Of a DNA stretch of 43,421 nucleotides, positions 1 through 43,421 are shown piece after piece. The notes beneath the pieces are model-generated. The model saw only the letters and a list, made by a program, of their open reading frames with translations. It did no database searches and was not told the DNA's origin. The DNA lies in the IMG/VR virus record IMGVR_UViG_3300042480_001391, positions 1 through 43,421 of that record; one strand, written 5' to 3'. Position numbers and translations under genes: made by a program. This DNA is from a virus. How positions within the stretch are numbered: position 1 is the stretch's first letter; each line of letters starts with the position of its first letter.

Positions 1-174
1 GAACTTGCCGCTGAACTGCGAGACTTCAGAACCCCCCCCCCAGCACTTTGATCGTTTAAGTCCTATAAAATCCGTTCTCTGCTCTCTTTTACCGGCCTTT
101 GACCTCAGCGACCGGATAATTGCGTCTTGCGGAGTCTGGGACAACCCCGGAGTCTTATCTATCCTAGTTGCCAT
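1..174 (-). CDS. Hypothetical protein, N-terminal part only (cut by left edge)
   Basis: A leftward frame opens with ATG at 174 and runs without a stop through 58 codons to position 1. It begins MATRIDKTPGLSQTPQDA and is basic and polar, with no recognisable domain in the visible part. The start was chosen because a GTTGAAAGC motif on the same strand (203 down to 195) lies exactly 20 nt upstream, the spacing seen at the other motif-bearing genes. It is divergent from the small gene at 241 and shares a palindromic control region with it. A run of ten C residues at 32-41 lies inside the frame (coding for Trp-Gly-Gly-Gly), so an indel there could alter the downstream reading. Function is unknown; by its promoter class it is probably expressed late. 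Confidence 0.6.
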   Translation of the reverse strand, partial: MATRIDKTPGLSQTPQDAIIRSLRSKAGKREQRTDFIGLKRSKCWGGGSEVSQFSGKF

Positions 175-194
175 TAAAAAGGTATTCTCTAAAA

Positions 195-217
195 GCTTTC
201 AACTCGGAGTTGAAGGC
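195..217. promoter_or_regulatory. Palindromic double copy of the GTTGAAAGC motif between divergent genes
   Basis: The sequence reads GCTTTCAAC, five bases, then GTTGAAGGC. The left half is an exact GTTGAAAGC on the minus strand, 20 nt before the ATG at 174. The right half is a one-base variant on the plus strand, 23 nt before the ATG at 241. A TATACA hexamer follows the plus-strand half. The same palindromic arrangement recurs at 18700-18719, again between two divergent genes, which argues for a bidirectional control element. Late promoter function is inference. Confidence 0.6.
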
Positions 218-240
218 TTAGTATACAGGGCGTACAACCG

Positions 241-465
241 ATGGAAAAAATTAGGTTAACAGAGGGACTAGCTTTCCTTATATTCGAGGCGTTGTTCTGC
301 ATATCATTTATCGCCCTTTGCGAAATACCTAACTGGGCCATAGGGGCTAAGCAAGTTAATGCCTGTACAGATAGGTGGATGTTTACAGCAGCTCTTTTTT
401 TCCCTTCTCCGACACAGCAATCCTCCCTCTCTAGCTCTCGTACAAATCGCGGTACGACAAAATAA
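241..465 (+). CDS. Small putative membrane protein, 74 aa
   Basis: The protein has one strongly hydrophobic stretch at about residues 9-27 (GLAFLIFEALFCISFIAL), which looks like a membrane segment, followed by a weaker hydrophobic patch near 46-54 and a Ser/Thr-rich tail. No family is recognised. ATG at 241 has a GTTGAAGGC motif 23 nt upstream and no clear Shine-Dalgarno sequence, as is typical of the motif-bearing genes here. The 3' end overlaps the convergent phoH gene by 35 nt. A small late membrane protein next to a phage control region could be a lysis or envelope factor, but nothing in the sequence proves this. Confidence 0.5.
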   Translation: MEKIRLTEGLAFLIFEALFCISFIALCEIPNWAIGAKQVNACTDRWMFTAALFFPSPTQQSSLSSSRTNRGTTK

Positions 466-1180
466 CCTGTTTTACAAATTCCGAGCGGACAATATCATCG
501 ATTTGGAATTCCACTGAACCGACAAACTCGTCGAGTTTAGACAGTCTGTGAACCGCATCGCTCAGACCGTCCTTTCCAAATCTATTGGCTAAATCGCGCT
601 GGATCACGTCACCTAGTAACGCGATTGAACTGTAGTCACCGAGACGAGAAAGAATAGTCAGCACGCTATGCGCAGTGGCATTCTGCATCTCGTCCGCAAT
701 TACCATGCAACGGTGCAGCGACCGACCTCTTAAATGTTCAATGGGCAAAAACTCGATAATCTTTTTATCAATCAAGTAATCCGCCTTCCCTTTCGCCATA
801 AACACGCTTAACGCGTCCCTTAGCGATGCAATATGCGGCTCGAGCTTTTCCATTTCGTTGCCTGGCAAATAACCAATACCTTTTTCACCGGGCGTATCGA
901 CAATCGGTTTGACATAGTATATTTTATCGATTTGCCGTTTTTGAAGTTTTTCGCAAGCAATGAAGACGGAGAGAAGTGTTTTAGCCGTCCCCGGGGGACC
1001 CGTTAAAATAGTAAGAGTTCGGCTTCGCAAATAATCCAAAGCTTCGCGCTGGCTGTCATTCGCAGGGTGGATCGTCCTGAGGCCGTCTCCCCGCCCTGCA
1101 GGGATCCCATAAGCAATTTCATCGTATCCCGGCACCGATGACTCGGTGACCTTCTCTCGCCTCGTACGCGCTTTAGCCAT
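431..1180 (-). CDS. phoH: PhoH-like P-loop ATPase
   Basis: This 249-residue protein matches the PhoH family, which is widespread in marine and cyanobacterial phages. Walker A is GPPGTAKT at residues 61-68 and Walker B is CMVIADEMQ at about 158-166. The segment KPIVDTPGEKGIGYLPG between them is characteristic of PhoH ATPase domains, as is ALLGDVIQRD after Walker B. The family is linked to RNA metabolism and to phosphate stress in some hosts, but its role in phages is unsettled. I chose ATG at 1180 over an upstream GTG at 1213 because the GTG lies inside a terminator-like hairpin. No Shine-Dalgarno sequence or recognisable promoter is seen directly upstream, so expression probably depends on read-through from the dNMP kinase gene. 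Confidence 0.93.
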   Translation of the reverse strand: MAKARTRREKVTESSVPGYDEIAYGIPAGRGDGLRTIHPANDSQREALDYLRSRTLTILTGPPGTAKTLLSVFIACEKLQKRQIDKIYYVKPIVDTPGEKGIGYLPGNEMEKLEPHIASLRDALSVFMAKGKADYLIDKKIIEFLPIEHLRGRSLHRCMVIADEMQNATAHSVLTILSRLGDYSSIALLGDVIQRDLANRFGKDGLSDAVHRLSKLDEFVGSVEFQIDDIVRSEFVKQVILSYRDLYES

Positions 1181-1197
1181 TGAGTTTTCCAGGTAAT

Positions 1198-1228
1198 AAA
1201 AAAGACGGGACACAAAGACTGTGTACCC
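1198..1228 (-). terminator. Putative intrinsic terminator or attenuator between dNMP kinase and phoH
   Basis: On the minus strand GGG-T-ACACA pairs with TGTGTCCC around a five-base loop (one bulged T), followed three bases later by six T residues. It lies after the kinase stop codon and only 18 nt before the phoH ATG, so it would attenuate rather than simply end transcription if phoH has no promoter of its own. The stem is short (8 bp with a bulge), so its strength is uncertain. Confidence 0.5.
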
Positions 1229-1288
1229 GCCCAGGAGCTGATATATTTTGAACGGAGAACCATTCAGAGAAAAGCACCTACAATGCTT

Positions 1289-1882
1289 TCACCTTTGTCT
1301 GAGGGGGATAGAAGGACAGTTGGTGAACACGTTTTTGTCGGTGTCGGGCCTGGGGAGGCTGAATACACAAGAACGGGGTATAAGGCTTTGGGCTTTGAAG
1401 AACTTCTCGGTATGTCCATAATACCCGTTATGCTCGTTCATTCTCAACTCGAGTTGGGCGTTTATCCAGTACGTAGAAGCGCGGGGATTATTGGTTTTAA
1501 GCTCGGTGATGTGCCGATCGATAATGGTTTGATCCCAGCCCCGGCCCAAGATTACAACATCAACTCTTTCGCTCAAGTCGATCAAAATCGACTCAGGCTC
1601 GAGTGAGCAGATCGGGTTGATGGGGGGCATTTGCCCCCTGCGCTCCTCGTAAAACAATGTGTCGGAGACGAAACGATCGATTAGGAGATAGTCTGGGGCC
1701 GGCGAAGGAATGTCTGTAAGCTTTTCCCTGAACTGTTCAACAGGAGAGCTATGTTCCGGCTTGATTCCTGAAAAGTGAAGAGTATGAACTAGGTATCCCG
1801 CGTTTTTTAAGTTAGACGCCGTCTTGTTAAGGAGAGAAGTTTTTCCAACCCGATCGGGCCCCAGGAAAATAATCGTGTGCAT
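1289..1882 (-). CDS. Thymidylate/deoxynucleoside monophosphate kinase-like protein
   Basis: The 197-residue protein opens with a P-loop, MHTIIFLGPDRVGKTS (Walker A GPDRVGKT at residues 8-15), followed by LLIDRFVSDTLFYE near 66-79. That Asp-Arg pair after a hydrophobic strand is typical of thymidylate-kinase-like dNMP kinases. It would phosphorylate dNMPs to feed phage DNA synthesis alongside ribonucleotide reductase and dUTPase. A longer frame could start at a GTG at 1915, but the ATG at 1882 places the P-loop at the usual distance from the N-terminus. The C-terminal third is not recognisable, and the substrate cannot be read from sequence. An extended -10 box and a strong hairpin lie between it and the divergent gene at 1945. 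Confidence 0.75.
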   Translation of the reverse strand: MHTIIFLGPDRVGKTSLLNKTASNLKNAGYLVHTLHFSGIKPEHSSPVEQFREKLTDIPSPAPDYLLIDRFVSDTLFYEERRGQMPPINPICSLEPESILIDLSERVDVVILGRGWDQTIIDRHITELKTNNPRASTYWINAQLELRMNEHNGYYGHTEKFFKAQSLIPRSCVFSLPRPDTDKNVFTNCPSIPLRQR

Positions 1883-1888
1883 TGCGGA

Positions 1889-1914
1889 GGGGAGAAGTCT
1901 CCCCAAGTCTAGCA
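1889..1914 (-). promoter_or_regulatory. Extended -10 promoter and 5' leader hairpin of the dNMP kinase gene
   Basis: On the minus strand TGCTAGACT (1914 down to 1906) fits the extended -10 form TGnTAnAnT seen before other metabolic genes here. It is followed at once by the perfect inverted repeat GGGGAGA-CT-TCTCCCC (1904 down to 1889), which would sit at the very 5' end of the transcript, just before the ATG. The box abuts the GTTGAAAGC motif that serves the divergent gene at 1945. Confidence 0.5.
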
Positions 1915-1915
1915 C

Positions 1916-1924
1916 GTTGAAAGC
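1916..1924 (+). promoter_or_regulatory. GTTGAAAGC motif upstream of gene 1945
   Basis: Exact motif copy with 20 nt to the ATG at 1945. No Shine-Dalgarno sequence separates them. TTGAAA of the motif is mirrored by TTTCAA just before the start codon. Confidence 0.6.
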
Positions 1925-1944
1925 CTTATGAGACGATTATTTCA

Positions 1945-2268
1945 ATGCCTAAACCGAGATGGGGTGTTCGGTTTACATCCGACCCGAACAGGACTAAAGA
2001 CTATGTGCAGTCGTTGTATGACGATGATGCCGCCAATGTGAAACGCGGCGAGCTGTTTCTTAACGAGCCGAAGGCCCAGATCTTTTATGTCGGCGCGGAT
2101 GGAATTGCAAGACGTGTAGGCGAGCAGGACGTCGTCCCTTTCGCCCAAATCGATTTTACCGGCCTTAGGGAATTCGCTGACGATACCGCTGCCGCTGCCG
2201 CCACTCCTCCCGTCCCAGTCGGAGGCATGTACCGCACGGGAGGCGCCCTCAAGGTGCGGGTTTCTTAG
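1945..2268 (+). CDS. Small putative virion protein, 107 aa
   Basis: The protein is unfamiliar as a whole, but its pattern GELFLNEPKAQIFYVGADGI (residues 33-52) resembles the short beta-rich display module found in phage fibre and collar proteins, and a similar segment, GEIVTNTADGRAWVFDQSG, occurs in the gene at 18745. An Ala/Pro-rich linker near residues 82-91 leads into GGMYRTGGALKVRVS, another motif common in phage structural proteins. It carries the GTTGAAAGC motif 20 nt upstream and its TAG stop runs directly into the next copy of that motif. I infer a tail or capsid accessory protein made late. Confidence 0.6.
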   Translation: MPKPRWGVRFTSDPNRTKDYVQSLYDDDAANVKRGELFLNEPKAQIFYVGADGIARRVGEQDVVPFAQIDFTGLREFADDTAAAAATPPVPVGGMYRTGGALKVRVS

Positions 2269-2276
2269 TTGAAAGC
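2268..2276 (+). promoter_or_regulatory. GTTGAAAGC motif upstream of gene 2303
   Basis: Exact copy, 26 nt before ATG 2303. The upstream gene's TAG stop supplies the first base. The surrounding TTTCTTAGTTGAAAGCTT is repeated base for base at 26772-26789. Confidence 0.6.
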
Positions 2277-2302
2277 TTAAGGAATAGATTAGATCGAGTA
2301 TT

Positions 2303-3034
2303 ATGGCTACAATCGCTAGATTAAAAAGGCTTGTTGGCATCGAGTTTGAGTACAAAGCTTCGCTCGGAGATTTTTTTGCCACCGTCTTACAGAATAAACT
2401 TGTCAACGAGTACGATGAGACGGGGAACACCCCTGAAATTCGCTCGGAACTGCTGGAAAAATACAACACTTGCGGGCCTAGCATGGGCTTCTCGGCCAAG
2501 CAATTCGCGTATGGGGTCTTGGAACTGGTGGTGGACGCGTTGGTTGCGAATCCGGATGTTGTGACGGATCCGTACGAGAACCAGCTCAATGATCAGCTTG
2601 TGAATATTACAAGGTATGTGGGAATCGCTGGTGAGGGAGATTATCACTTTATGGTGGCAGTGTATAACCTTTCCGCAACGCTTTCCCAAATCACGCAGAA
2701 TGTCATTCCCGTGGGTCCGCTTGTCGCCCTAGGCGATGTACTTGACGGTGGTGAAAACTATACGGTTGACGGTCTAGACGGAGGCGATGCGACCGGTGTT
2801 GTGTTCCGAGCTTATCTCGAGGTCGGTGAACAAAACGATCCTGCTCAGTACGAAGACGCCTCGCTCGAGGGGACGATTGTGGACGGTTCTGTGACCGAGA
2901 TTACCGACATCCTTGACGGCGGTGACGGCTTTGCCGTCGGCGATATCTTGAGTCTGGAGATAGATACAACCGAACCCGGCCAGGGTGACGGTGAAGGATC
3001 CGGCGCGTTAGTTGTGGTTATCGAAGTGGCATGA
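2303..3034 (+). CDS. Putative virion structural protein, 243 aa
   Basis: The first 140 residues look mostly helical and match nothing I know. The C-terminal 100 residues contain two related beta-rich units, VLDGGENYTVDGLDGGDATG and ILDGGDGFAVGDILSLEI followed by GSGALVVVIEV. This pattern (a GGxG(Y/F) turn, a strand, then Gly-Ser-Gly-Ala and a strand) is common in cyanophage virion proteins. The C-terminus is acidic and the protein lacks cysteine apart from one residue near 58. ATG at 2303 follows a GTTGAAAGC motif by 26 nt. Position upstream of the hub suggests a tail or baseplate part; the exact role is unknown. Confidence 0.65.
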   Translation: MATIARLKRLVGIEFEYKASLGDFFATVLQNKLVNEYDETGNTPEIRSELLEKYNTCGPSMGFSAKQFAYGVLELVVDALVANPDVVTDPYENQLNDQLVNITRYVGIAGEGDYHFMVAVYNLSATLSQITQNVIPVGPLVALGDVLDGGENYTVDGLDGGDATGVVFRAYLEVGEQNDPAQYEDASLEGTIVDGSVTEITDILDGGDGFAVGDILSLEIDTTEPGQGDGEGSGALVVVIEVA

Positions 3035-3146
3035 AGTGCATAGCCTCTATCGTTGCAGGTGCCTGGTAGGTTATAGGCCGTTTTCTACCGGCGATCAGGA
3101 GATTATATGGTTCCCGGAAAGGCAGATTGCCGGGGTAACCTTGTCA

Positions 3147-6100
3147 ATGAACTGGTCGCCTGATGCGTTGACCGCGAATGCCGAGACTTCGGTCCAAGGA
3201 GCAACTCAGTTTGTAAACGCCTTGTCCGGGTCGACAGTAAACGTCACGTTGTCCGACCCGTACATGACCGGGGCGTCTTGGGCGGTACTTTTTGATACGG
3301 CTGCAGCGTACACTGGTGAGCAGTTGGCAGCCGCGAACCATATCTTGCTGCCGAAGTGCGAAAAGGGCCAGGTGTCGACTCGCGAAAGACCTTGCCGTCC
3401 GTACGAACAAAGCTCGGAATTTGAAGATCCGGGCATCAGCAAAGCTAGTTTTTCACAATTCGCTCATTTGGTTGTAATTTTCTATTACAATGTCGGCAGT
3501 AACGTCTTCAGCCTGGAGAGTTATTTTCGGGTAAACCGGTTCAATATCAGTCACGGGAAAACTTATCCCAAAGTGACGATTTCCGGCCTTGATCCCCAGA
3601 CAATCGCTTTTAACCAGAATCTGGCAAACTTTCAAATGAAAGAGAACGAGACGCTGGAAGAGAATTTGAAGGAAATTGCGAAACAATACGGGTACCGGGT
3701 GTCGTTTTGCAACTCGCCTGAAGCGAATTATGGCCAGAAGTACATAATGCCTAGTGGGTTTAGGGAGAAGGCGGTTACAGGGGAAGAAGTACTTAAGAAG
3801 TATATTGGGAGTGTGGGAGGAAATTATAGCAAACTACCTTTGAAAGAGTATGCGAATAAGATTTCGATCTGTACACGGGCAAATGTCAATCAAGGCTGCT
3901 CAATATTCTACCTAGGCAAGGGACTGTACGAAGGCTACCAAATAAGCGGATCGGTCGAACGTGACTTTCTGAATTCTAACGCTGAACTTGAGTTCAAGCG
4001 CGGCTTAGGTGTCGATTATGACACTACCCCTATTGACGGAGAAGAATACACTTTAGAAGATACTTTCCCGGATAAGAGAAAGGCGAAGATGGCGAGTGTC
4101 AAAACGAGTCTCAAGCAGTTCCCCGAGCAGTTTACTGTCTTAAAAAGGAGGTTTCAAGTCAATCAGTCGACAAGCGGATATGTGTGGAGAGGTAACGGTC
4201 CGGCCGTTAAAAACACCAAGGTAGAGAATACGAACTTATATGGTATTGGTGTTAATGATAACGTTCCTATATCGTTTTTAGACGGACTTGTTGAGAACAG
4301 AACCTTTACGAAGGACGTTAACGGTTCCCTATGGATTAATATACAGACAAACTACGTCCTTAAAGTGTGTGATAAGGCAAAGAAGTGTACGATCCGTCCT
4401 ATTCATCAAGAGGTGGGTAATTTACTGGCGATTCAAGGCGATTTAAAAAAGGGCAGTAAAGTTGCGATTAACCAGGTATTGGGAGAGTCGAATCCAGAGA
4501 AACTGCTGCACACCCGGTTCTATATTCCAAAGTCATCGGCCGGTACTACTACCGTTACCCTCGAACCGTCGTTGGTGTGGAATTTCGCCATCCCGGCATT
4601 CGATCTTACAGACGAAGAGAAGAAAGAGGCTGGGATTAAAACGATTCAAACGGCACCTGGACCCATTACTACCGGGGCAAAGGTAGTGCCTGAGTCCCCT
4701 AAAGCTTCTGACAAAAACTGGAGAGCTACTGATACATCCAAGCCTACAAAAATATTCCTTATGGCAGGACATGCCGATGCAGCGGGTTCCGGCGCTCCTA
4801 ACGAAAGAGAACTTAATGTCGAATTAGTAAAATGGGCGCAGAGAAACGCCCAGGCGTATGGAGTGTCTGACTTTGTCGAGTTTTACTTCCCCCCATCTAG
4901 CAGTTTGCCAACAAGCAGTCCAAGCAGCCAGTATTCAAAAACATCTGAAGCGGTTAGACAAGGCAAGCAAGTGATCGAAATACACAACGATTGCTATCAA
5001 GAAGTAGAACCTAAATGTTTTGGTAGATCAGGTGTAATACCCCCTACCGCCGGTAGAAAAATCTGGCAGCTTGACGATGTTCTTTCACAGACTTACGGGG
5101 CTTTCCCCCTTAACCACAGGGACGGCCTTGCAGTACCTCGTAGAGGTGGAACTATTCTCGAGGTGGGGAGGATGTCCCCCGAAGTGAAAAATATCTTCGA
5201 AAGAGGTACAGCTAGCCAAAAAGAAGCTTTGTACAAGCAGTTAATGGGCCCAGTAATGCAGTCTATAGCGGCAGAGAAGGCTAGGATGCCGGGATCTGCG
5301 GCACCTGTTGCACCGCAACTCCCACCAGCCGCCTCCGCCCCTATAGGCCAATGTTTAGGCCAACTGGGTAACACGGGAAGTTCTACTGGCGCACACCTCG
5401 ATGCTAGGTGGACGGGGTCAAGAAATAGACAGCCTATAACAGCGGCTGATGTGGCTAAATATGTCACAGTGGGGGGTAAAAGACTTACCCAGTCCATGGT
5501 AACTTCTGAGTATAGTTTGAGTAGAACTATAGATGGAGTAACTCGACCCCACTATGGTATAGATTTTGTCGGTGCGGGAATAAAAGAAGGAGACTCGATC
5601 GGACTGATAGGTGGTGCTAAATTTAATAGAGTTGGCGAAACGGGATGTGGCAAAAGTACAGGATATGGGGATGGGTGCGGAGACGGACTCGGGAACTTTA
5701 TAGTAATAGATACCCCTGAGGGACAGATGATACTCGCTCACCTCAAAGAAGGCTCGTTGACCAACTGCTCAAGACAGCCCCAGACAAGCTCGTCATCTGG
5801 CTCTTCTGGTTCCAAATACGGCCAAGGGGTACAGAACTCCCCAACTCCTGTCGGCGTCACGGTAGAGACCGAGTTCAAAGGAATACCCCGCTCGTTAAGA
5901 ATTGTTCCCGGCAGGACGATCCTCGCGTTCGTAACCAAATACGATGAGTGGATTGAGAAGGGGCGGCCGAACAATATCGACCCCGGGGTCTGGATCCCTC
6001 AACGATTTTCAAAATGGTTCGTTAAAAGTGCTGAATACAGATGGGATGGAGACCTTAGGGTGAAGGTGACTGGGGTGAGTGATTGGGGTGTAGCAGTAAA

Positions 6101-6857
6101 CAACGTTCCGGCTCCTCCCACCTTTGAAGACTACTTAGTTACGGAAAATTTCAAATACCGCGATTACTATGGGTATATCCGCTCGTTGGGAGATTTGTGC
6201 TGGAACCTGGGCAATGGCAAAACATCTTGCGACGAACTTTGTAAAGAGGCGGAGGAGGTGAGGGAGTTTTTACAACGGTCGAGGGAAACGGCTGAGGCGA
6301 CAGAGGCAGCTTCCTCAGTTAGTAGCTCTTTCCCCCAGGGAAACTGTACTTATGCGGGGAACTATGCAAGTTCTTCTAAATCCACTATTCAGAATAGCAT
6401 AAATGCTCTTAGGTCCGTAGGAATTACAAACCCAATAGCTTATGCAGGAGCTTTGGGTAATTTTTCTGTGGAGAGCAATTTTAACGCTAATGTTCACAAC
6501 GGCTCCAATCCCGGAGTTGGATGTGGCAGTACTCCATCCAGAGTTTTAGGTACTTCCGGATACGGATTAGCCCAGTGGTGCGGAAGCAGAGCGGATAATT
6601 TAGCTGCTAAATGTGGCAGAAGTTGTACAGAGCAACAACAACTTGAGTTCATAGTGCAAGAGATAAGGGAGGGAAGAGATGTGTTCCCTATAAATGGGGT
6701 GAGGATAGTAGATGCCATGAATGCAGCTAGAACACCCCAAGAGGCGGCAGATTTATGGAATAAATACTACGAGAGGGGACCTGGGGGGATACAAAAAAGG
6801 CGAGACGAGGCGGTCAAAATATGGAATAACGGACAAAACTTCTCTTGCTCTAAGTAA
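3147..6857 (+). CDS. Baseplate hub protein with amidase, permuted M23 and lysozyme modules
   Basis: About 1,236 residues. Residues ~130-200 read as a gpD/gp27-type hub (YFRVNRFNISHGKTYPKVTI then TLEENLKEIAKQYGYRVSF). Residues ~540-715 resemble a zinc amidase (Amidase_3): His542 in LMAGH, Glu553/555 in NERELN, His613 in EIHND, Glu672 in ILEVG. Residues ~740-870 hold M23 peptidase motifs in permuted order: GSSTGAHLDARW (His750) first, then HYGID (His802, Asp806), then AHLKEG (His865). Residues ~1062-1235 match the phage tail lysozyme family, with Glu1109 in GNFSVESNF and SGYGLAQW. It would cut both glycan and peptide bonds during injection. The start is uncertain: a Shine-Dalgarno sequence and ATG at 3107 lie in another frame, and upstream TTG 3012 and GTG 3036 are possible in this frame. 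The stop overlaps the next start (TAATG). Confidence 0.85.
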   Translation: MNWSPDALTANAETSVQGATQFVNALSGSTVNVTLSDPYMTGASWAVLFDTAAAYTGEQLAAANHILLPKCEKGQVSTRERPCRPYEQSSEFEDPGISKASFSQFAHLVVIFYYNVGSNVFSLESYFRVNRFNISHGKTYPKVTISGLDPQTIAFNQNLANFQMKENETLEENLKEIAKQYGYRVSFCNSPEANYGQKYIMPSGFREKAVTGEEVLKKYIGSVGGNYSKLPLKEYANKISICTRANVNQGCSIFYLGKGLYEGYQISGSVERDFLNSNAELEFKRGLGVDYDTTPIDGEEYTLEDTFPDKRKAKMASVKTSLKQFPEQFTVLKRRFQVNQSTSGYVWRGNGPAVKNTKVENTNLYGIGVNDNVPISFLDGLVENRTFTKDVNGSLWINIQTNYVLKVCDKAKKCTIRPIHQEVGNLLAIQGDLKKGSKVAINQVLGESNPEKLLHTRFYIPKSSAGTTTVTLEPSLVWNFAIPAFDLTDEEKKEAGIKTIQTAPGPITTGAKVVPESPKASDKNWRATDTSKPTKIFLMAGHADAAGSGAPNERELNVELVKWAQRNAQAYGVSDFVEFYFPPSSSLPTSSPSSQYSKTSEAVRQGKQVIEIHNDCYQEVEPKCFGRSGVIPPTAGRKIWQLDDVLSQTYGAFPLNHRDGLAVPRRGGTILEVGRMSPEVKNIFERGTASQKEALYKQLMGPVMQSIAAEKARMPGSAAPVAPQLPPAASAPIGQCLGQLGNTGSSTGAHLDARWTGSRNRQPITAADVAKYVTVGGKRLTQSMVTSEYSLSRTIDGVTRPHYGIDFVGAGIKEGDSIGLIGGAKFNRVGETGCGKSTGYGDGCGDGLGNFIVIDTPEGQMILAHLKEGSLTNCSRQPQTSSSSGSSGSKYGQGVQNSPTPVGVTVETEFKGIPRSLRIVPGRTILAFVTKYDEWIEKGRPNNIDPGVWIPQRFSKWFVKSAEYRWDGDLRVKVTGVSDWGVAVNNVPAPPTFEDYLVTENFKYRDYYGYIRSLGDLCWNLGNGKTSCDELCKEAEEVREFLQRSRETAEATEAASSVSSSFPQGNCTYAGNYASSSKSTIQNSINALRSVGITNPIAYAGALGNFSVESNFNANVHNGSNPGVGCGSTPSRVLGTSGYGLAQWCGSRADNLAAKCGRSCTEQQQLEFIVQEIREGRDVFPINGVRIVDAMNAARTPQEAADLWNKYYERGPGGIQKRRDEAVKIWNNGQNFSCSK

Positions 6858-7375
6858 TGTTGTTTTTAAAACCGCTTCTCGGACTGTTTTTCAAAGACGT
6901 GGTGCAAGACGCCGCGAAAAAATCCGTTCAAAACTCTTTGAATGAACTGTCAAAAGAGCAGATAAGGCGTGAGTTTCTCCGCACAGTAGCCGAAGGCTAT
7001 ACTCGCGAAGTCGAACACAACTTGTCGCAATACGTACGCGCTTTAGGGGCCGCTTCGGTAACGATCGAAGCGGAGGGGGACTTGACAGGAGACAGACTAT
7101 TCTCCGCCCTGCAAAGCTCGCTTAAAACGCTTGAAGTTGAGATCGAAAAGCAGGGGGAAAATTCTCCCATCGTCCAGTATTTAAAAAGACGGTATGGCGA
7201 GGAGCAAGACGTTTATGTCGGCAGAGAGTCCGTTTCCGTCGCCAGCATGTTTTCTCCGGGAGAATCCCGGCAACAAATATGGCTTAATAGGTCGGGCAAT
7301 ATCGAACTGCCTGAGTCAATATCACAAGAAGTCGCTAACCTGCTCGATCAAATATTGTCCGAAGACTTGCCATAG
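6857..7375 (+). CDS. Hypothetical protein coupled to the hub gene, 172 aa
   Basis: The ATG shares a base with the hub stop codon (TAATG), which suggests translational coupling and a shared role, perhaps in baseplate assembly. The N-terminus MLFLKPLLGLFFKDVV is amphipathic or weakly membrane-seeking, the middle is rich in charged helices (residues 20-60) and the rest is mixed, with many Ser and Glu. No family is recognised. Its 3' end overlaps the convergent gene at 7348 by 28 nt, so the two operons collide here without a visible terminator. Confidence 0.6.
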   Translation: MLFLKPLLGLFFKDVVQDAAKKSVQNSLNELSKEQIRREFLRTVAEGYTREVEHNLSQYVRALGAASVTIEAEGDLTGDRLFSALQSSLKTLEVEIEKQGENSPIVQYLKRRYGEEQDVYVGRESVSVASMFSPGESRQQIWLNRSGNIELPESISQEVANLLDQILSEDLP

Positions 7376-8061
7376 TACTTCGCCCCCTTGATAATATTTT
7401 CCCTCGGATCAAGAACCTGGTACTGCGCATTCAAAGCGTGGTAATCAAACCAGCTTTCTGACATCTCGACACAAGAAAGACGACAAGTAACACCCACACA
7501 TTTGACGGGTATTGTTTCCAGGTCTAGAGAATTGTCTCGGCACCATTCCTCGACAAGCCGTATAAACGGATATACGTGATCGACATGATACGTCCCGTGT
7601 ATCGGCTTGCCTGTCAACGACGATTTAACAACATTTTGACCCGAGACTCGTCTTTTATAAAGATCGATCTGCGGTTGGATAATATTTCTCAAAGCACGGA
7701 TCGCGAGTTTTCTATTCTCCTTGGCCGGGTCGGGGACATAAGTCTTTGGGAATATTTTCGACATTACATACGATTTTCCCACCCATACTTCGTACTTAGA
7801 CGTGGGTGTCATCAAGACTACACCCTTGACTTTGCGACCATTAAACTCTTTGCTTGTGAGTTTGAACTTGCACTGTCCAGGCCTTAAGACGATTTTCCTG
7901 AACCTTTCAATCTTGAGACAGATTTGCCTCATGAACAAGGTGTCCTCTTCGTTAAAAAAGACACCTGTCTCATAAGATGAAGTAATAGACTTCCATCTCT
8001 CCGCGAACTGTTTTTTATTGTATTGCTGCTCGCCAATCTCCGTATATATCGACTTACCCAT
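7348..8061 (-). CDS. DUF3223 (DCL)-like protein with HxDH motif
   Basis: The diagnostic region is SSLTGKPIHGTYHVDHVYPF at about residues 147-166, followed by a helix and the segment ETIPVK. This TG-x(n)-HVDH-x3-F signature fits the DUF3223/DCL family, known from plant plastid proteins and from many phages; the His-Asp-His cluster suggests a degenerate HNH-like metal site, though no activity is established. It is the last gene of the leftward operon. ATG at 8061 overlaps the sigma-factor stop; a GTG one codon upstream is also possible. The N-terminal 140 residues are basic and could bind nucleic acid. Function is unknown. Confidence 0.6.
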   Translation of the reverse strand: MGKSIYTEIGEQQYNKKQFAERWKSITSSYETGVFFNEEDTLFMRQICLKIERFRKIVLRPGQCKFKLTSKEFNGRKVKGVVLMTPTSKYEVWVGKSYVMSKIFPKTYVPDPAKENRKLAIRALRNIIQPQIDLYKRRVSGQNVVKSSLTGKPIHGTYHVDHVYPFIRLVEEWCRDNSLDLETIPVKCVGVTCRLSCVEMSESWFDYHALNAQYQVLDPRENIIKGAKYYGKSSDNI

Positions 8062-8779
8062 CACTCATAAGTTTGCTAAGCAGCTCGTCCGTCCTCGCTG
8101 CAATCTTATCCGCACTATTAATCCCCGGATTCTTGCGATAGATAGTTGACACAGCTCTTTTGTGAATGTAAACATCCATTAGAAATGTGTATTCTTCTGG
8201 GGAAAGTTTCGAAAGCCTACCTATAATATCCCCGTAATCGCTAAACATCGAGGCGAGATTATCGTCATCAATCCCCCCGTCATCAACTGGCATCTCCGTC
8301 TCCTCGTTAATCTCCAAATACGTCATTTGAAACGCCTCACGCGTCTCGGCTATAAGATGTTCGGTCAGGCCGGTAGCCTCAGATATCTGCGCGTCAGTGA
8401 GGTCTGGGTTCCGCCCCACAATCCTCCTCATTTTCATATAAGCGTCTGAATACGACCGGGGTATCTTGATCATTCGCGAGTTATCGCGCAAATAATTCAA
8501 TAGCTGAAAAGTCAACGAGCGATTTAACCAAGTACTGAAATTGGCTTTTTCCGGGTCCCACTTGTCATAAAGTTTGACCATTGCTTCAAGGGCAACAGAC
8601 CTCAACTCGTCAAATGGAACACCAGAAAACGATGCCACTTTCCTCGCGGCATAACTCGCTTTCCACATATTTTCCCGGATGTGAAAATCGCGAGTCCGCT
8701 CGTACTCCGTCTTCCTCCGATTATAATTATTCCTAAGCCTCTCCCTTCTCAGCTCGACATTAATACCTTGCGTGGTCAT
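8054..8779 (-). CDS. Phage-encoded sigma-70-type factor
   Basis: The 241-residue protein has a clear sigma region 2 at about residues 35-107: FDELRSVALEAMVKLYDKWD, NFSTWLNRSLTFQLLNYLRD and RMIKIPRS align with the core-binding and -10-melting segments of sigma-70. Region 3 follows (VGRNPDLTDAQISEATGLTE, about 125-144). Region 4 is poorly conserved: after LSPEEYTFLMDVYIHKR the usual helix-turn-helix that reads the -35 box is not recognisable. This resembles T4 gp55-type late factors, which depend little on a -35 contact. Its start overlaps the thioredoxin stop (TGATG). I infer that it redirects host RNA polymerase to late phage promoters, possibly those carrying GTTGAAAGC. Confidence 0.82.
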   Translation of the reverse strand: MTTQGINVELRRERLRNNYNRRKTEYERTRDFHIRENMWKASYAARKVASFSGVPFDELRSVALEAMVKLYDKWDPEKANFSTWLNRSLTFQLLNYLRDNSRMIKIPRSYSDAYMKMRRIVGRNPDLTDAQISEATGLTEHLIAETREAFQMTYLEINEETEMPVDDGGIDDDNLASMFSDYGDIIGRLSKLSPEEYTFLMDVYIHKRAVSTIYRKNPGINSADKIAARTDELLSKLMSDG

Positions 8780-9111
8780 CAGGCTCTGCCTCCCTTAATC
8801 GAATTGATCACGAAGCTTTTAAGTTGCGAAGCGGGCATAATGCCTTCACCGTTAAACCCGATCAAATCGCATTCTTCGTCAAAAACAGCGATTTCTGGAG
8901 TTCCTTGCCCGGAAGTTCCCGGCTTAAGAGACTCGAGAAATTCCCAGTTGTCCTCAGTGACGTCGTATTCTCCCCAGCCCACACGCAGTTCTGGGTATTC
9001 TTCAGATACTTCTCCGGCCACTTGTCCCCAAATCGGTTTCATAGCTTCGCAAGCGGGGCATCCGGGCTGTACGAAGAGTACGACTTTTCTTAAAAAGGTC
9101 TCTTTTTCCAT
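8779..9111 (-). CDS. Thioredoxin-like protein with CPAC active site
   Basis: The 110-residue length and the sequence VVLFVQPGCPACEAMKPIW fit a thioredoxin fold, with the redox pair Cys18 and Cys21 in a CPAC motif. The cis-proline region TPEIAVFDEE lies at about residues 71-80 and a Gly-rich turn follows. It could reduce ribonucleotide reductase or another disulphide partner, or serve in virion assembly. A good Shine-Dalgarno sequence (AGGAG) lies 9 nt before ATG 9111, and an extended -10 box (9142-9150) precedes it, so it opens its own transcription unit with the sigma factor although it sits inside the larger leftward operon. Confidence 0.85.
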   Translation of the reverse strand: MEKETFLRKVVLFVQPGCPACEAMKPIWGQVAGEVSEEYPELRVGWGEYDVTEDNWEFLESLKPGTSGQGTPEIAVFDEECDLIGFNGEGIMPASQLKSFVINSIKGGRA

Positions 9112-9141
9112 TGGATTAATCTCCTGAATAATGGCTTAATA

Positions 9142-9150
9142 ATTTTAGCA
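9142..9150 (-). promoter_or_regulatory. Extended -10 promoter of the thioredoxin-sigma unit
   Basis: On the minus strand TGCTAAAAT follows the terminase TAG stop directly. The distance to ATG 9111 leaves room for a leader of about 25 nt containing AGGAG. It matches the boxes at 27331, 31240, 31643 and 34117. Confidence 0.55.
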
Positions 9151-10731
9151 CTATAAATACTGAGTTGGCAAGCTCCCTCTTCCGAGTCTTCCCGTAACTC
9201 TTTGACTACCCCCAATATGATTGATTTGGGGGAGTTGAACTCTAGATCCCCCATGGGCAGCCTTGGCCGCCCCCATAATCTCATCCCTATACACTCTTAA
9301 ACCCATGACAAAAGCGTCGACAAAATCATCATTCTTTGAGTAAGGAAAAGCACACAGCTCTGACATTAATTCACCGAGCTTGGGAATTTCTGAATATATC
9401 GAAACTCGACCGTCTTCCGCCACGGGAGCAACTTCATTCGCCCTCATAATCTTATCTTTGGTTGGGATTACCTCCTTCACCGGAATTTGCAATTCTTTCC
9501 TAAGCATTTGTATCAAAGGAAGTCCACTAGCCCTGCTCTCGATATAAATAGCCCTTACTTTCCAGGTTTTCAACCACAGCGGCATCACCTTTAACAAGTC
9601 AGGAAACTCCATATGTTCTTTATAAACATTAATAAGGTGTAATTTCCTCGTCTTTTTAACAACCCCAAACACGCACATAACCGAGTAATCGTTCATCTCT
9701 TTTTCTTTAAGGGCAGTATCGGCAGTTGCGAATACAAACTCGTATTGTTGAAGATTTTTCTCATGCTGCTCGAACCAGGAGTGTTTAAAAATCGAACCGC
9801 TGGCGCCCTTAGGTCTACCAAGATACAGCGTCTCAAAAGTATTCTTGTCCTGCTTTTCAATAGCTTTCAATTCTTCTACTGGGAAAAACTCCGGCCAATG
9901 CGATTCACCTAACTTTCTACCTATAGGATCGTTCTCCTCATCAAGACACAAAGCGGGCACATTTAACTCTAGCCAACCCTCCGGGTCGCTTGATAGCAAT
10001 CTCCCGATAACATCTTCTACGTGGAATCTGGTTCCCATAGACATAACGCAGTTATTTGGAAGACCTCTAGTAAGGAACTGGGCCGTAGCCCAGGCAAAAG
10101 TTGAGTCAAGTACTTGTAGTGAATTACCGTCTTCAAGTAAATCGTCTAAGATGCCGATACCCGGTAAATCTTCTTCACTAATTACACCGAATCCAAAGCC
10201 GGTTACGCCGGACCCTGCGCTAGCAGACATTATAATTCCGCCCTGACCAGTCCTCATAGTTTTAAGGTTACAGTCTTTTTTATTAATACTGCATTCAGGA
10301 AATATCCATTTAAACGTATCGCTTGTAATATAACTCAATATCGCCCTGGAGTTCTCGTGTGTGAGCTTAAGACCATAAGACGCCATGATGAACTGAGCGC
10401 TGGGGCTACGTCCTAGCTGCCAACTCGGCATTAATTTAGATATAAGCATGCTTTTGCCGCTCCTAGGCGGCAAGGATATACAGGTTCTTTTATAATCCGG
10501 ATTCCCGTCACAGATATTCTGAACATAGTCACATATTAACTCGTGTACTCTATACGGAGTAAATACGCCGCTGTTTGTAACTTCTCGGGTAATTACTCGG
10601 GCGTAGGTAATAAATTCCGTGCGGCACTTTAGCCGAAGCAGTTCTTTTCTCTCCTCCTGGCTCAAACTCTCAACTTTCAGCATCATCTCTTTGACAAGAG
10701 ATTTCTCTTTCGCCAATTGGCTCTTATTCAC
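9151..10731 (-). CDS. terL: Terminase large subunit (packaging ATPase-nuclease)
   Basis: The 526-residue length and motif order fit phage TerL. Walker A is PPRSGKS at 88-94, Walker B is GIGILDD at 191-197, and the C-terminal RNase H-like nuclease shows ATADTAL with NDYSVMCVFGV (about 334-355), IYIESRASGLPLIQML, and FPYSKNDDFVDAF. It drives DNA into the prohead and cuts the concatemer. No small subunit, portal or capsid gene is in the window. GTG at 10731 overlaps the spike gene stop by 8 nt. A GTTGAAAGC motif lies 23 nt upstream inside the spike coding sequence, which supports this start and suggests an internal late promoter. Finding terL inside a baseplate operon is unusual for contractile phages. 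Confidence 0.93.
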   Translation of the reverse strand: MNKSQLAKEKSLVKEMMLKVESLSQEERKELLRLKCRTEFITYARVITREVTNSGVFTPYRVHELICDYVQNICDGNPDYKRTCISLPPRSGKSMLISKLMPSWQLGRSPSAQFIMASYGLKLTHENSRAILSYITSDTFKWIFPECSINKKDCNLKTMRTGQGGIIMSASAGSGVTGFGFGVISEEDLPGIGILDDLLEDGNSLQVLDSTFAWATAQFLTRGLPNNCVMSMGTRFHVEDVIGRLLSSDPEGWLELNVPALCLDEENDPIGRKLGESHWPEFFPVEELKAIEKQDKNTFETLYLGRPKGASGSIFKHSWFEQHEKNLQQYEFVFATADTALKEKEMNDYSVMCVFGVVKKTRKLHLINVYKEHMEFPDLLKVMPLWLKTWKVRAIYIESRASGLPLIQMLRKELQIPVKEVIPTKDKIMRANEVAPVAEDGRVSIYSEIPKLGELMSELCAFPYSKNDDFVDAFVMGLRVYRDEIMGAAKAAHGGSRVQLPQINHIGGSQRVTGRLGRGSLPTQYL

Positions 10732-13700
10732 AGTCGGTTTCTCCGCTCTCCCTCGCTTTCAACTCTTCGTACAGTGAAGTGCGTTCTTGCCCGGGGAATA
10801 CGAACCCGTCCGGGAAGACAGTACCGGCGGGTAGTAAAGTCCCGGACGGTAGCGCTACACCTGTTGGTAGCGAAGACCCTTCGGGGAATACGGTGCCATC
10901 CGGAATAACAAACCCTTCGGGCAATGGCAAATCTTGTGTAACAGTGCCGCCACTTGTTGGAGACGCATCACCCGCCCTTTGAATAAACGTATTCTTAAGA
11001 GTGTTGATTTGATTCGGCGACAGCACCTGGTCAATAGGCGGCTTGTTCTCTTGCAAATCGTCTACAATCTTCGAATCAAGCGAGATAGACAGGAATCTCG
11101 CCTCGTCAAATAGCGTGCGTTCGTTGGGGAAGACGATTGGCAGAGGGGGATTGTAAAGTCCGAGCTTAACAGGAGTTCCCAAGCCTGGAGTCATCGTCTC
11201 CCATTCAAGATGAGCAGGCTTTATACCGCCCTCCATAATCTTAGTAGTCTCGATCTTGTTCTTTTCGTACAGCCCCGCAAGCCCGGGGATATTCGCTAAC
11301 GCCAGTCCAATTGACGGGGTAACGTTAACACCGATCCTCGGGCCGTCTTTAACCAGGTCGAGGGTTTTGACAAACCGGTATATAGACTGCAAGGCCTGGG
11401 AATTCTCCCTAACATCTGTAATAAGTTGTTGAAGAATGGCGGTCTCCGGGCCCGGCTTCCAGAATATATTCTGCAGCGTATTATACCCGGAGTCTATAAG
11501 TCGCCTTTCAACTGATTCAATGCGGGTAATATTATTATCCGCCATTTTGAACCCTTTTTCCACGTTTTCAAACGTGTAAGCAAATTCCGCCTCTTTCTCC
11601 GCCTCGTCCGCATAACGAGATTCATAGAACTTCTCCGCCATGTTTACAAGACGCTGCGACCCGTATATCATCTGGGTCAAGTCACTTGTGTTAGGAGGGA
11701 TTAGATTTTTACCAACTAGAGTAGGAGTAAGTCCCAAGTCAAATGCTACGTCTCCAACATTGTTTGGTAAACAAAAACCTGTGGGACAATAGGCATTGGC
11801 ATTTACACTCGTCAAAGCACCACACGGATCGAGCAATTTCTGGCCGTCCGTATCGACTCCATGTGCAACTTTGCGACACTTAGGATCACAAGGACAGTTA
11901 CCGCCCGCCCCACCAAACAACGAGGACAATGCTCCAATCCCAAACAGCGCAGTTGATATTGGGTTGAACCCGCCCCCTACAAGAGCGGCAAGCCCGTTAA
12001 AGCCTATGCCACCCCCTAAGCCACCAAACAACGATTGCACTGCGTTGCCAATGCCCAGCGCACCCATGGCTGTGCTAGCGAGAAACGGTAACGATCCCAA
12101 GGCGCCTGGCGCCATCGGCATTCCGGCCAAATTACTGAACTGGTTGAACATTTGCCCCATTGGCCCCAGGGCCCCACCCCCAATCAACGAGGCGGTAGAG
12201 GACAGGATCTGAGGCGTTATTGCGTTCCTGCCGAGCAGCGAGTTAAACGTACCGGAAACAGCGGCAGTCAATCCGCCACCAGACGCGGTGTTAAGAATAT
12301 TTCCTAAGGCGGTGGGATACCCCGCGAGCACGTTCCTGGCGATTCCGACAACCGGCTGGACGTACTTGTTCACCTCAGGGGGGAGTTTGCTCAGCCCGAG
12401 GATAGTGGCTGTATCAATCGCGCCCCAGACTCCTCCAGACATCAAGCCGGTCATTACCGATGCGGTCTGCGGACTTAACGAAAGCAGCGAATTTCTTAAG
12501 GCGTTTTGGCCGATATTTACCAGGGCTTGGTCAACCGTGCCCCCAACAACCCCGTTAGTCAATACCCTGCCCGCATCGCCTATACCTGTCAATAGTTGTG
12601 CAGTTTCGAATGACAGTTTCCCATCTCTGTCTAGCTCTTGTCTTAACGTGTTAGTTAAAGTGTCGACAGGAATTCCGAGTCTGCGGTTCATCGCCTCTCT
12701 CGCAGCGGTAGACAATACCTGCGCACCGTTAAACGCCTGAGCCGGTAACAGCCCCGCCAGTTGCAATGCGTTCCTAAGGGCCGGATCTGTATTAGTTAGA
12801 GGGATGTTGGAGATTACGGTATCGAAGACTGTTTCAATAATCTCTGGTTCCTTGAGCCAATCGAACCCGCCCTCTTCAAGTGCGGGCACCGGCCCATACC
12901 CATCCAGAAATTCCACCTTCGTAAGCGGTTTATCCTTTTTGTGAAACTTGTGCGGGAGTCTTTTACCCTCCTTCACCCACCTCATAAGCCCTTGATATCT
13001 CAAACATTTTACAATTTCCGAGTTGTTTCCATCGTCTACAACCGCCTCCATGCCATGTATTTTTTCCGAGCAAGTAGGCAAAGTGGTTCTGAAGAATACA
13101 GGAGGAGCAGATTCCGGGATCCAGCCAAACTCTCCGTTCTCATCCCTTCTGCAGACCATGCTTGTTGTCCTGAATCCCCTATCCTCAGAAAAGTCATGCT
13201 TCTCGCCAAGCAGTGACTCAGTACATTCCGGTATGCCCGGATTTCTCAACTGCGCTTGCTCGATCGGGATTGTGGTTTCGTTCCCCGGGTTAATACTTTT
13301 TTCGATCCAAAGCCCGTTGGTCAGGGATTTCCACGCCCAAGCCGGTTTATTACCAACTTGAGGGCTACTCCGCCTAAGACAGACAACAACATCTTGATTG
13401 ATTTCGTTACTCAGTATATACGTGCGCCCCTCGTTCTCCCTATTGCAAGTCATTCCAGGGTCGGAAGATCCATTCCAGACCGCCATGCTCTCATCGATTA
13501 TAGGGAGTTGGAAAGGCGACCCATTCAATCCAACATCCTTGTCATTCTTAACAATACCGATGACATACATATTCTCGCTTCGGCCATTTGTCTTACCAAC
13601 CAAGACGTTCGAGCCGATATATCTCGAGCTTAACGTGCCGCTACTCGAACCGGACACAGGGATCCATTTAGAGGTGAATCCGTCGTCCGTAGTGACCTTG

Positions 13701-13843
13701 ACCCTGCCAAGCCTTTTGGGATCGTTAACATCAATGATTACCGCCTCCTCGTTAAAAGGATCGGCAAAGGGAACACCTAAGGTTTCGACAATCCTGCTTT
13801 GCGCTCGGGCCATCACCCCGGCATGTTTAAAAAATTCGCTCAT
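10724..13843 (-). CDS. gp5/gpV-like baseplate spike protein, 1,039 aa
   Basis: Residues ~25-110 look like the OB fold of baseplate spikes: FADPFNEEAVIIDVNDPKRL and GRVKVTTDDGFTSKWIPV, then SRYIGSNVLVGKTNG. No lysozyme domain follows, unlike T4 gp5; the lytic modules here are in the hub gene. The centre (about 380-640) is Ala/Gly/Leu-rich and low in charge, with a Cys cluster after it (GNCPCDPKCRK). The C-terminus (972-1018) has eight repeats of xx[LIF]PxG (FVIPDG, TVFPEG, VALPSG, TLLPAG), suggesting a small beta-solenoid or trimeric tip. ATG at 13843 has CAGGAG upstream. It follows the gpI-like gene by 6 nt. Confidence 0.75.
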   Translation of the reverse strand: MSEFFKHAGVMARAQSRIVETLGVPFADPFNEEAVIIDVNDPKRLGRVKVTTDDGFTSKWIPVSGSSSGTLSSRYIGSNVLVGKTNGRSENMYVIGIVKNDKDVGLNGSPFQLPIIDESMAVWNGSSDPGMTCNRENEGRTYILSNEINQDVVVCLRRSSPQVGNKPAWAWKSLTNGLWIEKSINPGNETTIPIEQAQLRNPGIPECTESLLGEKHDFSEDRGFRTTSMVCRRDENGEFGWIPESAPPVFFRTTLPTCSEKIHGMEAVVDDGNNSEIVKCLRYQGLMRWVKEGKRLPHKFHKKDKPLTKVEFLDGYGPVPALEEGGFDWLKEPEIIETVFDTVISNIPLTNTDPALRNALQLAGLLPAQAFNGAQVLSTAAREAMNRRLGIPVDTLTNTLRQELDRDGKLSFETAQLLTGIGDAGRVLTNGVVGGTVDQALVNIGQNALRNSLLSLSPQTASVMTGLMSGGVWGAIDTATILGLSKLPPEVNKYVQPVVGIARNVLAGYPTALGNILNTASGGGLTAAVSGTFNSLLGRNAITPQILSSTASLIGGGALGPMGQMFNQFSNLAGMPMAPGALGSLPFLASTAMGALGIGNAVQSLFGGLGGGIGFNGLAALVGGGFNPISTALFGIGALSSLFGGAGGNCPCDPKCRKVAHGVDTDGQKLLDPCGALTSVNANAYCPTGFCLPNNVGDVAFDLGLTPTLVGKNLIPPNTSDLTQMIYGSQRLVNMAEKFYESRYADEAEKEAEFAYTFENVEKGFKMADNNITRIESVERRLIDSGYNTLQNIFWKPGPETAILQQLITDVRENSQALQSIYRFVKTLDLVKDGPRIGVNVTPSIGLALANIPGLAGLYEKNKIETTKIMEGGIKPAHLEWETMTPGLGTPVKLGLYNPPLPIVFPNERTLFDEARFLSISLDSKIVDDLQENKPPIDQVLSPNQINTLKNTFIQRAGDASPTSGGTVTQDLPLPEGFVIPDGTVFPEGSSLPTGVALPSGTLLPAGTVFPDGFVFPGQERTSLYEELKARESGETDCE
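10755..10763 (-). promoter_or_regulatory. GTTGAAAGC motif inside the spike gene, upstream of terL
   Basis: Exact minus-strand copy within the codons for Glu-Leu-Lys-Ala near the spike C-terminus, 23 nt before the terL GTG. It keeps the genome-wide spacing although it must also code for protein. Confidence 0.5.
10790..10930 (-). repeat. Hexapeptide repeats (xx[LIF]PxG) at the spike C-terminus
   Basis: Eight consecutive units at the protein level: LPEG, FVIPDG, TVFPEG, SSLPTG, VALPSG, TLLPAG, TVFPDG, FVFPG. The DNA repeats are diverged, so the period is kept by selection on the protein. Repeats of this kind can form short beta-helical rods. Confidence 0.75.
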
Positions 13844-13849
13844 GGATAC

Positions 13850-16378
13850 TTACTCCTGAAAAAATGGATAACCTGGGATTGTTATACTCTCCTGATCTTT
13901 GTATATTGCTGAAGAAAAGATTCTTATCTGGCCTAAAAACACTTCGACATCCTGCTGTTCTTGCAGCAAGAGTTTAAATAACCCGAAGGCCATTATTGGA
14001 TCGTTAATTTGATTTTCGTAAGGAACACTAGCTATTAATTCTCCCCCCAAATGAATTATTAGACTCCCCTGATAATACTGAATACTGCAGTGAGTCAAAG
14101 ACTCTCTAGGCCATGGCAATGGTATTATTTGATCCTCACTAAATGGCTCAGGATTTAAAATAAGGAAGTCTCCAAGAATACCCCAACCAAATAATAAATT
14201 ATTATCCGCAACAACAATAACCAAGTCATTTTCAAATTCTCCGACATCCCCGACGTAGGCAAAAAACTCAATACAAAACTCATTGGAGAAAGGACTACAA
14301 AAATCTGGATTGAAAGACCACAATCCCCCGCTCATGGCATTTGCCGACTCTACGACAGTTATTGAATAAGGGTCAACCAAATTTGACTCTCCCCCATCGC
14401 CCTCAAACCTATTCTGAAATTCTCCCGCCGGAGGTATTGACTGTGGGGTAATTTCATCTGGATACCAGATAACTGTGTCTATTTGCCCCCCAGATATCTC
14501 AAAGAAAAAATCATCAGCGGTTAATAAATCAGAGACAGGATAACCGTACTGAAGTCTTTTGTCTGCAGTAGCAGTCATCCAGTTATCTATTATACTCTTA
14601 GCTGCATCCCAAGTCTTACCATCTCTATTGTAATAAAACGGCATTCGTATTACAACAGTATTCGCCAAATTAACGTCTCGACAAACAGCCATGTCAGCCA
14701 CTAACTGATTACTGTACATCCCAACTTCGGCGTCCTGATCAGTGCCGACGTGTATAGCATCCCAAATTACAGGGAGATTAACAGGGGAGCTTGACTCAAG
14801 AGCCCTTAGTCCACTTCTAACACTATAAGATCCGTCATCGTTAACAACAAATTCTTCAGCGCTTACTGCCTTTATATTAAAAGCCCAGAACATAAATATT
14901 ACTGACAATAAAGAACCTCTAGCCGGTATAAGTCCTGGCCATTGAGACATGTCAGCAATAAGTTCGTCAACTACTACACGCTCTACCAGAGAATTATCTA
15001 AATTGTATAAGTTTTTTGAATATCTCGATACCGTGTTATTCCCGCAAGCAAATTCTATTTGCGAAAGATCTATACCCCTTAAAGTATCCTCTTCCGGGTC
15101 TCGAGTCCATAACCCGCCTTCGGGCAAATCGTTCTTATGCGCATTCCTTAACAGCAAGCGTTTGAACGGGGAATCCCATTCCAAGTTCCACATACCACCA
15201 AAGAAACCCATGTGCTGAGCGATCCAGTCGAGGTTTAGCGGATAGCAAGTTTCCGGGTCGAGAAAATTATTATAAAACCAGTCTATTCGCGTCTTGGAAT
15301 CGCTGAGTTCCATATCCGAGCCGGAAGTCAGCCATTTTGCAACATCCGAATCACTGTCTTCGTTATTATACGCCCCGGACACACCCGGAAGTCTATTATA
15401 CACCGGCCGAGAAATCTGCCCGTCTATTGAAACTCTAGGCAGTCTGAACGAGCTTAGCGCGAACTGTATTGCTCTTTGATACAACAAGCCCAACACATTA
15501 TAAGATTCTGCTACAAACTCTCTATTCGTAAGATTTTCTCTGTCACCCCAAAGCTCATCTAATTCCGCAGCTATAAATTCAGACCATGCCGATGGCAAAG
15601 ACTCTGTAACAGAGTTAAATACTCGATCGTAAGTCTTTCTCTCCAGTGGGACGGTGGCGAGAATATCACTGCTAAGGATAAGTCGTACAAATATATCTAA
15701 AGAGTCTTGAAGCGATGTCGGTGAAAGGAATTTTACCACTCGCCTTGTAAAACTCTCGTCCGAATATGTGCTCGGGGGGAGATATACTGTCGAGTAGACA
15801 CTAGCCACTTTGTCAACATTTACCGATTCATTTGTTCCTGGAAGTGGAAACACTCCCCGTGAAACAGACAAAGTCTCTACAACCTCTTCCCCATATAAAT
15901 AGTAGTAAAGATCCGGCACAGTATACGACTCATATCTCCACTTGCCCCGTTCTTCATTAGCCAGTCTGCCAATAACGCACTTTCCCACTTCACACTCAGT
16001 ATCACTTGCACCATCGCTGCAACTCATCCCGGCCATGGCGCAGTTTTCTAAGCCATTTGGGACGGGTACTCCATGTGCCAAGACTTCTACTTCATCAGAC
16101 AGGAGAACAGGAATGGTATGAACATGCGAAATACTTCTGTATTTGTACTCGGACAGAGTCTTCTGGTCATACTCCCTCCGAATTACTTCGTCTCTTGCCC
16201 GGTTCCTGCTTTGGCCGTCTTGGGTGAACTCCACTTGGCCGATTACATGCTGAAATATTTTACTCCTCGCTCTGTCATTGGCGAACTGGAAGTTCACGCG
16301 AGCCGGGTTAAGGGCAAAAGCCGGAGACTTTCCCCTTTTGCTTGATTTACGATCCCAAGAACTATTAGACGATATCAT
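13850..16378 (-). CDS. gpI-like baseplate protein with C-terminal lectin (LamG-like) domain
   Basis: 842 residues. The middle contains FLDPETCYPLNLDWIAQHMG and WDSPFKRLLLRNAH (about 370-420), which fit the P2 gpI / T4 gp7-type tail family, usually encoded directly after gpJ as here. The last ~150 residues look like a concanavalin/LamG jelly roll: FCIEFFAYVGD, LTHCSIQYYQGSLIIHLGG, then DVEVFLGQIRIFSSAIYKD. Such domains bind glycans, so this wedge protein may also contact the host surface. The lectin part (13850-14450) appears more AT-rich than the N-terminal part, suggesting later acquisition. ATG at 16378 overlaps the end of gpJ by 14 nt. Confidence 0.72.
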   Translation of the reverse strand: MISSNSSWDRKSSKRGKSPAFALNPARVNFQFANDRARSKIFQHVIGQVEFTQDGQSRNRARDEVIRREYDQKTLSEYKYRSISHVHTIPVLLSDEVEVLAHGVPVPNGLENCAMAGMSCSDGASDTECEVGKCVIGRLANEERGKWRYESYTVPDLYYYLYGEEVVETLSVSRGVFPLPGTNESVNVDKVASVYSTVYLPPSTYSDESFTRRVVKFLSPTSLQDSLDIFVRLILSSDILATVPLERKTYDRVFNSVTESLPSAWSEFIAAELDELWGDRENLTNREFVAESYNVLGLLYQRAIQFALSSFRLPRVSIDGQISRPVYNRLPGVSGAYNNEDSDSDVAKWLTSGSDMELSDSKTRIDWFYNNFLDPETCYPLNLDWIAQHMGFFGGMWNLEWDSPFKRLLLRNAHKNDLPEGGLWTRDPEEDTLRGIDLSQIEFACGNNTVSRYSKNLYNLDNSLVERVVVDELIADMSQWPGLIPARGSLLSVIFMFWAFNIKAVSAEEFVVNDDGSYSVRSGLRALESSSPVNLPVIWDAIHVGTDQDAEVGMYSNQLVADMAVCRDVNLANTVVIRMPFYYNRDGKTWDAAKSIIDNWMTATADKRLQYGYPVSDLLTADDFFFEISGGQIDTVIWYPDEITPQSIPPAGEFQNRFEGDGGESNLVDPYSITVVESANAMSGGLWSFNPDFCSPFSNEFCIEFFAYVGDVGEFENDLVIVVADNNLLFGWGILGDFLILNPEPFSEDQIIPLPWPRESLTHCSIQYYQGSLIIHLGGELIASVPYENQINDPIMAFGLFKLLLQEQQDVEVFLGQIRIFSSAIYKDQESITIPGYPFFQE

Positions 16379-17666
16379 ATAAGTTGTCGTACGTGTAAGT
16401 GATGGTAGTCGAGTCGATGACCGAGGTTAAAGAAACGATTGAGCGATAAAGTCTAAAAGCTGAAGTGCTGTTAGGGCATATGAGGGACGAGGCAGACACT
16501 CTATCAACGAATTGGTTATAAGTGTACGAGCATGTTAGCGTTTCTTCGTCTTCCGTACCGAGAAATCTACCACAAACTCCATCCGTATTCCCGGTAATCT
16601 CCGGATCCAACGCCATTTCTTTAAGGTCGAGAATAGGGATATCTTGGACGAAGTCCAGGGCTAACACTTGCCGGGAAACATCAGTATAAGAGACGTTGGT
16701 CCCTAACCCTAGACTAGACGGAGAGAAAATACCTTTTAATAAATCGTTTACTTGTGAAGCCAAAGTATCACTGAAAGTTGTAGTAATTCTCGGATTCCAA
16801 GATATACTCACCACGACCTCAACTGGTAGAATAGTTGGAGGTGTAAGAAATAGTTTAACATCGATAGGGGTGCGGTCTCTAAGCGATGTTAACAAGACGG
16901 ATTGAGTCGCAGTAGTCAAAGGCGAGCCGTCCTCTCCCCCCGCCACTATAAAAATCCCACGATTATTCTCTACATCGTCTTGAAACCTCTCCTCATAGGG
17001 CAATACCTCGACAATTGATGCTTCAGGTGCTATTGCTCTGACTTCAGACCTGTAATCTTCTCTCGATGTAAGGTTTCTCCGCCCCAGCAATTCAAAAGCC
17101 CGGATCTTCATCTGATCAACGGTTTCAAGATCCGTACCGCCCGATGCCGGTTCGAGATTAGTAATGAAATCGAGCCCGAGGAAATTTCGCTCGATGCGGG
17201 TAATTTCATCCTGCGCTACGTTATAAACTTCCCCCCAACGCTCGGATTGTACCGTGCCAACAGCGCTTTGGTCGACAATCTGCACTTGATCCAACAAGAT
17301 GTAGGATTGGCCGCTTCTGGCGAACACCCTCGTCCCACCTGGTATAGTCACAGGCCTGCTATATCCCGGAACCTTGTAAAAGGTTACTTCAGCCAATGCC
17401 CTAGATCCCAGCTTTCTTTGGACACCCAGACTCCTAAGCCATTGCAACGTAACAGCCTCGGGCAAAGTATTCAAATAGTATAGAAGTTCGGCTTGGGCGA
17501 ACCCTTGACCTTCACTTATGGCGGAGAGAGGTGAAGCGGGGGTAAAATCATTAAGCGTCCCATCCGACTCGATGAACATCCGAGTCTGTATTGCTCGGAC
17601 GATGTCTCCTACATTCCTATTATCAAGCTGCAGAGGCAGTATTGGTGCGAATATCTCTAATGCCAT
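16365..17666 (-). CDS. Baseplate J-like protein (gpJ / gp6 family)
   Basis: This 433-residue protein is a convincing baseplate J family member, a wedge component of contractile tails. Typical features are the N-terminal SDGTLNDFTPASPLSAISEG, the turn VTIPGGTRVFARSGQSYILL (about 105-125), the central NLEPASGGTDLETVDQMKIR with LTSREDYRSEVRAIAPEA, and a C-terminal module starting PPTILPVEVVVSISWNP. It lies in the usual order gpJ then gpI. It starts 8 nt after the stop of the LysM-like gene; no separate promoter is likely, although the intergenic bases TGATATAAG look like a -10 box. Confidence 0.93.
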   Translation of the reverse strand: MALEIFAPILPLQLDNRNVGDIVRAIQTRMFIESDGTLNDFTPASPLSAISEGQGFAQAELLYYLNTLPEAVTLQWLRSLGVQRKLGSRALAEVTFYKVPGYSRPVTIPGGTRVFARSGQSYILLDQVQIVDQSAVGTVQSERWGEVYNVAQDEITRIERNFLGLDFITNLEPASGGTDLETVDQMKIRAFELLGRRNLTSREDYRSEVRAIAPEASIVEVLPYEERFQDDVENNRGIFIVAGGEDGSPLTTATQSVLLTSLRDRTPIDVKLFLTPPTILPVEVVVSISWNPRITTTFSDTLASQVNDLLKGIFSPSSLGLGTNVSYTDVSRQVLALDFVQDIPILDLKEMALDPEITGNTDGVCGRFLGTEDEETLTCSYTYNQFVDRVSASSLICPNSTSAFRLYRSIVSLTSVIDSTTITYTYDNLYDIV

Positions 17667-17674
17667 AACTTATA

Positions 17675-18679
17675 TCAAAAGGTTGTAGTACGGGTTCTTT
17701 GCGAGAATGGGAGTCCTCTGCCCGGGTCAGAGTTCTCCGTATCCTTTAACGGGGTGATGAAATCGCCATTGGAATTGACCCCGGGCTGATAGGTGGTGTA
17801 ACCATTGATCTCCACCACAAGCTTCGCCACATCAACAGCGTACATTTTCTGGTCAGCAGGACTTAATGCTCCGATGCCAGTAAAGTCTCGAATCGTGCCG
17901 ATAGTCCCCAGGCCAGCCAGAGAGCGAGACACGTTCCTCGCCTCTTGGACATCACTTAATGAGAGAAGAGAGTCTAATCCCGGCCTGAGCAGCGATTCCA
18001 AAGGCCTGGTAGTAGCGTAACCGACATACCCTTCTGACAACGATTTAAGAATTGTGTCGGGAAGGTTCTGAGCCGTAGACCCAGCCCCGGGCAAAGCGAT
18101 ACCGGCGAAATAATCTTCCGGAGTAAGATACCCTGTAGAGAATTCGACCCCTCTGTAATCAGATGTCAAACCGACCGAGTCGGAAAGCGGCAATAAAGAA
18201 CCGGCTGGCAATTTGTCCGGCTTGCGTGCAGGCACTACAGATGCGAGATTAGAGTAAACTTCGAGATCGGGTATGATTTTTTTAAGCCTGTTGACAAGGC
18301 CGGGGCCGGAAATCCCGGGCACTTCTAGATAGTCAATAACACTGGACAATGACGTCTCATAACTAGACATCTCGCCATATGATGTCAAGACGTTTTTGTG
18401 CAAATTACTGGCAACTTTGGCCAGGTTGTTTCCCGGCGTGTTTACGTACCTAGAAAACTCGCGATTAGTCTCATACTCTTGTTCAAGAGCAGAAAAGACT
18501 TTATCCTTGGTTAACGCTTGCTCGATCAACATGGCCGGGGTCATGCTGTTTACAATCCCTCCGACAGGCGAGTTCGCAATTACCTGATTCGCTACTTCCG
18601 GGTATCTCTCGGGCGACCCGTAGGCGACCGAAGCAAGACCGGTAATTGTCGACCAGGAATCCGTGGCGTAAGTAGACAA
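17675..18679 (-). CDS. Putative LysM-like baseplate protein, 334 aa
   Basis: The N-terminus DSWSTITGLASVAYGSPERY followed by PEVANQVIAN (about residues 7-36) has the layout of a LysM module (start-up helix, Ala-Tyr-Gly, Pro-Glu-Arg-Tyr-Pro, Asn), as found in gp53-like baseplate proteins. The remainder is mixed helix and loop with no domain I recognise. It heads the leftward baseplate operon. The start is TTG at 18679; it is supported by an exact GTTGAAAGC on the same strand 20 nt upstream and by the absence of any nearby ATG at the right distance. In the phage it probably helps join tube, sheath and wedges. Confidence 0.65.
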   Translation of the reverse strand: MSTYATDSWSTITGLASVAYGSPERYPEVANQVIANSPVGGIVNSMTPAMLIEQALTKDKVFSALEQEYETNREFSRYVNTPGNNLAKVASNLHKNVLTSYGEMSSYETSLSSVIDYLEVPGISGPGLVNRLKKIIPDLEVYSNLASVVPARKPDKLPAGSLLPLSDSVGLTSDYRGVEFSTGYLTPEDYFAGIALPGAGSTAQNLPDTILKSLSEGYVGYATTRPLESLLRPGLDSLLSLSDVQEARNVSRSLAGLGTIGTIRDFTGIGALSPADQKMYAVDVAKLVVEINGYTTYQPGVNSNGDFITPLKDTENSDPGRGLPFSQRTRTTTF

Positions 18680-18699
18680 GAATTTTTACCCTATAACTG

Positions 18700-18719
18700 G
18701 CTTTCAACTCGTTGAAGGC
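18700..18719. promoter_or_regulatory. Palindromic double copy of the GTTGAAAGC motif between divergent virion operons
   Basis: GCTTTCAAC-TC-GTTGAAGGC. The minus-strand half is exact and 20 nt from the TTG at 18679. The plus-strand half is the GTTGAAGGC variant, 25 nt from ATG 18745. TATAGG hexamers follow both halves on their own strands. The arrangement mirrors the one at 195-217. Confidence 0.65.
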
Positions 18720-18744
18720 AAGGTGTATAGGAATTTATTTTAAA

Positions 18745-19230
18745 ATGGCAGAAGCGAGTATTCAGAACTTAAGTACGCCTTTGGCGAACGAAGAACCGTT
18801 TCTGGGGGACGGGGACGAAGGCGAGATTGTCACAAACACGGCAGACGGCAGAGCATGGGTCTTTGACCAGTCTGGATTCCCTGTCGAGTTAGGAGGCGCT
18901 TGCGTTAATAAACCGATCGCGGGTAACTTGTTCGCTGGCAACTACCTCGAACTTGACATCACCGATCCGGATAATTTACCCATTCCGAACACCGATCCGC
19001 TCCAGGTCAGGCCAGGAAATTACCGCGAAATACGGATTCTGGCAAGATTTGTAGGCGAACCGTTGACGACATTTTCCGCCTACTTCGACTACCCGGTTGA
19101 CTGGGCAAGTGGAAACTCGTTAGACGATTATGCAGAAACAGGGGCCGAAGTCCTTATCGAGCTGAGTAGTTTTGGCCCTCGACCCGCCTGGATCGCAAGA
19201 GTACTGTGGGCGAAAGTCGTTGAAAGCTGA
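18745..19230 (+). CDS. Putative tail-fibre-associated protein, 161 aa
   Basis: The N-terminal segment GEIVTNTADGRAWVFDQSGF (about residues 27-46) is the short beta module often seen at the start of phage fibre and collar proteins, and is similar to one in the gene at 1945. The rest is beta-rich with a cluster of Pro and Asp (LDITDPDNLPIPNTDPL). A longer frame could begin with TTG at 18712, but that lies inside the palindromic control element; ATG at 18745 follows the motif by 25 nt. Its last codons form the GTTGAAAGC motif of the fibre gene. It probably links the fibre to the baseplate. Confidence 0.65.
   Translation: MAEASIQNLSTPLANEEPFLGDGDEGEIVTNTADGRAWVFDQSGFPVELGGACVNKPIAGNLFAGNYLELDITDPDNLPIPNTDPLQVRPGNYREIRILARFVGEPLTTFSAYFDYPVDWASGNSLDDYAETGAEVLIELSSFGPRPAWIARVLWAKVVES
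19219..19227 (+). promoter_or_regulatory. GTTGAAAGC motif upstream of the giant fibre gene
   Basis: Exact copy that doubles as the last codons (Val-Glu-Ser) of the upstream gene; its TGA follows directly. The fibre GTG start is 22 nt downstream. Confidence 0.6.
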
Positions 19231-19249
19231 GTAGTAGTTTAAGCTTATT

Positions 19250-22200
19250 GTGGAAAAAATCGCTTTTCAAAACGGCAAAGTAGTCTCTAGCCAGTATCTG
19301 AATAAAGTCCAGGAAGGGACGGAGTTTACCGGGGAGCCCCGCTCTGATTACTATGACGTAGCGACTAGCGGTGAGCAGGAAGGCTGGGATATTGGCCAGC
19401 GCGACGCTATTAAGGATTGGGAAATTGCTAATCCCCGGCTTGAGCCGGAGACCGCCATCGGTCGTCTTGCTCATGACGGTATCGTACTTAATGGAAATGA
19501 AAACGAACTTTTAGCGGTTGTAGGGTTGCCGTCCACTTTCGCATTCGAGGGTGGCCAAGGTGTAACAATTGAGGCGGGAAGCTTTATAAACCGGTCGGGG
19601 GACGCTGTTTCCTGGCCCAGGCAAAACATCAAGTTGCTGGGTGGCGCGGGAACAGCATCCTACATCTATCTGCTTGAACAGCAAGACGCACCTTACACCG
19701 TCTCGGTGTCCAGCTCGTTGCCAAGCGTTAACGAAGCGCATATTCCGCTGGCGAAGATCACTCTTGACACGAATGGCGACGGCTTGGCCACTGATCCCGA
19801 CACAGGCGAAGTCTTTGGTACTGGTTACATTGACATCCGCCCACACACCTTCATCTCCGCTCTTAATCCGTACCCGAGAAATCTTTCTAACACCCCCATC
19901 CAGCGCGACGATTACACTGCGTTAGTCTCGGACAGAGTAATTACAGATACCAGTAACGGCAGCATTATTGTCACGCTTCCCGAATCTCCCAGCGACAGCG
20001 ACCGAATCGCGTTAGTCGATATTTCCGGGACGTTCGACCGTTTCCCTTTAATTATTCGTACAAACCCGGTAAGTAACGAATTACTCAACGGGTCTCCAGA
20101 CGACTGGATTGTAAACATCCGAGACGCGCATCTCGAGCTGTTTTACCATGCAGCTACCGAGCAGTGGAAGTTTGAAGAGGCACCGGGATCAGAGTGCAAT
20201 CCGGTTCTTGGTACGTTCCTTTCTTGTGGTGGTAAAGAGTTTATTGGCGATAGGACTATTGCCGAGTGCCCGGACGGGGCCAGATTGCCCACCACATATC
20301 CCATTCTTTCCGCAGGAGTATACAGTTTCGAGCCGTCACAAGCCGACCCGACACTTGGCAAGTGCTACAGGCAATATGACGAAACAGTGGCATTGTATGC
20401 GAATGGTACTGGCGGACTTGTAAACGTCCCTCAAGCCCCCCGATGCAACAGATCTAACGCCTCTTTCACTCCTCTTTCCAGAAACACAATCTACATTGAT
20501 CAGACGATCGGCGAAGATTCAATCGATAACAGGGGCTTTGATAAAGATCGTCCGTTCCGCACCATTGAACGTGCGCTGCTTGAAGGTGTTAGAGAATCCC
20601 GTCGCTCCGGCCAGAACAACGACCGGTACGACAAGGTCATGCTGGAAATCGCTCCAGGTGACTATTATGTTGATAATAGTCCTGGTGTTCTTTCCGGTCT
20701 TACGGTAAGTGAAGGGACCGGACTCGTTCAAAAAGTAGATACAGGGTTCACAATTTCTAACTCGGTTATAGGAGACAAAGCCACTACCATCGTGGTGAAT
20801 GTCGGTAATTCGGTTAACACGCAACCACCACGCGAGTTGAACTTGGGCCGAGTCCTTTACTCAGAGTCTGGGGGTGTTGGTAACATCGCTCGGGTGCAAA
20901 AACAATCCGGCTCCAGCTCGAACTGGATTATCAGCCTTGAATACGTTAGAGGGACTTTTGAAGTAAACGACAAACTCTTCTTTGACAATCTGGCTGTTGT
21001 CAACCCTCAGACCGGGGGTCTTATCGTTCCCCGGGGAATATCGGTAGACGGGGTCGATCTGCGCAAGGTCCGCATCCGGCCGATGTACGTTCCGGAACTC
21101 AGCCCGGTCCAGAACGACCCGCAGACCGAAAAAACCGCTATATTCAAAGTTACTGGTGGAACCTATGTGTCGTTGATGACTTTCACCGACAACTTGCAAT
21201 ACTCGAGAAGCCATAATACCGTCACCGCTATTGAATTTGCTTCGGAGCAAGAGATTATCGGGGGCGGCAGCGAAACATCTTACTATTCCCGGATTAACTC
21301 CCTGTTCAAAGATGTTGATGGGTGGGAAGATGAGTTGCTTGAAGCGATTGCTGCTGAAACCACTATCGTCGCCCCTATCGCCTCTACAAAGCAGAACCGG
21401 TCTCAGGACATTGAGGAGAATCAGACAGGAATTCCTAGTCCCGACTCGGACAGTAACGCGGCTGTTATGTATCCCGGCGCCACCAGAATTCGCAACTCGG
21501 ATGGCGCTATTGTCCCCTTGCCGGACATCAACTCGACCCGATCCAGTTCGCCTTACGTCTTTAGCTGCTCGGTTCGGAGTATTTTCGGTCTGAACGGCCT
21601 CTGGGCGAACGGTTCACGTGTGTCTGGCTTTAAGTCGATGGTCACCGCGAACTTTACCCAAGTCTCGCTTCAGACCGACCCGAACTGTTACCTAGACAAT
21701 ACGTATTTCCAAGACCCGCCTATTAATAAAACGGACAGCGAAGGCAAGAAATACAAATCCAGCAATGCAGATAAGTTCAAGTACCGCCACTTTGGAATCA
21801 GAGGCAGTAACGATGCCACGATCCAAATCGTGTCCGTATTCTGTATCGGTAACAGCGATCATTTCATATCAGAATCTGGAGCCGACTTATCAATTACTAA
21901 CTCTTGCTCGGACTTTGGTGACATCTCACTTCGAGGTATTGGGTACAAAGCTAAGTCTTTTAGTCAGGATCAGGCCGCCCCGGCGACTGGGTACAGCGGT
22001 ACCCGGATTACACAGATTGTCCCCCCTTTGCCGCTGCAATACACTCAACTTCCCGACGGTCGTCCCGCCACATTAGAAGATATCGAGGTAAGTACTGGTC
22101 TTGTTATTGACTATAATAAAACCCTGGCTTATGTGCTGGCAAATAAAACGGGTACGAATGAGGCGCCCGAAACCATCAGAATCTATGTTCAAAACTCGAA

Positions 22201-25200
22201 CATCGCCAGTCCGTTTAGCCTAGAACGTCCTCCTTCCGCCTCTAATATCGCTTTCGGCCAATACAGCTACACCAAAAAAATCGGTACGAGTACTTGGGAG
22301 TTGTCCGGCGGTCCCAGCAGACCTAACAGAAAACGTATCTATATTAACGGTTTTGATGAAGTCGGCAATTCTATACTGTATACTGGCGATCTCCAACTCG
22401 CTGCAACCAATTCCCCCGGATTTGGTAATCTAGACGACAGCTCTAAAATATTTGCATGGGACAGCGCACCTATTGATATTGATCAGGAAACCGGGAATAC
22501 AGTAACCGGATCTCCAGCCTGGTATATTAATGTAACGACTCAAGGTATCTCTGAAGAAAGTACAGATCAAAACGCCGATGGATACCTCGCCAAACGGTTT
22601 AACTACGCCTTTAGGTATAAGCTGATTGACAACCCGACTGGGCAAGATGCCGTCTTCGCCTCCCTGGACTTTATGTTCAACCGGTCGGCGGTAAAAATCA
22701 TCCGCGCTATTGATCAGAGGCGAGCGGATGACCGAGTGTATCGAGTCGTACTCGAAGGATTCGAGCGTCTTCGGGGGATGAGACGTCCGCAGCCTTATTA
22801 TGTCCTTGAGAAGCAACCGGGTGTTGCCGGTTTCCCTTTAAATAATTCATCCGAACTTGAGGATAACCCGTTAACCATCACGCAAGTACGCACTTATGAA
22901 GAGGTGTTTACACCAGGAGCCAGTGTCCAAAACAGTGGAAAATACGTTACATATTTGACGCAAGGTTCCCGCGCTCGCGATGTATTTACCGGAGACTTTT
23001 ACCCGTCTCTGGATAGCGATTATCCCGAGCTTACGGAAGACCCCGTTGAAAGTGCTACTAAGCAGGCTTTGGCCCTAATGCAGGCAAGAGCTTCTGTGAA
23101 CTTCAGTGCCCCGCTCCAGGCATCGACCGAACCTATCACGGTCCGTACCTCGGCATCCGCCTCTGTCGGCATCCTGGTCGGGTTGAGACGTCCGTCCGTC
23201 ATCCGCGCTTCCGGGCACACCTGGGAATGGACTGGATACCTGAACTACGACACTTCGTTCCCAACATTCCAAGGCGAACCTTTAGAGCAAGAGTTCATTC
23301 TTGGTAAGATTATTACCGAAGAGAATGGTGGCCGAGTATACGCCACCGGTATGAACGAGGAGGGTAACTATTACCTCGGTACTACTGTCTTTGACCTTAG
23401 GTCGGGCGAGCAGTTCTCGATTCCTTACGCGTCAGAATCTGGAGCCGAAGGCCTTACCAACCAGGTGCTGAACAACGTAATCATAAGAAGTACGTTGCTT
23501 ATGCAAGACGGCTCCAGCCTTATCATGGGGCGGGGTACAAGCCTTTTCTTCAGTAACGATACCCAGTTCAAATCTTTGACTACTGGCGATATCATCGCAT
23601 CGCCAAACCCTCCCCTAGTCTATGCATCACGCGACCGGGCCGGTATTGTACAACTCGCCAAGAAAGAAGATATCAGAGGGGCGAAGAATCCAGCGTTCCT
23701 GGGGATTAGTGACAAAGTCGCTGTTACTGCCTTCGACCTGGCTAACGAACTTGATGCTAGGTTAAATAACAATGTCACTGGCGGTAGGGGCATTTCTGTT
23801 ACCCAGGTCAACGTAGAAATCCCGGGCGGAGACCCTAACGATCCTTCAGACGATATAGCCCAGTTCGTTGTAAATTCTGGTCTGCCAGGTAATACTGATG
23901 CCGTAGGATTCTCCAGTCTTTGCATTGGCGAAGACCCCTCTCTAGAGGATAGTACAAAACTTACAAGTCTTAGAACTTCTAGCCAATCTCTCCCCGTAAG
24001 AGACGAGAGTAATGCCTCAGACTCTGCTCTAGTCACGGAGAAAGGGATCGCCAAATGGGCTAAAGATATCCCGGGGTATGTAAAATCTCAGGGCACAAGC
24101 CCCTACATCGTGCTTCACGTCTCCGGGGGTACCCCGCTTACCGAGGAAAACTCAGTACCTGGTGGGTACTTTGAGACAAATGAAGTATCTTACAGCCCCA
24201 ATTCTAGTTCGATATTCAGAAGAACAATTTTCTCGACAGTAACAGATGCGCTGGAATTTGCGGCCGGAGCCTACCTCCCCCTAGGAGCCGAACTTGTAAT
24301 CAGTGTCCATGACAATATAACTGCTACCGAAGCAGGACCATTAATGGTTGCAAATAGCTGGTCGACTGTTGTTGTAGCTGGGGCGAGGGGTGCTGTTACA
24401 ACCCCTAAAATCCGGATTAATATAGATGGCTCTGTACCTTCGGACAACACAAAATTCGCCGGAACCAGGATCCCTCAAGTCATCGATAGAGCTATATCTG
24501 CTGGCATAATTTTTCAAGATCTGACAATTGACATTAACACTAATGAGACAAATGCTGAAAGCACTTATCTAACCCTTAATGGGGGGTTTGGGGTAAATAC
24601 ACGGGATACAGTAATTAACTGGTTGAATTGCAGCGGAAGCAGCGCGTCTGGCACAGCTTACTCTCAAGTGCCAGGTAAGTTTATTAATGCCACGGCCAGT
24701 GTGGGCGAAAAAACTCAGATTCGAGTTACACCAGAATTGACTACTTCCGGATCAGATTACAGTATTGTAACCAATCTAGAAATGGCAAATACCAGCCAAA
24801 AGACGTTCGTCGCCTTCTTTGATCAAGCTGGTGGTCTTTTGGGGCAAAACTGCGACATCGTTTTTGATTTCAGACGGGCAAGTTATGGCGATGGGGGAAA
24901 TAAAACTCTGGAGTTTAAGTTCACTCACAATAGTTCTGAGCCTTGCTGGGTTAAAATGCTTGGCATGGGCGGCAGAGGAAACTGTAGAATTACAAGCCGA
25001 ATTGCTCCGTTTGTGAAATGGAACTTCGATAACAAAGATTGGAATATGAAATTCTTTTACACAGGATTTTTATCCAATCCTAATACTTGTGGCTTAGCCT
25101 TTAAACCGTTCCCGTATTCAAGCGGGGTTTACAAAATCTCGCAAAGCACGGCTCAGAGTATACTTAGCTCTGGTGCTGCCGCAGTTGCCAAGGATTGTAT

Positions 25201-25408
25201 AATCTCCGGATTGGACTCAGCGTCCTTTAATTCCGGCCCGTTCTCTATCTACCAAGAGTTAGCAGGTAAGACGGTTAGTACAGTTTCTATCCCCTCCGTT
25301 CTTTTGAAAAAAGAAGTTCCTAACTCGTTTAGAATCTCATCCCCTGACGGAACTGAATACGACATCAGTGTGAGTAACGCTGGTGTTCTGCAAGTAGATC
25401 CTGTCTAA
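19250..25408 (+). CDS. Giant tail fibre / adsorption protein, 2,052 aa
   Basis: The largest gene here. Residues ~415-480 (YIDQTIGEDSIDNRGFDKDR then PFRTIERALLEG and MLEIAPGDYYVDNSPG) match the start of a pectin-lyase-type right-handed beta-helix, as in phage tailspikes. Around residue 1464 the segment RAGIVQLAKKEDIRGA followed by AVTAFDLANELDARL is the repeated tail-fibre motif of T4 gp34/37-type proteins. The C-terminal ~430 residues form a separate beta-rich tip ending FRISSPDGTEYDISVSNAGV; their DNA appears more AT-rich than the rest. The start is GTG at 19250, 22 nt after a GTTGAAAGC motif. It likely recognises host lipopolysaccharide or capsule. No chaperone or hydrolase motif was confirmed. 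Confidence 0.85.
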   Translation: MEKIAFQNGKVVSSQYLNKVQEGTEFTGEPRSDYYDVATSGEQEGWDIGQRDAIKDWEIANPRLEPETAIGRLAHDGIVLNGNENELLAVVGLPSTFAFEGGQGVTIEAGSFINRSGDAVSWPRQNIKLLGGAGTASYIYLLEQQDAPYTVSVSSSLPSVNEAHIPLAKITLDTNGDGLATDPDTGEVFGTGYIDIRPHTFISALNPYPRNLSNTPIQRDDYTALVSDRVITDTSNGSIIVTLPESPSDSDRIALVDISGTFDRFPLIIRTNPVSNELLNGSPDDWIVNIRDAHLELFYHAATEQWKFEEAPGSECNPVLGTFLSCGGKEFIGDRTIAECPDGARLPTTYPILSAGVYSFEPSQADPTLGKCYRQYDETVALYANGTGGLVNVPQAPRCNRSNASFTPLSRNTIYIDQTIGEDSIDNRGFDKDRPFRTIERALLEGVRESRRSGQNNDRYDKVMLEIAPGDYYVDNSPGVLSGLTVSEGTGLVQKVDTGFTISNSVIGDKATTIVVNVGNSVNTQPPRELNLGRVLYSESGGVGNIARVQKQSGSSSNWIISLEYVRGTFEVNDKLFFDNLAVVNPQTGGLIVPRGISVDGVDLRKVRIRPMYVPELSPVQNDPQTEKTAIFKVTGGTYVSLMTFTDNLQYSRSHNTVTAIEFASEQEIIGGGSETSYYSRINSLFKDVDGWEDELLEAIAAETTIVAPIASTKQNRSQDIEENQTGIPSPDSDSNAAVMYPGATRIRNSDGAIVPLPDINSTRSSSPYVFSCSVRSIFGLNGLWANGSRVSGFKSMVTANFTQVSLQTDPNCYLDNTYFQDPPINKTDSEGKKYKSSNADKFKYRHFGIRGSNDATIQIVSVFCIGNSDHFISESGADLSITNSCSDFGDISLRGIGYKAKSFSQDQAAPATGYSGTRITQIVPPLPLQYTQLPDGRPATLEDIEVSTGLVIDYNKTLAYVLANKTGTNEAPETIRIYVQNSNIASPFSLERPPSASNIAFGQYSYTKKIGTSTWELSGGPSRPNRKRIYINGFDEVGNSILYTGDLQLAATNSPGFGNLDDSSKIFAWDSAPIDIDQETGNTVTGSPAWYINVTTQGISEESTDQNADGYLAKRFNYAFRYKLIDNPTGQDAVFASLDFMFNRSAVKIIRAIDQRRADDRVYRVVLEGFERLRGMRRPQPYYVLEKQPGVAGFPLNNSSELEDNPLTITQVRTYEEVFTPGASVQNSGKYVTYLTQGSRARDVFTGDFYPSLDSDYPELTEDPVESATKQALALMQARASVNFSAPLQASTEPITVRTSASASVGILVGLRRPSVIRASGHTWEWTGYLNYDTSFPTFQGEPLEQEFILGKIITEENGGRVYATGMNEEGNYYLGTTVFDLRSGEQFSIPYASESGAEGLTNQVLNNVIIRSTLLMQDGSSLIMGRGTSLFFSNDTQFKSLTTGDIIASPNPPLVYASRDRAGIVQLAKKEDIRGAKNPAFLGISDKVAVTAFDLANELDARLNNNVTGGRGISVTQVNVEIPGGDPNDPSDDIAQFVVNSGLPGNTDAVGFSSLCIGEDPSLEDSTKLTSLRTSSQSLPVRDESNASDSALVTEKGIAKWAKDIPGYVKSQGTSPYIVLHVSGGTPLTEENSVPGGYFETNEVSYSPNSSSIFRRTIFSTVTDALEFAAGAYLPLGAELVISVHDNITATEAGPLMVANSWSTVVVAGARGAVTTPKIRINIDGSVPSDNTKFAGTRIPQVIDRAISAGIIFQDLTIDINTNETNAESTYLTLNGGFGVNTRDTVINWLNCSGSSASGTAYSQVPGKFINATASVGEKTQIRVTPELTTSGSDYSIVTNLEMANTSQKTFVAFFDQAGGLLGQNCDIVFDFRRASYGDGGNKTLEFKFTHNSSEPCWVKMLGMGGRGNCRITSRIAPFVKWNFDNKDWNMKFFYTGFLSNPNTCGLAFKPFPYSSGVYKISQSTAQSILSSGAAAVAKDCIISGLDSASFNSGPFSIYQELAGKTVSTVSIPSVLLKKEVPNSFRISSPDGTEYDISVSNAGVLQVDPV

Positions 25409-25686
25409 TGGCAAGAGCTAAACCCCCTCGCTGGTGGGGCAAATTCACCTCCTCCTTGCCCAAGTTTCGTTTGCCTTTTCTCGAACCGAGGGTATGGACG
25501 CGGGAACTCGCCCAGGCCTGGGTGGACCGAATCCCGCCCAAATGCCCGTTTGAGAGGGCGGTGTGGTGGCGCGGCCGACTCGTGCTCTACATCCCCCCTT
25601 TGTGTCCCCTTAACCCGTTTTCGACCCAGCTTTACGCGATACGCCTCAAAGCGCAAGAATTTCTGTCAGCAAATCCTGACATTTGA
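25408..25686 (+). CDS. Small Mo-dependent nitrogenase C-terminus-like protein, 92 aa
   Basis: The segment PPKCPFERAVWWRGRLVLYI followed by PPLCPLNPFSTQLYAIRLKA strongly recalls the cyanobacterial family named after the Mo-dependent nitrogenase C-terminus (typical form CPFER...IPPLCKLNP...LRFRAL). Members occur in many cyanobacteria and cyanophages and have no known biochemical role. The basic, Trp-rich N-terminus (PPRWWGKF) is not part of the core. ATG overlaps the fibre stop (TAATG), so it is probably translated with the fibre mRNA. This gene is the best single indication of a cyanobacterial host. The assignment comes from motif memory and should be tested with the Pfam profile. Confidence 0.65.
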   Translation: MARAKPPRWWGKFTSSLPKFRLPFLEPRVWTRELAQAWVDRIPPKCPFERAVWWRGRLVLYIPPLCPLNPFSTQLYAIRLKAQEFLSANPDI

Positions 25687-25709
25687 ATTCGCGCCCCCCT
25701 CAAGCGCGG

Positions 25710-25751
25710 TGTATAGTAAAAACATGACGAGGGGAATTTCTCCCTCTCGTC
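25710..25751 (+). promoter_or_regulatory. Promoter and 5' hairpin of the ssDNA-binding candidate
   Basis: TGTATAGT at 25710-25717 looks like a -10 box preceded by TG. About nine bases later lies the hairpin GACGAGGGGA-ATTTC-TCCC-T-CTCGTC (25726-25751, ten pairs, one bulged T), which would sit at the 5' end of the mRNA. AAAGGA at about 25758-25763 then serves ATG 25774. With the terminator at 26751 this makes a self-contained one-gene unit. Confidence 0.5.
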
Positions 25752-25773
25752 CAAATCCAAAGGACCAAATCGT

Positions 25774-26736
25774 ATGACCACGGCTACAACTTTTACCGTC
25801 AACGTGATCGAGGTGGGGACCACAAGCCCCGATCTCGCCCCGCTCGCAGGACGTGAGTACTCTAAGCAGTACACCGCTCTGCCTAACGCGAATCTGCCCA
25901 AGGCGATGCGTCTCGCGCTGGACAAAGTGTTTACCGCTTTGACTGGCGAAGAACTCCCTCTCGAAGAGAACACCTTCCTCATCAAGTCAGAAGACGGTGT
26001 TTACAACCGCCTTTTCGGACCCATTCTCAAGGCAGGGAATGACGAAGTCGAAGGTACTTCCACCGGCTCGTTCACCATTCAATGGGGCAATCGCTACATC
26101 CCTGTCACTCTGGGCAAGGAGGGCTTGGGCGTAGAAATTAACGGCCAAGCTGTAACGCTTGAGGCTGAATTCGCTGCATTCAACTTCTCCGGCCGTGGAC
26201 CCGACGCTTGCCTGATGGTGTCTGTTGACGAAGAGGATGGCTCGGGTCAAACCGCCATGCCCATTGCAGTTCGGTTCATCGACTACCAGAACCCGCCTGA
26301 GACAAAAGCTCTCAACTCCTTGCTCAAAAAGAACAAGGCGGTAGATGACATTCTTCCCCTTGTGCAGGAGGTTACTCCCCGTGGGTCTGGGGGCATGCGC
26401 TCCGACTGCGACAGCGAGATCGACTTCCGCGACCTCGAAATTGGTCAGTACAGCGTGATCGGCTATCGGAGCGCGAACACGAAATTCGGTACCTCGTATC
26501 GGATCGTGATCGGCGATTATCCGGTGGGGACCGGTCAAACTGCTGAGACCTGGGCTCATACCAGTCTCCGCTCGCTGCTGGCGACGAGTCCCGAAATCAC
26601 CCAGGAAAAGCCCGCCTTGCTCCATATCAAGGACAAGGAAGTCACAAGCGACGGCAAAACCCGTATCCGTTGCACGCTGATCCTGAGCAGGCAGGAAGAA
26701 GTCAATCCGGACGCCCTGGATCTGAACTTCGGCTGA
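25774..26736 (+). CDS. Candidate single-stranded DNA-binding protein, 320 aa
   Basis: No exact family match was found by eye. The C-terminal half reads like an OB fold: LEIGQYSVIGYRSANTKFGT, SYRIVIGDYPVGTG, ETWAHTSLRSLLA, then PALLHIKDKEVTSDGKTRIR (about residues 222-305). The pattern of a strand, KFGTSY, a strand, a Trp-Ala turn and a helix is common in viral ssDNA-binding proteins, and the tip DALDLNFG is mildly acidic and ends in an aromatic. Supporting context: it stands alone between its own promoter and a strong terminator, next to ribonucleotide reductase and replication genes, and uses many G/C-ending codons as expected for a highly made protein. A virion protein is the main alternative. 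Confidence 0.5.
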   Translation: MTTATTFTVNVIEVGTTSPDLAPLAGREYSKQYTALPNANLPKAMRLALDKVFTALTGEELPLEENTFLIKSEDGVYNRLFGPILKAGNDEVEGTSTGSFTIQWGNRYIPVTLGKEGLGVEINGQAVTLEAEFAAFNFSGRGPDACLMVSVDEEDGSGQTAMPIAVRFIDYQNPPETKALNSLLKKNKAVDDILPLVQEVTPRGSGGMRSDCDSEIDFRDLEIGQYSVIGYRSANTKFGTSYRIVIGDYPVGTGQTAETWAHTSLRSLLATSPEITQEKPALLHIKDKEVTSDGKTRIRCTLILSRQEEVNPDALDLNFG

Positions 26737-26750
26737 TCGCCCTTAGCACG

Positions 26751-26778
26751 CCCCGGGCTTATGTCCGGGGTTTTCTTA
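26751..26778 (+). terminator. Intrinsic terminator after the ssDNA-binding candidate
   Basis: CCCCGGGC-TTAT-GTCCGGGG forms an 8-bp GC-rich stem with one G-T pair and a four-base loop, followed by TTTTCTTA. It starts 14 nt after the stop codon. The next GTTGAAAGC motif begins right at its end. Confidence 0.85.
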
Positions 26779-26787
26779 GTTGAAAGC
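26779..26787 (+). promoter_or_regulatory. GTTGAAAGC motif directly after a terminator, upstream of gene 26812
   Basis: Exact copy 24 nt before ATG 26812. Because a strong terminator lies just upstream, this gene needs its own promoter, which makes this the clearest argument that the motif is transcriptional. The inverted repeat CTTGTTA-TCT-TAACAAG follows within the spacer. Confidence 0.65.
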
Positions 26788-26811
26788 TTGTTATCTTAAC
26801 AAGTCGAGCTA

Positions 26812-27333
26812 ATGGAAACGAAAGCGCCTTATGGCTGGTCGTCACTGAACAAAGACGAAGTGTCTTACGAGTTTGGTGAGGCGAGAATGGGCACAGGCCC
26901 TAACGACATTCCTTCTAACCAGATCGGCGAGGGGGAAGACGATTACCACAGCAGAGACGTATCCCCTGACTCGGAGTTTGGTGCTGCGAAAGTAGCAGAT
27001 AACCGAGACGGTTACGGCGGTAAAGATGACTATCGCCCTAAGGCTGGGGACAAAGACCCTGCCGATGTGGGTACCATAAACCTCCCAATCGGGCACATTG
27101 TCATCGAGGATGGTGTTGTCCAGGGGAGGAATTACTACCTCGTGCAGGACATTAAGTCGGAGAAAATGTACACCGTAGTGCCCAATTTCAAAGGTGGTGA
27201 GACCTATAAATCCCCTATGCGTGGTGACCGGACTTCCGCTTTGCAAGACGCCTATAGGACGCTTTCGGCTACGTTGCCCGACTCGGCCCTGGCTCAACTT
27301 CGAGAACGGTTCCCGGAAACTCTCGCTTTGTGA
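26812..27333 (+). CDS. Hypothetical acidic protein, 173 aa
   Basis: The N-terminal half is polar, Gly/Asp-rich and probably disordered (residues 10-90). The C-terminal half is compact: INLPIGHIVIEDGVVQGRNY and YLVQDIKSEKMYTVVPNF are regular strands, then a helical end rich in Leu and Arg. No family is recognised. It has its own GTTGAAAGC motif and follows a terminator, so it is probably a late gene even though its neighbours are metabolic; a minor virion protein is a reasonable guess. Its TGA stop forms part of the nrdB promoter. Confidence 0.6.
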   Translation: METKAPYGWSSLNKDEVSYEFGEARMGTGPNDIPSNQIGEGEDDYHSRDVSPDSEFGAAKVADNRDGYGGKDDYRPKAGDKDPADVGTINLPIGHIVIEDGVVQGRNYYLVQDIKSEKMYTVVPNFKGGETYKSPMRGDRTSALQDAYRTLSATLPDSALAQLRERFPETLAL

Positions 27334-27339
27334 TATAAT
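27331..27339 (+). promoter_or_regulatory. Extended -10 promoter of nrdB, overlapping a stop codon
   Basis: TGATATAAT: the first three bases are the stop codon of the preceding gene and the hexamer is the full sigma-70 consensus with the TGn extension. No convincing -35 box lies 17 nt further upstream, as expected for the extended class. ATG 27360 follows 20 nt downstream. Confidence 0.7.
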
Positions 27340-27359
27340 CATTTCAACCCACATTTTAA

Positions 27360-28364
27360 ATGGCCTCGATTCTTTCTCATCCCCCCATGGTCTACAAATT
27401 CGACCATGGATACGACTTTCCTGAATTCAACGATTATTTTAAAAAGGCGATCTTGTCGGTGTGGAATCCGTGGGAAGTCAGCCTGAAAAGTGATTGCCTG
27501 GACTGGGATCATAACTTATCGCAGTCGGAGAAAGACTTAGTAGCAGGAGTTCTTCGTGGGTTCACATCTGCCGAGCTAGGAATCTCGTGCTACTGGGGCG
27601 ACACAGTTTGCAAAGCGTTCCCTAAGCCGGAGATCCAAGACATGGCAAGGACGTTCAGCGCGTTTGAACGTATCCATGCAGCGGCTTATAACTATCTTTC
27701 AGACACCCTTGGGCTTAACGAGTTCGAAGAGTTCATGGCTGACGAGGCGGCTAAGACAAAAGTTGAAAGGTTCTTTACTGAGTGCGAGTCGGAAAAGGTA
27801 TCTTTAGCTGTGTTCTCTGGTTGTGGCGAGGGAGTATCACTATACTCATCCTTTGCAATTTTACTATCCTTTAATAAGGGCGGTAGACTCAAAGGACTAG
27901 CGCAAATCATATCATGGTCAGTTTCCGACGAAGTAAAACACAGCGATGCTGGAAGTTTACTATTTAAATACTTAGTAAAAGAGGTAGGTATTACAGAAGA
28001 GGAAAAAGCCCAGATCAAGAGAGGATTCGACGCTATCATAGCCAATGAGTACAGCTTTTTGGAAAGCATTTTCGACAAAGTCGATAACACTGCTATTCCT
28101 ATCGCTCTAAATGACCTGAAAGCTTATATATTGTACCGAGCTAACGACCGTTTCCAAAACCTTAATCTTGACATGCGTTATGAAATGAGCGATGAACAGA
28201 TTGCATCAGCTCGGAACATCGCCTCCTGGTTCGATCCTATGGTCAAAGGCCAGACAAATAACGACTTCTTTTCAATGGCGAAGAATGGGAGCGGCTATGT
28301 TGCAAAGCCAAGCCAAGACTTTGACAACGTCGATCTTAGGGCCTTGGACCTGGTTCTGACATGA
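27360..28364 (+). CDS. nrdB: Ribonucleotide reductase class I small subunit
   Basis: The 334-residue protein has the full diiron ligand pattern: Glu72 (FTSAELGI), Glu103 and His106 (FERIHAAAY), Glu158 (GCGEGVSLY), Glu191 and His194 (SDEVKHSD). Tyr110 sits four residues after His106, matching the radical tyrosine of E. coli R2. The first ligand is Glu where E. coli has Asp84; the Chlamydia-type (class Ic) enzyme also has Glu there but lacks the tyrosine. The subunit makes the radical used by NrdA to reduce ribonucleotides for phage DNA synthesis. It has its own extended -10 promoter. It is split from nrdA by two microproteins and a homing endonuclease gene. Confidence 0.93.
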   Translation: MASILSHPPMVYKFDHGYDFPEFNDYFKKAILSVWNPWEVSLKSDCLDWDHNLSQSEKDLVAGVLRGFTSAELGISCYWGDTVCKAFPKPEIQDMARTFSAFERIHAAAYNYLSDTLGLNEFEEFMADEAAKTKVERFFTECESEKVSLAVFSGCGEGVSLYSSFAILLSFNKGGRLKGLAQIISWSVSDEVKHSDAGSLLFKYLVKEVGITEEEKAQIKRGFDAIIANEYSFLESIFDKVDNTAIPIALNDLKAYILYRANDRFQNLNLDMRYEMSDEQIASARNIASWFDPMVKGQTNNDFFSMAKNGSGYVAKPSQDFDNVDLRALDLVLT

Positions 28365-28373
28365 CTTGATCTA

Positions 28374-28529
28374 ATGGCTGACTACCCGTTTCCAAAGCCT
28401 TATCTCCAGCAGCCCGGAAACATATGGGTAGTAAAGACTTTGTCCGGGGTTAAGACTTTCACTGATCCCGAACTTGCCTGGAGCGCTTACTACTTCGCCC
28501 GCCTCAATTACCTCAAAAGAATTAATTAA
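28374..28529 (+). CDS. Small hypothetical protein, 51 aa
   Basis: A short frame from ATG 28374 begins MADYPFPKPYLQQPGNIWVV and ends FARLNYLKRIN. It is aromatic-rich (Trp, Tyr, Phe) and uncharged in the centre, suggesting a small folded domain rather than random sequence. It starts 9 nt after nrdB and is followed 5 nt later by another small gene, so it is probably co-transcribed with nrdB. No homology is recognised and no function is proposed. Confidence 0.5.
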   Translation: MADYPFPKPYLQQPGNIWVVKTLSGVKTFTDPELAWSAYYFARLNYLKRIN

Positions 28530-28534
28530 TCACC

Positions 28535-28693
28535 ATGGCTTTATCTAAGACTGACAAAAACGAGAAGATTATGAAGTCGTCCCACGGGACTACTTGCCTT
28601 ATCACACAAGCGGGCAAGGCAGACAGGCTTCTCGATCTTTCAAGAATTCGGAAAATCGCTGAGAAGAGGCGAGCTAGTGATTGGGAAATCTAA
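28535..28693 (+). CDS. Small basic hypothetical protein, 52 aa
   Basis: Starts at ATG 28535 (MALSKTDKNEKIMKSSHGTT) and ends KKIAEKRR-like: the C-terminal half, LLDLSRIRKIAEKRRASDWE, is a likely amphipathic basic helix. It lies between the 51-residue gene and the HNH gene with only 4-5 nt gaps, as expected for a dense phage operon. A nucleic-acid-binding or accessory role is possible but unsupported. Confidence 0.5.
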   Translation: MALSKTDKNEKIMKSSHGTTCLITQAGKADRLLDLSRIRKIAEKRRASDWEI

Positions 28694-28697
28694 TACA

Positions 28698-29186
28698 ATG
28701 GATGTAAACATTAACATACCAACGGGGTGGTCTTTGCCTGAAGACGATGATGACGAGTACACGAGCATGGAAGAAGTCCCTGCCCTGGACCCTGAAGATG
28801 AGAAGAAAGAGAAATGGCTTAGGTGGAAAGACTCCCCTTACCAGGTGAGTGATATGGGCAGGGTTAGGCGTGTCCAACAGAACGGCTCGTTCAAGTTAAG
28901 AAAGCCTCGATCGGATGATAGGGGTAAGCATAGAGTCAATCTTACTTGGGAAAGTCAGGGAGTTCCGCATCGTGAAGAGCCGTTTGTCCACCAAGCCGTG
29001 ATGGAGTTATTTGGACCTGAAAAACCCAGTGGAGAAAACATAGTCATCTGCCATAGGCATCCTACTGGCGAAGATGGCAAACCGGATAATAGGCTAACTA
29101 ATCTCTACTGGTGCAATAGGAGTAAAAATGTTAAAGATAGTTGGGATGACGGCCTTATGGAGGAAGGTGCGAAATGGAAAGACTGA
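28698..29186 (+). CDS. NUMOD4-HNH-type homing endonuclease
   Basis: The segment SPYQVSDMGRVRRVQQNG (about residues 46-63) is a NUMOD4-like DNA-binding motif. It is followed by FVHQAVMELFGPEKPSGENI and VICHRHPTGEDGKPDNRLTN then LYWCNRSKNVKD, the usual HNH-like block of these enzymes (His119, Asn131, Asn135, Asn144). Such genes are selfish elements that cut phage DNA lacking them, and the space between nrd genes is a classic insertion site. ATG at 28698 is preferred to an earlier in-frame GTG at 28677, which would overlap the previous gene. The acidic N-terminus (EDDDDE) is unusual. No intron boundaries were seen, so this is free-standing. Confidence 0.8.
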   Translation: MDVNINIPTGWSLPEDDDDEYTSMEEVPALDPEDEKKEKWLRWKDSPYQVSDMGRVRRVQQNGSFKLRKPRSDDRGKHRVNLTWESQGVPHREEPFVHQAVMELFGPEKPSGENIVICHRHPTGEDGKPDNRLTNLYWCNRSKNVKDSWDDGLMEEGAKWKD

Positions 29187-29290
29187 GCCCTCGGCCTCCC
29201 TAACCCCTAAGAGATAACCAACCCTTTAATTGCTAACTAACGCAAAAGATGTAAATCTTTTGTGAAGGAATTTTTCGTCTTTTTTTTATC
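29187..29290 (+). promoter_or_regulatory. nrdA leader with GNRA-type hairpin and T-tract
   Basis: This 104-nt gap holds the perfect stem CAAAAGAT / ATCTTTTG around a GTAA tetraloop (29243-29262), then GAAGGA at 29264-29269 and a run of eight T residues at 29280-29287, ending three bases before ATG 29291. The AT stem followed by T residues recalls a weak terminator, but a Shine-Dalgarno-like GAAGGA lies between, which suggests an RNA element controlling nrdA. No promoter of either class was seen. Confidence 0.45.
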
Positions 29291-31231
29291 ATGTTTGACA
29301 TTGACACCCTAGCTACACACCCCGACTGGCTCAACGAAGAAGCGCAACAAGTACTTGCGAATGGCTATTTGCTTCCGGGCGAGACTCCACGCGAGATGTG
29401 GAAGCGGTGCTCGTTAACGGCCGAAAAATATCTTAAAAGACCGGGAATCGGCGAAGATATTATGGAGATGTTTTGGAAAGGTTACATGGGAGGTGCGTCT
29501 CCTGTGTTAAGTAATTTCGGTACGAATAGAGGACTTCCGGCTTCCTGCTATTCTCATACCATCAAAGACGATACAAATAACATCTTCAGTCATTTGAAAG
29601 AAGTTGCTGCATTGAGTAAGCATGGCGGGGGTGTGGGGAGTTATTTTGGTGAACTTCGCCCCAGCGGCTCTCCGATCAGCGGTGGTGGCAAGTCCGGCTC
29701 GATTGTGGAATGGATGCGCCTTTATGACCGTACTGCAGCCATTGTTAGCCAGGGGAACACAAGGCGCGGCTCATTCGCTCTTTACATCCCTATTGAGCAC
29801 CCTGACCTCATGGACGCTTTGCGCAGCAAAGACCATAGCCAGGGCGATCCGCGCAATTTCATCGACTCGAACCTTGCTGTAGTTGTAAAGAACAAGTGGA
29901 TTGAGGAGATGTTAGAGGGCGATAAAGACAAGCAGAGAATATTTGGAGAGGTGTTGAGAAGTCGTTTGGTATCCGGCTCGCCTTACTTAATGTTTGTAGA
30001 CAATGCTAATAACCAGGCGCCAGAATGCTTCAAGAAACGCAATTTGAATATTATATCATCGAACTTATGTTCAGAGATCATGTTGCCTATGGATGAAAAT
30101 CATTCGTTTACATGTGTACTATCATCTCTTAACCTGGCTAAGTTCGACGAGTGGAAAGATTGGAAGGGGAGAAACACCGGTAAAACCGTTCCAGAACTAG
30201 GAATCTATTTTCTGGACGCTATTGTCGAAGAATTTATCCACAAGGCGAAGAGAATCCCGTCCATGGGGCGTGCGGTAAGATTCACGTCCAAGTCCCGTTC
30301 ACTCGGGCTGGGGACTATGGGTCTGCATGCCCTTTACCAGTCTCGCGGACTGCCTTTCGCAAGCCAAAAAGCACGCGAGTTAAACATTGAAACCCACAGA
30401 TATATAGACGAAATGACGCTGAAGGCGTCTCAGGACATGGCGAGAGAGTATGGCGAGCCGGAATGGTGCGAGGGGCATGGAATCCGCCACGCTACTCGAA
30501 CTGCAATCGCTCCTACTAAAACAAACTCTGTCATATGCGGTGCAGTAAGCGAAGGCATCGAGCCCATCATCGCGAACTTGTTCGTCGCGACTAATGACAA
30601 GGGAACCTTTGTGCGTCGAAACCCGTACCTCGAAGCACACCTCACCTCAATAGGTAAAAATACTCAAGACGTATGGGATAGTATTCTTGATGAGCGAGGA
30701 AGCGTACAGCATCTCGACTTTTTAAGCGAGAATGTTAAAAACGTGTTCAAAACGGCCCGGGAAATCGACCAGTTTGAGCTGGTAAAACAGGCTTCTGACC
30801 GACAGAGGTACGTGTGCCAGGGCCAGTCCCTTAACCTGTTTGTCGATCCTGAGTCAACGGCAGAATACCTGTACAAGCTGCATTTGTTGGCTTGGAAAGT
30901 TGGTCTTAAGTCTTTGTATTATTTGAAGTCAACTTCTTTACAAGTTAAGAAAACAAATAAGGCGGCAACTGTCTCGTCCCCAGTCGCGTTAATTGTTACG
31001 AAAGATGGTTGTCCGTGGTGCGTAAAAGCCAAAGAACTCCTTACCAAGGCCGGATTTGTTATTCAAGAAAAGGACAGGTCGGAAATCAGCGACGAGGACT
31101 GGCCGTACCAAACCGTACCGCAAATATGGATTAACGGCAGCCATGTCGAAGGTGGGTACGAAGGCTTGGAAGCGATGCTTTCCCCCGAGGCCGAGCCGGA
31201 ATACAAGGAGTGCCTGGCTTGCCAGGGTTGA
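29291..31231 (+). CDS. nrdA: Ribonucleotide reductase class I large subunit with internal glutaredoxin domain
   Basis: 646 residues. Catalytic residues are present: Cys86 (LPASCYSHT), Asn258-Cys260-Glu262 (SNLCSEI), Cys275 (TCVLSSLN) and the Tyr543-Tyr544 pair of the radical path (SLYYLKS). There is no N-terminal ATP cone, so allosteric overall control is probably missing. After the catalytic barrel comes a glutaredoxin domain (about 560-633) with active site CPWC (574-577), cis-Pro segment TVPQIWING and GGYEGLEAM. The chain then ends with ECLACQG, the flexible CxxC tail that normally re-reduces the active site. Thus the glutaredoxin sits between barrel and tail and may recharge the tail within the same chain. 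It works with NrdB encoded upstream. Confidence 0.93.
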   Translation: MFDIDTLATHPDWLNEEAQQVLANGYLLPGETPREMWKRCSLTAEKYLKRPGIGEDIMEMFWKGYMGGASPVLSNFGTNRGLPASCYSHTIKDDTNNIFSHLKEVAALSKHGGGVGSYFGELRPSGSPISGGGKSGSIVEWMRLYDRTAAIVSQGNTRRGSFALYIPIEHPDLMDALRSKDHSQGDPRNFIDSNLAVVVKNKWIEEMLEGDKDKQRIFGEVLRSRLVSGSPYLMFVDNANNQAPECFKKRNLNIISSNLCSEIMLPMDENHSFTCVLSSLNLAKFDEWKDWKGRNTGKTVPELGIYFLDAIVEEFIHKAKRIPSMGRAVRFTSKSRSLGLGTMGLHALYQSRGLPFASQKARELNIETHRYIDEMTLKASQDMAREYGEPEWCEGHGIRHATRTAIAPTKTNSVICGAVSEGIEPIIANLFVATNDKGTFVRRNPYLEAHLTSIGKNTQDVWDSILDERGSVQHLDFLSENVKNVFKTAREIDQFELVKQASDRQRYVCQGQSLNLFVDPESTAEYLYKLHLLAWKVGLKSLYYLKSTSLQVKKTNKAATVSSPVALIVTKDGCPWCVKAKELLTKAGFVIQEKDRSEISDEDWPYQTVPQIWINGSHVEGGYEGLEAMLSPEAEPEYKECLACQG

Positions 31232-31239
31232 ACTCTTTG

Positions 31240-31248
31240 TGTTAAAAT
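31240..31248 (+). promoter_or_regulatory. Extended -10 promoter upstream of gene 31274
   Basis: TGTTAAAAT lies 9 nt after the nrdA stop and 25 nt before ATG 31274. A TTGCCA sequence 18 nt upstream of the hexamer (31219-31224) could act as a -35 box. Confidence 0.5.
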
Positions 31249-31273
31249 CTGTTCACATACTTTACCTACAACA

Positions 31274-31645
31274 ATGAGTCAAGAAGACAAGGATTGGGCA
31301 GTTTCAGCCTTTCTGTCTCACCCTGAGGTCAATTCTTACGGAGTTGGCCCCAGGTCCGAAGTTCGTGAAAGCAATTGGGGCAACGAACTTACCGAGGATC
31401 AAATAGAGCAAATTATCCACTCGAGAGACTTTTTGTTAAGTCTTGACTTGACGATAGGATTAAGCTCTTCTTCTTCCCATTCCTCTCTCGTAAGGAATAG
31501 ACTAAATTCTGTCAAAAAAGTGTATGTGTACCACGGTTCATTAGTGCTCGCGGCAAAGGCCCTGGGCATTCCTGTTTCACAGGTGGGCCAAGGTCCTTAT
31601 GTCAGAATGCCCGTTAGCAAAGCCTCACTAAAGGCTTTAGTGTGA
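31274..31645 (+). CDS. Hypothetical protein, 123 aa
   Basis: The protein starts MSQEDKDWAVSAFLSHPEVN, has a Ser-rich middle (LSSSSSHSS at about 63-71) and ends with VYVYHGSLVLAAKALGIPVS followed by a strand. The latter has the feel of a helix-turn-helix-like piece (a helix, Ala-Leu-Gly-Ile-Pro, a second helix), but this is weak. It carries its own extended -10 promoter and its TGA stop forms the promoter of dut. Found between nrdA and dut, it may act in nucleotide metabolism or regulation. Confidence 0.6.
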   Translation: MSQEDKDWAVSAFLSHPEVNSYGVGPRSEVRESNWGNELTEDQIEQIIHSRDFLLSLDLTIGLSSSSSHSSLVRNRLNSVKKVYVYHGSLVLAAKALGIPVSQVGQGPYVRMPVSKASLKALV

Positions 31646-31651
31646 TAGAAT
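31643..31651 (+). promoter_or_regulatory. Extended -10 promoter of dut, overlapping a stop codon
   Basis: TGATAGAAT uses the TGA stop of the preceding gene as its TGn element. The leader contains AAGGAG (31659-31664) and an inverted repeat GAAA-TCAA-TTTC that could partly mask it. Confidence 0.6.
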
Positions 31652-31677
31652 CCCCCCTAAGGAGAAATCAATTTCCC

Positions 31678-32328
31678 ATGCTTAAGCCTACTTTTTACGT
31701 TGAAGACGAGGACTTTGCCCCCCAAGTGGCGCACCCGGGTGATGCCGGAGCGGACATCAAAGCGTTCGTAGAGGGCGGATTTAATCGGGCTGACGCGATC
31801 CGCTTTTTCCGAGAGTTCGAGTCCGACGCTTTGAAATACGGCTATAAGCTGTATATCAATGGCGAGCATTTTGAATCGGAATTGCTTCCCTTCTTTCTTG
31901 AAAAAATCGAGAACGAAGGGGGGGCGGTTTTTCTCCCGCCTGGAGAGACAGTCCTTGTGAATTCCGGTTTCAAAATCGTCTTGCCAGAGATACAAAAAGT
32001 GTATCCAGGCCCTCCTTGGAATCAGTTTGTCCTTCAGTACAAGATTGTAGGCAGAAGCGGCTTGTGTCATAAGCACGGCGTGGTTGTCACGAACTCGCCA
32101 GGAGTTATCGACTCGGGATACAGGGACTGGGTCAAGGTATCTTTGACGAACGAAATCGGTAAAGGCGCGTTGGGGGACAATTACCATGTGTTTACTCATG
32201 GCGCACGAATCGCCCAAGGAGTGTGCGAACTTGCAATCGACCAATCCGACTCTGTCGTAACCACCAACAAAAGCGTTTTCACCAAGACGGATAGGTCGTT
32301 AGGCGGGTTCGGCTCGACAGGGGTATGA
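31678..32328 (+). CDS. dut: dUTPase with an internal insertion
   Basis: The trimeric dUTPase motifs are present in order: motif 1 AHPGDAGADIKA (residues 18-29), motif 2 FLPPGET, motif 3 with GRSGLCHKHGVVVTNSPGVI and DSGYRDWVKV, motif 4 HGARIAQGVCEL and motif 5 TDRSLGGFGSTG at the C-terminus. It hydrolyses dUTP to dUMP and keeps uracil out of phage DNA. Between motifs 1 and 2 there is an extra ~50 residues (FNRADAIRFFREFESDALKY, then YINGEHFESELLPFFLEKIE), mostly helical, absent from normal enzymes of about 150 residues. ATG 31678 is chosen because of AAGGAG upstream; an in-frame GTG at 31642 lies in the promoter. Confidence 0.9.
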   Translation: MLKPTFYVEDEDFAPQVAHPGDAGADIKAFVEGGFNRADAIRFFREFESDALKYGYKLYINGEHFESELLPFFLEKIENEGGAVFLPPGETVLVNSGFKIVLPEIQKVYPGPPWNQFVLQYKIVGRSGLCHKHGVVVTNSPGVIDSGYRDWVKVSLTNEIGKGALGDNYHVFTHGARIAQGVCELAIDQSDSVVTTNKSVFTKTDRSLGGFGSTGV

Positions 32329-32501
32329 GCAATCCGCAAGTATTGATACCCGATTTCAAACGCCCCTGGTGTAAAAATTGCCAGGGGCGGGGATTCAAAG
32401 TACTTGAAATATACGACCCGGGTAAAGAATGCCCGAGGTCCGAAGCAGTAGAATGCCCTGATTGCGGAGGTACGGGTGACAAGTTTAAGTCCAGAGATTG
32501 A
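32325..32501 (+). CDS. DnaJ-type zinc-finger microprotein, 58 aa
   Basis: A short frame from ATG 32325 contains two CxxCxGxG units: WCKNCQGRGF (Cys16, Cys19) and CPDCGGTGDK (Cys45, Cys48). This is the zinc-binding signature of DnaJ cysteine-rich domains, here reduced to one pair. Such mini zinc fingers are frequent in phages and usually have no assigned role. ATG overlaps the dut stop (ATGA) and the C-terminus overlaps the start of the HNH gene by 26 nt, so all three are probably translated together. Confidence 0.7.
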   Translation: MSNPQVLIPDFKRPWCKNCQGRGFKVLEIYDPGKECPRSEAVECPDCGGTGDKFKSRD

Positions 32502-32949
32502 GGTTTTAGTTTTAAACTTCGACTACACGCCTTTGAACATTGTCCGTGGCAGAAGGGCTATTGTTCTTTTGCTAAAAAACAGAGCGCAGCGGGTATCAGA
32601 GAAAGTAATCCGCCTTCTCAAGTATATTAAAATGCCGCTTAATCGGGCGGCAAGGGAAAAACCTACAAAGACGGGAATCTACAGGCGAGATGGCTACAGT
32701 TGCCAGTATTGTGGCAGCACCAGGAGTCTAACAATCGACCATGTTATTGCCAGAAGCAGGGGTGGTCAGGATACTTGGGAAAACCTTGTGCTGGCATGCT
32801 CCAAGTGCAATGTTAAGAAGGCGGATAGGCCCCTGCAACAGACGGGAATGGTATTAAAAAAGAAACCAAGGCCTCCCTTGCCCAAGGTAGTGGAAACCGT
32901 ACAACAATCTAAAGACCCGGAATGGGCGACTTACGGATTTTTCGGTTGA
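32476..32949 (+). CDS. HNH endonuclease of a cyanobacterial type
   Basis: The 157-residue protein opens with EVLVLNFDYTPLNIVRGRRA and then has a full HNH finger: CQYC at 76-79, DH at 88-89 (LTIDHVIARSRGG), Asn103 (WENLVLAC) and CSKC at 108-111, followed by NVKKADRPL. The layout matches small HNH proteins common in cyanobacteria and cyanophages. It probably nicks or cuts DNA; roles in packaging, homing or host DNA breakdown are all possible. The start is GTG 32476, within the zinc-finger gene. Its TGA stop lies inside the next GTTGAAAGC motif. Confidence 0.88.
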   Translation: MTSLSPEIEVLVLNFDYTPLNIVRGRRAIVLLLKNRAQRVSEKVIRLLKYIKMPLNRAAREKPTKTGIYRRDGYSCQYCGSTRSLTIDHVIARSRGGQDTWENLVLACSKCNVKKADRPLQQTGMVLKKKPRPPLPKVVETVQQSKDPEWATYGFFG

Positions 32950-32953
32950 AAGC
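32945..32953 (+). promoter_or_regulatory. GTTGAAAGC motif upstream of gene 32974
   Basis: Exact copy overlapping the HNH stop codon, 20 nt before ATG 32974. TTTATAAA stands just ahead of the start codon. Confidence 0.6.
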
Positions 32954-32973
32954 TTTGCGTACCCGTTTATAAA

Positions 32974-33471
32974 ATGGTGAACTTTACTTTCAATCTTTTT
33001 AACAAGCTTCCCTTTGCCAGCAAGGCATATGAAAGTGTGGCAAATTTCGTAAATAAAAATCTGCTCGACAGAAAACTTTTCAATCCCGCCTTTCTCGCCA
33101 TCGCCTTTAACGCTGTCGACTCTTTTTGGTTGAAGCATAGGAGTACGGACTGGTATTCCCGGTCCGAACTTAGGGTGATTACCGGCTCGATCTTAGAGTC
33201 GATTTCTGATAATAATCTTAGCGAGAAGGAGGTAGAAAAGCTTACACGCTATATTCTGTCGAAATGGGATCCGAGAGTGGCGGAGCAGAAACAACAATCT
33301 CCCGAACTGCTTGACAAGGTAGAAAAGAACGCGGAAGTCACAGTCAAAGCGTATCGTAAAATCGGCAAGAAGGTTAAGCCGAGCAAGCTTGTTGCCGAAG
33401 CGGCCAAAGTGTCTAAGGCTAAGGCATCTGACGACGGAATTATCGAATCATTGACCAGGATATTTCGTTGA
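32974..33471 (+). CDS. Hypothetical late protein, 165 aa
   Basis: The N-terminus MVNFTFNLFNKLPFASKAYE leads into a largely helical protein. The C-terminal 60 residues are very basic (VKAYRKIGKKVKPSKLVAEA, AAKVSKAKA), which would suit DNA or RNA contact. No family is recognised. It has its own GTTGAAAGC motif and its stop codon falls inside the next one. By promoter class I infer a late, possibly internal virion, protein rather than a replication factor, despite its neighbours. Confidence 0.6.
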   Translation: MVNFTFNLFNKLPFASKAYESVANFVNKNLLDRKLFNPAFLAIAFNAVDSFWLKHRSTDWYSRSELRVITGSILESISDNNLSEKEVEKLTRYILSKWDPRVAEQKQQSPELLDKVEKNAEVTVKAYRKIGKKVKPSKLVAEAAKVSKAKASDDGIIESLTRIFR

Positions 33472-33475
33472 AAGC
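33467..33475 (+). promoter_or_regulatory. GTTGAAAGC motif upstream of gene 33494
   Basis: Exact copy containing the TGA stop of the preceding gene; 18 nt to ATG 33494. The spacer is mostly the inverted repeat TTTGAAA-GCGTA-TTTCAAA. Confidence 0.6.
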
Positions 33476-33493
33476 TTTGAAAGCGTATTTCAA

Positions 33494-33892
33494 ATGACTT
33501 ATTACGAGAAGCCTAAGGGCTGGAGCGAAGCGCCGAAGGAGAGTTGGGTCTCTGGGACGCCTATCGGTCAAAGTGAGATCAAAATGCCGGACCTGGGGGA
33601 CCCTGGGGCCCACGAGGACGCCTCGGACAAGGTGTCTTTTGAGGATGCTGGCACTCCTGCCCTGTACCAAGGCAGGTCGGTATCTCAATGCCCTCCAGGC
33701 ACCAGCAACCAGAAAGGTGTCTGCATGCCGGATCCGAAGTCCGAAGCCAGCCTTGAATCCAAGATCGAGACCGCCACTAAAGGTGGTAAAGGCGAACGTT
33801 CGTTCAAGCGTGAACTTCCCGAAGCGCCTAAGGAAGCTGATGCTCAAATTCGCCGCCTTGCCAAAGAAGGAGTGAAGGGGCGGGCGGCATGA
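33494..33892 (+). CDS. Hypothetical polar protein, 132 aa
   Basis: The sequence is Pro-, Gly- and Lys-rich and likely disordered over most of its length. A short segment SVSQCPPGTSNQKGVCMPDP (residues 62-81) has two Cys that could pair. The C-terminus (REL PEAPKEADAQIRRLAKEG region) is helical. No homology is recognised. It carries its own late-type motif and is coupled to the next gene by an ATGA overlap. It might be a scaffold, inhibitor or minor virion protein. Confidence 0.55.
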   Translation: MTYYEKPKGWSEAPKESWVSGTPIGQSEIKMPDLGDPGAHEDASDKVSFEDAGTPALYQGRSVSQCPPGTSNQKGVCMPDPKSEASLESKIETATKGGKGERSFKRELPEAPKEADAQIRRLAKEGVKGRAA

Positions 33893-34119
33893 TCGAGAAA
33901 CTTTCTAAACCGATTCGGTTTGACACGCAAACCGATTTTCTTGTTGTCGCCCGAGACGGCGAAAAATTCTTTGTATCAGATTCTGACCCTAGTCTTAACC
34001 TAAGCCTGGAGGAGATGAAGCCTAAGACTCTCTTGGAATTTGCTTTGGTGACTAACATGCCAATCAGAAAATTCGTCCGCGCACAGCGCGTTCTCAGCGC
34101 AAAGTTCTTCGGTACGTGA
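33889..34119 (+). CDS. Small hypothetical protein, 76 aa
   Basis: ATG 33889 overlaps the previous stop (ATGA). The protein begins with strands (FDTQTDFLVVARDGEKFFVS) and ends with basic helices (PIRKFVRAQRVLSAKFFGT), the general shape of a small nucleic-acid or protein-binding domain. No family is recognised. Its TGA stop is the TG-A of the exonuclease promoter, so its 3' end is constrained by regulation. Confidence 0.6.
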   Translation: MIEKLSKPIRFDTQTDFLVVARDGEKFFVSDSDPSLNLSLEEMKPKTLLEFALVTNMPIRKFVRAQRVLSAKFFGT

Positions 34120-34143
34120 TATACTGGGTTCAACAAAGAACCC
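34117..34143 (+). promoter_or_regulatory. Extended -10 promoter and 5' hairpin of the replication operon
   Basis: TGATATACT (34117-34125) includes the stop codon of the preceding gene. It is followed at once by GGGTTC-AACAAA-GAACCC (34126-34143), a perfect 6-bp stem ending one base before ATG 34145. No Shine-Dalgarno sequence is free in the leader. If transcription starts about 7 nt after the box, the mRNA is almost leaderless and the full hairpin would not form; the palindrome could then be an operator in the DNA. Confidence 0.6.
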
Positions 34144-34144
34144 C

Positions 34145-35338
34145 ATGGAACTTAAGGAAAATTGGCTCGAGTCCCGGCTCGCCGGAGAAAAAAACCTCCC
34201 GCTCGTTGTTATTGACTACAAGGTATACGCGCACGCGATTCACTCGTTCACCGAATCGGCCCGGGATATAGTCGGCGAGGACAATGAGCCCGCTCTAAGG
34301 AATGTTGTCAAAGCGTTGTGGGCTTATAAACTCAATCGCGGAATCGACTCGATACCACGGCATGACTTTACTGCAGTAGTCGTCGATGATTTTAAAGGTG
34401 AGTTTGGCGACGGCTTGAAAGGGTATTGGAGAAGTGTCGAAGCCCATGCCTTGGGTATGCCGGAGTACAAGGGGGGTAGACCGGACAAACCATCTTTGTT
34501 TCCTATAATCCTTGAAGAGGGATACAAATATCTCAAAGCGCCTGGCTCGACGTTCCACTTCTTTGAAAAAGAATTTTATGAAGCGGATGATGTCGCCGGT
34601 AAAATCGCACGCATACAACGAAACTCACCCCCTATCGACCGCTACATCCTGTTAAGTACGTTGGATGGGGATTGGCAAGGCTTGGTCTCTGACCATCATA
34701 AGGTTGTCTGGTGTAATACTGGGCCGTGGCTTCCAAGAATTCGCACAGAGCATGAAGTATGCGACTATTACTTAAGAAAGGAGAAATTGCACATTAAAAC
34801 AGCGAGAGAGACGTACACTGTCAAGGTGGAAGTCGGGGACAAGGGTGATAATTTAATGCCGGGAACGCCCCTCCGTTTCTTCGACCTGTACGAGGAAGAC
34901 GAAGTCTGGGGCTGGACTGCTGACGAGGAAGCCACCCTGGCCGGGATAATGGCCGATACGAGGCGATCGAACCGGCCTGACCACCTCGCCAAAGCCGAGA
35001 CCTATTTAAGGGGGTTGGGGATGTTCCTGCCCGAGATTCCGGCCCCGGACCGCCACGAGATCGCCCTGTTCAGCGAGCGGGCCGTCAAAGAGCGCCGGGA
35101 GGCGCTTTACCCCAACCTCAGGGGGTTGAACAAAAAGCATTGCATCGACCTGCCCGACGGCCCGTTCGAGAAATGTGCTAAAATCGTAGAGGAGGATAAA
35201 GCCGCCTTAGATGAGATTAAAGAACTTGAATCGTTGAAGAAGGCTGATCCGGAGTCAGTAGACTCTCAACGGATTAAAGACTTAAAACAAGCCCGAAAAG
35301 ACTACAAAGCCATGCTGATCAGGTTCAATGCCCAGTAA
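34145..35338 (+). CDS. FEN/T4 RNase H-like 5'-3' exonuclease
   Basis: The 397-residue protein has the acidic metal-binding motifs of PIN/FEN nucleases: VVIDYKVYAH (Asp24), VVVDDFKGEF, EYKGGRPDKP (a lysine-bearing arch motif), EADDVAGKIAR (about 145-155), LSTLDGDWQGLVSD, and VGDKGDNLMPG (about 230-240), the helix-hairpin-helix region. It likely removes RNA primers and 5' flaps. The last ~60 residues (KAALDEIKELESLKKADPES onward) form a charged, coiled-coil-like tail not typical of the family, perhaps for contact with the helicase encoded next (overlap 11 nt). Confidence 0.85.
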   Translation: MELKENWLESRLAGEKNLPLVVIDYKVYAHAIHSFTESARDIVGEDNEPALRNVVKALWAYKLNRGIDSIPRHDFTAVVVDDFKGEFGDGLKGYWRSVEAHALGMPEYKGGRPDKPSLFPIILEEGYKYLKAPGSTFHFFEKEFYEADDVAGKIARIQRNSPPIDRYILLSTLDGDWQGLVSDHHKVVWCNTGPWLPRIRTEHEVCDYYLRKEKLHIKTARETYTVKVEVGDKGDNLMPGTPLRFFDLYEEDEVWGWTADEEATLAGIMADTRRSNRPDHLAKAETYLRGLGMFLPEIPAPDRHEIALFSERAVKERREALYPNLRGLNKKHCIDLPDGPFEKCAKIVEEDKAALDEIKELESLKKADPESVDSQRIKDLKQARKDYKAMLIRFNAQ

Positions 35339-37181
35339 GAAAAAGGAAGCGAACTCGTCAGACGCCCTTTTGAAGGAGAAGGGCCCAGCGTCAAAATATG
35401 CAAGCAGTATCGCCGCCCTCGAATCTCGTGGCTACTACTTGCGTGTCAACATCGACTCCAAGCTCACCTCTTTTCATGACTTGTACGAGAAGTTCAGTCC
35501 GGGAGAATCACACTTTAAGGATAGCTTGCCCAGAGGGATAAATTATCCCAAATGGTTTGAGTTTTTAATCCCCGCCTCTGAGTTTACTCTCGAAAGCCTA
35601 CAAAACGAAGCGTTGGACGAAGAAGGCGGCTTGTTCAAAGACCCGGATTGTCGCGACTTCGCAATGCCGCTGTTTATGTATAGGTCGGGGAGGGCGAGTG
35701 AAGTCACGGACTATGTCCTGGGGGTGGAGAATCTTAAGGCGATAAGGCATAAGAAAATGGGAGGAGGAACCTATGACTTAGGAATAGCGTATTCGCCCAA
35801 CTCGATCGAGAACGAGTTCAAAGCCAAAAGCCTTAACAACGTGTATGCTTATGTACCAGAAGACGATTGGTTTGAGGAGAGAGTAAGGAAGTTAAAATTC
35901 GAAGATATTGTAACCATTTTCCCTCCAGCCGAAGCAGAGATGTTCAAACTGATCATTGGAAGGGCTTGTGTAGGGAGGAGTGGCAACATCCATCCCGGCA
36001 GTAGTGAAGTATTGATGCACGGATTTCGAAAGGCCGGGGTGATTGTGGGCGAGCCAGGAGTCGGCAAAAGTACCGTCTTGGGTGGGATTATGAAAGCGAT
36101 GCAGTATTGTGGTTATAATGTAGTTAACTTTGGCCAATTTGGTAGTCGCTTTAATCAGGGAGCAGTTGTCACTTCACATCTCGCGTACAACGATGATTTA
36201 ACTCTCGAATCGCTTGAGAACATGCTCAAGGCGCATAGCTTTAAGTCTGTAGTCACAGGCGGCACAGAGAAAGTCGAAAACAAGGGTACCGATTCGATTG
36301 AAGTGGTATCAAACACCGTTATAATCGCAAATTGTAACGAAGTCAGGTCCGAGATATCTTATAGTTTGGACTCGGGGGCGATAAGCCGCCTCGCCCTTAT
36401 ATCGACTTACCGTGCTTTCGAGCAAGAAGAGATGTCCGAGACTATGAAAAGAGATATACATCCCGTTGCAAATATAAAACACTTGTGCAAGACGCTTAAG
36501 GTCGATGAGGTCACACTGTTTATGAAGGTAATGCGCGAGTGTACCGACTTCTTCCTGTCCAAAGTCCGTTCGGGAACAGACGTTCATTTCCACAGCGAGC
36601 AGTTACTCCCGTACCTTAGGATACAAATACATAAAAATGCTTTGGAATGTTATTTGCGGTTTAGTTTTCTTGCTTATGCCATTAGATGTCACAAAGGCCA
36701 AGGAGACTATCTGCCCGAGCTTACTCTCGGTTCGCTTGCTAGTGTTCTCGAAGCTACAAGATTCATCGCGATTGATATGAAAGCTAATAACCTTAGGCGA
36801 AATATGAAAGCACACTGGGAGAATGCAAAACGCGAGCAAGCACACCCTTACTGGGCGCAGAGAAAACTTTTGATCACAAGCGTCGACAAAGCGTACGAAA
36901 TATTTAACAATTATAAAGCCGACAAAGATTTGGCAATGGCGACTGAGAATGTGTTTTCCGCTCTTACACTTAGAGACGGGTTTAGTATGGGAAAGAAAAT
37001 GTCACATATCGTAAGGACTTGGGAAATGATTAGGGGGGAGAAGAAACAGATTTACCGGCTTGCCCGCGACCTAATGGCTACTGTTACAGATCAAGAAGAA
37101 TTGACCTATTTGACCGACGTTAAGAACAGATGTAATACAGAGTGGATATACAACGCCGGGTACGACCCACAAAAGCTATGA
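35328..37181 (+). CDS. SF3-like replicative helicase, 617 aa
   Basis: The ATPase core has Walker A GEPGVGKST at about 241-249, a Walker B-like AYNDDLT at about 286-292, and motif C with NTVIIANCNEV (about 327-337), where the Asn is the SF3 sensor. SRLALI further on fits the arginine finger. This layout resembles phage P4/D5-type helicases that work with AEP primases, and such a primase is encoded two genes downstream. The N-terminal 230 residues are not recognised. The basic start MPSKKKEANSSDALLKEK is probably disordered. It would unwind the phage replication fork. Its stop overlaps the start of a 29-residue microprotein. Confidence 0.8.
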   Translation: MPSKKKEANSSDALLKEKGPASKYASSIAALESRGYYLRVNIDSKLTSFHDLYEKFSPGESHFKDSLPRGINYPKWFEFLIPASEFTLESLQNEALDEEGGLFKDPDCRDFAMPLFMYRSGRASEVTDYVLGVENLKAIRHKKMGGGTYDLGIAYSPNSIENEFKAKSLNNVYAYVPEDDWFEERVRKLKFEDIVTIFPPAEAEMFKLIIGRACVGRSGNIHPGSSEVLMHGFRKAGVIVGEPGVGKSTVLGGIMKAMQYCGYNVVNFGQFGSRFNQGAVVTSHLAYNDDLTLESLENMLKAHSFKSVVTGGTEKVENKGTDSIEVVSNTVIIANCNEVRSEISYSLDSGAISRLALISTYRAFEQEEMSETMKRDIHPVANIKHLCKTLKVDEVTLFMKVMRECTDFFLSKVRSGTDVHFHSEQLLPYLRIQIHKNALECYLRFSFLAYAIRCHKGQGDYLPELTLGSLASVLEATRFIAIDMKANNLRRNMKAHWENAKREQAHPYWAQRKLLITSVDKAYEIFNNYKADKDLAMATENVFSALTLRDGFSMGKKMSHIVRTWEMIRGEKKQIYRLARDLMATVTDQEELTYLTDVKNRCNTEWIYNAGYDPQKL

Positions 37182-37267
37182 TAATGACTCGACTCATCGC
37201 CTTGCTATTGACAATCACCCTCTTCTACGGTATCCTGATCCTAATGCTTCTCCCCTACATTAAATGA
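37178..37267 (+). CDS. Single-span membrane microprotein, 29 aa
   Basis: Frame MIMTRLIALLLTITLFYG then ILILMLLPYIK, almost entirely a transmembrane helix with one Arg near the front and a Lys at the end. Its ATG overlaps the helicase stop (ATGA) and its own stop overlaps the primase start (ATGA), so it fills the gap exactly and would be translated by coupling. The perfect fit and strong hydrophobic character argue that it is real. It might anchor the replication proteins to the membrane or act on the host envelope; neither is shown. Confidence 0.6.
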   Translation: MIMTRLIALLLTITLFYGILILMLLPYIK

Positions 37268-38247
37268 CAACCGCTACCATCTCCCTGGATCAAGAATCTT
37301 GGGACCATAAACCGTCGGCCAAGATCCAATACGGCAATTTAACCGATAAGTATGGCAATCCTAAAAGCGAGGTTAGGGTCCTGGGTCTCCGGCTTGGCAC
37401 CGACACAGCCGAGGTCACATCGAAATCACTCGCCAGGGCCATAGTCCAAGGCAAGACATGGTCGCCTTTTGTATTCAACGAGTGTCCGGATTGGAAACGC
37501 AGGCGCAGGATCGAGCCTTTGTTCAAGAGCTGCCAAGTCCTAGGTGTGGATTATGATGATGGCGATTCGGCTGAGGAAATCATCCAACAAGCAGGACAAC
37601 TCGGAATACAATTCAACATTTTACACCACTCCTTCTCAAGTACTCCCGAACATCCCAAGTTCAGAGGTATTATCTTTCTTGAGCAGGAAGTGACAGAGTT
37701 CCAGCAAGCGAAACTGTTTTCTACGGCTTTGGCACATGGCCTGAACGCTGATAAATCATGTGTCGATGTCGCCCGGTTGTATTTTGGCTCCAAACCCGAC
37801 TCGATCGTGTATTTCAATGACGAGGTAGTCACATCGTTGGGAGTGTTGCAGTCACTAGCCGATTCTGTCTCTGCCTCTCAGTATGTTGTTAACCGCGATC
37901 CTGAGTCAAAAGAGTACGAGCCGGACTGGGGAACAGAAGACGATCAGCGCAAGATATTTGCCAGGCTTTCGCCCGGAAAGCGTACATTTGTCCGACGCAA
38001 GATTGGTGGCTTGCTTCTTGAAATCGAGAAATTTGACGGCTCGAATGGTTCAAGCCGTTACGAGTGTTTGTGGCGTAACACGTCTCGTATCGCGAGGATG
38101 AAGGAAACAGTCGGCAATGTAATCCTGAGCTGGGTGCTGGAACGGGTGGAGAAAAATTCACACTTTGACGGATGGGACAAAAACCCCGAGGAGGTTGTTA
38201 AGAACGCGATTGCCTGGAGCTTTGAGCATAGCGATCCGCCTGTGTGA
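37264..38247 (+). CDS. Archaeo-eukaryotic (AEP)-type primase
   Basis: The 327-residue protein shows the three AEP motifs: motif I VLGVDYDDG (92-100, Asp96 and Asp98), motif II LHHSFSSTPEHPKFRGIIFL (120-139) and motif III SCVDVARLYFGS (165-176, Asp168). The C-terminal part, YECLWRNTSRIARMKETVGN with basic and aromatic residues, resembles PriCT-type domains. It would make primers for the SF3-like helicase encoded just upstream, a pairing common in plasmids and viruses. ATG overlaps the microprotein stop. The last codon is followed by the next late-type motif. Confidence 0.72.
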   Translation: MTTATISLDQESWDHKPSAKIQYGNLTDKYGNPKSEVRVLGLRLGTDTAEVTSKSLARAIVQGKTWSPFVFNECPDWKRRRRIEPLFKSCQVLGVDYDDGDSAEEIIQQAGQLGIQFNILHHSFSSTPEHPKFRGIIFLEQEVTEFQQAKLFSTALAHGLNADKSCVDVARLYFGSKPDSIVYFNDEVVTSLGVLQSLADSVSASQYVVNRDPESKEYEPDWGTEDDQRKIFARLSPGKRTFVRRKIGGLLLEIEKFDGSNGSSRYECLWRNTSRIARMKETVGNVILSWVLERVEKNSHFDGWDKNPEEVVKNAIAWSFEHSDPPV

Positions 38248-38252
38248 AAATC

Positions 38253-38261
38253 GTTGAAAGC
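38253..38261 (+). promoter_or_regulatory. GTTGAAAGC motif marking the switch from replication to tail genes
   Basis: Exact copy 24 nt before the GTG at 38286 and 5 nt after the primase stop. The spacer is the hairpin CCAAGTA-TAAGCATT-TACTTGG, with TATAAG as its loop side. Confidence 0.65.
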
Positions 38262-38285
38262 CAAGTATAAGCATTTACTTGGTCT

Positions 38286-40193
38286 GTGGCGGCATCTGAG
38301 AGTAAATTTAGCGTTTTAGGGGGTGAAGACCTAAAAAGTCTCAGTAATATTCCTGGAGCTGTAACTCCAAACGGATTTGAAGTACCTCTACCTCCCAATC
38401 AAACTACCCCCGCCACCACAAGTCCAAGCTCGCCCCGGACCCAGGCCCCCAGCGGAAGTCAAAGTTCTCTACCTCAAGCCAGACAATCCATCCTGTCCAG
38501 GATATTTGGTACTCAGGGTCTAATGCAAAGAACAGGGTCGTTTACCCCTGAATTTGACTACACAGGCGTATCCAGCTCAATCACTAGAAAGGGGGCACAC
38601 GTATCAGTATCCCAGAGCCTTGCAAAGATTAAATTTGTTACCGGTACGTCTGGGGGGATGCAAAATCGCATCGCCAGTCTAAGGTATTGGACAAGAAGGG
38701 GAGCGCAACAAAAGACTCAAGCATCGGGCGCTGTAACTTCTTCGCCTTCTTCAAGCGCACCGGGATCTGCAGCTTCAGCCGTCAATAATCTGCAGGCAAA
38801 TCCTTACGATTTTGAAGGAAGTCAGTTACAAAGGACTTCAAGACTTATAGCGTCTATTCCTCCTATAACAGGAGGTAGACAAGTATTTCCCCTACCAGAA
38901 GGTTACAACCCGGGACAAAGTTTTCCACCCCCTGTTCAACCAGTACCGGAACAACCTGCGCCTTCGCAAAGTCAACCGGTGCCGTCTCCTGCCCAAACAC
39001 CAAAACCTCCCGAGCAGCCCAAATCTAACTTTTTACCCAGCATAATCGACCCGTCTATACTTAATCAACCTCCCATAGACTGGGGCAAAGTATTCAATGC
39101 GAATCCGGGCACGCCCAGCGCCGTCACACCATCAATCGGCGGTGCAGAATCTCAAGGTGTATGGCAGTTTCTTTTCAACCCAGAAGAGCTGCAACTTGAC
39201 TCCGGGCCGGACTATAACCGGGCCGAGACTTGGGGTGTGTCTGATCCGGCAAATAGCGGCCAGCCCTTGTCCTGGAAATCGAATAAGAACAGAAGACTTA
39301 TATTTGGCAAGGTCTTGTTGACGGGTTATGTCATTGGCAAGCGAGTCGATTCTCTTGAAAGAGGTTTGCAACAACTGTTCATGGCACGGGATGGTGAGAA
39401 CGGGAATGATGGACCTCCTGTTCTTGAATTTGTTTGGGGAGCCAGGGTTTTTGGGCCTTGCGTAATCCAGAACATACGTGTCCGCGAACGAGCCTGGGAC
39501 GCCGGAGCACTTGTCAACGCAGAAGTATCTTTCGAGCTGGAGCAAGTGCCCGAATGGACGATTAACGACGGGTTTGTAGACATCGCTAGGCCGGGGAGAA
39601 TGCCGCTGGTGAACGATCCGCTGCTGCCCAGGTCGGGTGTGGGAGTCCCGGCTGCGCCGGAAACACAGGGGGGGAGTACTAATACTACTACCGCACCAGC
39701 AAACCAACCAGGAGGGGGTACGGCAAACCCTAGGGCATTGACTGTGGAAAATTGCAAAGCATTGGGCACAGATTTAAGGGCTTGGTCGGGCATGGAAAGT
39801 TTAGCCAACAAAAACAAAAGCGGTCTAGTCACTTCCGGTATCGCACTGCCCTTTAATTTTCCTGTCTTATTGCCAATTGGGTCTAAAGTTATTCAAGACA
39901 CTTACCCGGGTAACAGAGATAAATACACCGAATTACTTGGTAAAGCAACTTCAAACTCTTTTTATGGCTCGAGAATTAACGTCAATACTATAGGCAGAGA
40001 GTGTTTTAATTTGTCCACTGCCTGGAGTACTACGGGAACTATACCAGAAAGACAAAGAAGAAATTCTCTATATAATGACACCTTAATTAAATGCTCAAAC
40101 AAAATAAAAAGCTCTATTGACTCTTACTATAACTCAAATCAGTGCAAAAACTTTACTATTGAGCAGGGATTTCAGGGGCCAGCGATTAGATAA
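38286..40193 (+). CDS. Putative tail tube/baseplate connector (CIS tube protein-like), 635 aa
   Basis: The central domain, WQFLFNPEELQLDSGPDYNR through EVSFELEQVPEW (about residues 290-420), has the FNPEEL opening and the repeated strands of contractile-injection-system tube-associated proteins (Afp7/gp53-like). It is preceded by a low-complexity Pro/Gln/Ser linker (about 215-250) and an unassigned N-terminus, and followed by a Gly/Thr/Asn linker and a Cys-containing C-terminal domain. It would cap the tube near the baseplate. The start is GTG, 24 nt after the motif. The stop overlaps the tape-measure ATG (TAATG). The ends appear more AT-rich than the centre. Confidence 0.65.
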   Translation: MAASESKFSVLGGEDLKSLSNIPGAVTPNGFEVPLPPNQTTPATTSPSSPRTQAPSGSQSSLPQARQSILSRIFGTQGLMQRTGSFTPEFDYTGVSSSITRKGAHVSVSQSLAKIKFVTGTSGGMQNRIASLRYWTRRGAQQKTQASGAVTSSPSSSAPGSAASAVNNLQANPYDFEGSQLQRTSRLIASIPPITGGRQVFPLPEGYNPGQSFPPPVQPVPEQPAPSQSQPVPSPAQTPKPPEQPKSNFLPSIIDPSILNQPPIDWGKVFNANPGTPSAVTPSIGGAESQGVWQFLFNPEELQLDSGPDYNRAETWGVSDPANSGQPLSWKSNKNRRLIFGKVLLTGYVIGKRVDSLERGLQQLFMARDGENGNDGPPVLEFVWGARVFGPCVIQNIRVRERAWDAGALVNAEVSFELEQVPEWTINDGFVDIARPGRMPLVNDPLLPRSGVGVPAAPETQGGSTNTTTAPANQPGGGTANPRALTVENCKALGTDLRAWSGMESLANKNKSGLVTSGIALPFNFPVLLPIGSKVIQDTYPGNRDKYTELLGKATSNSFYGSRINVNTIGRECFNLSTAWSTTGTIPERQRRNSLYNDTLIKCSNKIKSSIDSYYNSNQCKNFTIEQGFQGPAIR

Positions 40194-43100
40194 TGGCAAT
40201 AACGAATCTCCAACTTAACGTCCGGGCGAATACCGCCCGTGCCCTAACCGACTTCAAACGGTTCTCAGCCAACCTGGACAATCAATTCCTGGTTAGCGGC
40301 TTGAAACTGGATGTTGTCCGCAGTGCGTTAAGCCAAATTAACCGTGAGTTTCAAAAATCCATCGGCGAGCAAGGCCTTATTGGGGCTTCTTCGCTCCGTG
40401 CCGCTCAAAACCAAGCAGCGCTATTGACCCAGGTATTCAAAGGGTTTTCAAACGAAGCGTCTTTGAGTATAAGTACTCAGCTCGGAACCGCGTTGAACAA
40501 CGTTGCCGTCAAAGCTGGCGGCACGATGAAAGACGTTCAGAGAACGCTTGCTGCAACTCCGTTCATAAGTAAGAACTTGCCAGAGGACTTAAGGCAAAGT
40601 CTTACAACGGGGATTCTAGCCTTCCAACGAGATTTCCGACGAGCCGGTATAGGGGACAATTTTGGCGGGCTTGCTCAACAATTCCTGTCCGGCAAAGTAA
40701 TGGGCCGAGATCTTGTCAATTCCGGCGACCCGATGTCCGCCTTTCTAGGTTCAGAGTTGATTAAACGGGCGGGAGGTCAGGGATTCATAGACAGTCCGGA
40801 AAGACGTACAGAGCTGTTAATGGAGATTGTTAACGATCCGCAGACAATCGCTAAGTTAAAAGAAATGGCGAAAAGGGCGGCGGGGTTCCGCATCGTCCTT
40901 GAAGATTTGAATACACAACTGTTTAACACTGAGTCAGGGACATTCGGCTCTTTGCGCAAAGTAATTGACCGGTTCGGTAAACAGACGACAATGTTTGATG
41001 AAGTTGATAAACTCATTAATCAAGTCTTCGGTCCCAGCGGATTGTTCAAAACTTTGTTCTCCAGCATCAAAGAAATATTTGGCATAGGCGACCCGCTGAG
41101 GCCGCTTATCGACGCGATCCAGTTCATGACTGGCATATTTGCCAAGATCACCGAGTACTTTAAGTCCGAACAATTCAAGACTATCCTGTTCTTGGTAAAA
41201 GACACTTTTCAAAGGGTTGTAGAATTCTTTACCAATGTATACAACAGTGTAAGACAAGCTATTCCTGACGACGCTTTCGCTCGTATAACGGGATTTTTTA
41301 AAGAAATACGTGACCAGATTGCATCGAAAAACTTTGATCCGACAAACATAATATCCTTTATCGAAGGCATTGGTAAAGGTGTTCGCGAATATATTCAAAA
41401 AATCGGCAAGTCGATACGGGAACACGACGACACAAAGGAGATGGGATTTGTGGCTGAGATCGGCGCAAGCCTTTTAACCGAGGTGGGCAAGACGGCCATC
41501 GTCCTTATCAAAGAGTTATTCCTAACCTTGGTAGACAAAGTACCCGAGATCGCTACTGCGGTATTGCCTGCTCTTAATAAAGGGATCAACTCATTACTAA
41601 CAGAAGCTTTTGGAGAAGTTGGCGGCAAGATCGTTAAGTTTATTGCCGGTTTCTTGCCAGGACCGTTGGGTGCCGTGGCTAGGGCAAGTGCTGTAGGCGA
41701 TGTGACAGGAGGTGGAGGTAATATGTTCAGCGCTTTGGCCATGGGCGCTGGTGCTTTGTTAGGTCCTGGAGCATTAATGGGTGGGGCAGGACTTTTAAGG
41801 AATATCTTTACTTCCAGGGGGAGATTCGGAATGCTCAATGCCCTAGGTAATAGGGCTATGGGTATTGAGACTCAATTCAATCGCAGGCTTTTGCTGACCG
41901 ACCCTTTTACCGGTGTGAACGGGTTCAGTCCATTATCGCGGGGATTGATAGACCCGTTATCTAGGAGAATGCGGCCATCAACCCCGTTCGCATCTACTAT
42001 ACCAGACCTATTTCCCCAGGCTTTAGGGACCCAAGTACAAGCTTATAGGGAAAGACAATCCTTGATGTACGGACTCTCCCAGGGGAGAAATATACCTTAC
42101 TCGGGAATAAGACCATCGGTAGCAAATGTACCAATAACACCAACTCCTGGGGGGATTTTGTTTCCTAATGTAGCTATAGGAGGACCGCAAGAAGCTCAAT
42201 TTAGGAGATGGGCCACTCAGGGGAGGCAAGTAAACGCTAATGCAGTTAGTAATATTGATTACGAACTTCCAACCTTTAGGAGGAGAGATGTGATATCTAG
42301 ATATGCCAGAAGGTATGGCACAAGGGCTACCATAAGGAGAGGTATATCAGATATAACTCCAGGGCTTATTAGACTACCAGCAGATGCCCTTTTGGGCGGA
42401 TTTAGTGGTGAGGAATCGGCCACGCCCGGGTATTACTCCCGGAGCAAAAGTAATGTGGCGGCCAGATTTAACAGGAGGTATGGGTCTGGAGGAGCAAGAG
42501 CAGTTCTTGGGAGGGGTGTGAGGAGGTTTGGCAGAGGCGCCCTTATTGGCGGAGCTTTGGCCGGAGCCGGTGCCCTCGGGCTCGGTATCTTTGGCGGACC
42601 CGGGGCACAAGCTGCCCAGTCAGGATCGCTAGAGGCTGCAGGATCTGTCCTATCCGGGGGGTTCGAAGGGGCGATGCTAGGGGCGACTATTGGCTCTATC
42701 GTGCCAGGTATCGGAACGGCAGCCGGTGCGGTTATCGGGGGAGTTATCGGTGGTGTTGCCCCCTTAATGGACAAAGGGGTAAGAGATAAAATGGCCGAGT
42801 TTTTAGATTCTATAGGCCAAGGGTTCCGTAACACGTGGAACACCTTTACCAGGGGAATCGGTGATCTTATGAACTGGGCGGGCAAAGGTCTTGAAAACGC
42901 GTTTAAAGGCCTTGTCAACGGAATTGTCGGATTCTTAAATGCCGCATTGTCGACAGCTACAGCAATACCCCGTGCCATCACCACAATGGTGCAAGCGTTG
43001 TACGAGTCGGCCCCTGGCTGGGTTAAGGACAGAATGCCAGGAGCGGGGAGTTTTATACAATCTGCTGTAGACGCTACTTCTTATCAAATACCTAAGCCGT

Positions 43101-43421
43101 TTTTTGGAGGCAAGAACTTCGCCGGTCCAACTCTTGCCTTAGAGGAAAGAATGAGTGGAAGAAACGCAATGGTTGTCAACGATGGCGAGTTCGTTATCCC
43201 GAACAATGGATTAGCGACACTTTCAAATTTGGTGGGCCAGAACCTGCGCAATCGTGAAGTCGTTACAAGCAGCGGCGGCCCGACCCAAATAAACTTCAAC
43301 CTGACCGTACAAACAAGCGCGTTCTTTGCCGATGCCGAGCAAATCGCCCGCGAACTCAAACAACCCGTCATCACCATTATCGACGAGGCGTGGAAAGAAT
43401 ACGCCGATGTCCAAAACGTTA
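40193..43421 (+). CDS. Tape-measure protein, N-terminal 1,076 residues (cut by right edge)
   Basis: A frame from ATG 40193 stays open to the last base. It starts MAITNLQLNVRANTARALTD, is helical for ~450 residues, then has hydrophobic Gly/Ala-rich segments such as LVGGALAGAGALGLGI-type and TIGSIVPGIGTAAGAVIGG (membrane-inserting stretches), and near the end RMSGRNAMVVNDGEFVIPNN followed by GLATLSNL, a motif typical of the C-terminal part of tape measures. It sets tail length and probably enters the host membrane. A basic, Arg-rich segment lies at ~42180-42540. It is coupled to the connector gene by a TAATG overlap. Confidence 0.82.
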   Translation, partial: MAITNLQLNVRANTARALTDFKRFSANLDNQFLVSGLKLDVVRSALSQINREFQKSIGEQGLIGASSLRAAQNQAALLTQVFKGFSNEASLSISTQLGTALNNVAVKAGGTMKDVQRTLAATPFISKNLPEDLRQSLTTGILAFQRDFRRAGIGDNFGGLAQQFLSGKVMGRDLVNSGDPMSAFLGSELIKRAGGQGFIDSPERRTELLMEIVNDPQTIAKLKEMAKRAAGFRIVLEDLNTQLFNTESGTFGSLRKVIDRFGKQTTMFDEVDKLINQVFGPSGLFKTLFSSIKEIFGIGDPLRPLIDAIQFMTGIFAKITEYFKSEQFKTILFLVKDTFQRVVEFFTNVYNSVRQAIPDDAFARITGFFKEIRDQIASKNFDPTNIISFIEGIGKGVREYIQKIGKSIREHDDTKEMGFVAEIGASLLTEVGKTAIVLIKELFLTLVDKVPEIATAVLPALNKGINSLLTEAFGEVGGKIVKFIAGFLPGPLGAVARASAVGDVTGGGGNMFSALAMGAGALLGPGALMGGAGLLRNIFTSRGRFGMLNALGNRAMGIETQFNRRLLLTDPFTGVNGFSPLSRGLIDPLSRRMRPSTPFASTIPDLFPQALGTQVQAYRERQSLMYGLSQGRNIPYSGIRPSVANVPITPTPGGILFPNVAIGGPQEAQFRRWATQGRQVNANAVSNIDYELPTFRRRDVISRYARRYGTRATIRRGISDITPGLIRLPADALLGGFSGEESATPGYYSRSKSNVAARFNRRYGSGGARAVLGRGVRRFGRGALIGGALAGAGALGLGIFGGPGAQAAQSGSLEAAGSVLSGGFEGAMLGATIGSIVPGIGTAAGAVIGGVIGGVAPLMDKGVRDKMAEFLDSIGQGFRNTWNTFTRGIGDLMNWAGKGLENAFKGLVNGIVGFLNAALSTATAIPRAITTMVQALYESAPGWVKDRMPGAGSFIQSAVDATSYQIPKPFFGGKNFAGPTLALEERMSGRNAMVVNDGEFVIPNNGLATLSNLVGQNLRNREVVTSSGGPTQINFNLTVQTSAFFADAEQIARELKQPVITIIDEAWKEYADVQNV

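Follow-up and report, generated by a model that had tools for sequence, protein, structure and literature searches.

A box before virion genes of TIM5-like myoviruses, probably the upstream part of a compact two-part late promoter

Bacteriophage SPO1 encodes its own sigma factors, gp28 and gp33/34, and a phage sigma replaces the host sigma for the later genes. In the middle promoters of T4 the MotA box is centred near -30, about 12 bp from the -10 element, and promoters of the SigF/SigD/sigma28 type (group 3 sigma factors) have about 15 bp between TAAA and -10. The late promoters of T4 (the gp55/gp33/gp45 system) are 8 bp long and have no upstream element (PMC2988020), and cyanophage Ma-LMM01 has promoters of the host type (PMC5780444).

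How does the element described here, a 9-bp box followed by a short TAGA-like element, compare with these systems? Like the T4 late element it occurs genome-wide before virion genes, and a phage sigma-family protein would act with the host core enzyme. Unlike in T4, the upstream box is the main signal, no homologue of the gp45 sliding clamp was found (PF02916 matched the T4 control only), and the phage sigma carries a sigma4 domain in its structural model, unlike the split T4 type, in which gp55 lacks sigma4 and is joined by gp33. The T4-type sequence TATAAATA stands between box and start codon at only 1 of 55 sites of one spelling of the box and 2 of 123 of the other. The SPO1 type is similar in that a phage sigma would serve a later gene class through a two-part promoter unlike the host's, but the spacing here is about 4-6 bp, not about 17, and the sequence is unrelated. 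The SigF/SigD/sigma28 group shares with the present phages a SigF annotation in S-TIM5 and a full-length model alignment, whereas the gap between box and TAGA is much shorter here.

The box in the window and in related phages

The window, by which we mean the whole 43 kb stretch analysed (an IMG/VR record), is part of the genome of a phage that is syntenic with cyanophage S-TIM5. The large terminase it encodes and that of the S-TIM5 group share 58% identity, and the gene order PhoH, structural genes, sigma, terL, baseplate, tail fibre, nrdB, nrdA and primase is the same in both. We found psbA in S-TIM5 and several of its relatives that carry the spelling GTTTAAAG, and did not find it in the window-clade contigs G001, G006, G007 and G009. 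Two HNH endonuclease genes of the homing-endonuclease style lie in the window, at 28677-29186 (between nrdB and nrdA) and at 32476-32949 (after the dUTPase gene).

An earlier, sequence-only reading had listed ten exact copies of GTTGAAAGC and two GTTGAAGGC variants in this DNA, and we verified coordinates and strand of all twelve:

195..203, minus strand: upstream box GTTGAAAGC of the truncated divergent gene 1-174; TAGA at 188-191; the G009 orthologue has the same box
209..217, plus strand: upstream box GTTGAAGGC; TATA at 222-225 (N4); back-to-back with the 195-203 box, 5 bp apart
1916..1924, plus strand: upstream box of gene 1945-2268, the orthologue of S-TIM5 gp114 (virion structural)
2268..2276, plus strand: upstream box of gene 2303-3034, the orthologue of S-TIM5 gp112 (virion structural)
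10755..10763, minus strand: doubtful box before the GTG (10731) of terL
18700..18708, minus strand: upstream box of gene 17675-18679, the orthologue of S-TIM5 gp100 (virion structural); TATA at 18692-18695 (N4)
18711..18719, plus strand: upstream box GTTGAAGGC of the gene from ATG 18745 (gp99 orthologue); back-to-back with the 18700-18708 box, 2 bp apart
19219..19227, plus strand: upstream box of the tail fibre gene (GTG 19250); TAGT at 19232-19235 (N4)
26779..26787, plus strand: upstream box of gene 26812-27333; TATC at 26792-26795 (N4)
32945..32953, plus strand: upstream box of gene 32974-33471
33467..33475, plus strand: upstream box of gene 33494-33892; overlaps the preceding stop codon
38253..38261, plus strand: upstream box of gene 38286-40193 (GTG), the orthologue of S-TIM5 gp71 (virion structural, CIS-tube-like); TATA at 38266-38269 (N4)

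Dinucleotide shuffles of the window hold 0.52 +/- 0.67 exact copies (maximum 2), so that the reported excess over chance stands. One-mismatch variants number 31 against 20.8 by chance, a slight excess, and the GTTGAAAGC consensus is therefore strict. At 12 of 12 sites the end of the box lies 18-26 nt before a start codon on the same strand, as had been noted. The claim of a fixed spacing to that codon did not hold up: the distance varies, and what is constant is the distance from the box to the second element, TAGA or TATA. Measured from the first base of the box at 55 GTTGAAAGC sites upstream of genes in relatives, the start codon follows at 27, 32 and 42 nt (10th, 50th and 90th percentiles); for GTTTAAAG sites the 10th-90th percentile range is 29-50 nt.

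The box had also been credited with predicting the GTG start of terL. A copy is indeed present there, but it is the weakest of the set, and we doubt it because it lies within codons of the upstream open reading frame (where it encodes E-L-K-A), is followed by no second element or well-placed TA, and is not conserved in position among relatives, while chance alone should yield about 0.5 copies; this one may have arisen in that way.

A motif search in relatives, one of the checks that the sequence-only reading had proposed, found the element genome-wide and at orthologous genes. Contigs whose terL shares 68% identity or more with the window's contain GTTGAARGC 34 times in 123 kb (G001), 25 times in 119 kb (G006) and 14 times in 44 kb (G007); the reversed pattern, used as a control, was seen 0-2 times in each contig (once in G001). 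Contigs with a terL at most 62% identical nearly lack GTTGAARGC, and the S-TIM5 orthologous genes have GTTTAAAG at the corresponding position. We also searched 11 genomes de novo, with no prior motif, for 7-mers enriched in the 60 nt upstream of genes. In G001, G006 and G007 the top-ranking 7-mers came from GTTGAAAGC, and in S-TIM5 and a further seven relatives they came from GTTTAAAG. This upstream-only search gave the element, whereas 8-mer enrichment over whole loci gave no clear signal in the distant relatives.

Judged by these correspondences, GTTGAAAGC and GTTTAAAG are two spellings of one element. In the tree of the phage sigma factor they fall on opposite sides of a split with support 100/100, a match that is a correlation without statistical power as a test of co-evolution, because a single spelling change is visible. 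Alignments and tree show the sigma to be 37-44% identical between the clades, compared with about 53-62% for terL, with a long inter-clade sigma branch. The close contig L018 has no box in its 11 kb, though both its sigma and its terL place it in the GTTGAAAGC clade.

Which genes carry the box? It is not equally frequent inside genes: 25 of 36 S-TIM5 copies are found in the zone 15-60 nt upstream of annotated starts, which makes up 2.8% of positions. In S-TIM5 it precedes 17 of 47 virion genes and 8 of 165 others (Fisher P=1.6e-7). With gene class in relatives assigned via S-TIM5 orthologues, the same bias was seen in G001, G006, G007, G012, G017 and G018 and was not significant in G014, results that are not independent, since the contigs share ancestry. 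In the orthologue alignment, most virion-type genes of both clades retain the box, and nrdB, primase, exonuclease and the thioredoxin-sigma pair have none upstream; the box before gene 1945-2268 is kept in 7 of 7 relatives that have the orthologue. A host-like TATAAT, examined in S-TIM5 as a marker of non-virion genes, showed no difference between the classes.

A second element locked to the box

The TATA-like sequence reported shortly after the motif proved to be TAGA or TATA at a set distance, N4 in the clade of the window. Across the 55 GTTGAAAGC sites, positions 14-18 counted from the start of the box read TAGAA, and TA[GT]A begins at position 14 in 18 of 55 sites, compared with a control mean of 0.5 per position. 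At the same sites the start codon lies at widely varying distances from TA[GT]A, 5-44 nt. At the GTTTAAAG sites (n=123) the second element is found at positions 13-15. Conservation is much higher in the box than in TAGA, and within the window itself TA stands precisely at N4 in only about half of the sites. Comparative analysis of these sequences establishes that the element has two parts, where it lies, which class of genes it precedes, that it is conserved, and that its two spellings follow the sigma tree. The second element keeps step with the box and not with the start codon, as in a promoter; a signal for translation would be expected to keep a constant distance to that codon.

Candidate readers and rival explanations

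The genes and promoter candidates that bear on a reader of the box in the window are the following:

8054..8779, minus strand: phage sigma factor (sigma2-sigma3-sigma4), proposed reader of the box
8779..9111, minus strand: thioredoxin-like gene, upstream of and overlapping the sigma gene; no box
9142..9171, minus strand: candidate sigma70-type extended -10 promoter for the trx-sigma pair, TTGCCA-18-TAAAAT with TG
37208-37236, plus strand: host-type promoter candidate before the box-less gene 37264

Exactly one Sigma70_r2 protein was found in each of 9 of 9 records tested, its gene near terL, and the S-TIM5 records annotate it as SigF (gp108 of S-TIM5). The predicted structure (mean pLDDT 80) has three helical regions with sigma4-like helices at the C-terminus, and the overall pTM of only 0.40 leaves the placement of the domains uncertain. 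The model aligns along its full length with structures of the sigma28, sigma32 and sigmaS types (E=4e-6). Orthologues of the trx-sigma pair have TGnTATAAT upstream. The gene that adjoins the sigma gene in the window (7348-8064, minus strand) encodes a protein with an HNH-like stretch, HVDHVYPF, that matched no family.

We consider it likely that GTTGAAAGC serves as the upstream box in a compact late promoter of two parts, GTTGAAAGC-N4-TAGA (in the kin of S-TIM5, GTTTAAAG-N6-TA(A/G)), used lineage-wide in TIM5-like myoviruses for virion genes, with a sigma cascade as its proposed control. A phage-specific late promoter element was the first choice of the sequence-only reading, and it gains comparative support from the relatives, the orthologues, the virion genes, the locked second element, the terminators and the back-to-back pairs. 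The phage sigma with the host core enzyme is the likeliest reader. Host RNA polymerase with the host sigma would transcribe the early and replication genes, the trx-sigma pair included, from TATAAT-type promoters. The sole phage-encoded sigma (8054-8779, minus strand) would then steer the host core polymerase to the box and TAGA promoters, with TAGA as the -10 element. Transcription would start about 12 nt past the T of TAGA, giving late mRNAs leaders of about 2-10 nt. Reader, start site, leader length and temporal order are thus what we infer here.

Could a separate phage protein bind the box instead? A DNA-binding activator on the box, with a host or phage sigma holoenzyme on TAGA, would resemble T4 MotA with the host sigma, and T4 middle promoters likewise combine an upstream box with a -10-like element. 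The conservation of the box, far above that of TAGA, and its location, where sigma contacts are usually not strong, speak for such a protein, as do the palindromes that abutting boxes form in divergent pairs. However, a single box has no dyad, a gap of 4 nt would place the factor within the footprint of the polymerase, and no homologue of MotA was found here (PF09114 matched the T4 control only). Many genes are unannotated, which leaves room for an activator of another kind; on balance we regard this explanation as unlikely.

Does the box act in DNA or in RNA? As an element of the 5' leader, the lesser choice of the sequence-only reading, it would aid translation of genes that have no Shine-Dalgarno sequence. 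The box always lies shortly before start codons, and Shine-Dalgarno sequences are few at the genes that follow it (2 of 25), but they are also uncommon at box-less genes (36 of 187), and the difference is not decisive. The lock between box and TAGA, alongside the 10th-90th percentile range of 27-42 nt from box to start codon, disfavours a signal in the leader. So do the intrinsic terminators that end against boxes, two of them in the window:

26750..26778, plus strand: intrinsic terminator (26750-26771), stem of 9 bp (7 G-C), T tract running to the 26779 box
2243-2257: terminator-like hairpin with T tract, ending at the 2268 box; weaker than the 26750 terminator

Such terminators end within 5 nt of a box at 12 of 265 sites, compared with 0.3% of random positions and with 2 of 187 S-TIM5 starts that lack the box. 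Back-to-back pairs of boxes occur 14 times in relatives, 0-17 bp apart, and head-to-head pairs 0 times; the two pairs of the window are the same as those of G001. In pairs only 0-2 bp apart, each leader would be nested within the leader of the other gene. The report of short inverted repeats in the spacers did not extend to a general feature, the mean fold z-score of 55 leaders being -0.27, and no Rfam family matches the window. An RNA element is, in our view, very improbable.

A promoter for a phage-encoded single-subunit RNA polymerase of the T7 type is less probable still. The string box-N4-TATA spans 17 nt, like T7 -17 to -1, and a few sites have a TATA-like end beside a G. But single-subunit polymerase (PF00940) had no match in five records (T7 control, E=1e-109) and none in a wider nine, searched with no control; multisubunit RNA polymerase domains were likewise absent from the records tested, with cellular genomes as positive control, and the S-TIM5 genome is complete.

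The reading of TTGAAA as the canonical -35 box of a sigma70 promoter, one base off TTGACA and in a window with host-like promoters elsewhere, can be dismissed as next to impossible on geometry: similarity to TATAAT peaks at position 14 and not at 23-27, the second element follows the box by 4-6 bp and not by the 16-18 bp that separate the sigma70 -35 and -10 hexamers, and, with start codons about 27-35 nt downstream of the first base of the box, a -10 element at 16-18 nt would land on the start codon and transcripts would start inside the gene, unless the called starts were wrong throughout.

Geometry and significance of the proposed late element

Placing TAGA at -12 as a -10 element would put the box at about -25 to -17 and leave a leader of about 2-10 nt. 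No sigma known to us relies on a strong box at this place, for which reason a helper protein may be needed, and to our knowledge neither sigma4 nor the extended -10 region makes strong contacts there. For the preferred sigma-read promoter we offer, as a tentative proposal that we hold with less than even confidence, a geometry so far undescribed: the TIM5-like sigma with host core would read a 9-bp box just upstream of the -10 element (about -25 to -17, 4 bp from TAGA) instead of a -35 element, late mRNAs would be virtually leaderless, and every late promoter would have switched its spelling between GTTTAAAG and GTTGAAAGC, in one direction or the other, along with a sigma that diverged strongly. 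We found no published report of the motif in a literature search that did not reach the 2012 PNAS paper on S-TIM5.

TIM5-like phages are a distinct, ocean-wide lineage of myoviruses, for which we found no description of the transcription programme. The element would give a sequence rule for their late genes, so that late operons could be called in any metagenomic relative. It would also provide a clean test of a sigma that uses a box beside the -10 element in place of a -35 element, and the clade-wide difference in spelling would supply natural pairs of sigma and promoter.

Follow-up and report, generated by a model that had tools for sequence, protein, structure and literature searches.

A putative cyanophage baseplate hub with exchangeable wall-hydrolase modules and a circularly permuted M23 domain

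Introduction

Hub genes related to the one analyzed here are present in the Aurunvirus phages S-TIM5, S-TIM54, S-TIM61 and S-TIM66, where gp111 of S-TIM5 and its homologues are annotated only as "virion structural protein". In other cyanophages, the enzyme set of this hub recurs on separate proteins. The Microcystis phage Ma-LMM01 carries the amidase on its OB-fold spike, gp094, and an M23 peptidase of canonical order on the separate neighbouring protein gp095. In the Synechococcus phage RB11-B, an "endolysin" belongs to the same amidase family, and a separate neighbouring protein annotated as "peptidase family M23", also of canonical order, adjoins the gp5 gene. A multi-enzyme hub is already known in kind from the Anabaena myophage A-1(L). 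Its hub barrel, gp15 (PDB 8KEA), bears lysozyme and endoglucanase domains near the N terminus (residues 56–430) and a C-terminal peptidase domain; two of these, the endoglucanase and the peptidase, lyse Anabaena cells (PMC10966104).

In this work, a 43.4 kb fragment of a viral contig (IMG/VR record IMGVR_UViG_3300042480_001391, positions 1–43,421; hereafter, the window) was analyzed. We give a probability of about 0.8 to the reading that its contractile-tail central hub, which is S-TIM5/Aurunvirus-like and probably belongs to a cyanophage, doubles as a carrier of exchangeable virion peptidoglycan hydrolases.

Genome organization and the hub fold

The hub and all its enzyme domains are encoded by a single unbroken ORF (3012–6857, plus strand). 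The likely start is a GTG codon at 3036, giving a protein of 1273 aa; the ORF opening at 3012 corresponds to 1281 aa, and residue numbers throughout follow the latter count. The gene is located near the spike, wedge (baseplate J) and terminase genes in an arrangement syntenic with that of S-TIM5 (Table 1). The order phoH – hub – sigma factor – terL is common to both genomes and in S-TIM5 reads phoH – gp112 – gp111 – sigma – terL. Judging from its relatives, the virus likely infects a cyanobacterium. Elsewhere in the window, the gene at 29291–31231 encodes a ribonucleotide reductase large subunit, residues 549–624 of which match a thioredoxin-domain family (phrog_22, E 9e-9); this C-terminal stretch is possibly a built-in reductant.

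Table 1. Features of the hub gene and its neighbourhood in the window.
Feature	Position	Strand	Remarks
phoH	431–1213		
Baseplate hub gene with enzyme domains	3036–6857	+	Homologous to and syntenic with S-TIM5 gp111
Hub N-terminal part, aa 9–356	3036–4079	+	With the hub C-terminal part matches phage/VgrG hubs, Z 8–11; pLDDT low here
Degenerate LytM/M23-like domain, standard order, aa 357–527	4080–4592	+	Without zinc ligands; structure matches
Amidase_3 domain, aa 579–765	4746–5306	+	His587, Glu598, His658, Glu717; structure Z up to 12.9; phrog_30576, E 1e-15
Circularly permuted M23 peptidase	5333–5801	+	Limits are the exchange breakpoints against L004
Hub C-terminal part (VETEFKGIPRSLRIVPGRTIL...)	5829–6190	+	Resumes the hub fold; hub matches reach model residue ~1000
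Phage_lysozyme2 cassette (core 6399–6827)	6311–6856	+	Catalytic Glu1154; exchanged whole against L002 and L003
Sigma factor	8054–8779		
terL	9151–10731		
Spike-like gene, OB domain (Phage_base_V/VgrG-related)	10724–13843	-	No wall enzyme recognised
Baseplate J protein	16365–17666		
Tail fibre, 2052 aa	19250–25408		

The hub family comprised 33 non-redundant members, including that of the syntenic phage S-TIM5. The four Aurunvirus phages share with the window the hub, the LytM-like domain, the permuted M23 domain, the hub C-terminal part and the lysozyme. Unlike the window hub, their proteins contain no amidase and have an intact M23 HxH motif; the identity to the window protein is 27–33% per piece (two pieces).

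The hub part gave no sequence match in Pfam or the PDB. Modeling of residues 28–1098 using AlphaFold 2 with 28 family sequences led to a model with a mean pLDDT of 62 and a pTM of 0.36 overall, which was good in the enzyme domains and weak in the hub part. Its matches among solved structures fell into three groups, namely Amidase_3 enzymes, phage/VgrG hubs and LytM/M23 proteins. Model residues 3 to ~1000 matched the hubs of A-1(L) (Z 11.0), pyocin R2, E217, Pa193, Mu and P1 as well as VgrG, with moderate Z values of 8–11 in a region where pLDDT is partly low. Judged from the model, the gene product is a baseplate hub of the gpD/gp27/gp44/VgrG type, which would form a trimer around the spike. 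The hub C-terminal part is among the most conserved stretches of the family. Since the hub fold closes only downstream of the enzyme domains, the amidase and M23 domains lie within the hub chain, and the lysozyme alone is found at the C terminus; where exactly in the barrel the insertion lies is unsure, as the model is weak there. Matches to LAGLIDADG_2 and STN in some hubs were below threshold and were taken as chance.

Upstream of the amidase, model residues 303/330–500 matched DipM (Z 8.5), ShyA (Z 8.3) and LytM (Z 8.0), and a weak SpoIIQ profile match was found (E 0.02). In the alignments the HxxxD and HxH residues are absent, and the domain was therefore read as a dead LytM-like domain. 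EnvC and NlpD activate the amidases AmiA/B/C, and a LytM-like fold immediately preceding an Amidase_3 domain might act on it in the same way. However, this domain is also present in hubs that have no amidase, such as that of S-TIM5, and the amidase is short (~185 aa); no space for the AmiB/C autoinhibitory insert is apparent in it. An activator is thus an unlikely role; the dead domain would rather be a structural or wall-docking unit.

Amidase and lysozyme domains

The amidase of the window did not match Pfam Amidase_3 (PF01520), and a HMMER search of the PDB with an amidase profile gave nothing relevant. Model residues 552–738, in turn, matched the Amidase_3 enzymes Rv3717, Ami1 and Nostoc AmiC2 with Z values of 11.4–12.9. 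The four site residues listed in Table 1 are conserved in all 14 amidase-bearing hubs, and the roles of zinc ligands (His/Glu/His) and catalytic Glu can be assigned to them by homology. The closest described relative is gp094 of Ma-LMM01 (29% identity), which itself scored 14.3 bits against Pfam Amidase_3, below the cut-off; the RB11-B "endolysin" is 35% identical over 133 aa. The hub amidase is a divergent Amidase_3 subfamily, recognised via its fold and site residues. A further divergent form with an IVELGRM motif is found in hubs L024 and L045, where the four site residues are kept and a weak Pfam Amidase_3 match is obtained.

The lysozyme was recognised by Pfam (PF18013, aa 1130–1272, E 9.6e-18; 3e-19 and 70 bits when scanned alone) and aligns with phi29 gp13. 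Its catalytic residue is kept in 32/32 hubs that extend that far.

An earlier note, made from the window sequence alone, had placed three different wall enzymes behind the hub and none on the spike, and had proposed profile and structure comparison of the domains and their catalytic sites. This comparison recovered Phage_lysozyme2 by Pfam, Amidase_3 by fold and M23 after rotation of the sequence. Three enzymes on one hub are borne out by profiles, the AlphaFold 2 model and site residues, with the correction that two of them are internal to the chain; the spike gene indeed shows an OB domain only. The catalytic sites are present as expected in the amidase and lysozyme, and in the M23 domain with one replacement, described below. 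The note had missed the degenerate LytM/M23-like domain and the resumption of the hub fold after the enzymes.

Circularly permuted M23 domain

In the ordinary Peptidase_M23 family (PF01551), HxxxD precedes HxH. In the 33 hubs the order is GxxGxTGxSxGPHxHxE, HxGID, AHL, with small variations, i.e., the HxH strand comes first and HxxxD second. The corresponding residues of the window hub are His795-x-Asp797, His847-x3-Asp851 and His910. Because of the permutation, an ordinary Pfam scan detects just 20 residues of this domain. After rotation of the sequence, the Pfam match, previously split or in fragments, became continuous and covered most of the M23 profile. The rotated S-TIM54 domain scored 45.8 bits (profile positions 2–90 of 96) and the rotated L004 domain 44.6 bits (positions 2–91 of 96) at a Pfam cut-off of 28.7 bits; that of the window rose from 19.0 to 25.1 bits, just below this cut-off.

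The profile of the native unit matched the canonical M23 domains of Ma-LMM01, RB11-B, S-SRP01 and a spirochaete as two pieces in swapped order, and the rotated profile matched each of them in one piece and with more bits (62.4 to 69.7 for Ma-LMM01 gp095, 44.6 to 56.5 for L077 and 39.1 to 48.7 for RB11-B). The spirochaete domain, which was the sole match in a scan of genome contigs with one M23 module, served as a control. The tape measure protein of Acinetobacter phage YMC11/11/R3177, itself permuted, showed the opposite, with a decrease from 42.2 to 28.7 bits on rotation of the profile. Modeling of the isolated unit gave a core pLDDT of ~90. A Foldseek search with this model found nothing at E under 0.001, as is expected for a permuted fold, and the model aligned to three M23 structures over the HxxxD..AHL part only (Z 4.4–4.7). 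Since these structural alignments are modest, the permutation rests on the sequence rotation tests, according to which the unit is a circularly permuted M23 peptidase.

Two separate Pfam stretches in the native order, as in S-TIM54, could also be left by a deletion that joined two truncated M23 halves instead of forming one working permuted domain. This is very unlikely, given that both halves and nearly all site residues are kept in 33 divergent hubs, that exchange affects the unit as a whole, that the isolated unit folds in the model and that the same order is found in unrelated tape measure proteins.

The first HxH His, the HxxxD Asp and the AHL His of the permuted domain are each present in 33/33 hubs. 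In the window, Asp797 replaces the second HxH His at a zinc-ligand position, the other site residues being present; therefore, activity of this M23 domain cannot be assumed. The HxD variant is also found in hubs L002, L038 and L047 and in R3177, and thus appears to be recurrent rather than a product of random decay. In hubs L017 and L030, which differ in their scaffolds, Tyr is found in place of His in HxxxD (GHGYPGIDY).

The same permuted M23 is carried by 24 Acinetobacter and 6 Moraxella phage records, namely in the tape measures of R3177 and its kin and in tail proteins of Moraxella Mcat phages. These phages are unrelated to the window, and the proteins are tape-measure or tail proteins without a hub. 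In the R3177 tape measure (967–5277 of that genome, L075), the permuted domain, of the HxD type as in the window, lies mid-protein at residues ~680–800.

Exchange of enzyme modules

Hubs with a scaffold identity of 85–99% differ strongly in their modules, with identities of 30–59% for M23, 28–52% for lysozyme and 55% for amidase. The window hub and that of L002 are 99–100% identical in the scaffold and 28% identical in the lysozyme. With a nearly identical scaffold, L004 differs from the window in M23 (34%), and L003 in amidase (55%), M23 (59%) and lysozyme (28%). Among other pairs with like scaffolds, the lysozyme identity is 39% for L015/L022 and 52% for L024/L045, and the M23 identity is 49% for L028/L030, 36% for L035/L047 and 39% for the isolates S-TIM5/S-TIM66. 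Conversely, module likeness can far exceed scaffold likeness, as in L015/L039 (M23 67%, scaffold 28%).

The DNA flanking the swapped modules is mostly 92–99% identical, and the similarity ends at the module, often exactly at the domain. The breaks in the window are located at 6311–6856 against L002, at 5333–5801 against L004, and at 4898–5141, 5390–5609 and 6311–6856 against L003. S-TIM5 and S-TIM66 are 99% identical in DNA, interrupted only at M23 and at a 270-bp upstream insert. Such swaps occurred in five or more lineages as well as between these two isolates.

In AU tests on pairs selected after the identity table had been seen, the scaffold clade was rejected for M23 in 2/4 cases (L028/L030, 5e-9; the window clade marginally, p 0.038) and for lysozyme in 3/3 cases (8e-5 or less). 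It was not rejected for the M23 of L035–L047 and S-TIM5/S-TIM66 (p 0.25 and 0.34; two of the seven tests).

Most loci are metagenome contigs, in which strain mixtures can be misjoined, so that the module differences might be assembly chimeras. The isolate genomes S-TIM5 and S-TIM66, however, show the same pattern, which excludes a pure assembly artefact, and modules of the same types turn up on different scaffolds from separate metagenomes. The chimera explanation is scarcely tenable, and we take the exchange as genuine.

The main rival to changing wall targets is neutral exchange at linkers, i.e., an ordinary multi-domain hub in which the enzymes aid entry and recombine without selection on wall chemistry. 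A multi-enzyme hub has a precedent in A-1(L), although the accessible part of that report describes neither an amidase nor module exchange (PMC10966104), and domain shuffling is widespread in phages, baseplate proteins and endolysins included (PMC10684548). Sister-phage genomes of the window also differ in other segments, for example 13845–14495 and 23867–25413, and exchange is therefore not confined to the hub. Against neutrality, the enzyme modules hold 10 of the 13 breaks in ~11% of the compared sequence (binomial p ~4e-8, or 2e-6 with one window-clade pair), a statistic to be taken as a guide only, because the hub was at the centre of the loci compared and the choice of pairs followed inspection. 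In addition, swapped-in modules keep their active-site residues, which argues against decay. We regard neutral exchange as a serious competitor whose chances are somewhat below even.

The first of these other segments (~650 bp) is the C-terminal part of the minus-strand gene 13850–16378 after baseplate J. It is missing in the sister contigs L002 and L003 and present in L004's, and can be regarded as an optional domain of this gene. The second is the end of the tail fibre gene and has no DNA match in the L004 sister contig, the remaining fibre gene being 95% identical; an exchange of the fibre tip is probable here.

Discussion

The wall hydrolases of virions are generally regarded as invariant tools of entry, with diversity placed in the receptor-binding tips; other phages swap tail-fibre tips. 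No earlier description of near-identical hubs exchanging their virion wall enzymes was found, nor one of circularly permuted M23 peptidases in the literature searched, mostly outside subscription journals. The permuted M23 is an overlooked domain type, of which an ordinary Pfam scan picks up no more than a fragment in the window hub, and it recurs across cyanophage hubs and tail proteins of Acinetobacter and Moraxella phages. The enzyme-rich hub as such, which the earlier note had considered unusual, is less so in view of A-1(L).

In the proposed mechanism, the zinc amidase, the permuted zinc M23 endopeptidase and the C-terminal lysozyme would be separate modules on proline-/serine-rich linkers. 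On contraction of the sheath, the enzyme-free spike would pierce the outer membrane, and three copies of each enzyme on the hub would then open the murein beneath the tail. That the enzymes act after piercing is probable by analogy with A-1(L). Judging from the enzyme families, the targets would be the MurNAc–L-Ala bond for the amidase, the peptide bridges for M23 and the glycan for the lysozyme. Such a division of labour had been suggested before and is plausible from the three folds, with the reservation on M23 given above. Recombination inside the gene would exchange individual enzyme modules on an almost unchanged hub, so that the wall-cutting set could be tuned independently of the other tail parts.

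The earlier suggestion that three enzymes suit a thick or sheathed cyanobacterial wall found no support. Marine Synechococcus relatives (S-TIM5 and its kin) have the hub, M23 and lysozyme without the amidase, and enzyme swaps between near-identical phages point to changing wall targets and not to one thick wall.

That individual enzymes are exchanged while the hub stays the same suggests a wall target that differs from host to host, and changing selection on wall entry and not on receptor binding alone. More tentatively, and with a good deal of doubt, the hub modules may represent a second layer of specificity, in which the match of an enzyme variant to the host peptidoglycan or to a murein-protecting factor decides entry after receptor binding, and phages would adapt by swapping single permuted-M23, lysozyme or amidase cassettes. 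Swaps between near-identical phages, cultured isolates included, make peptidoglycan as a host-range barrier at entry a testable proposition.
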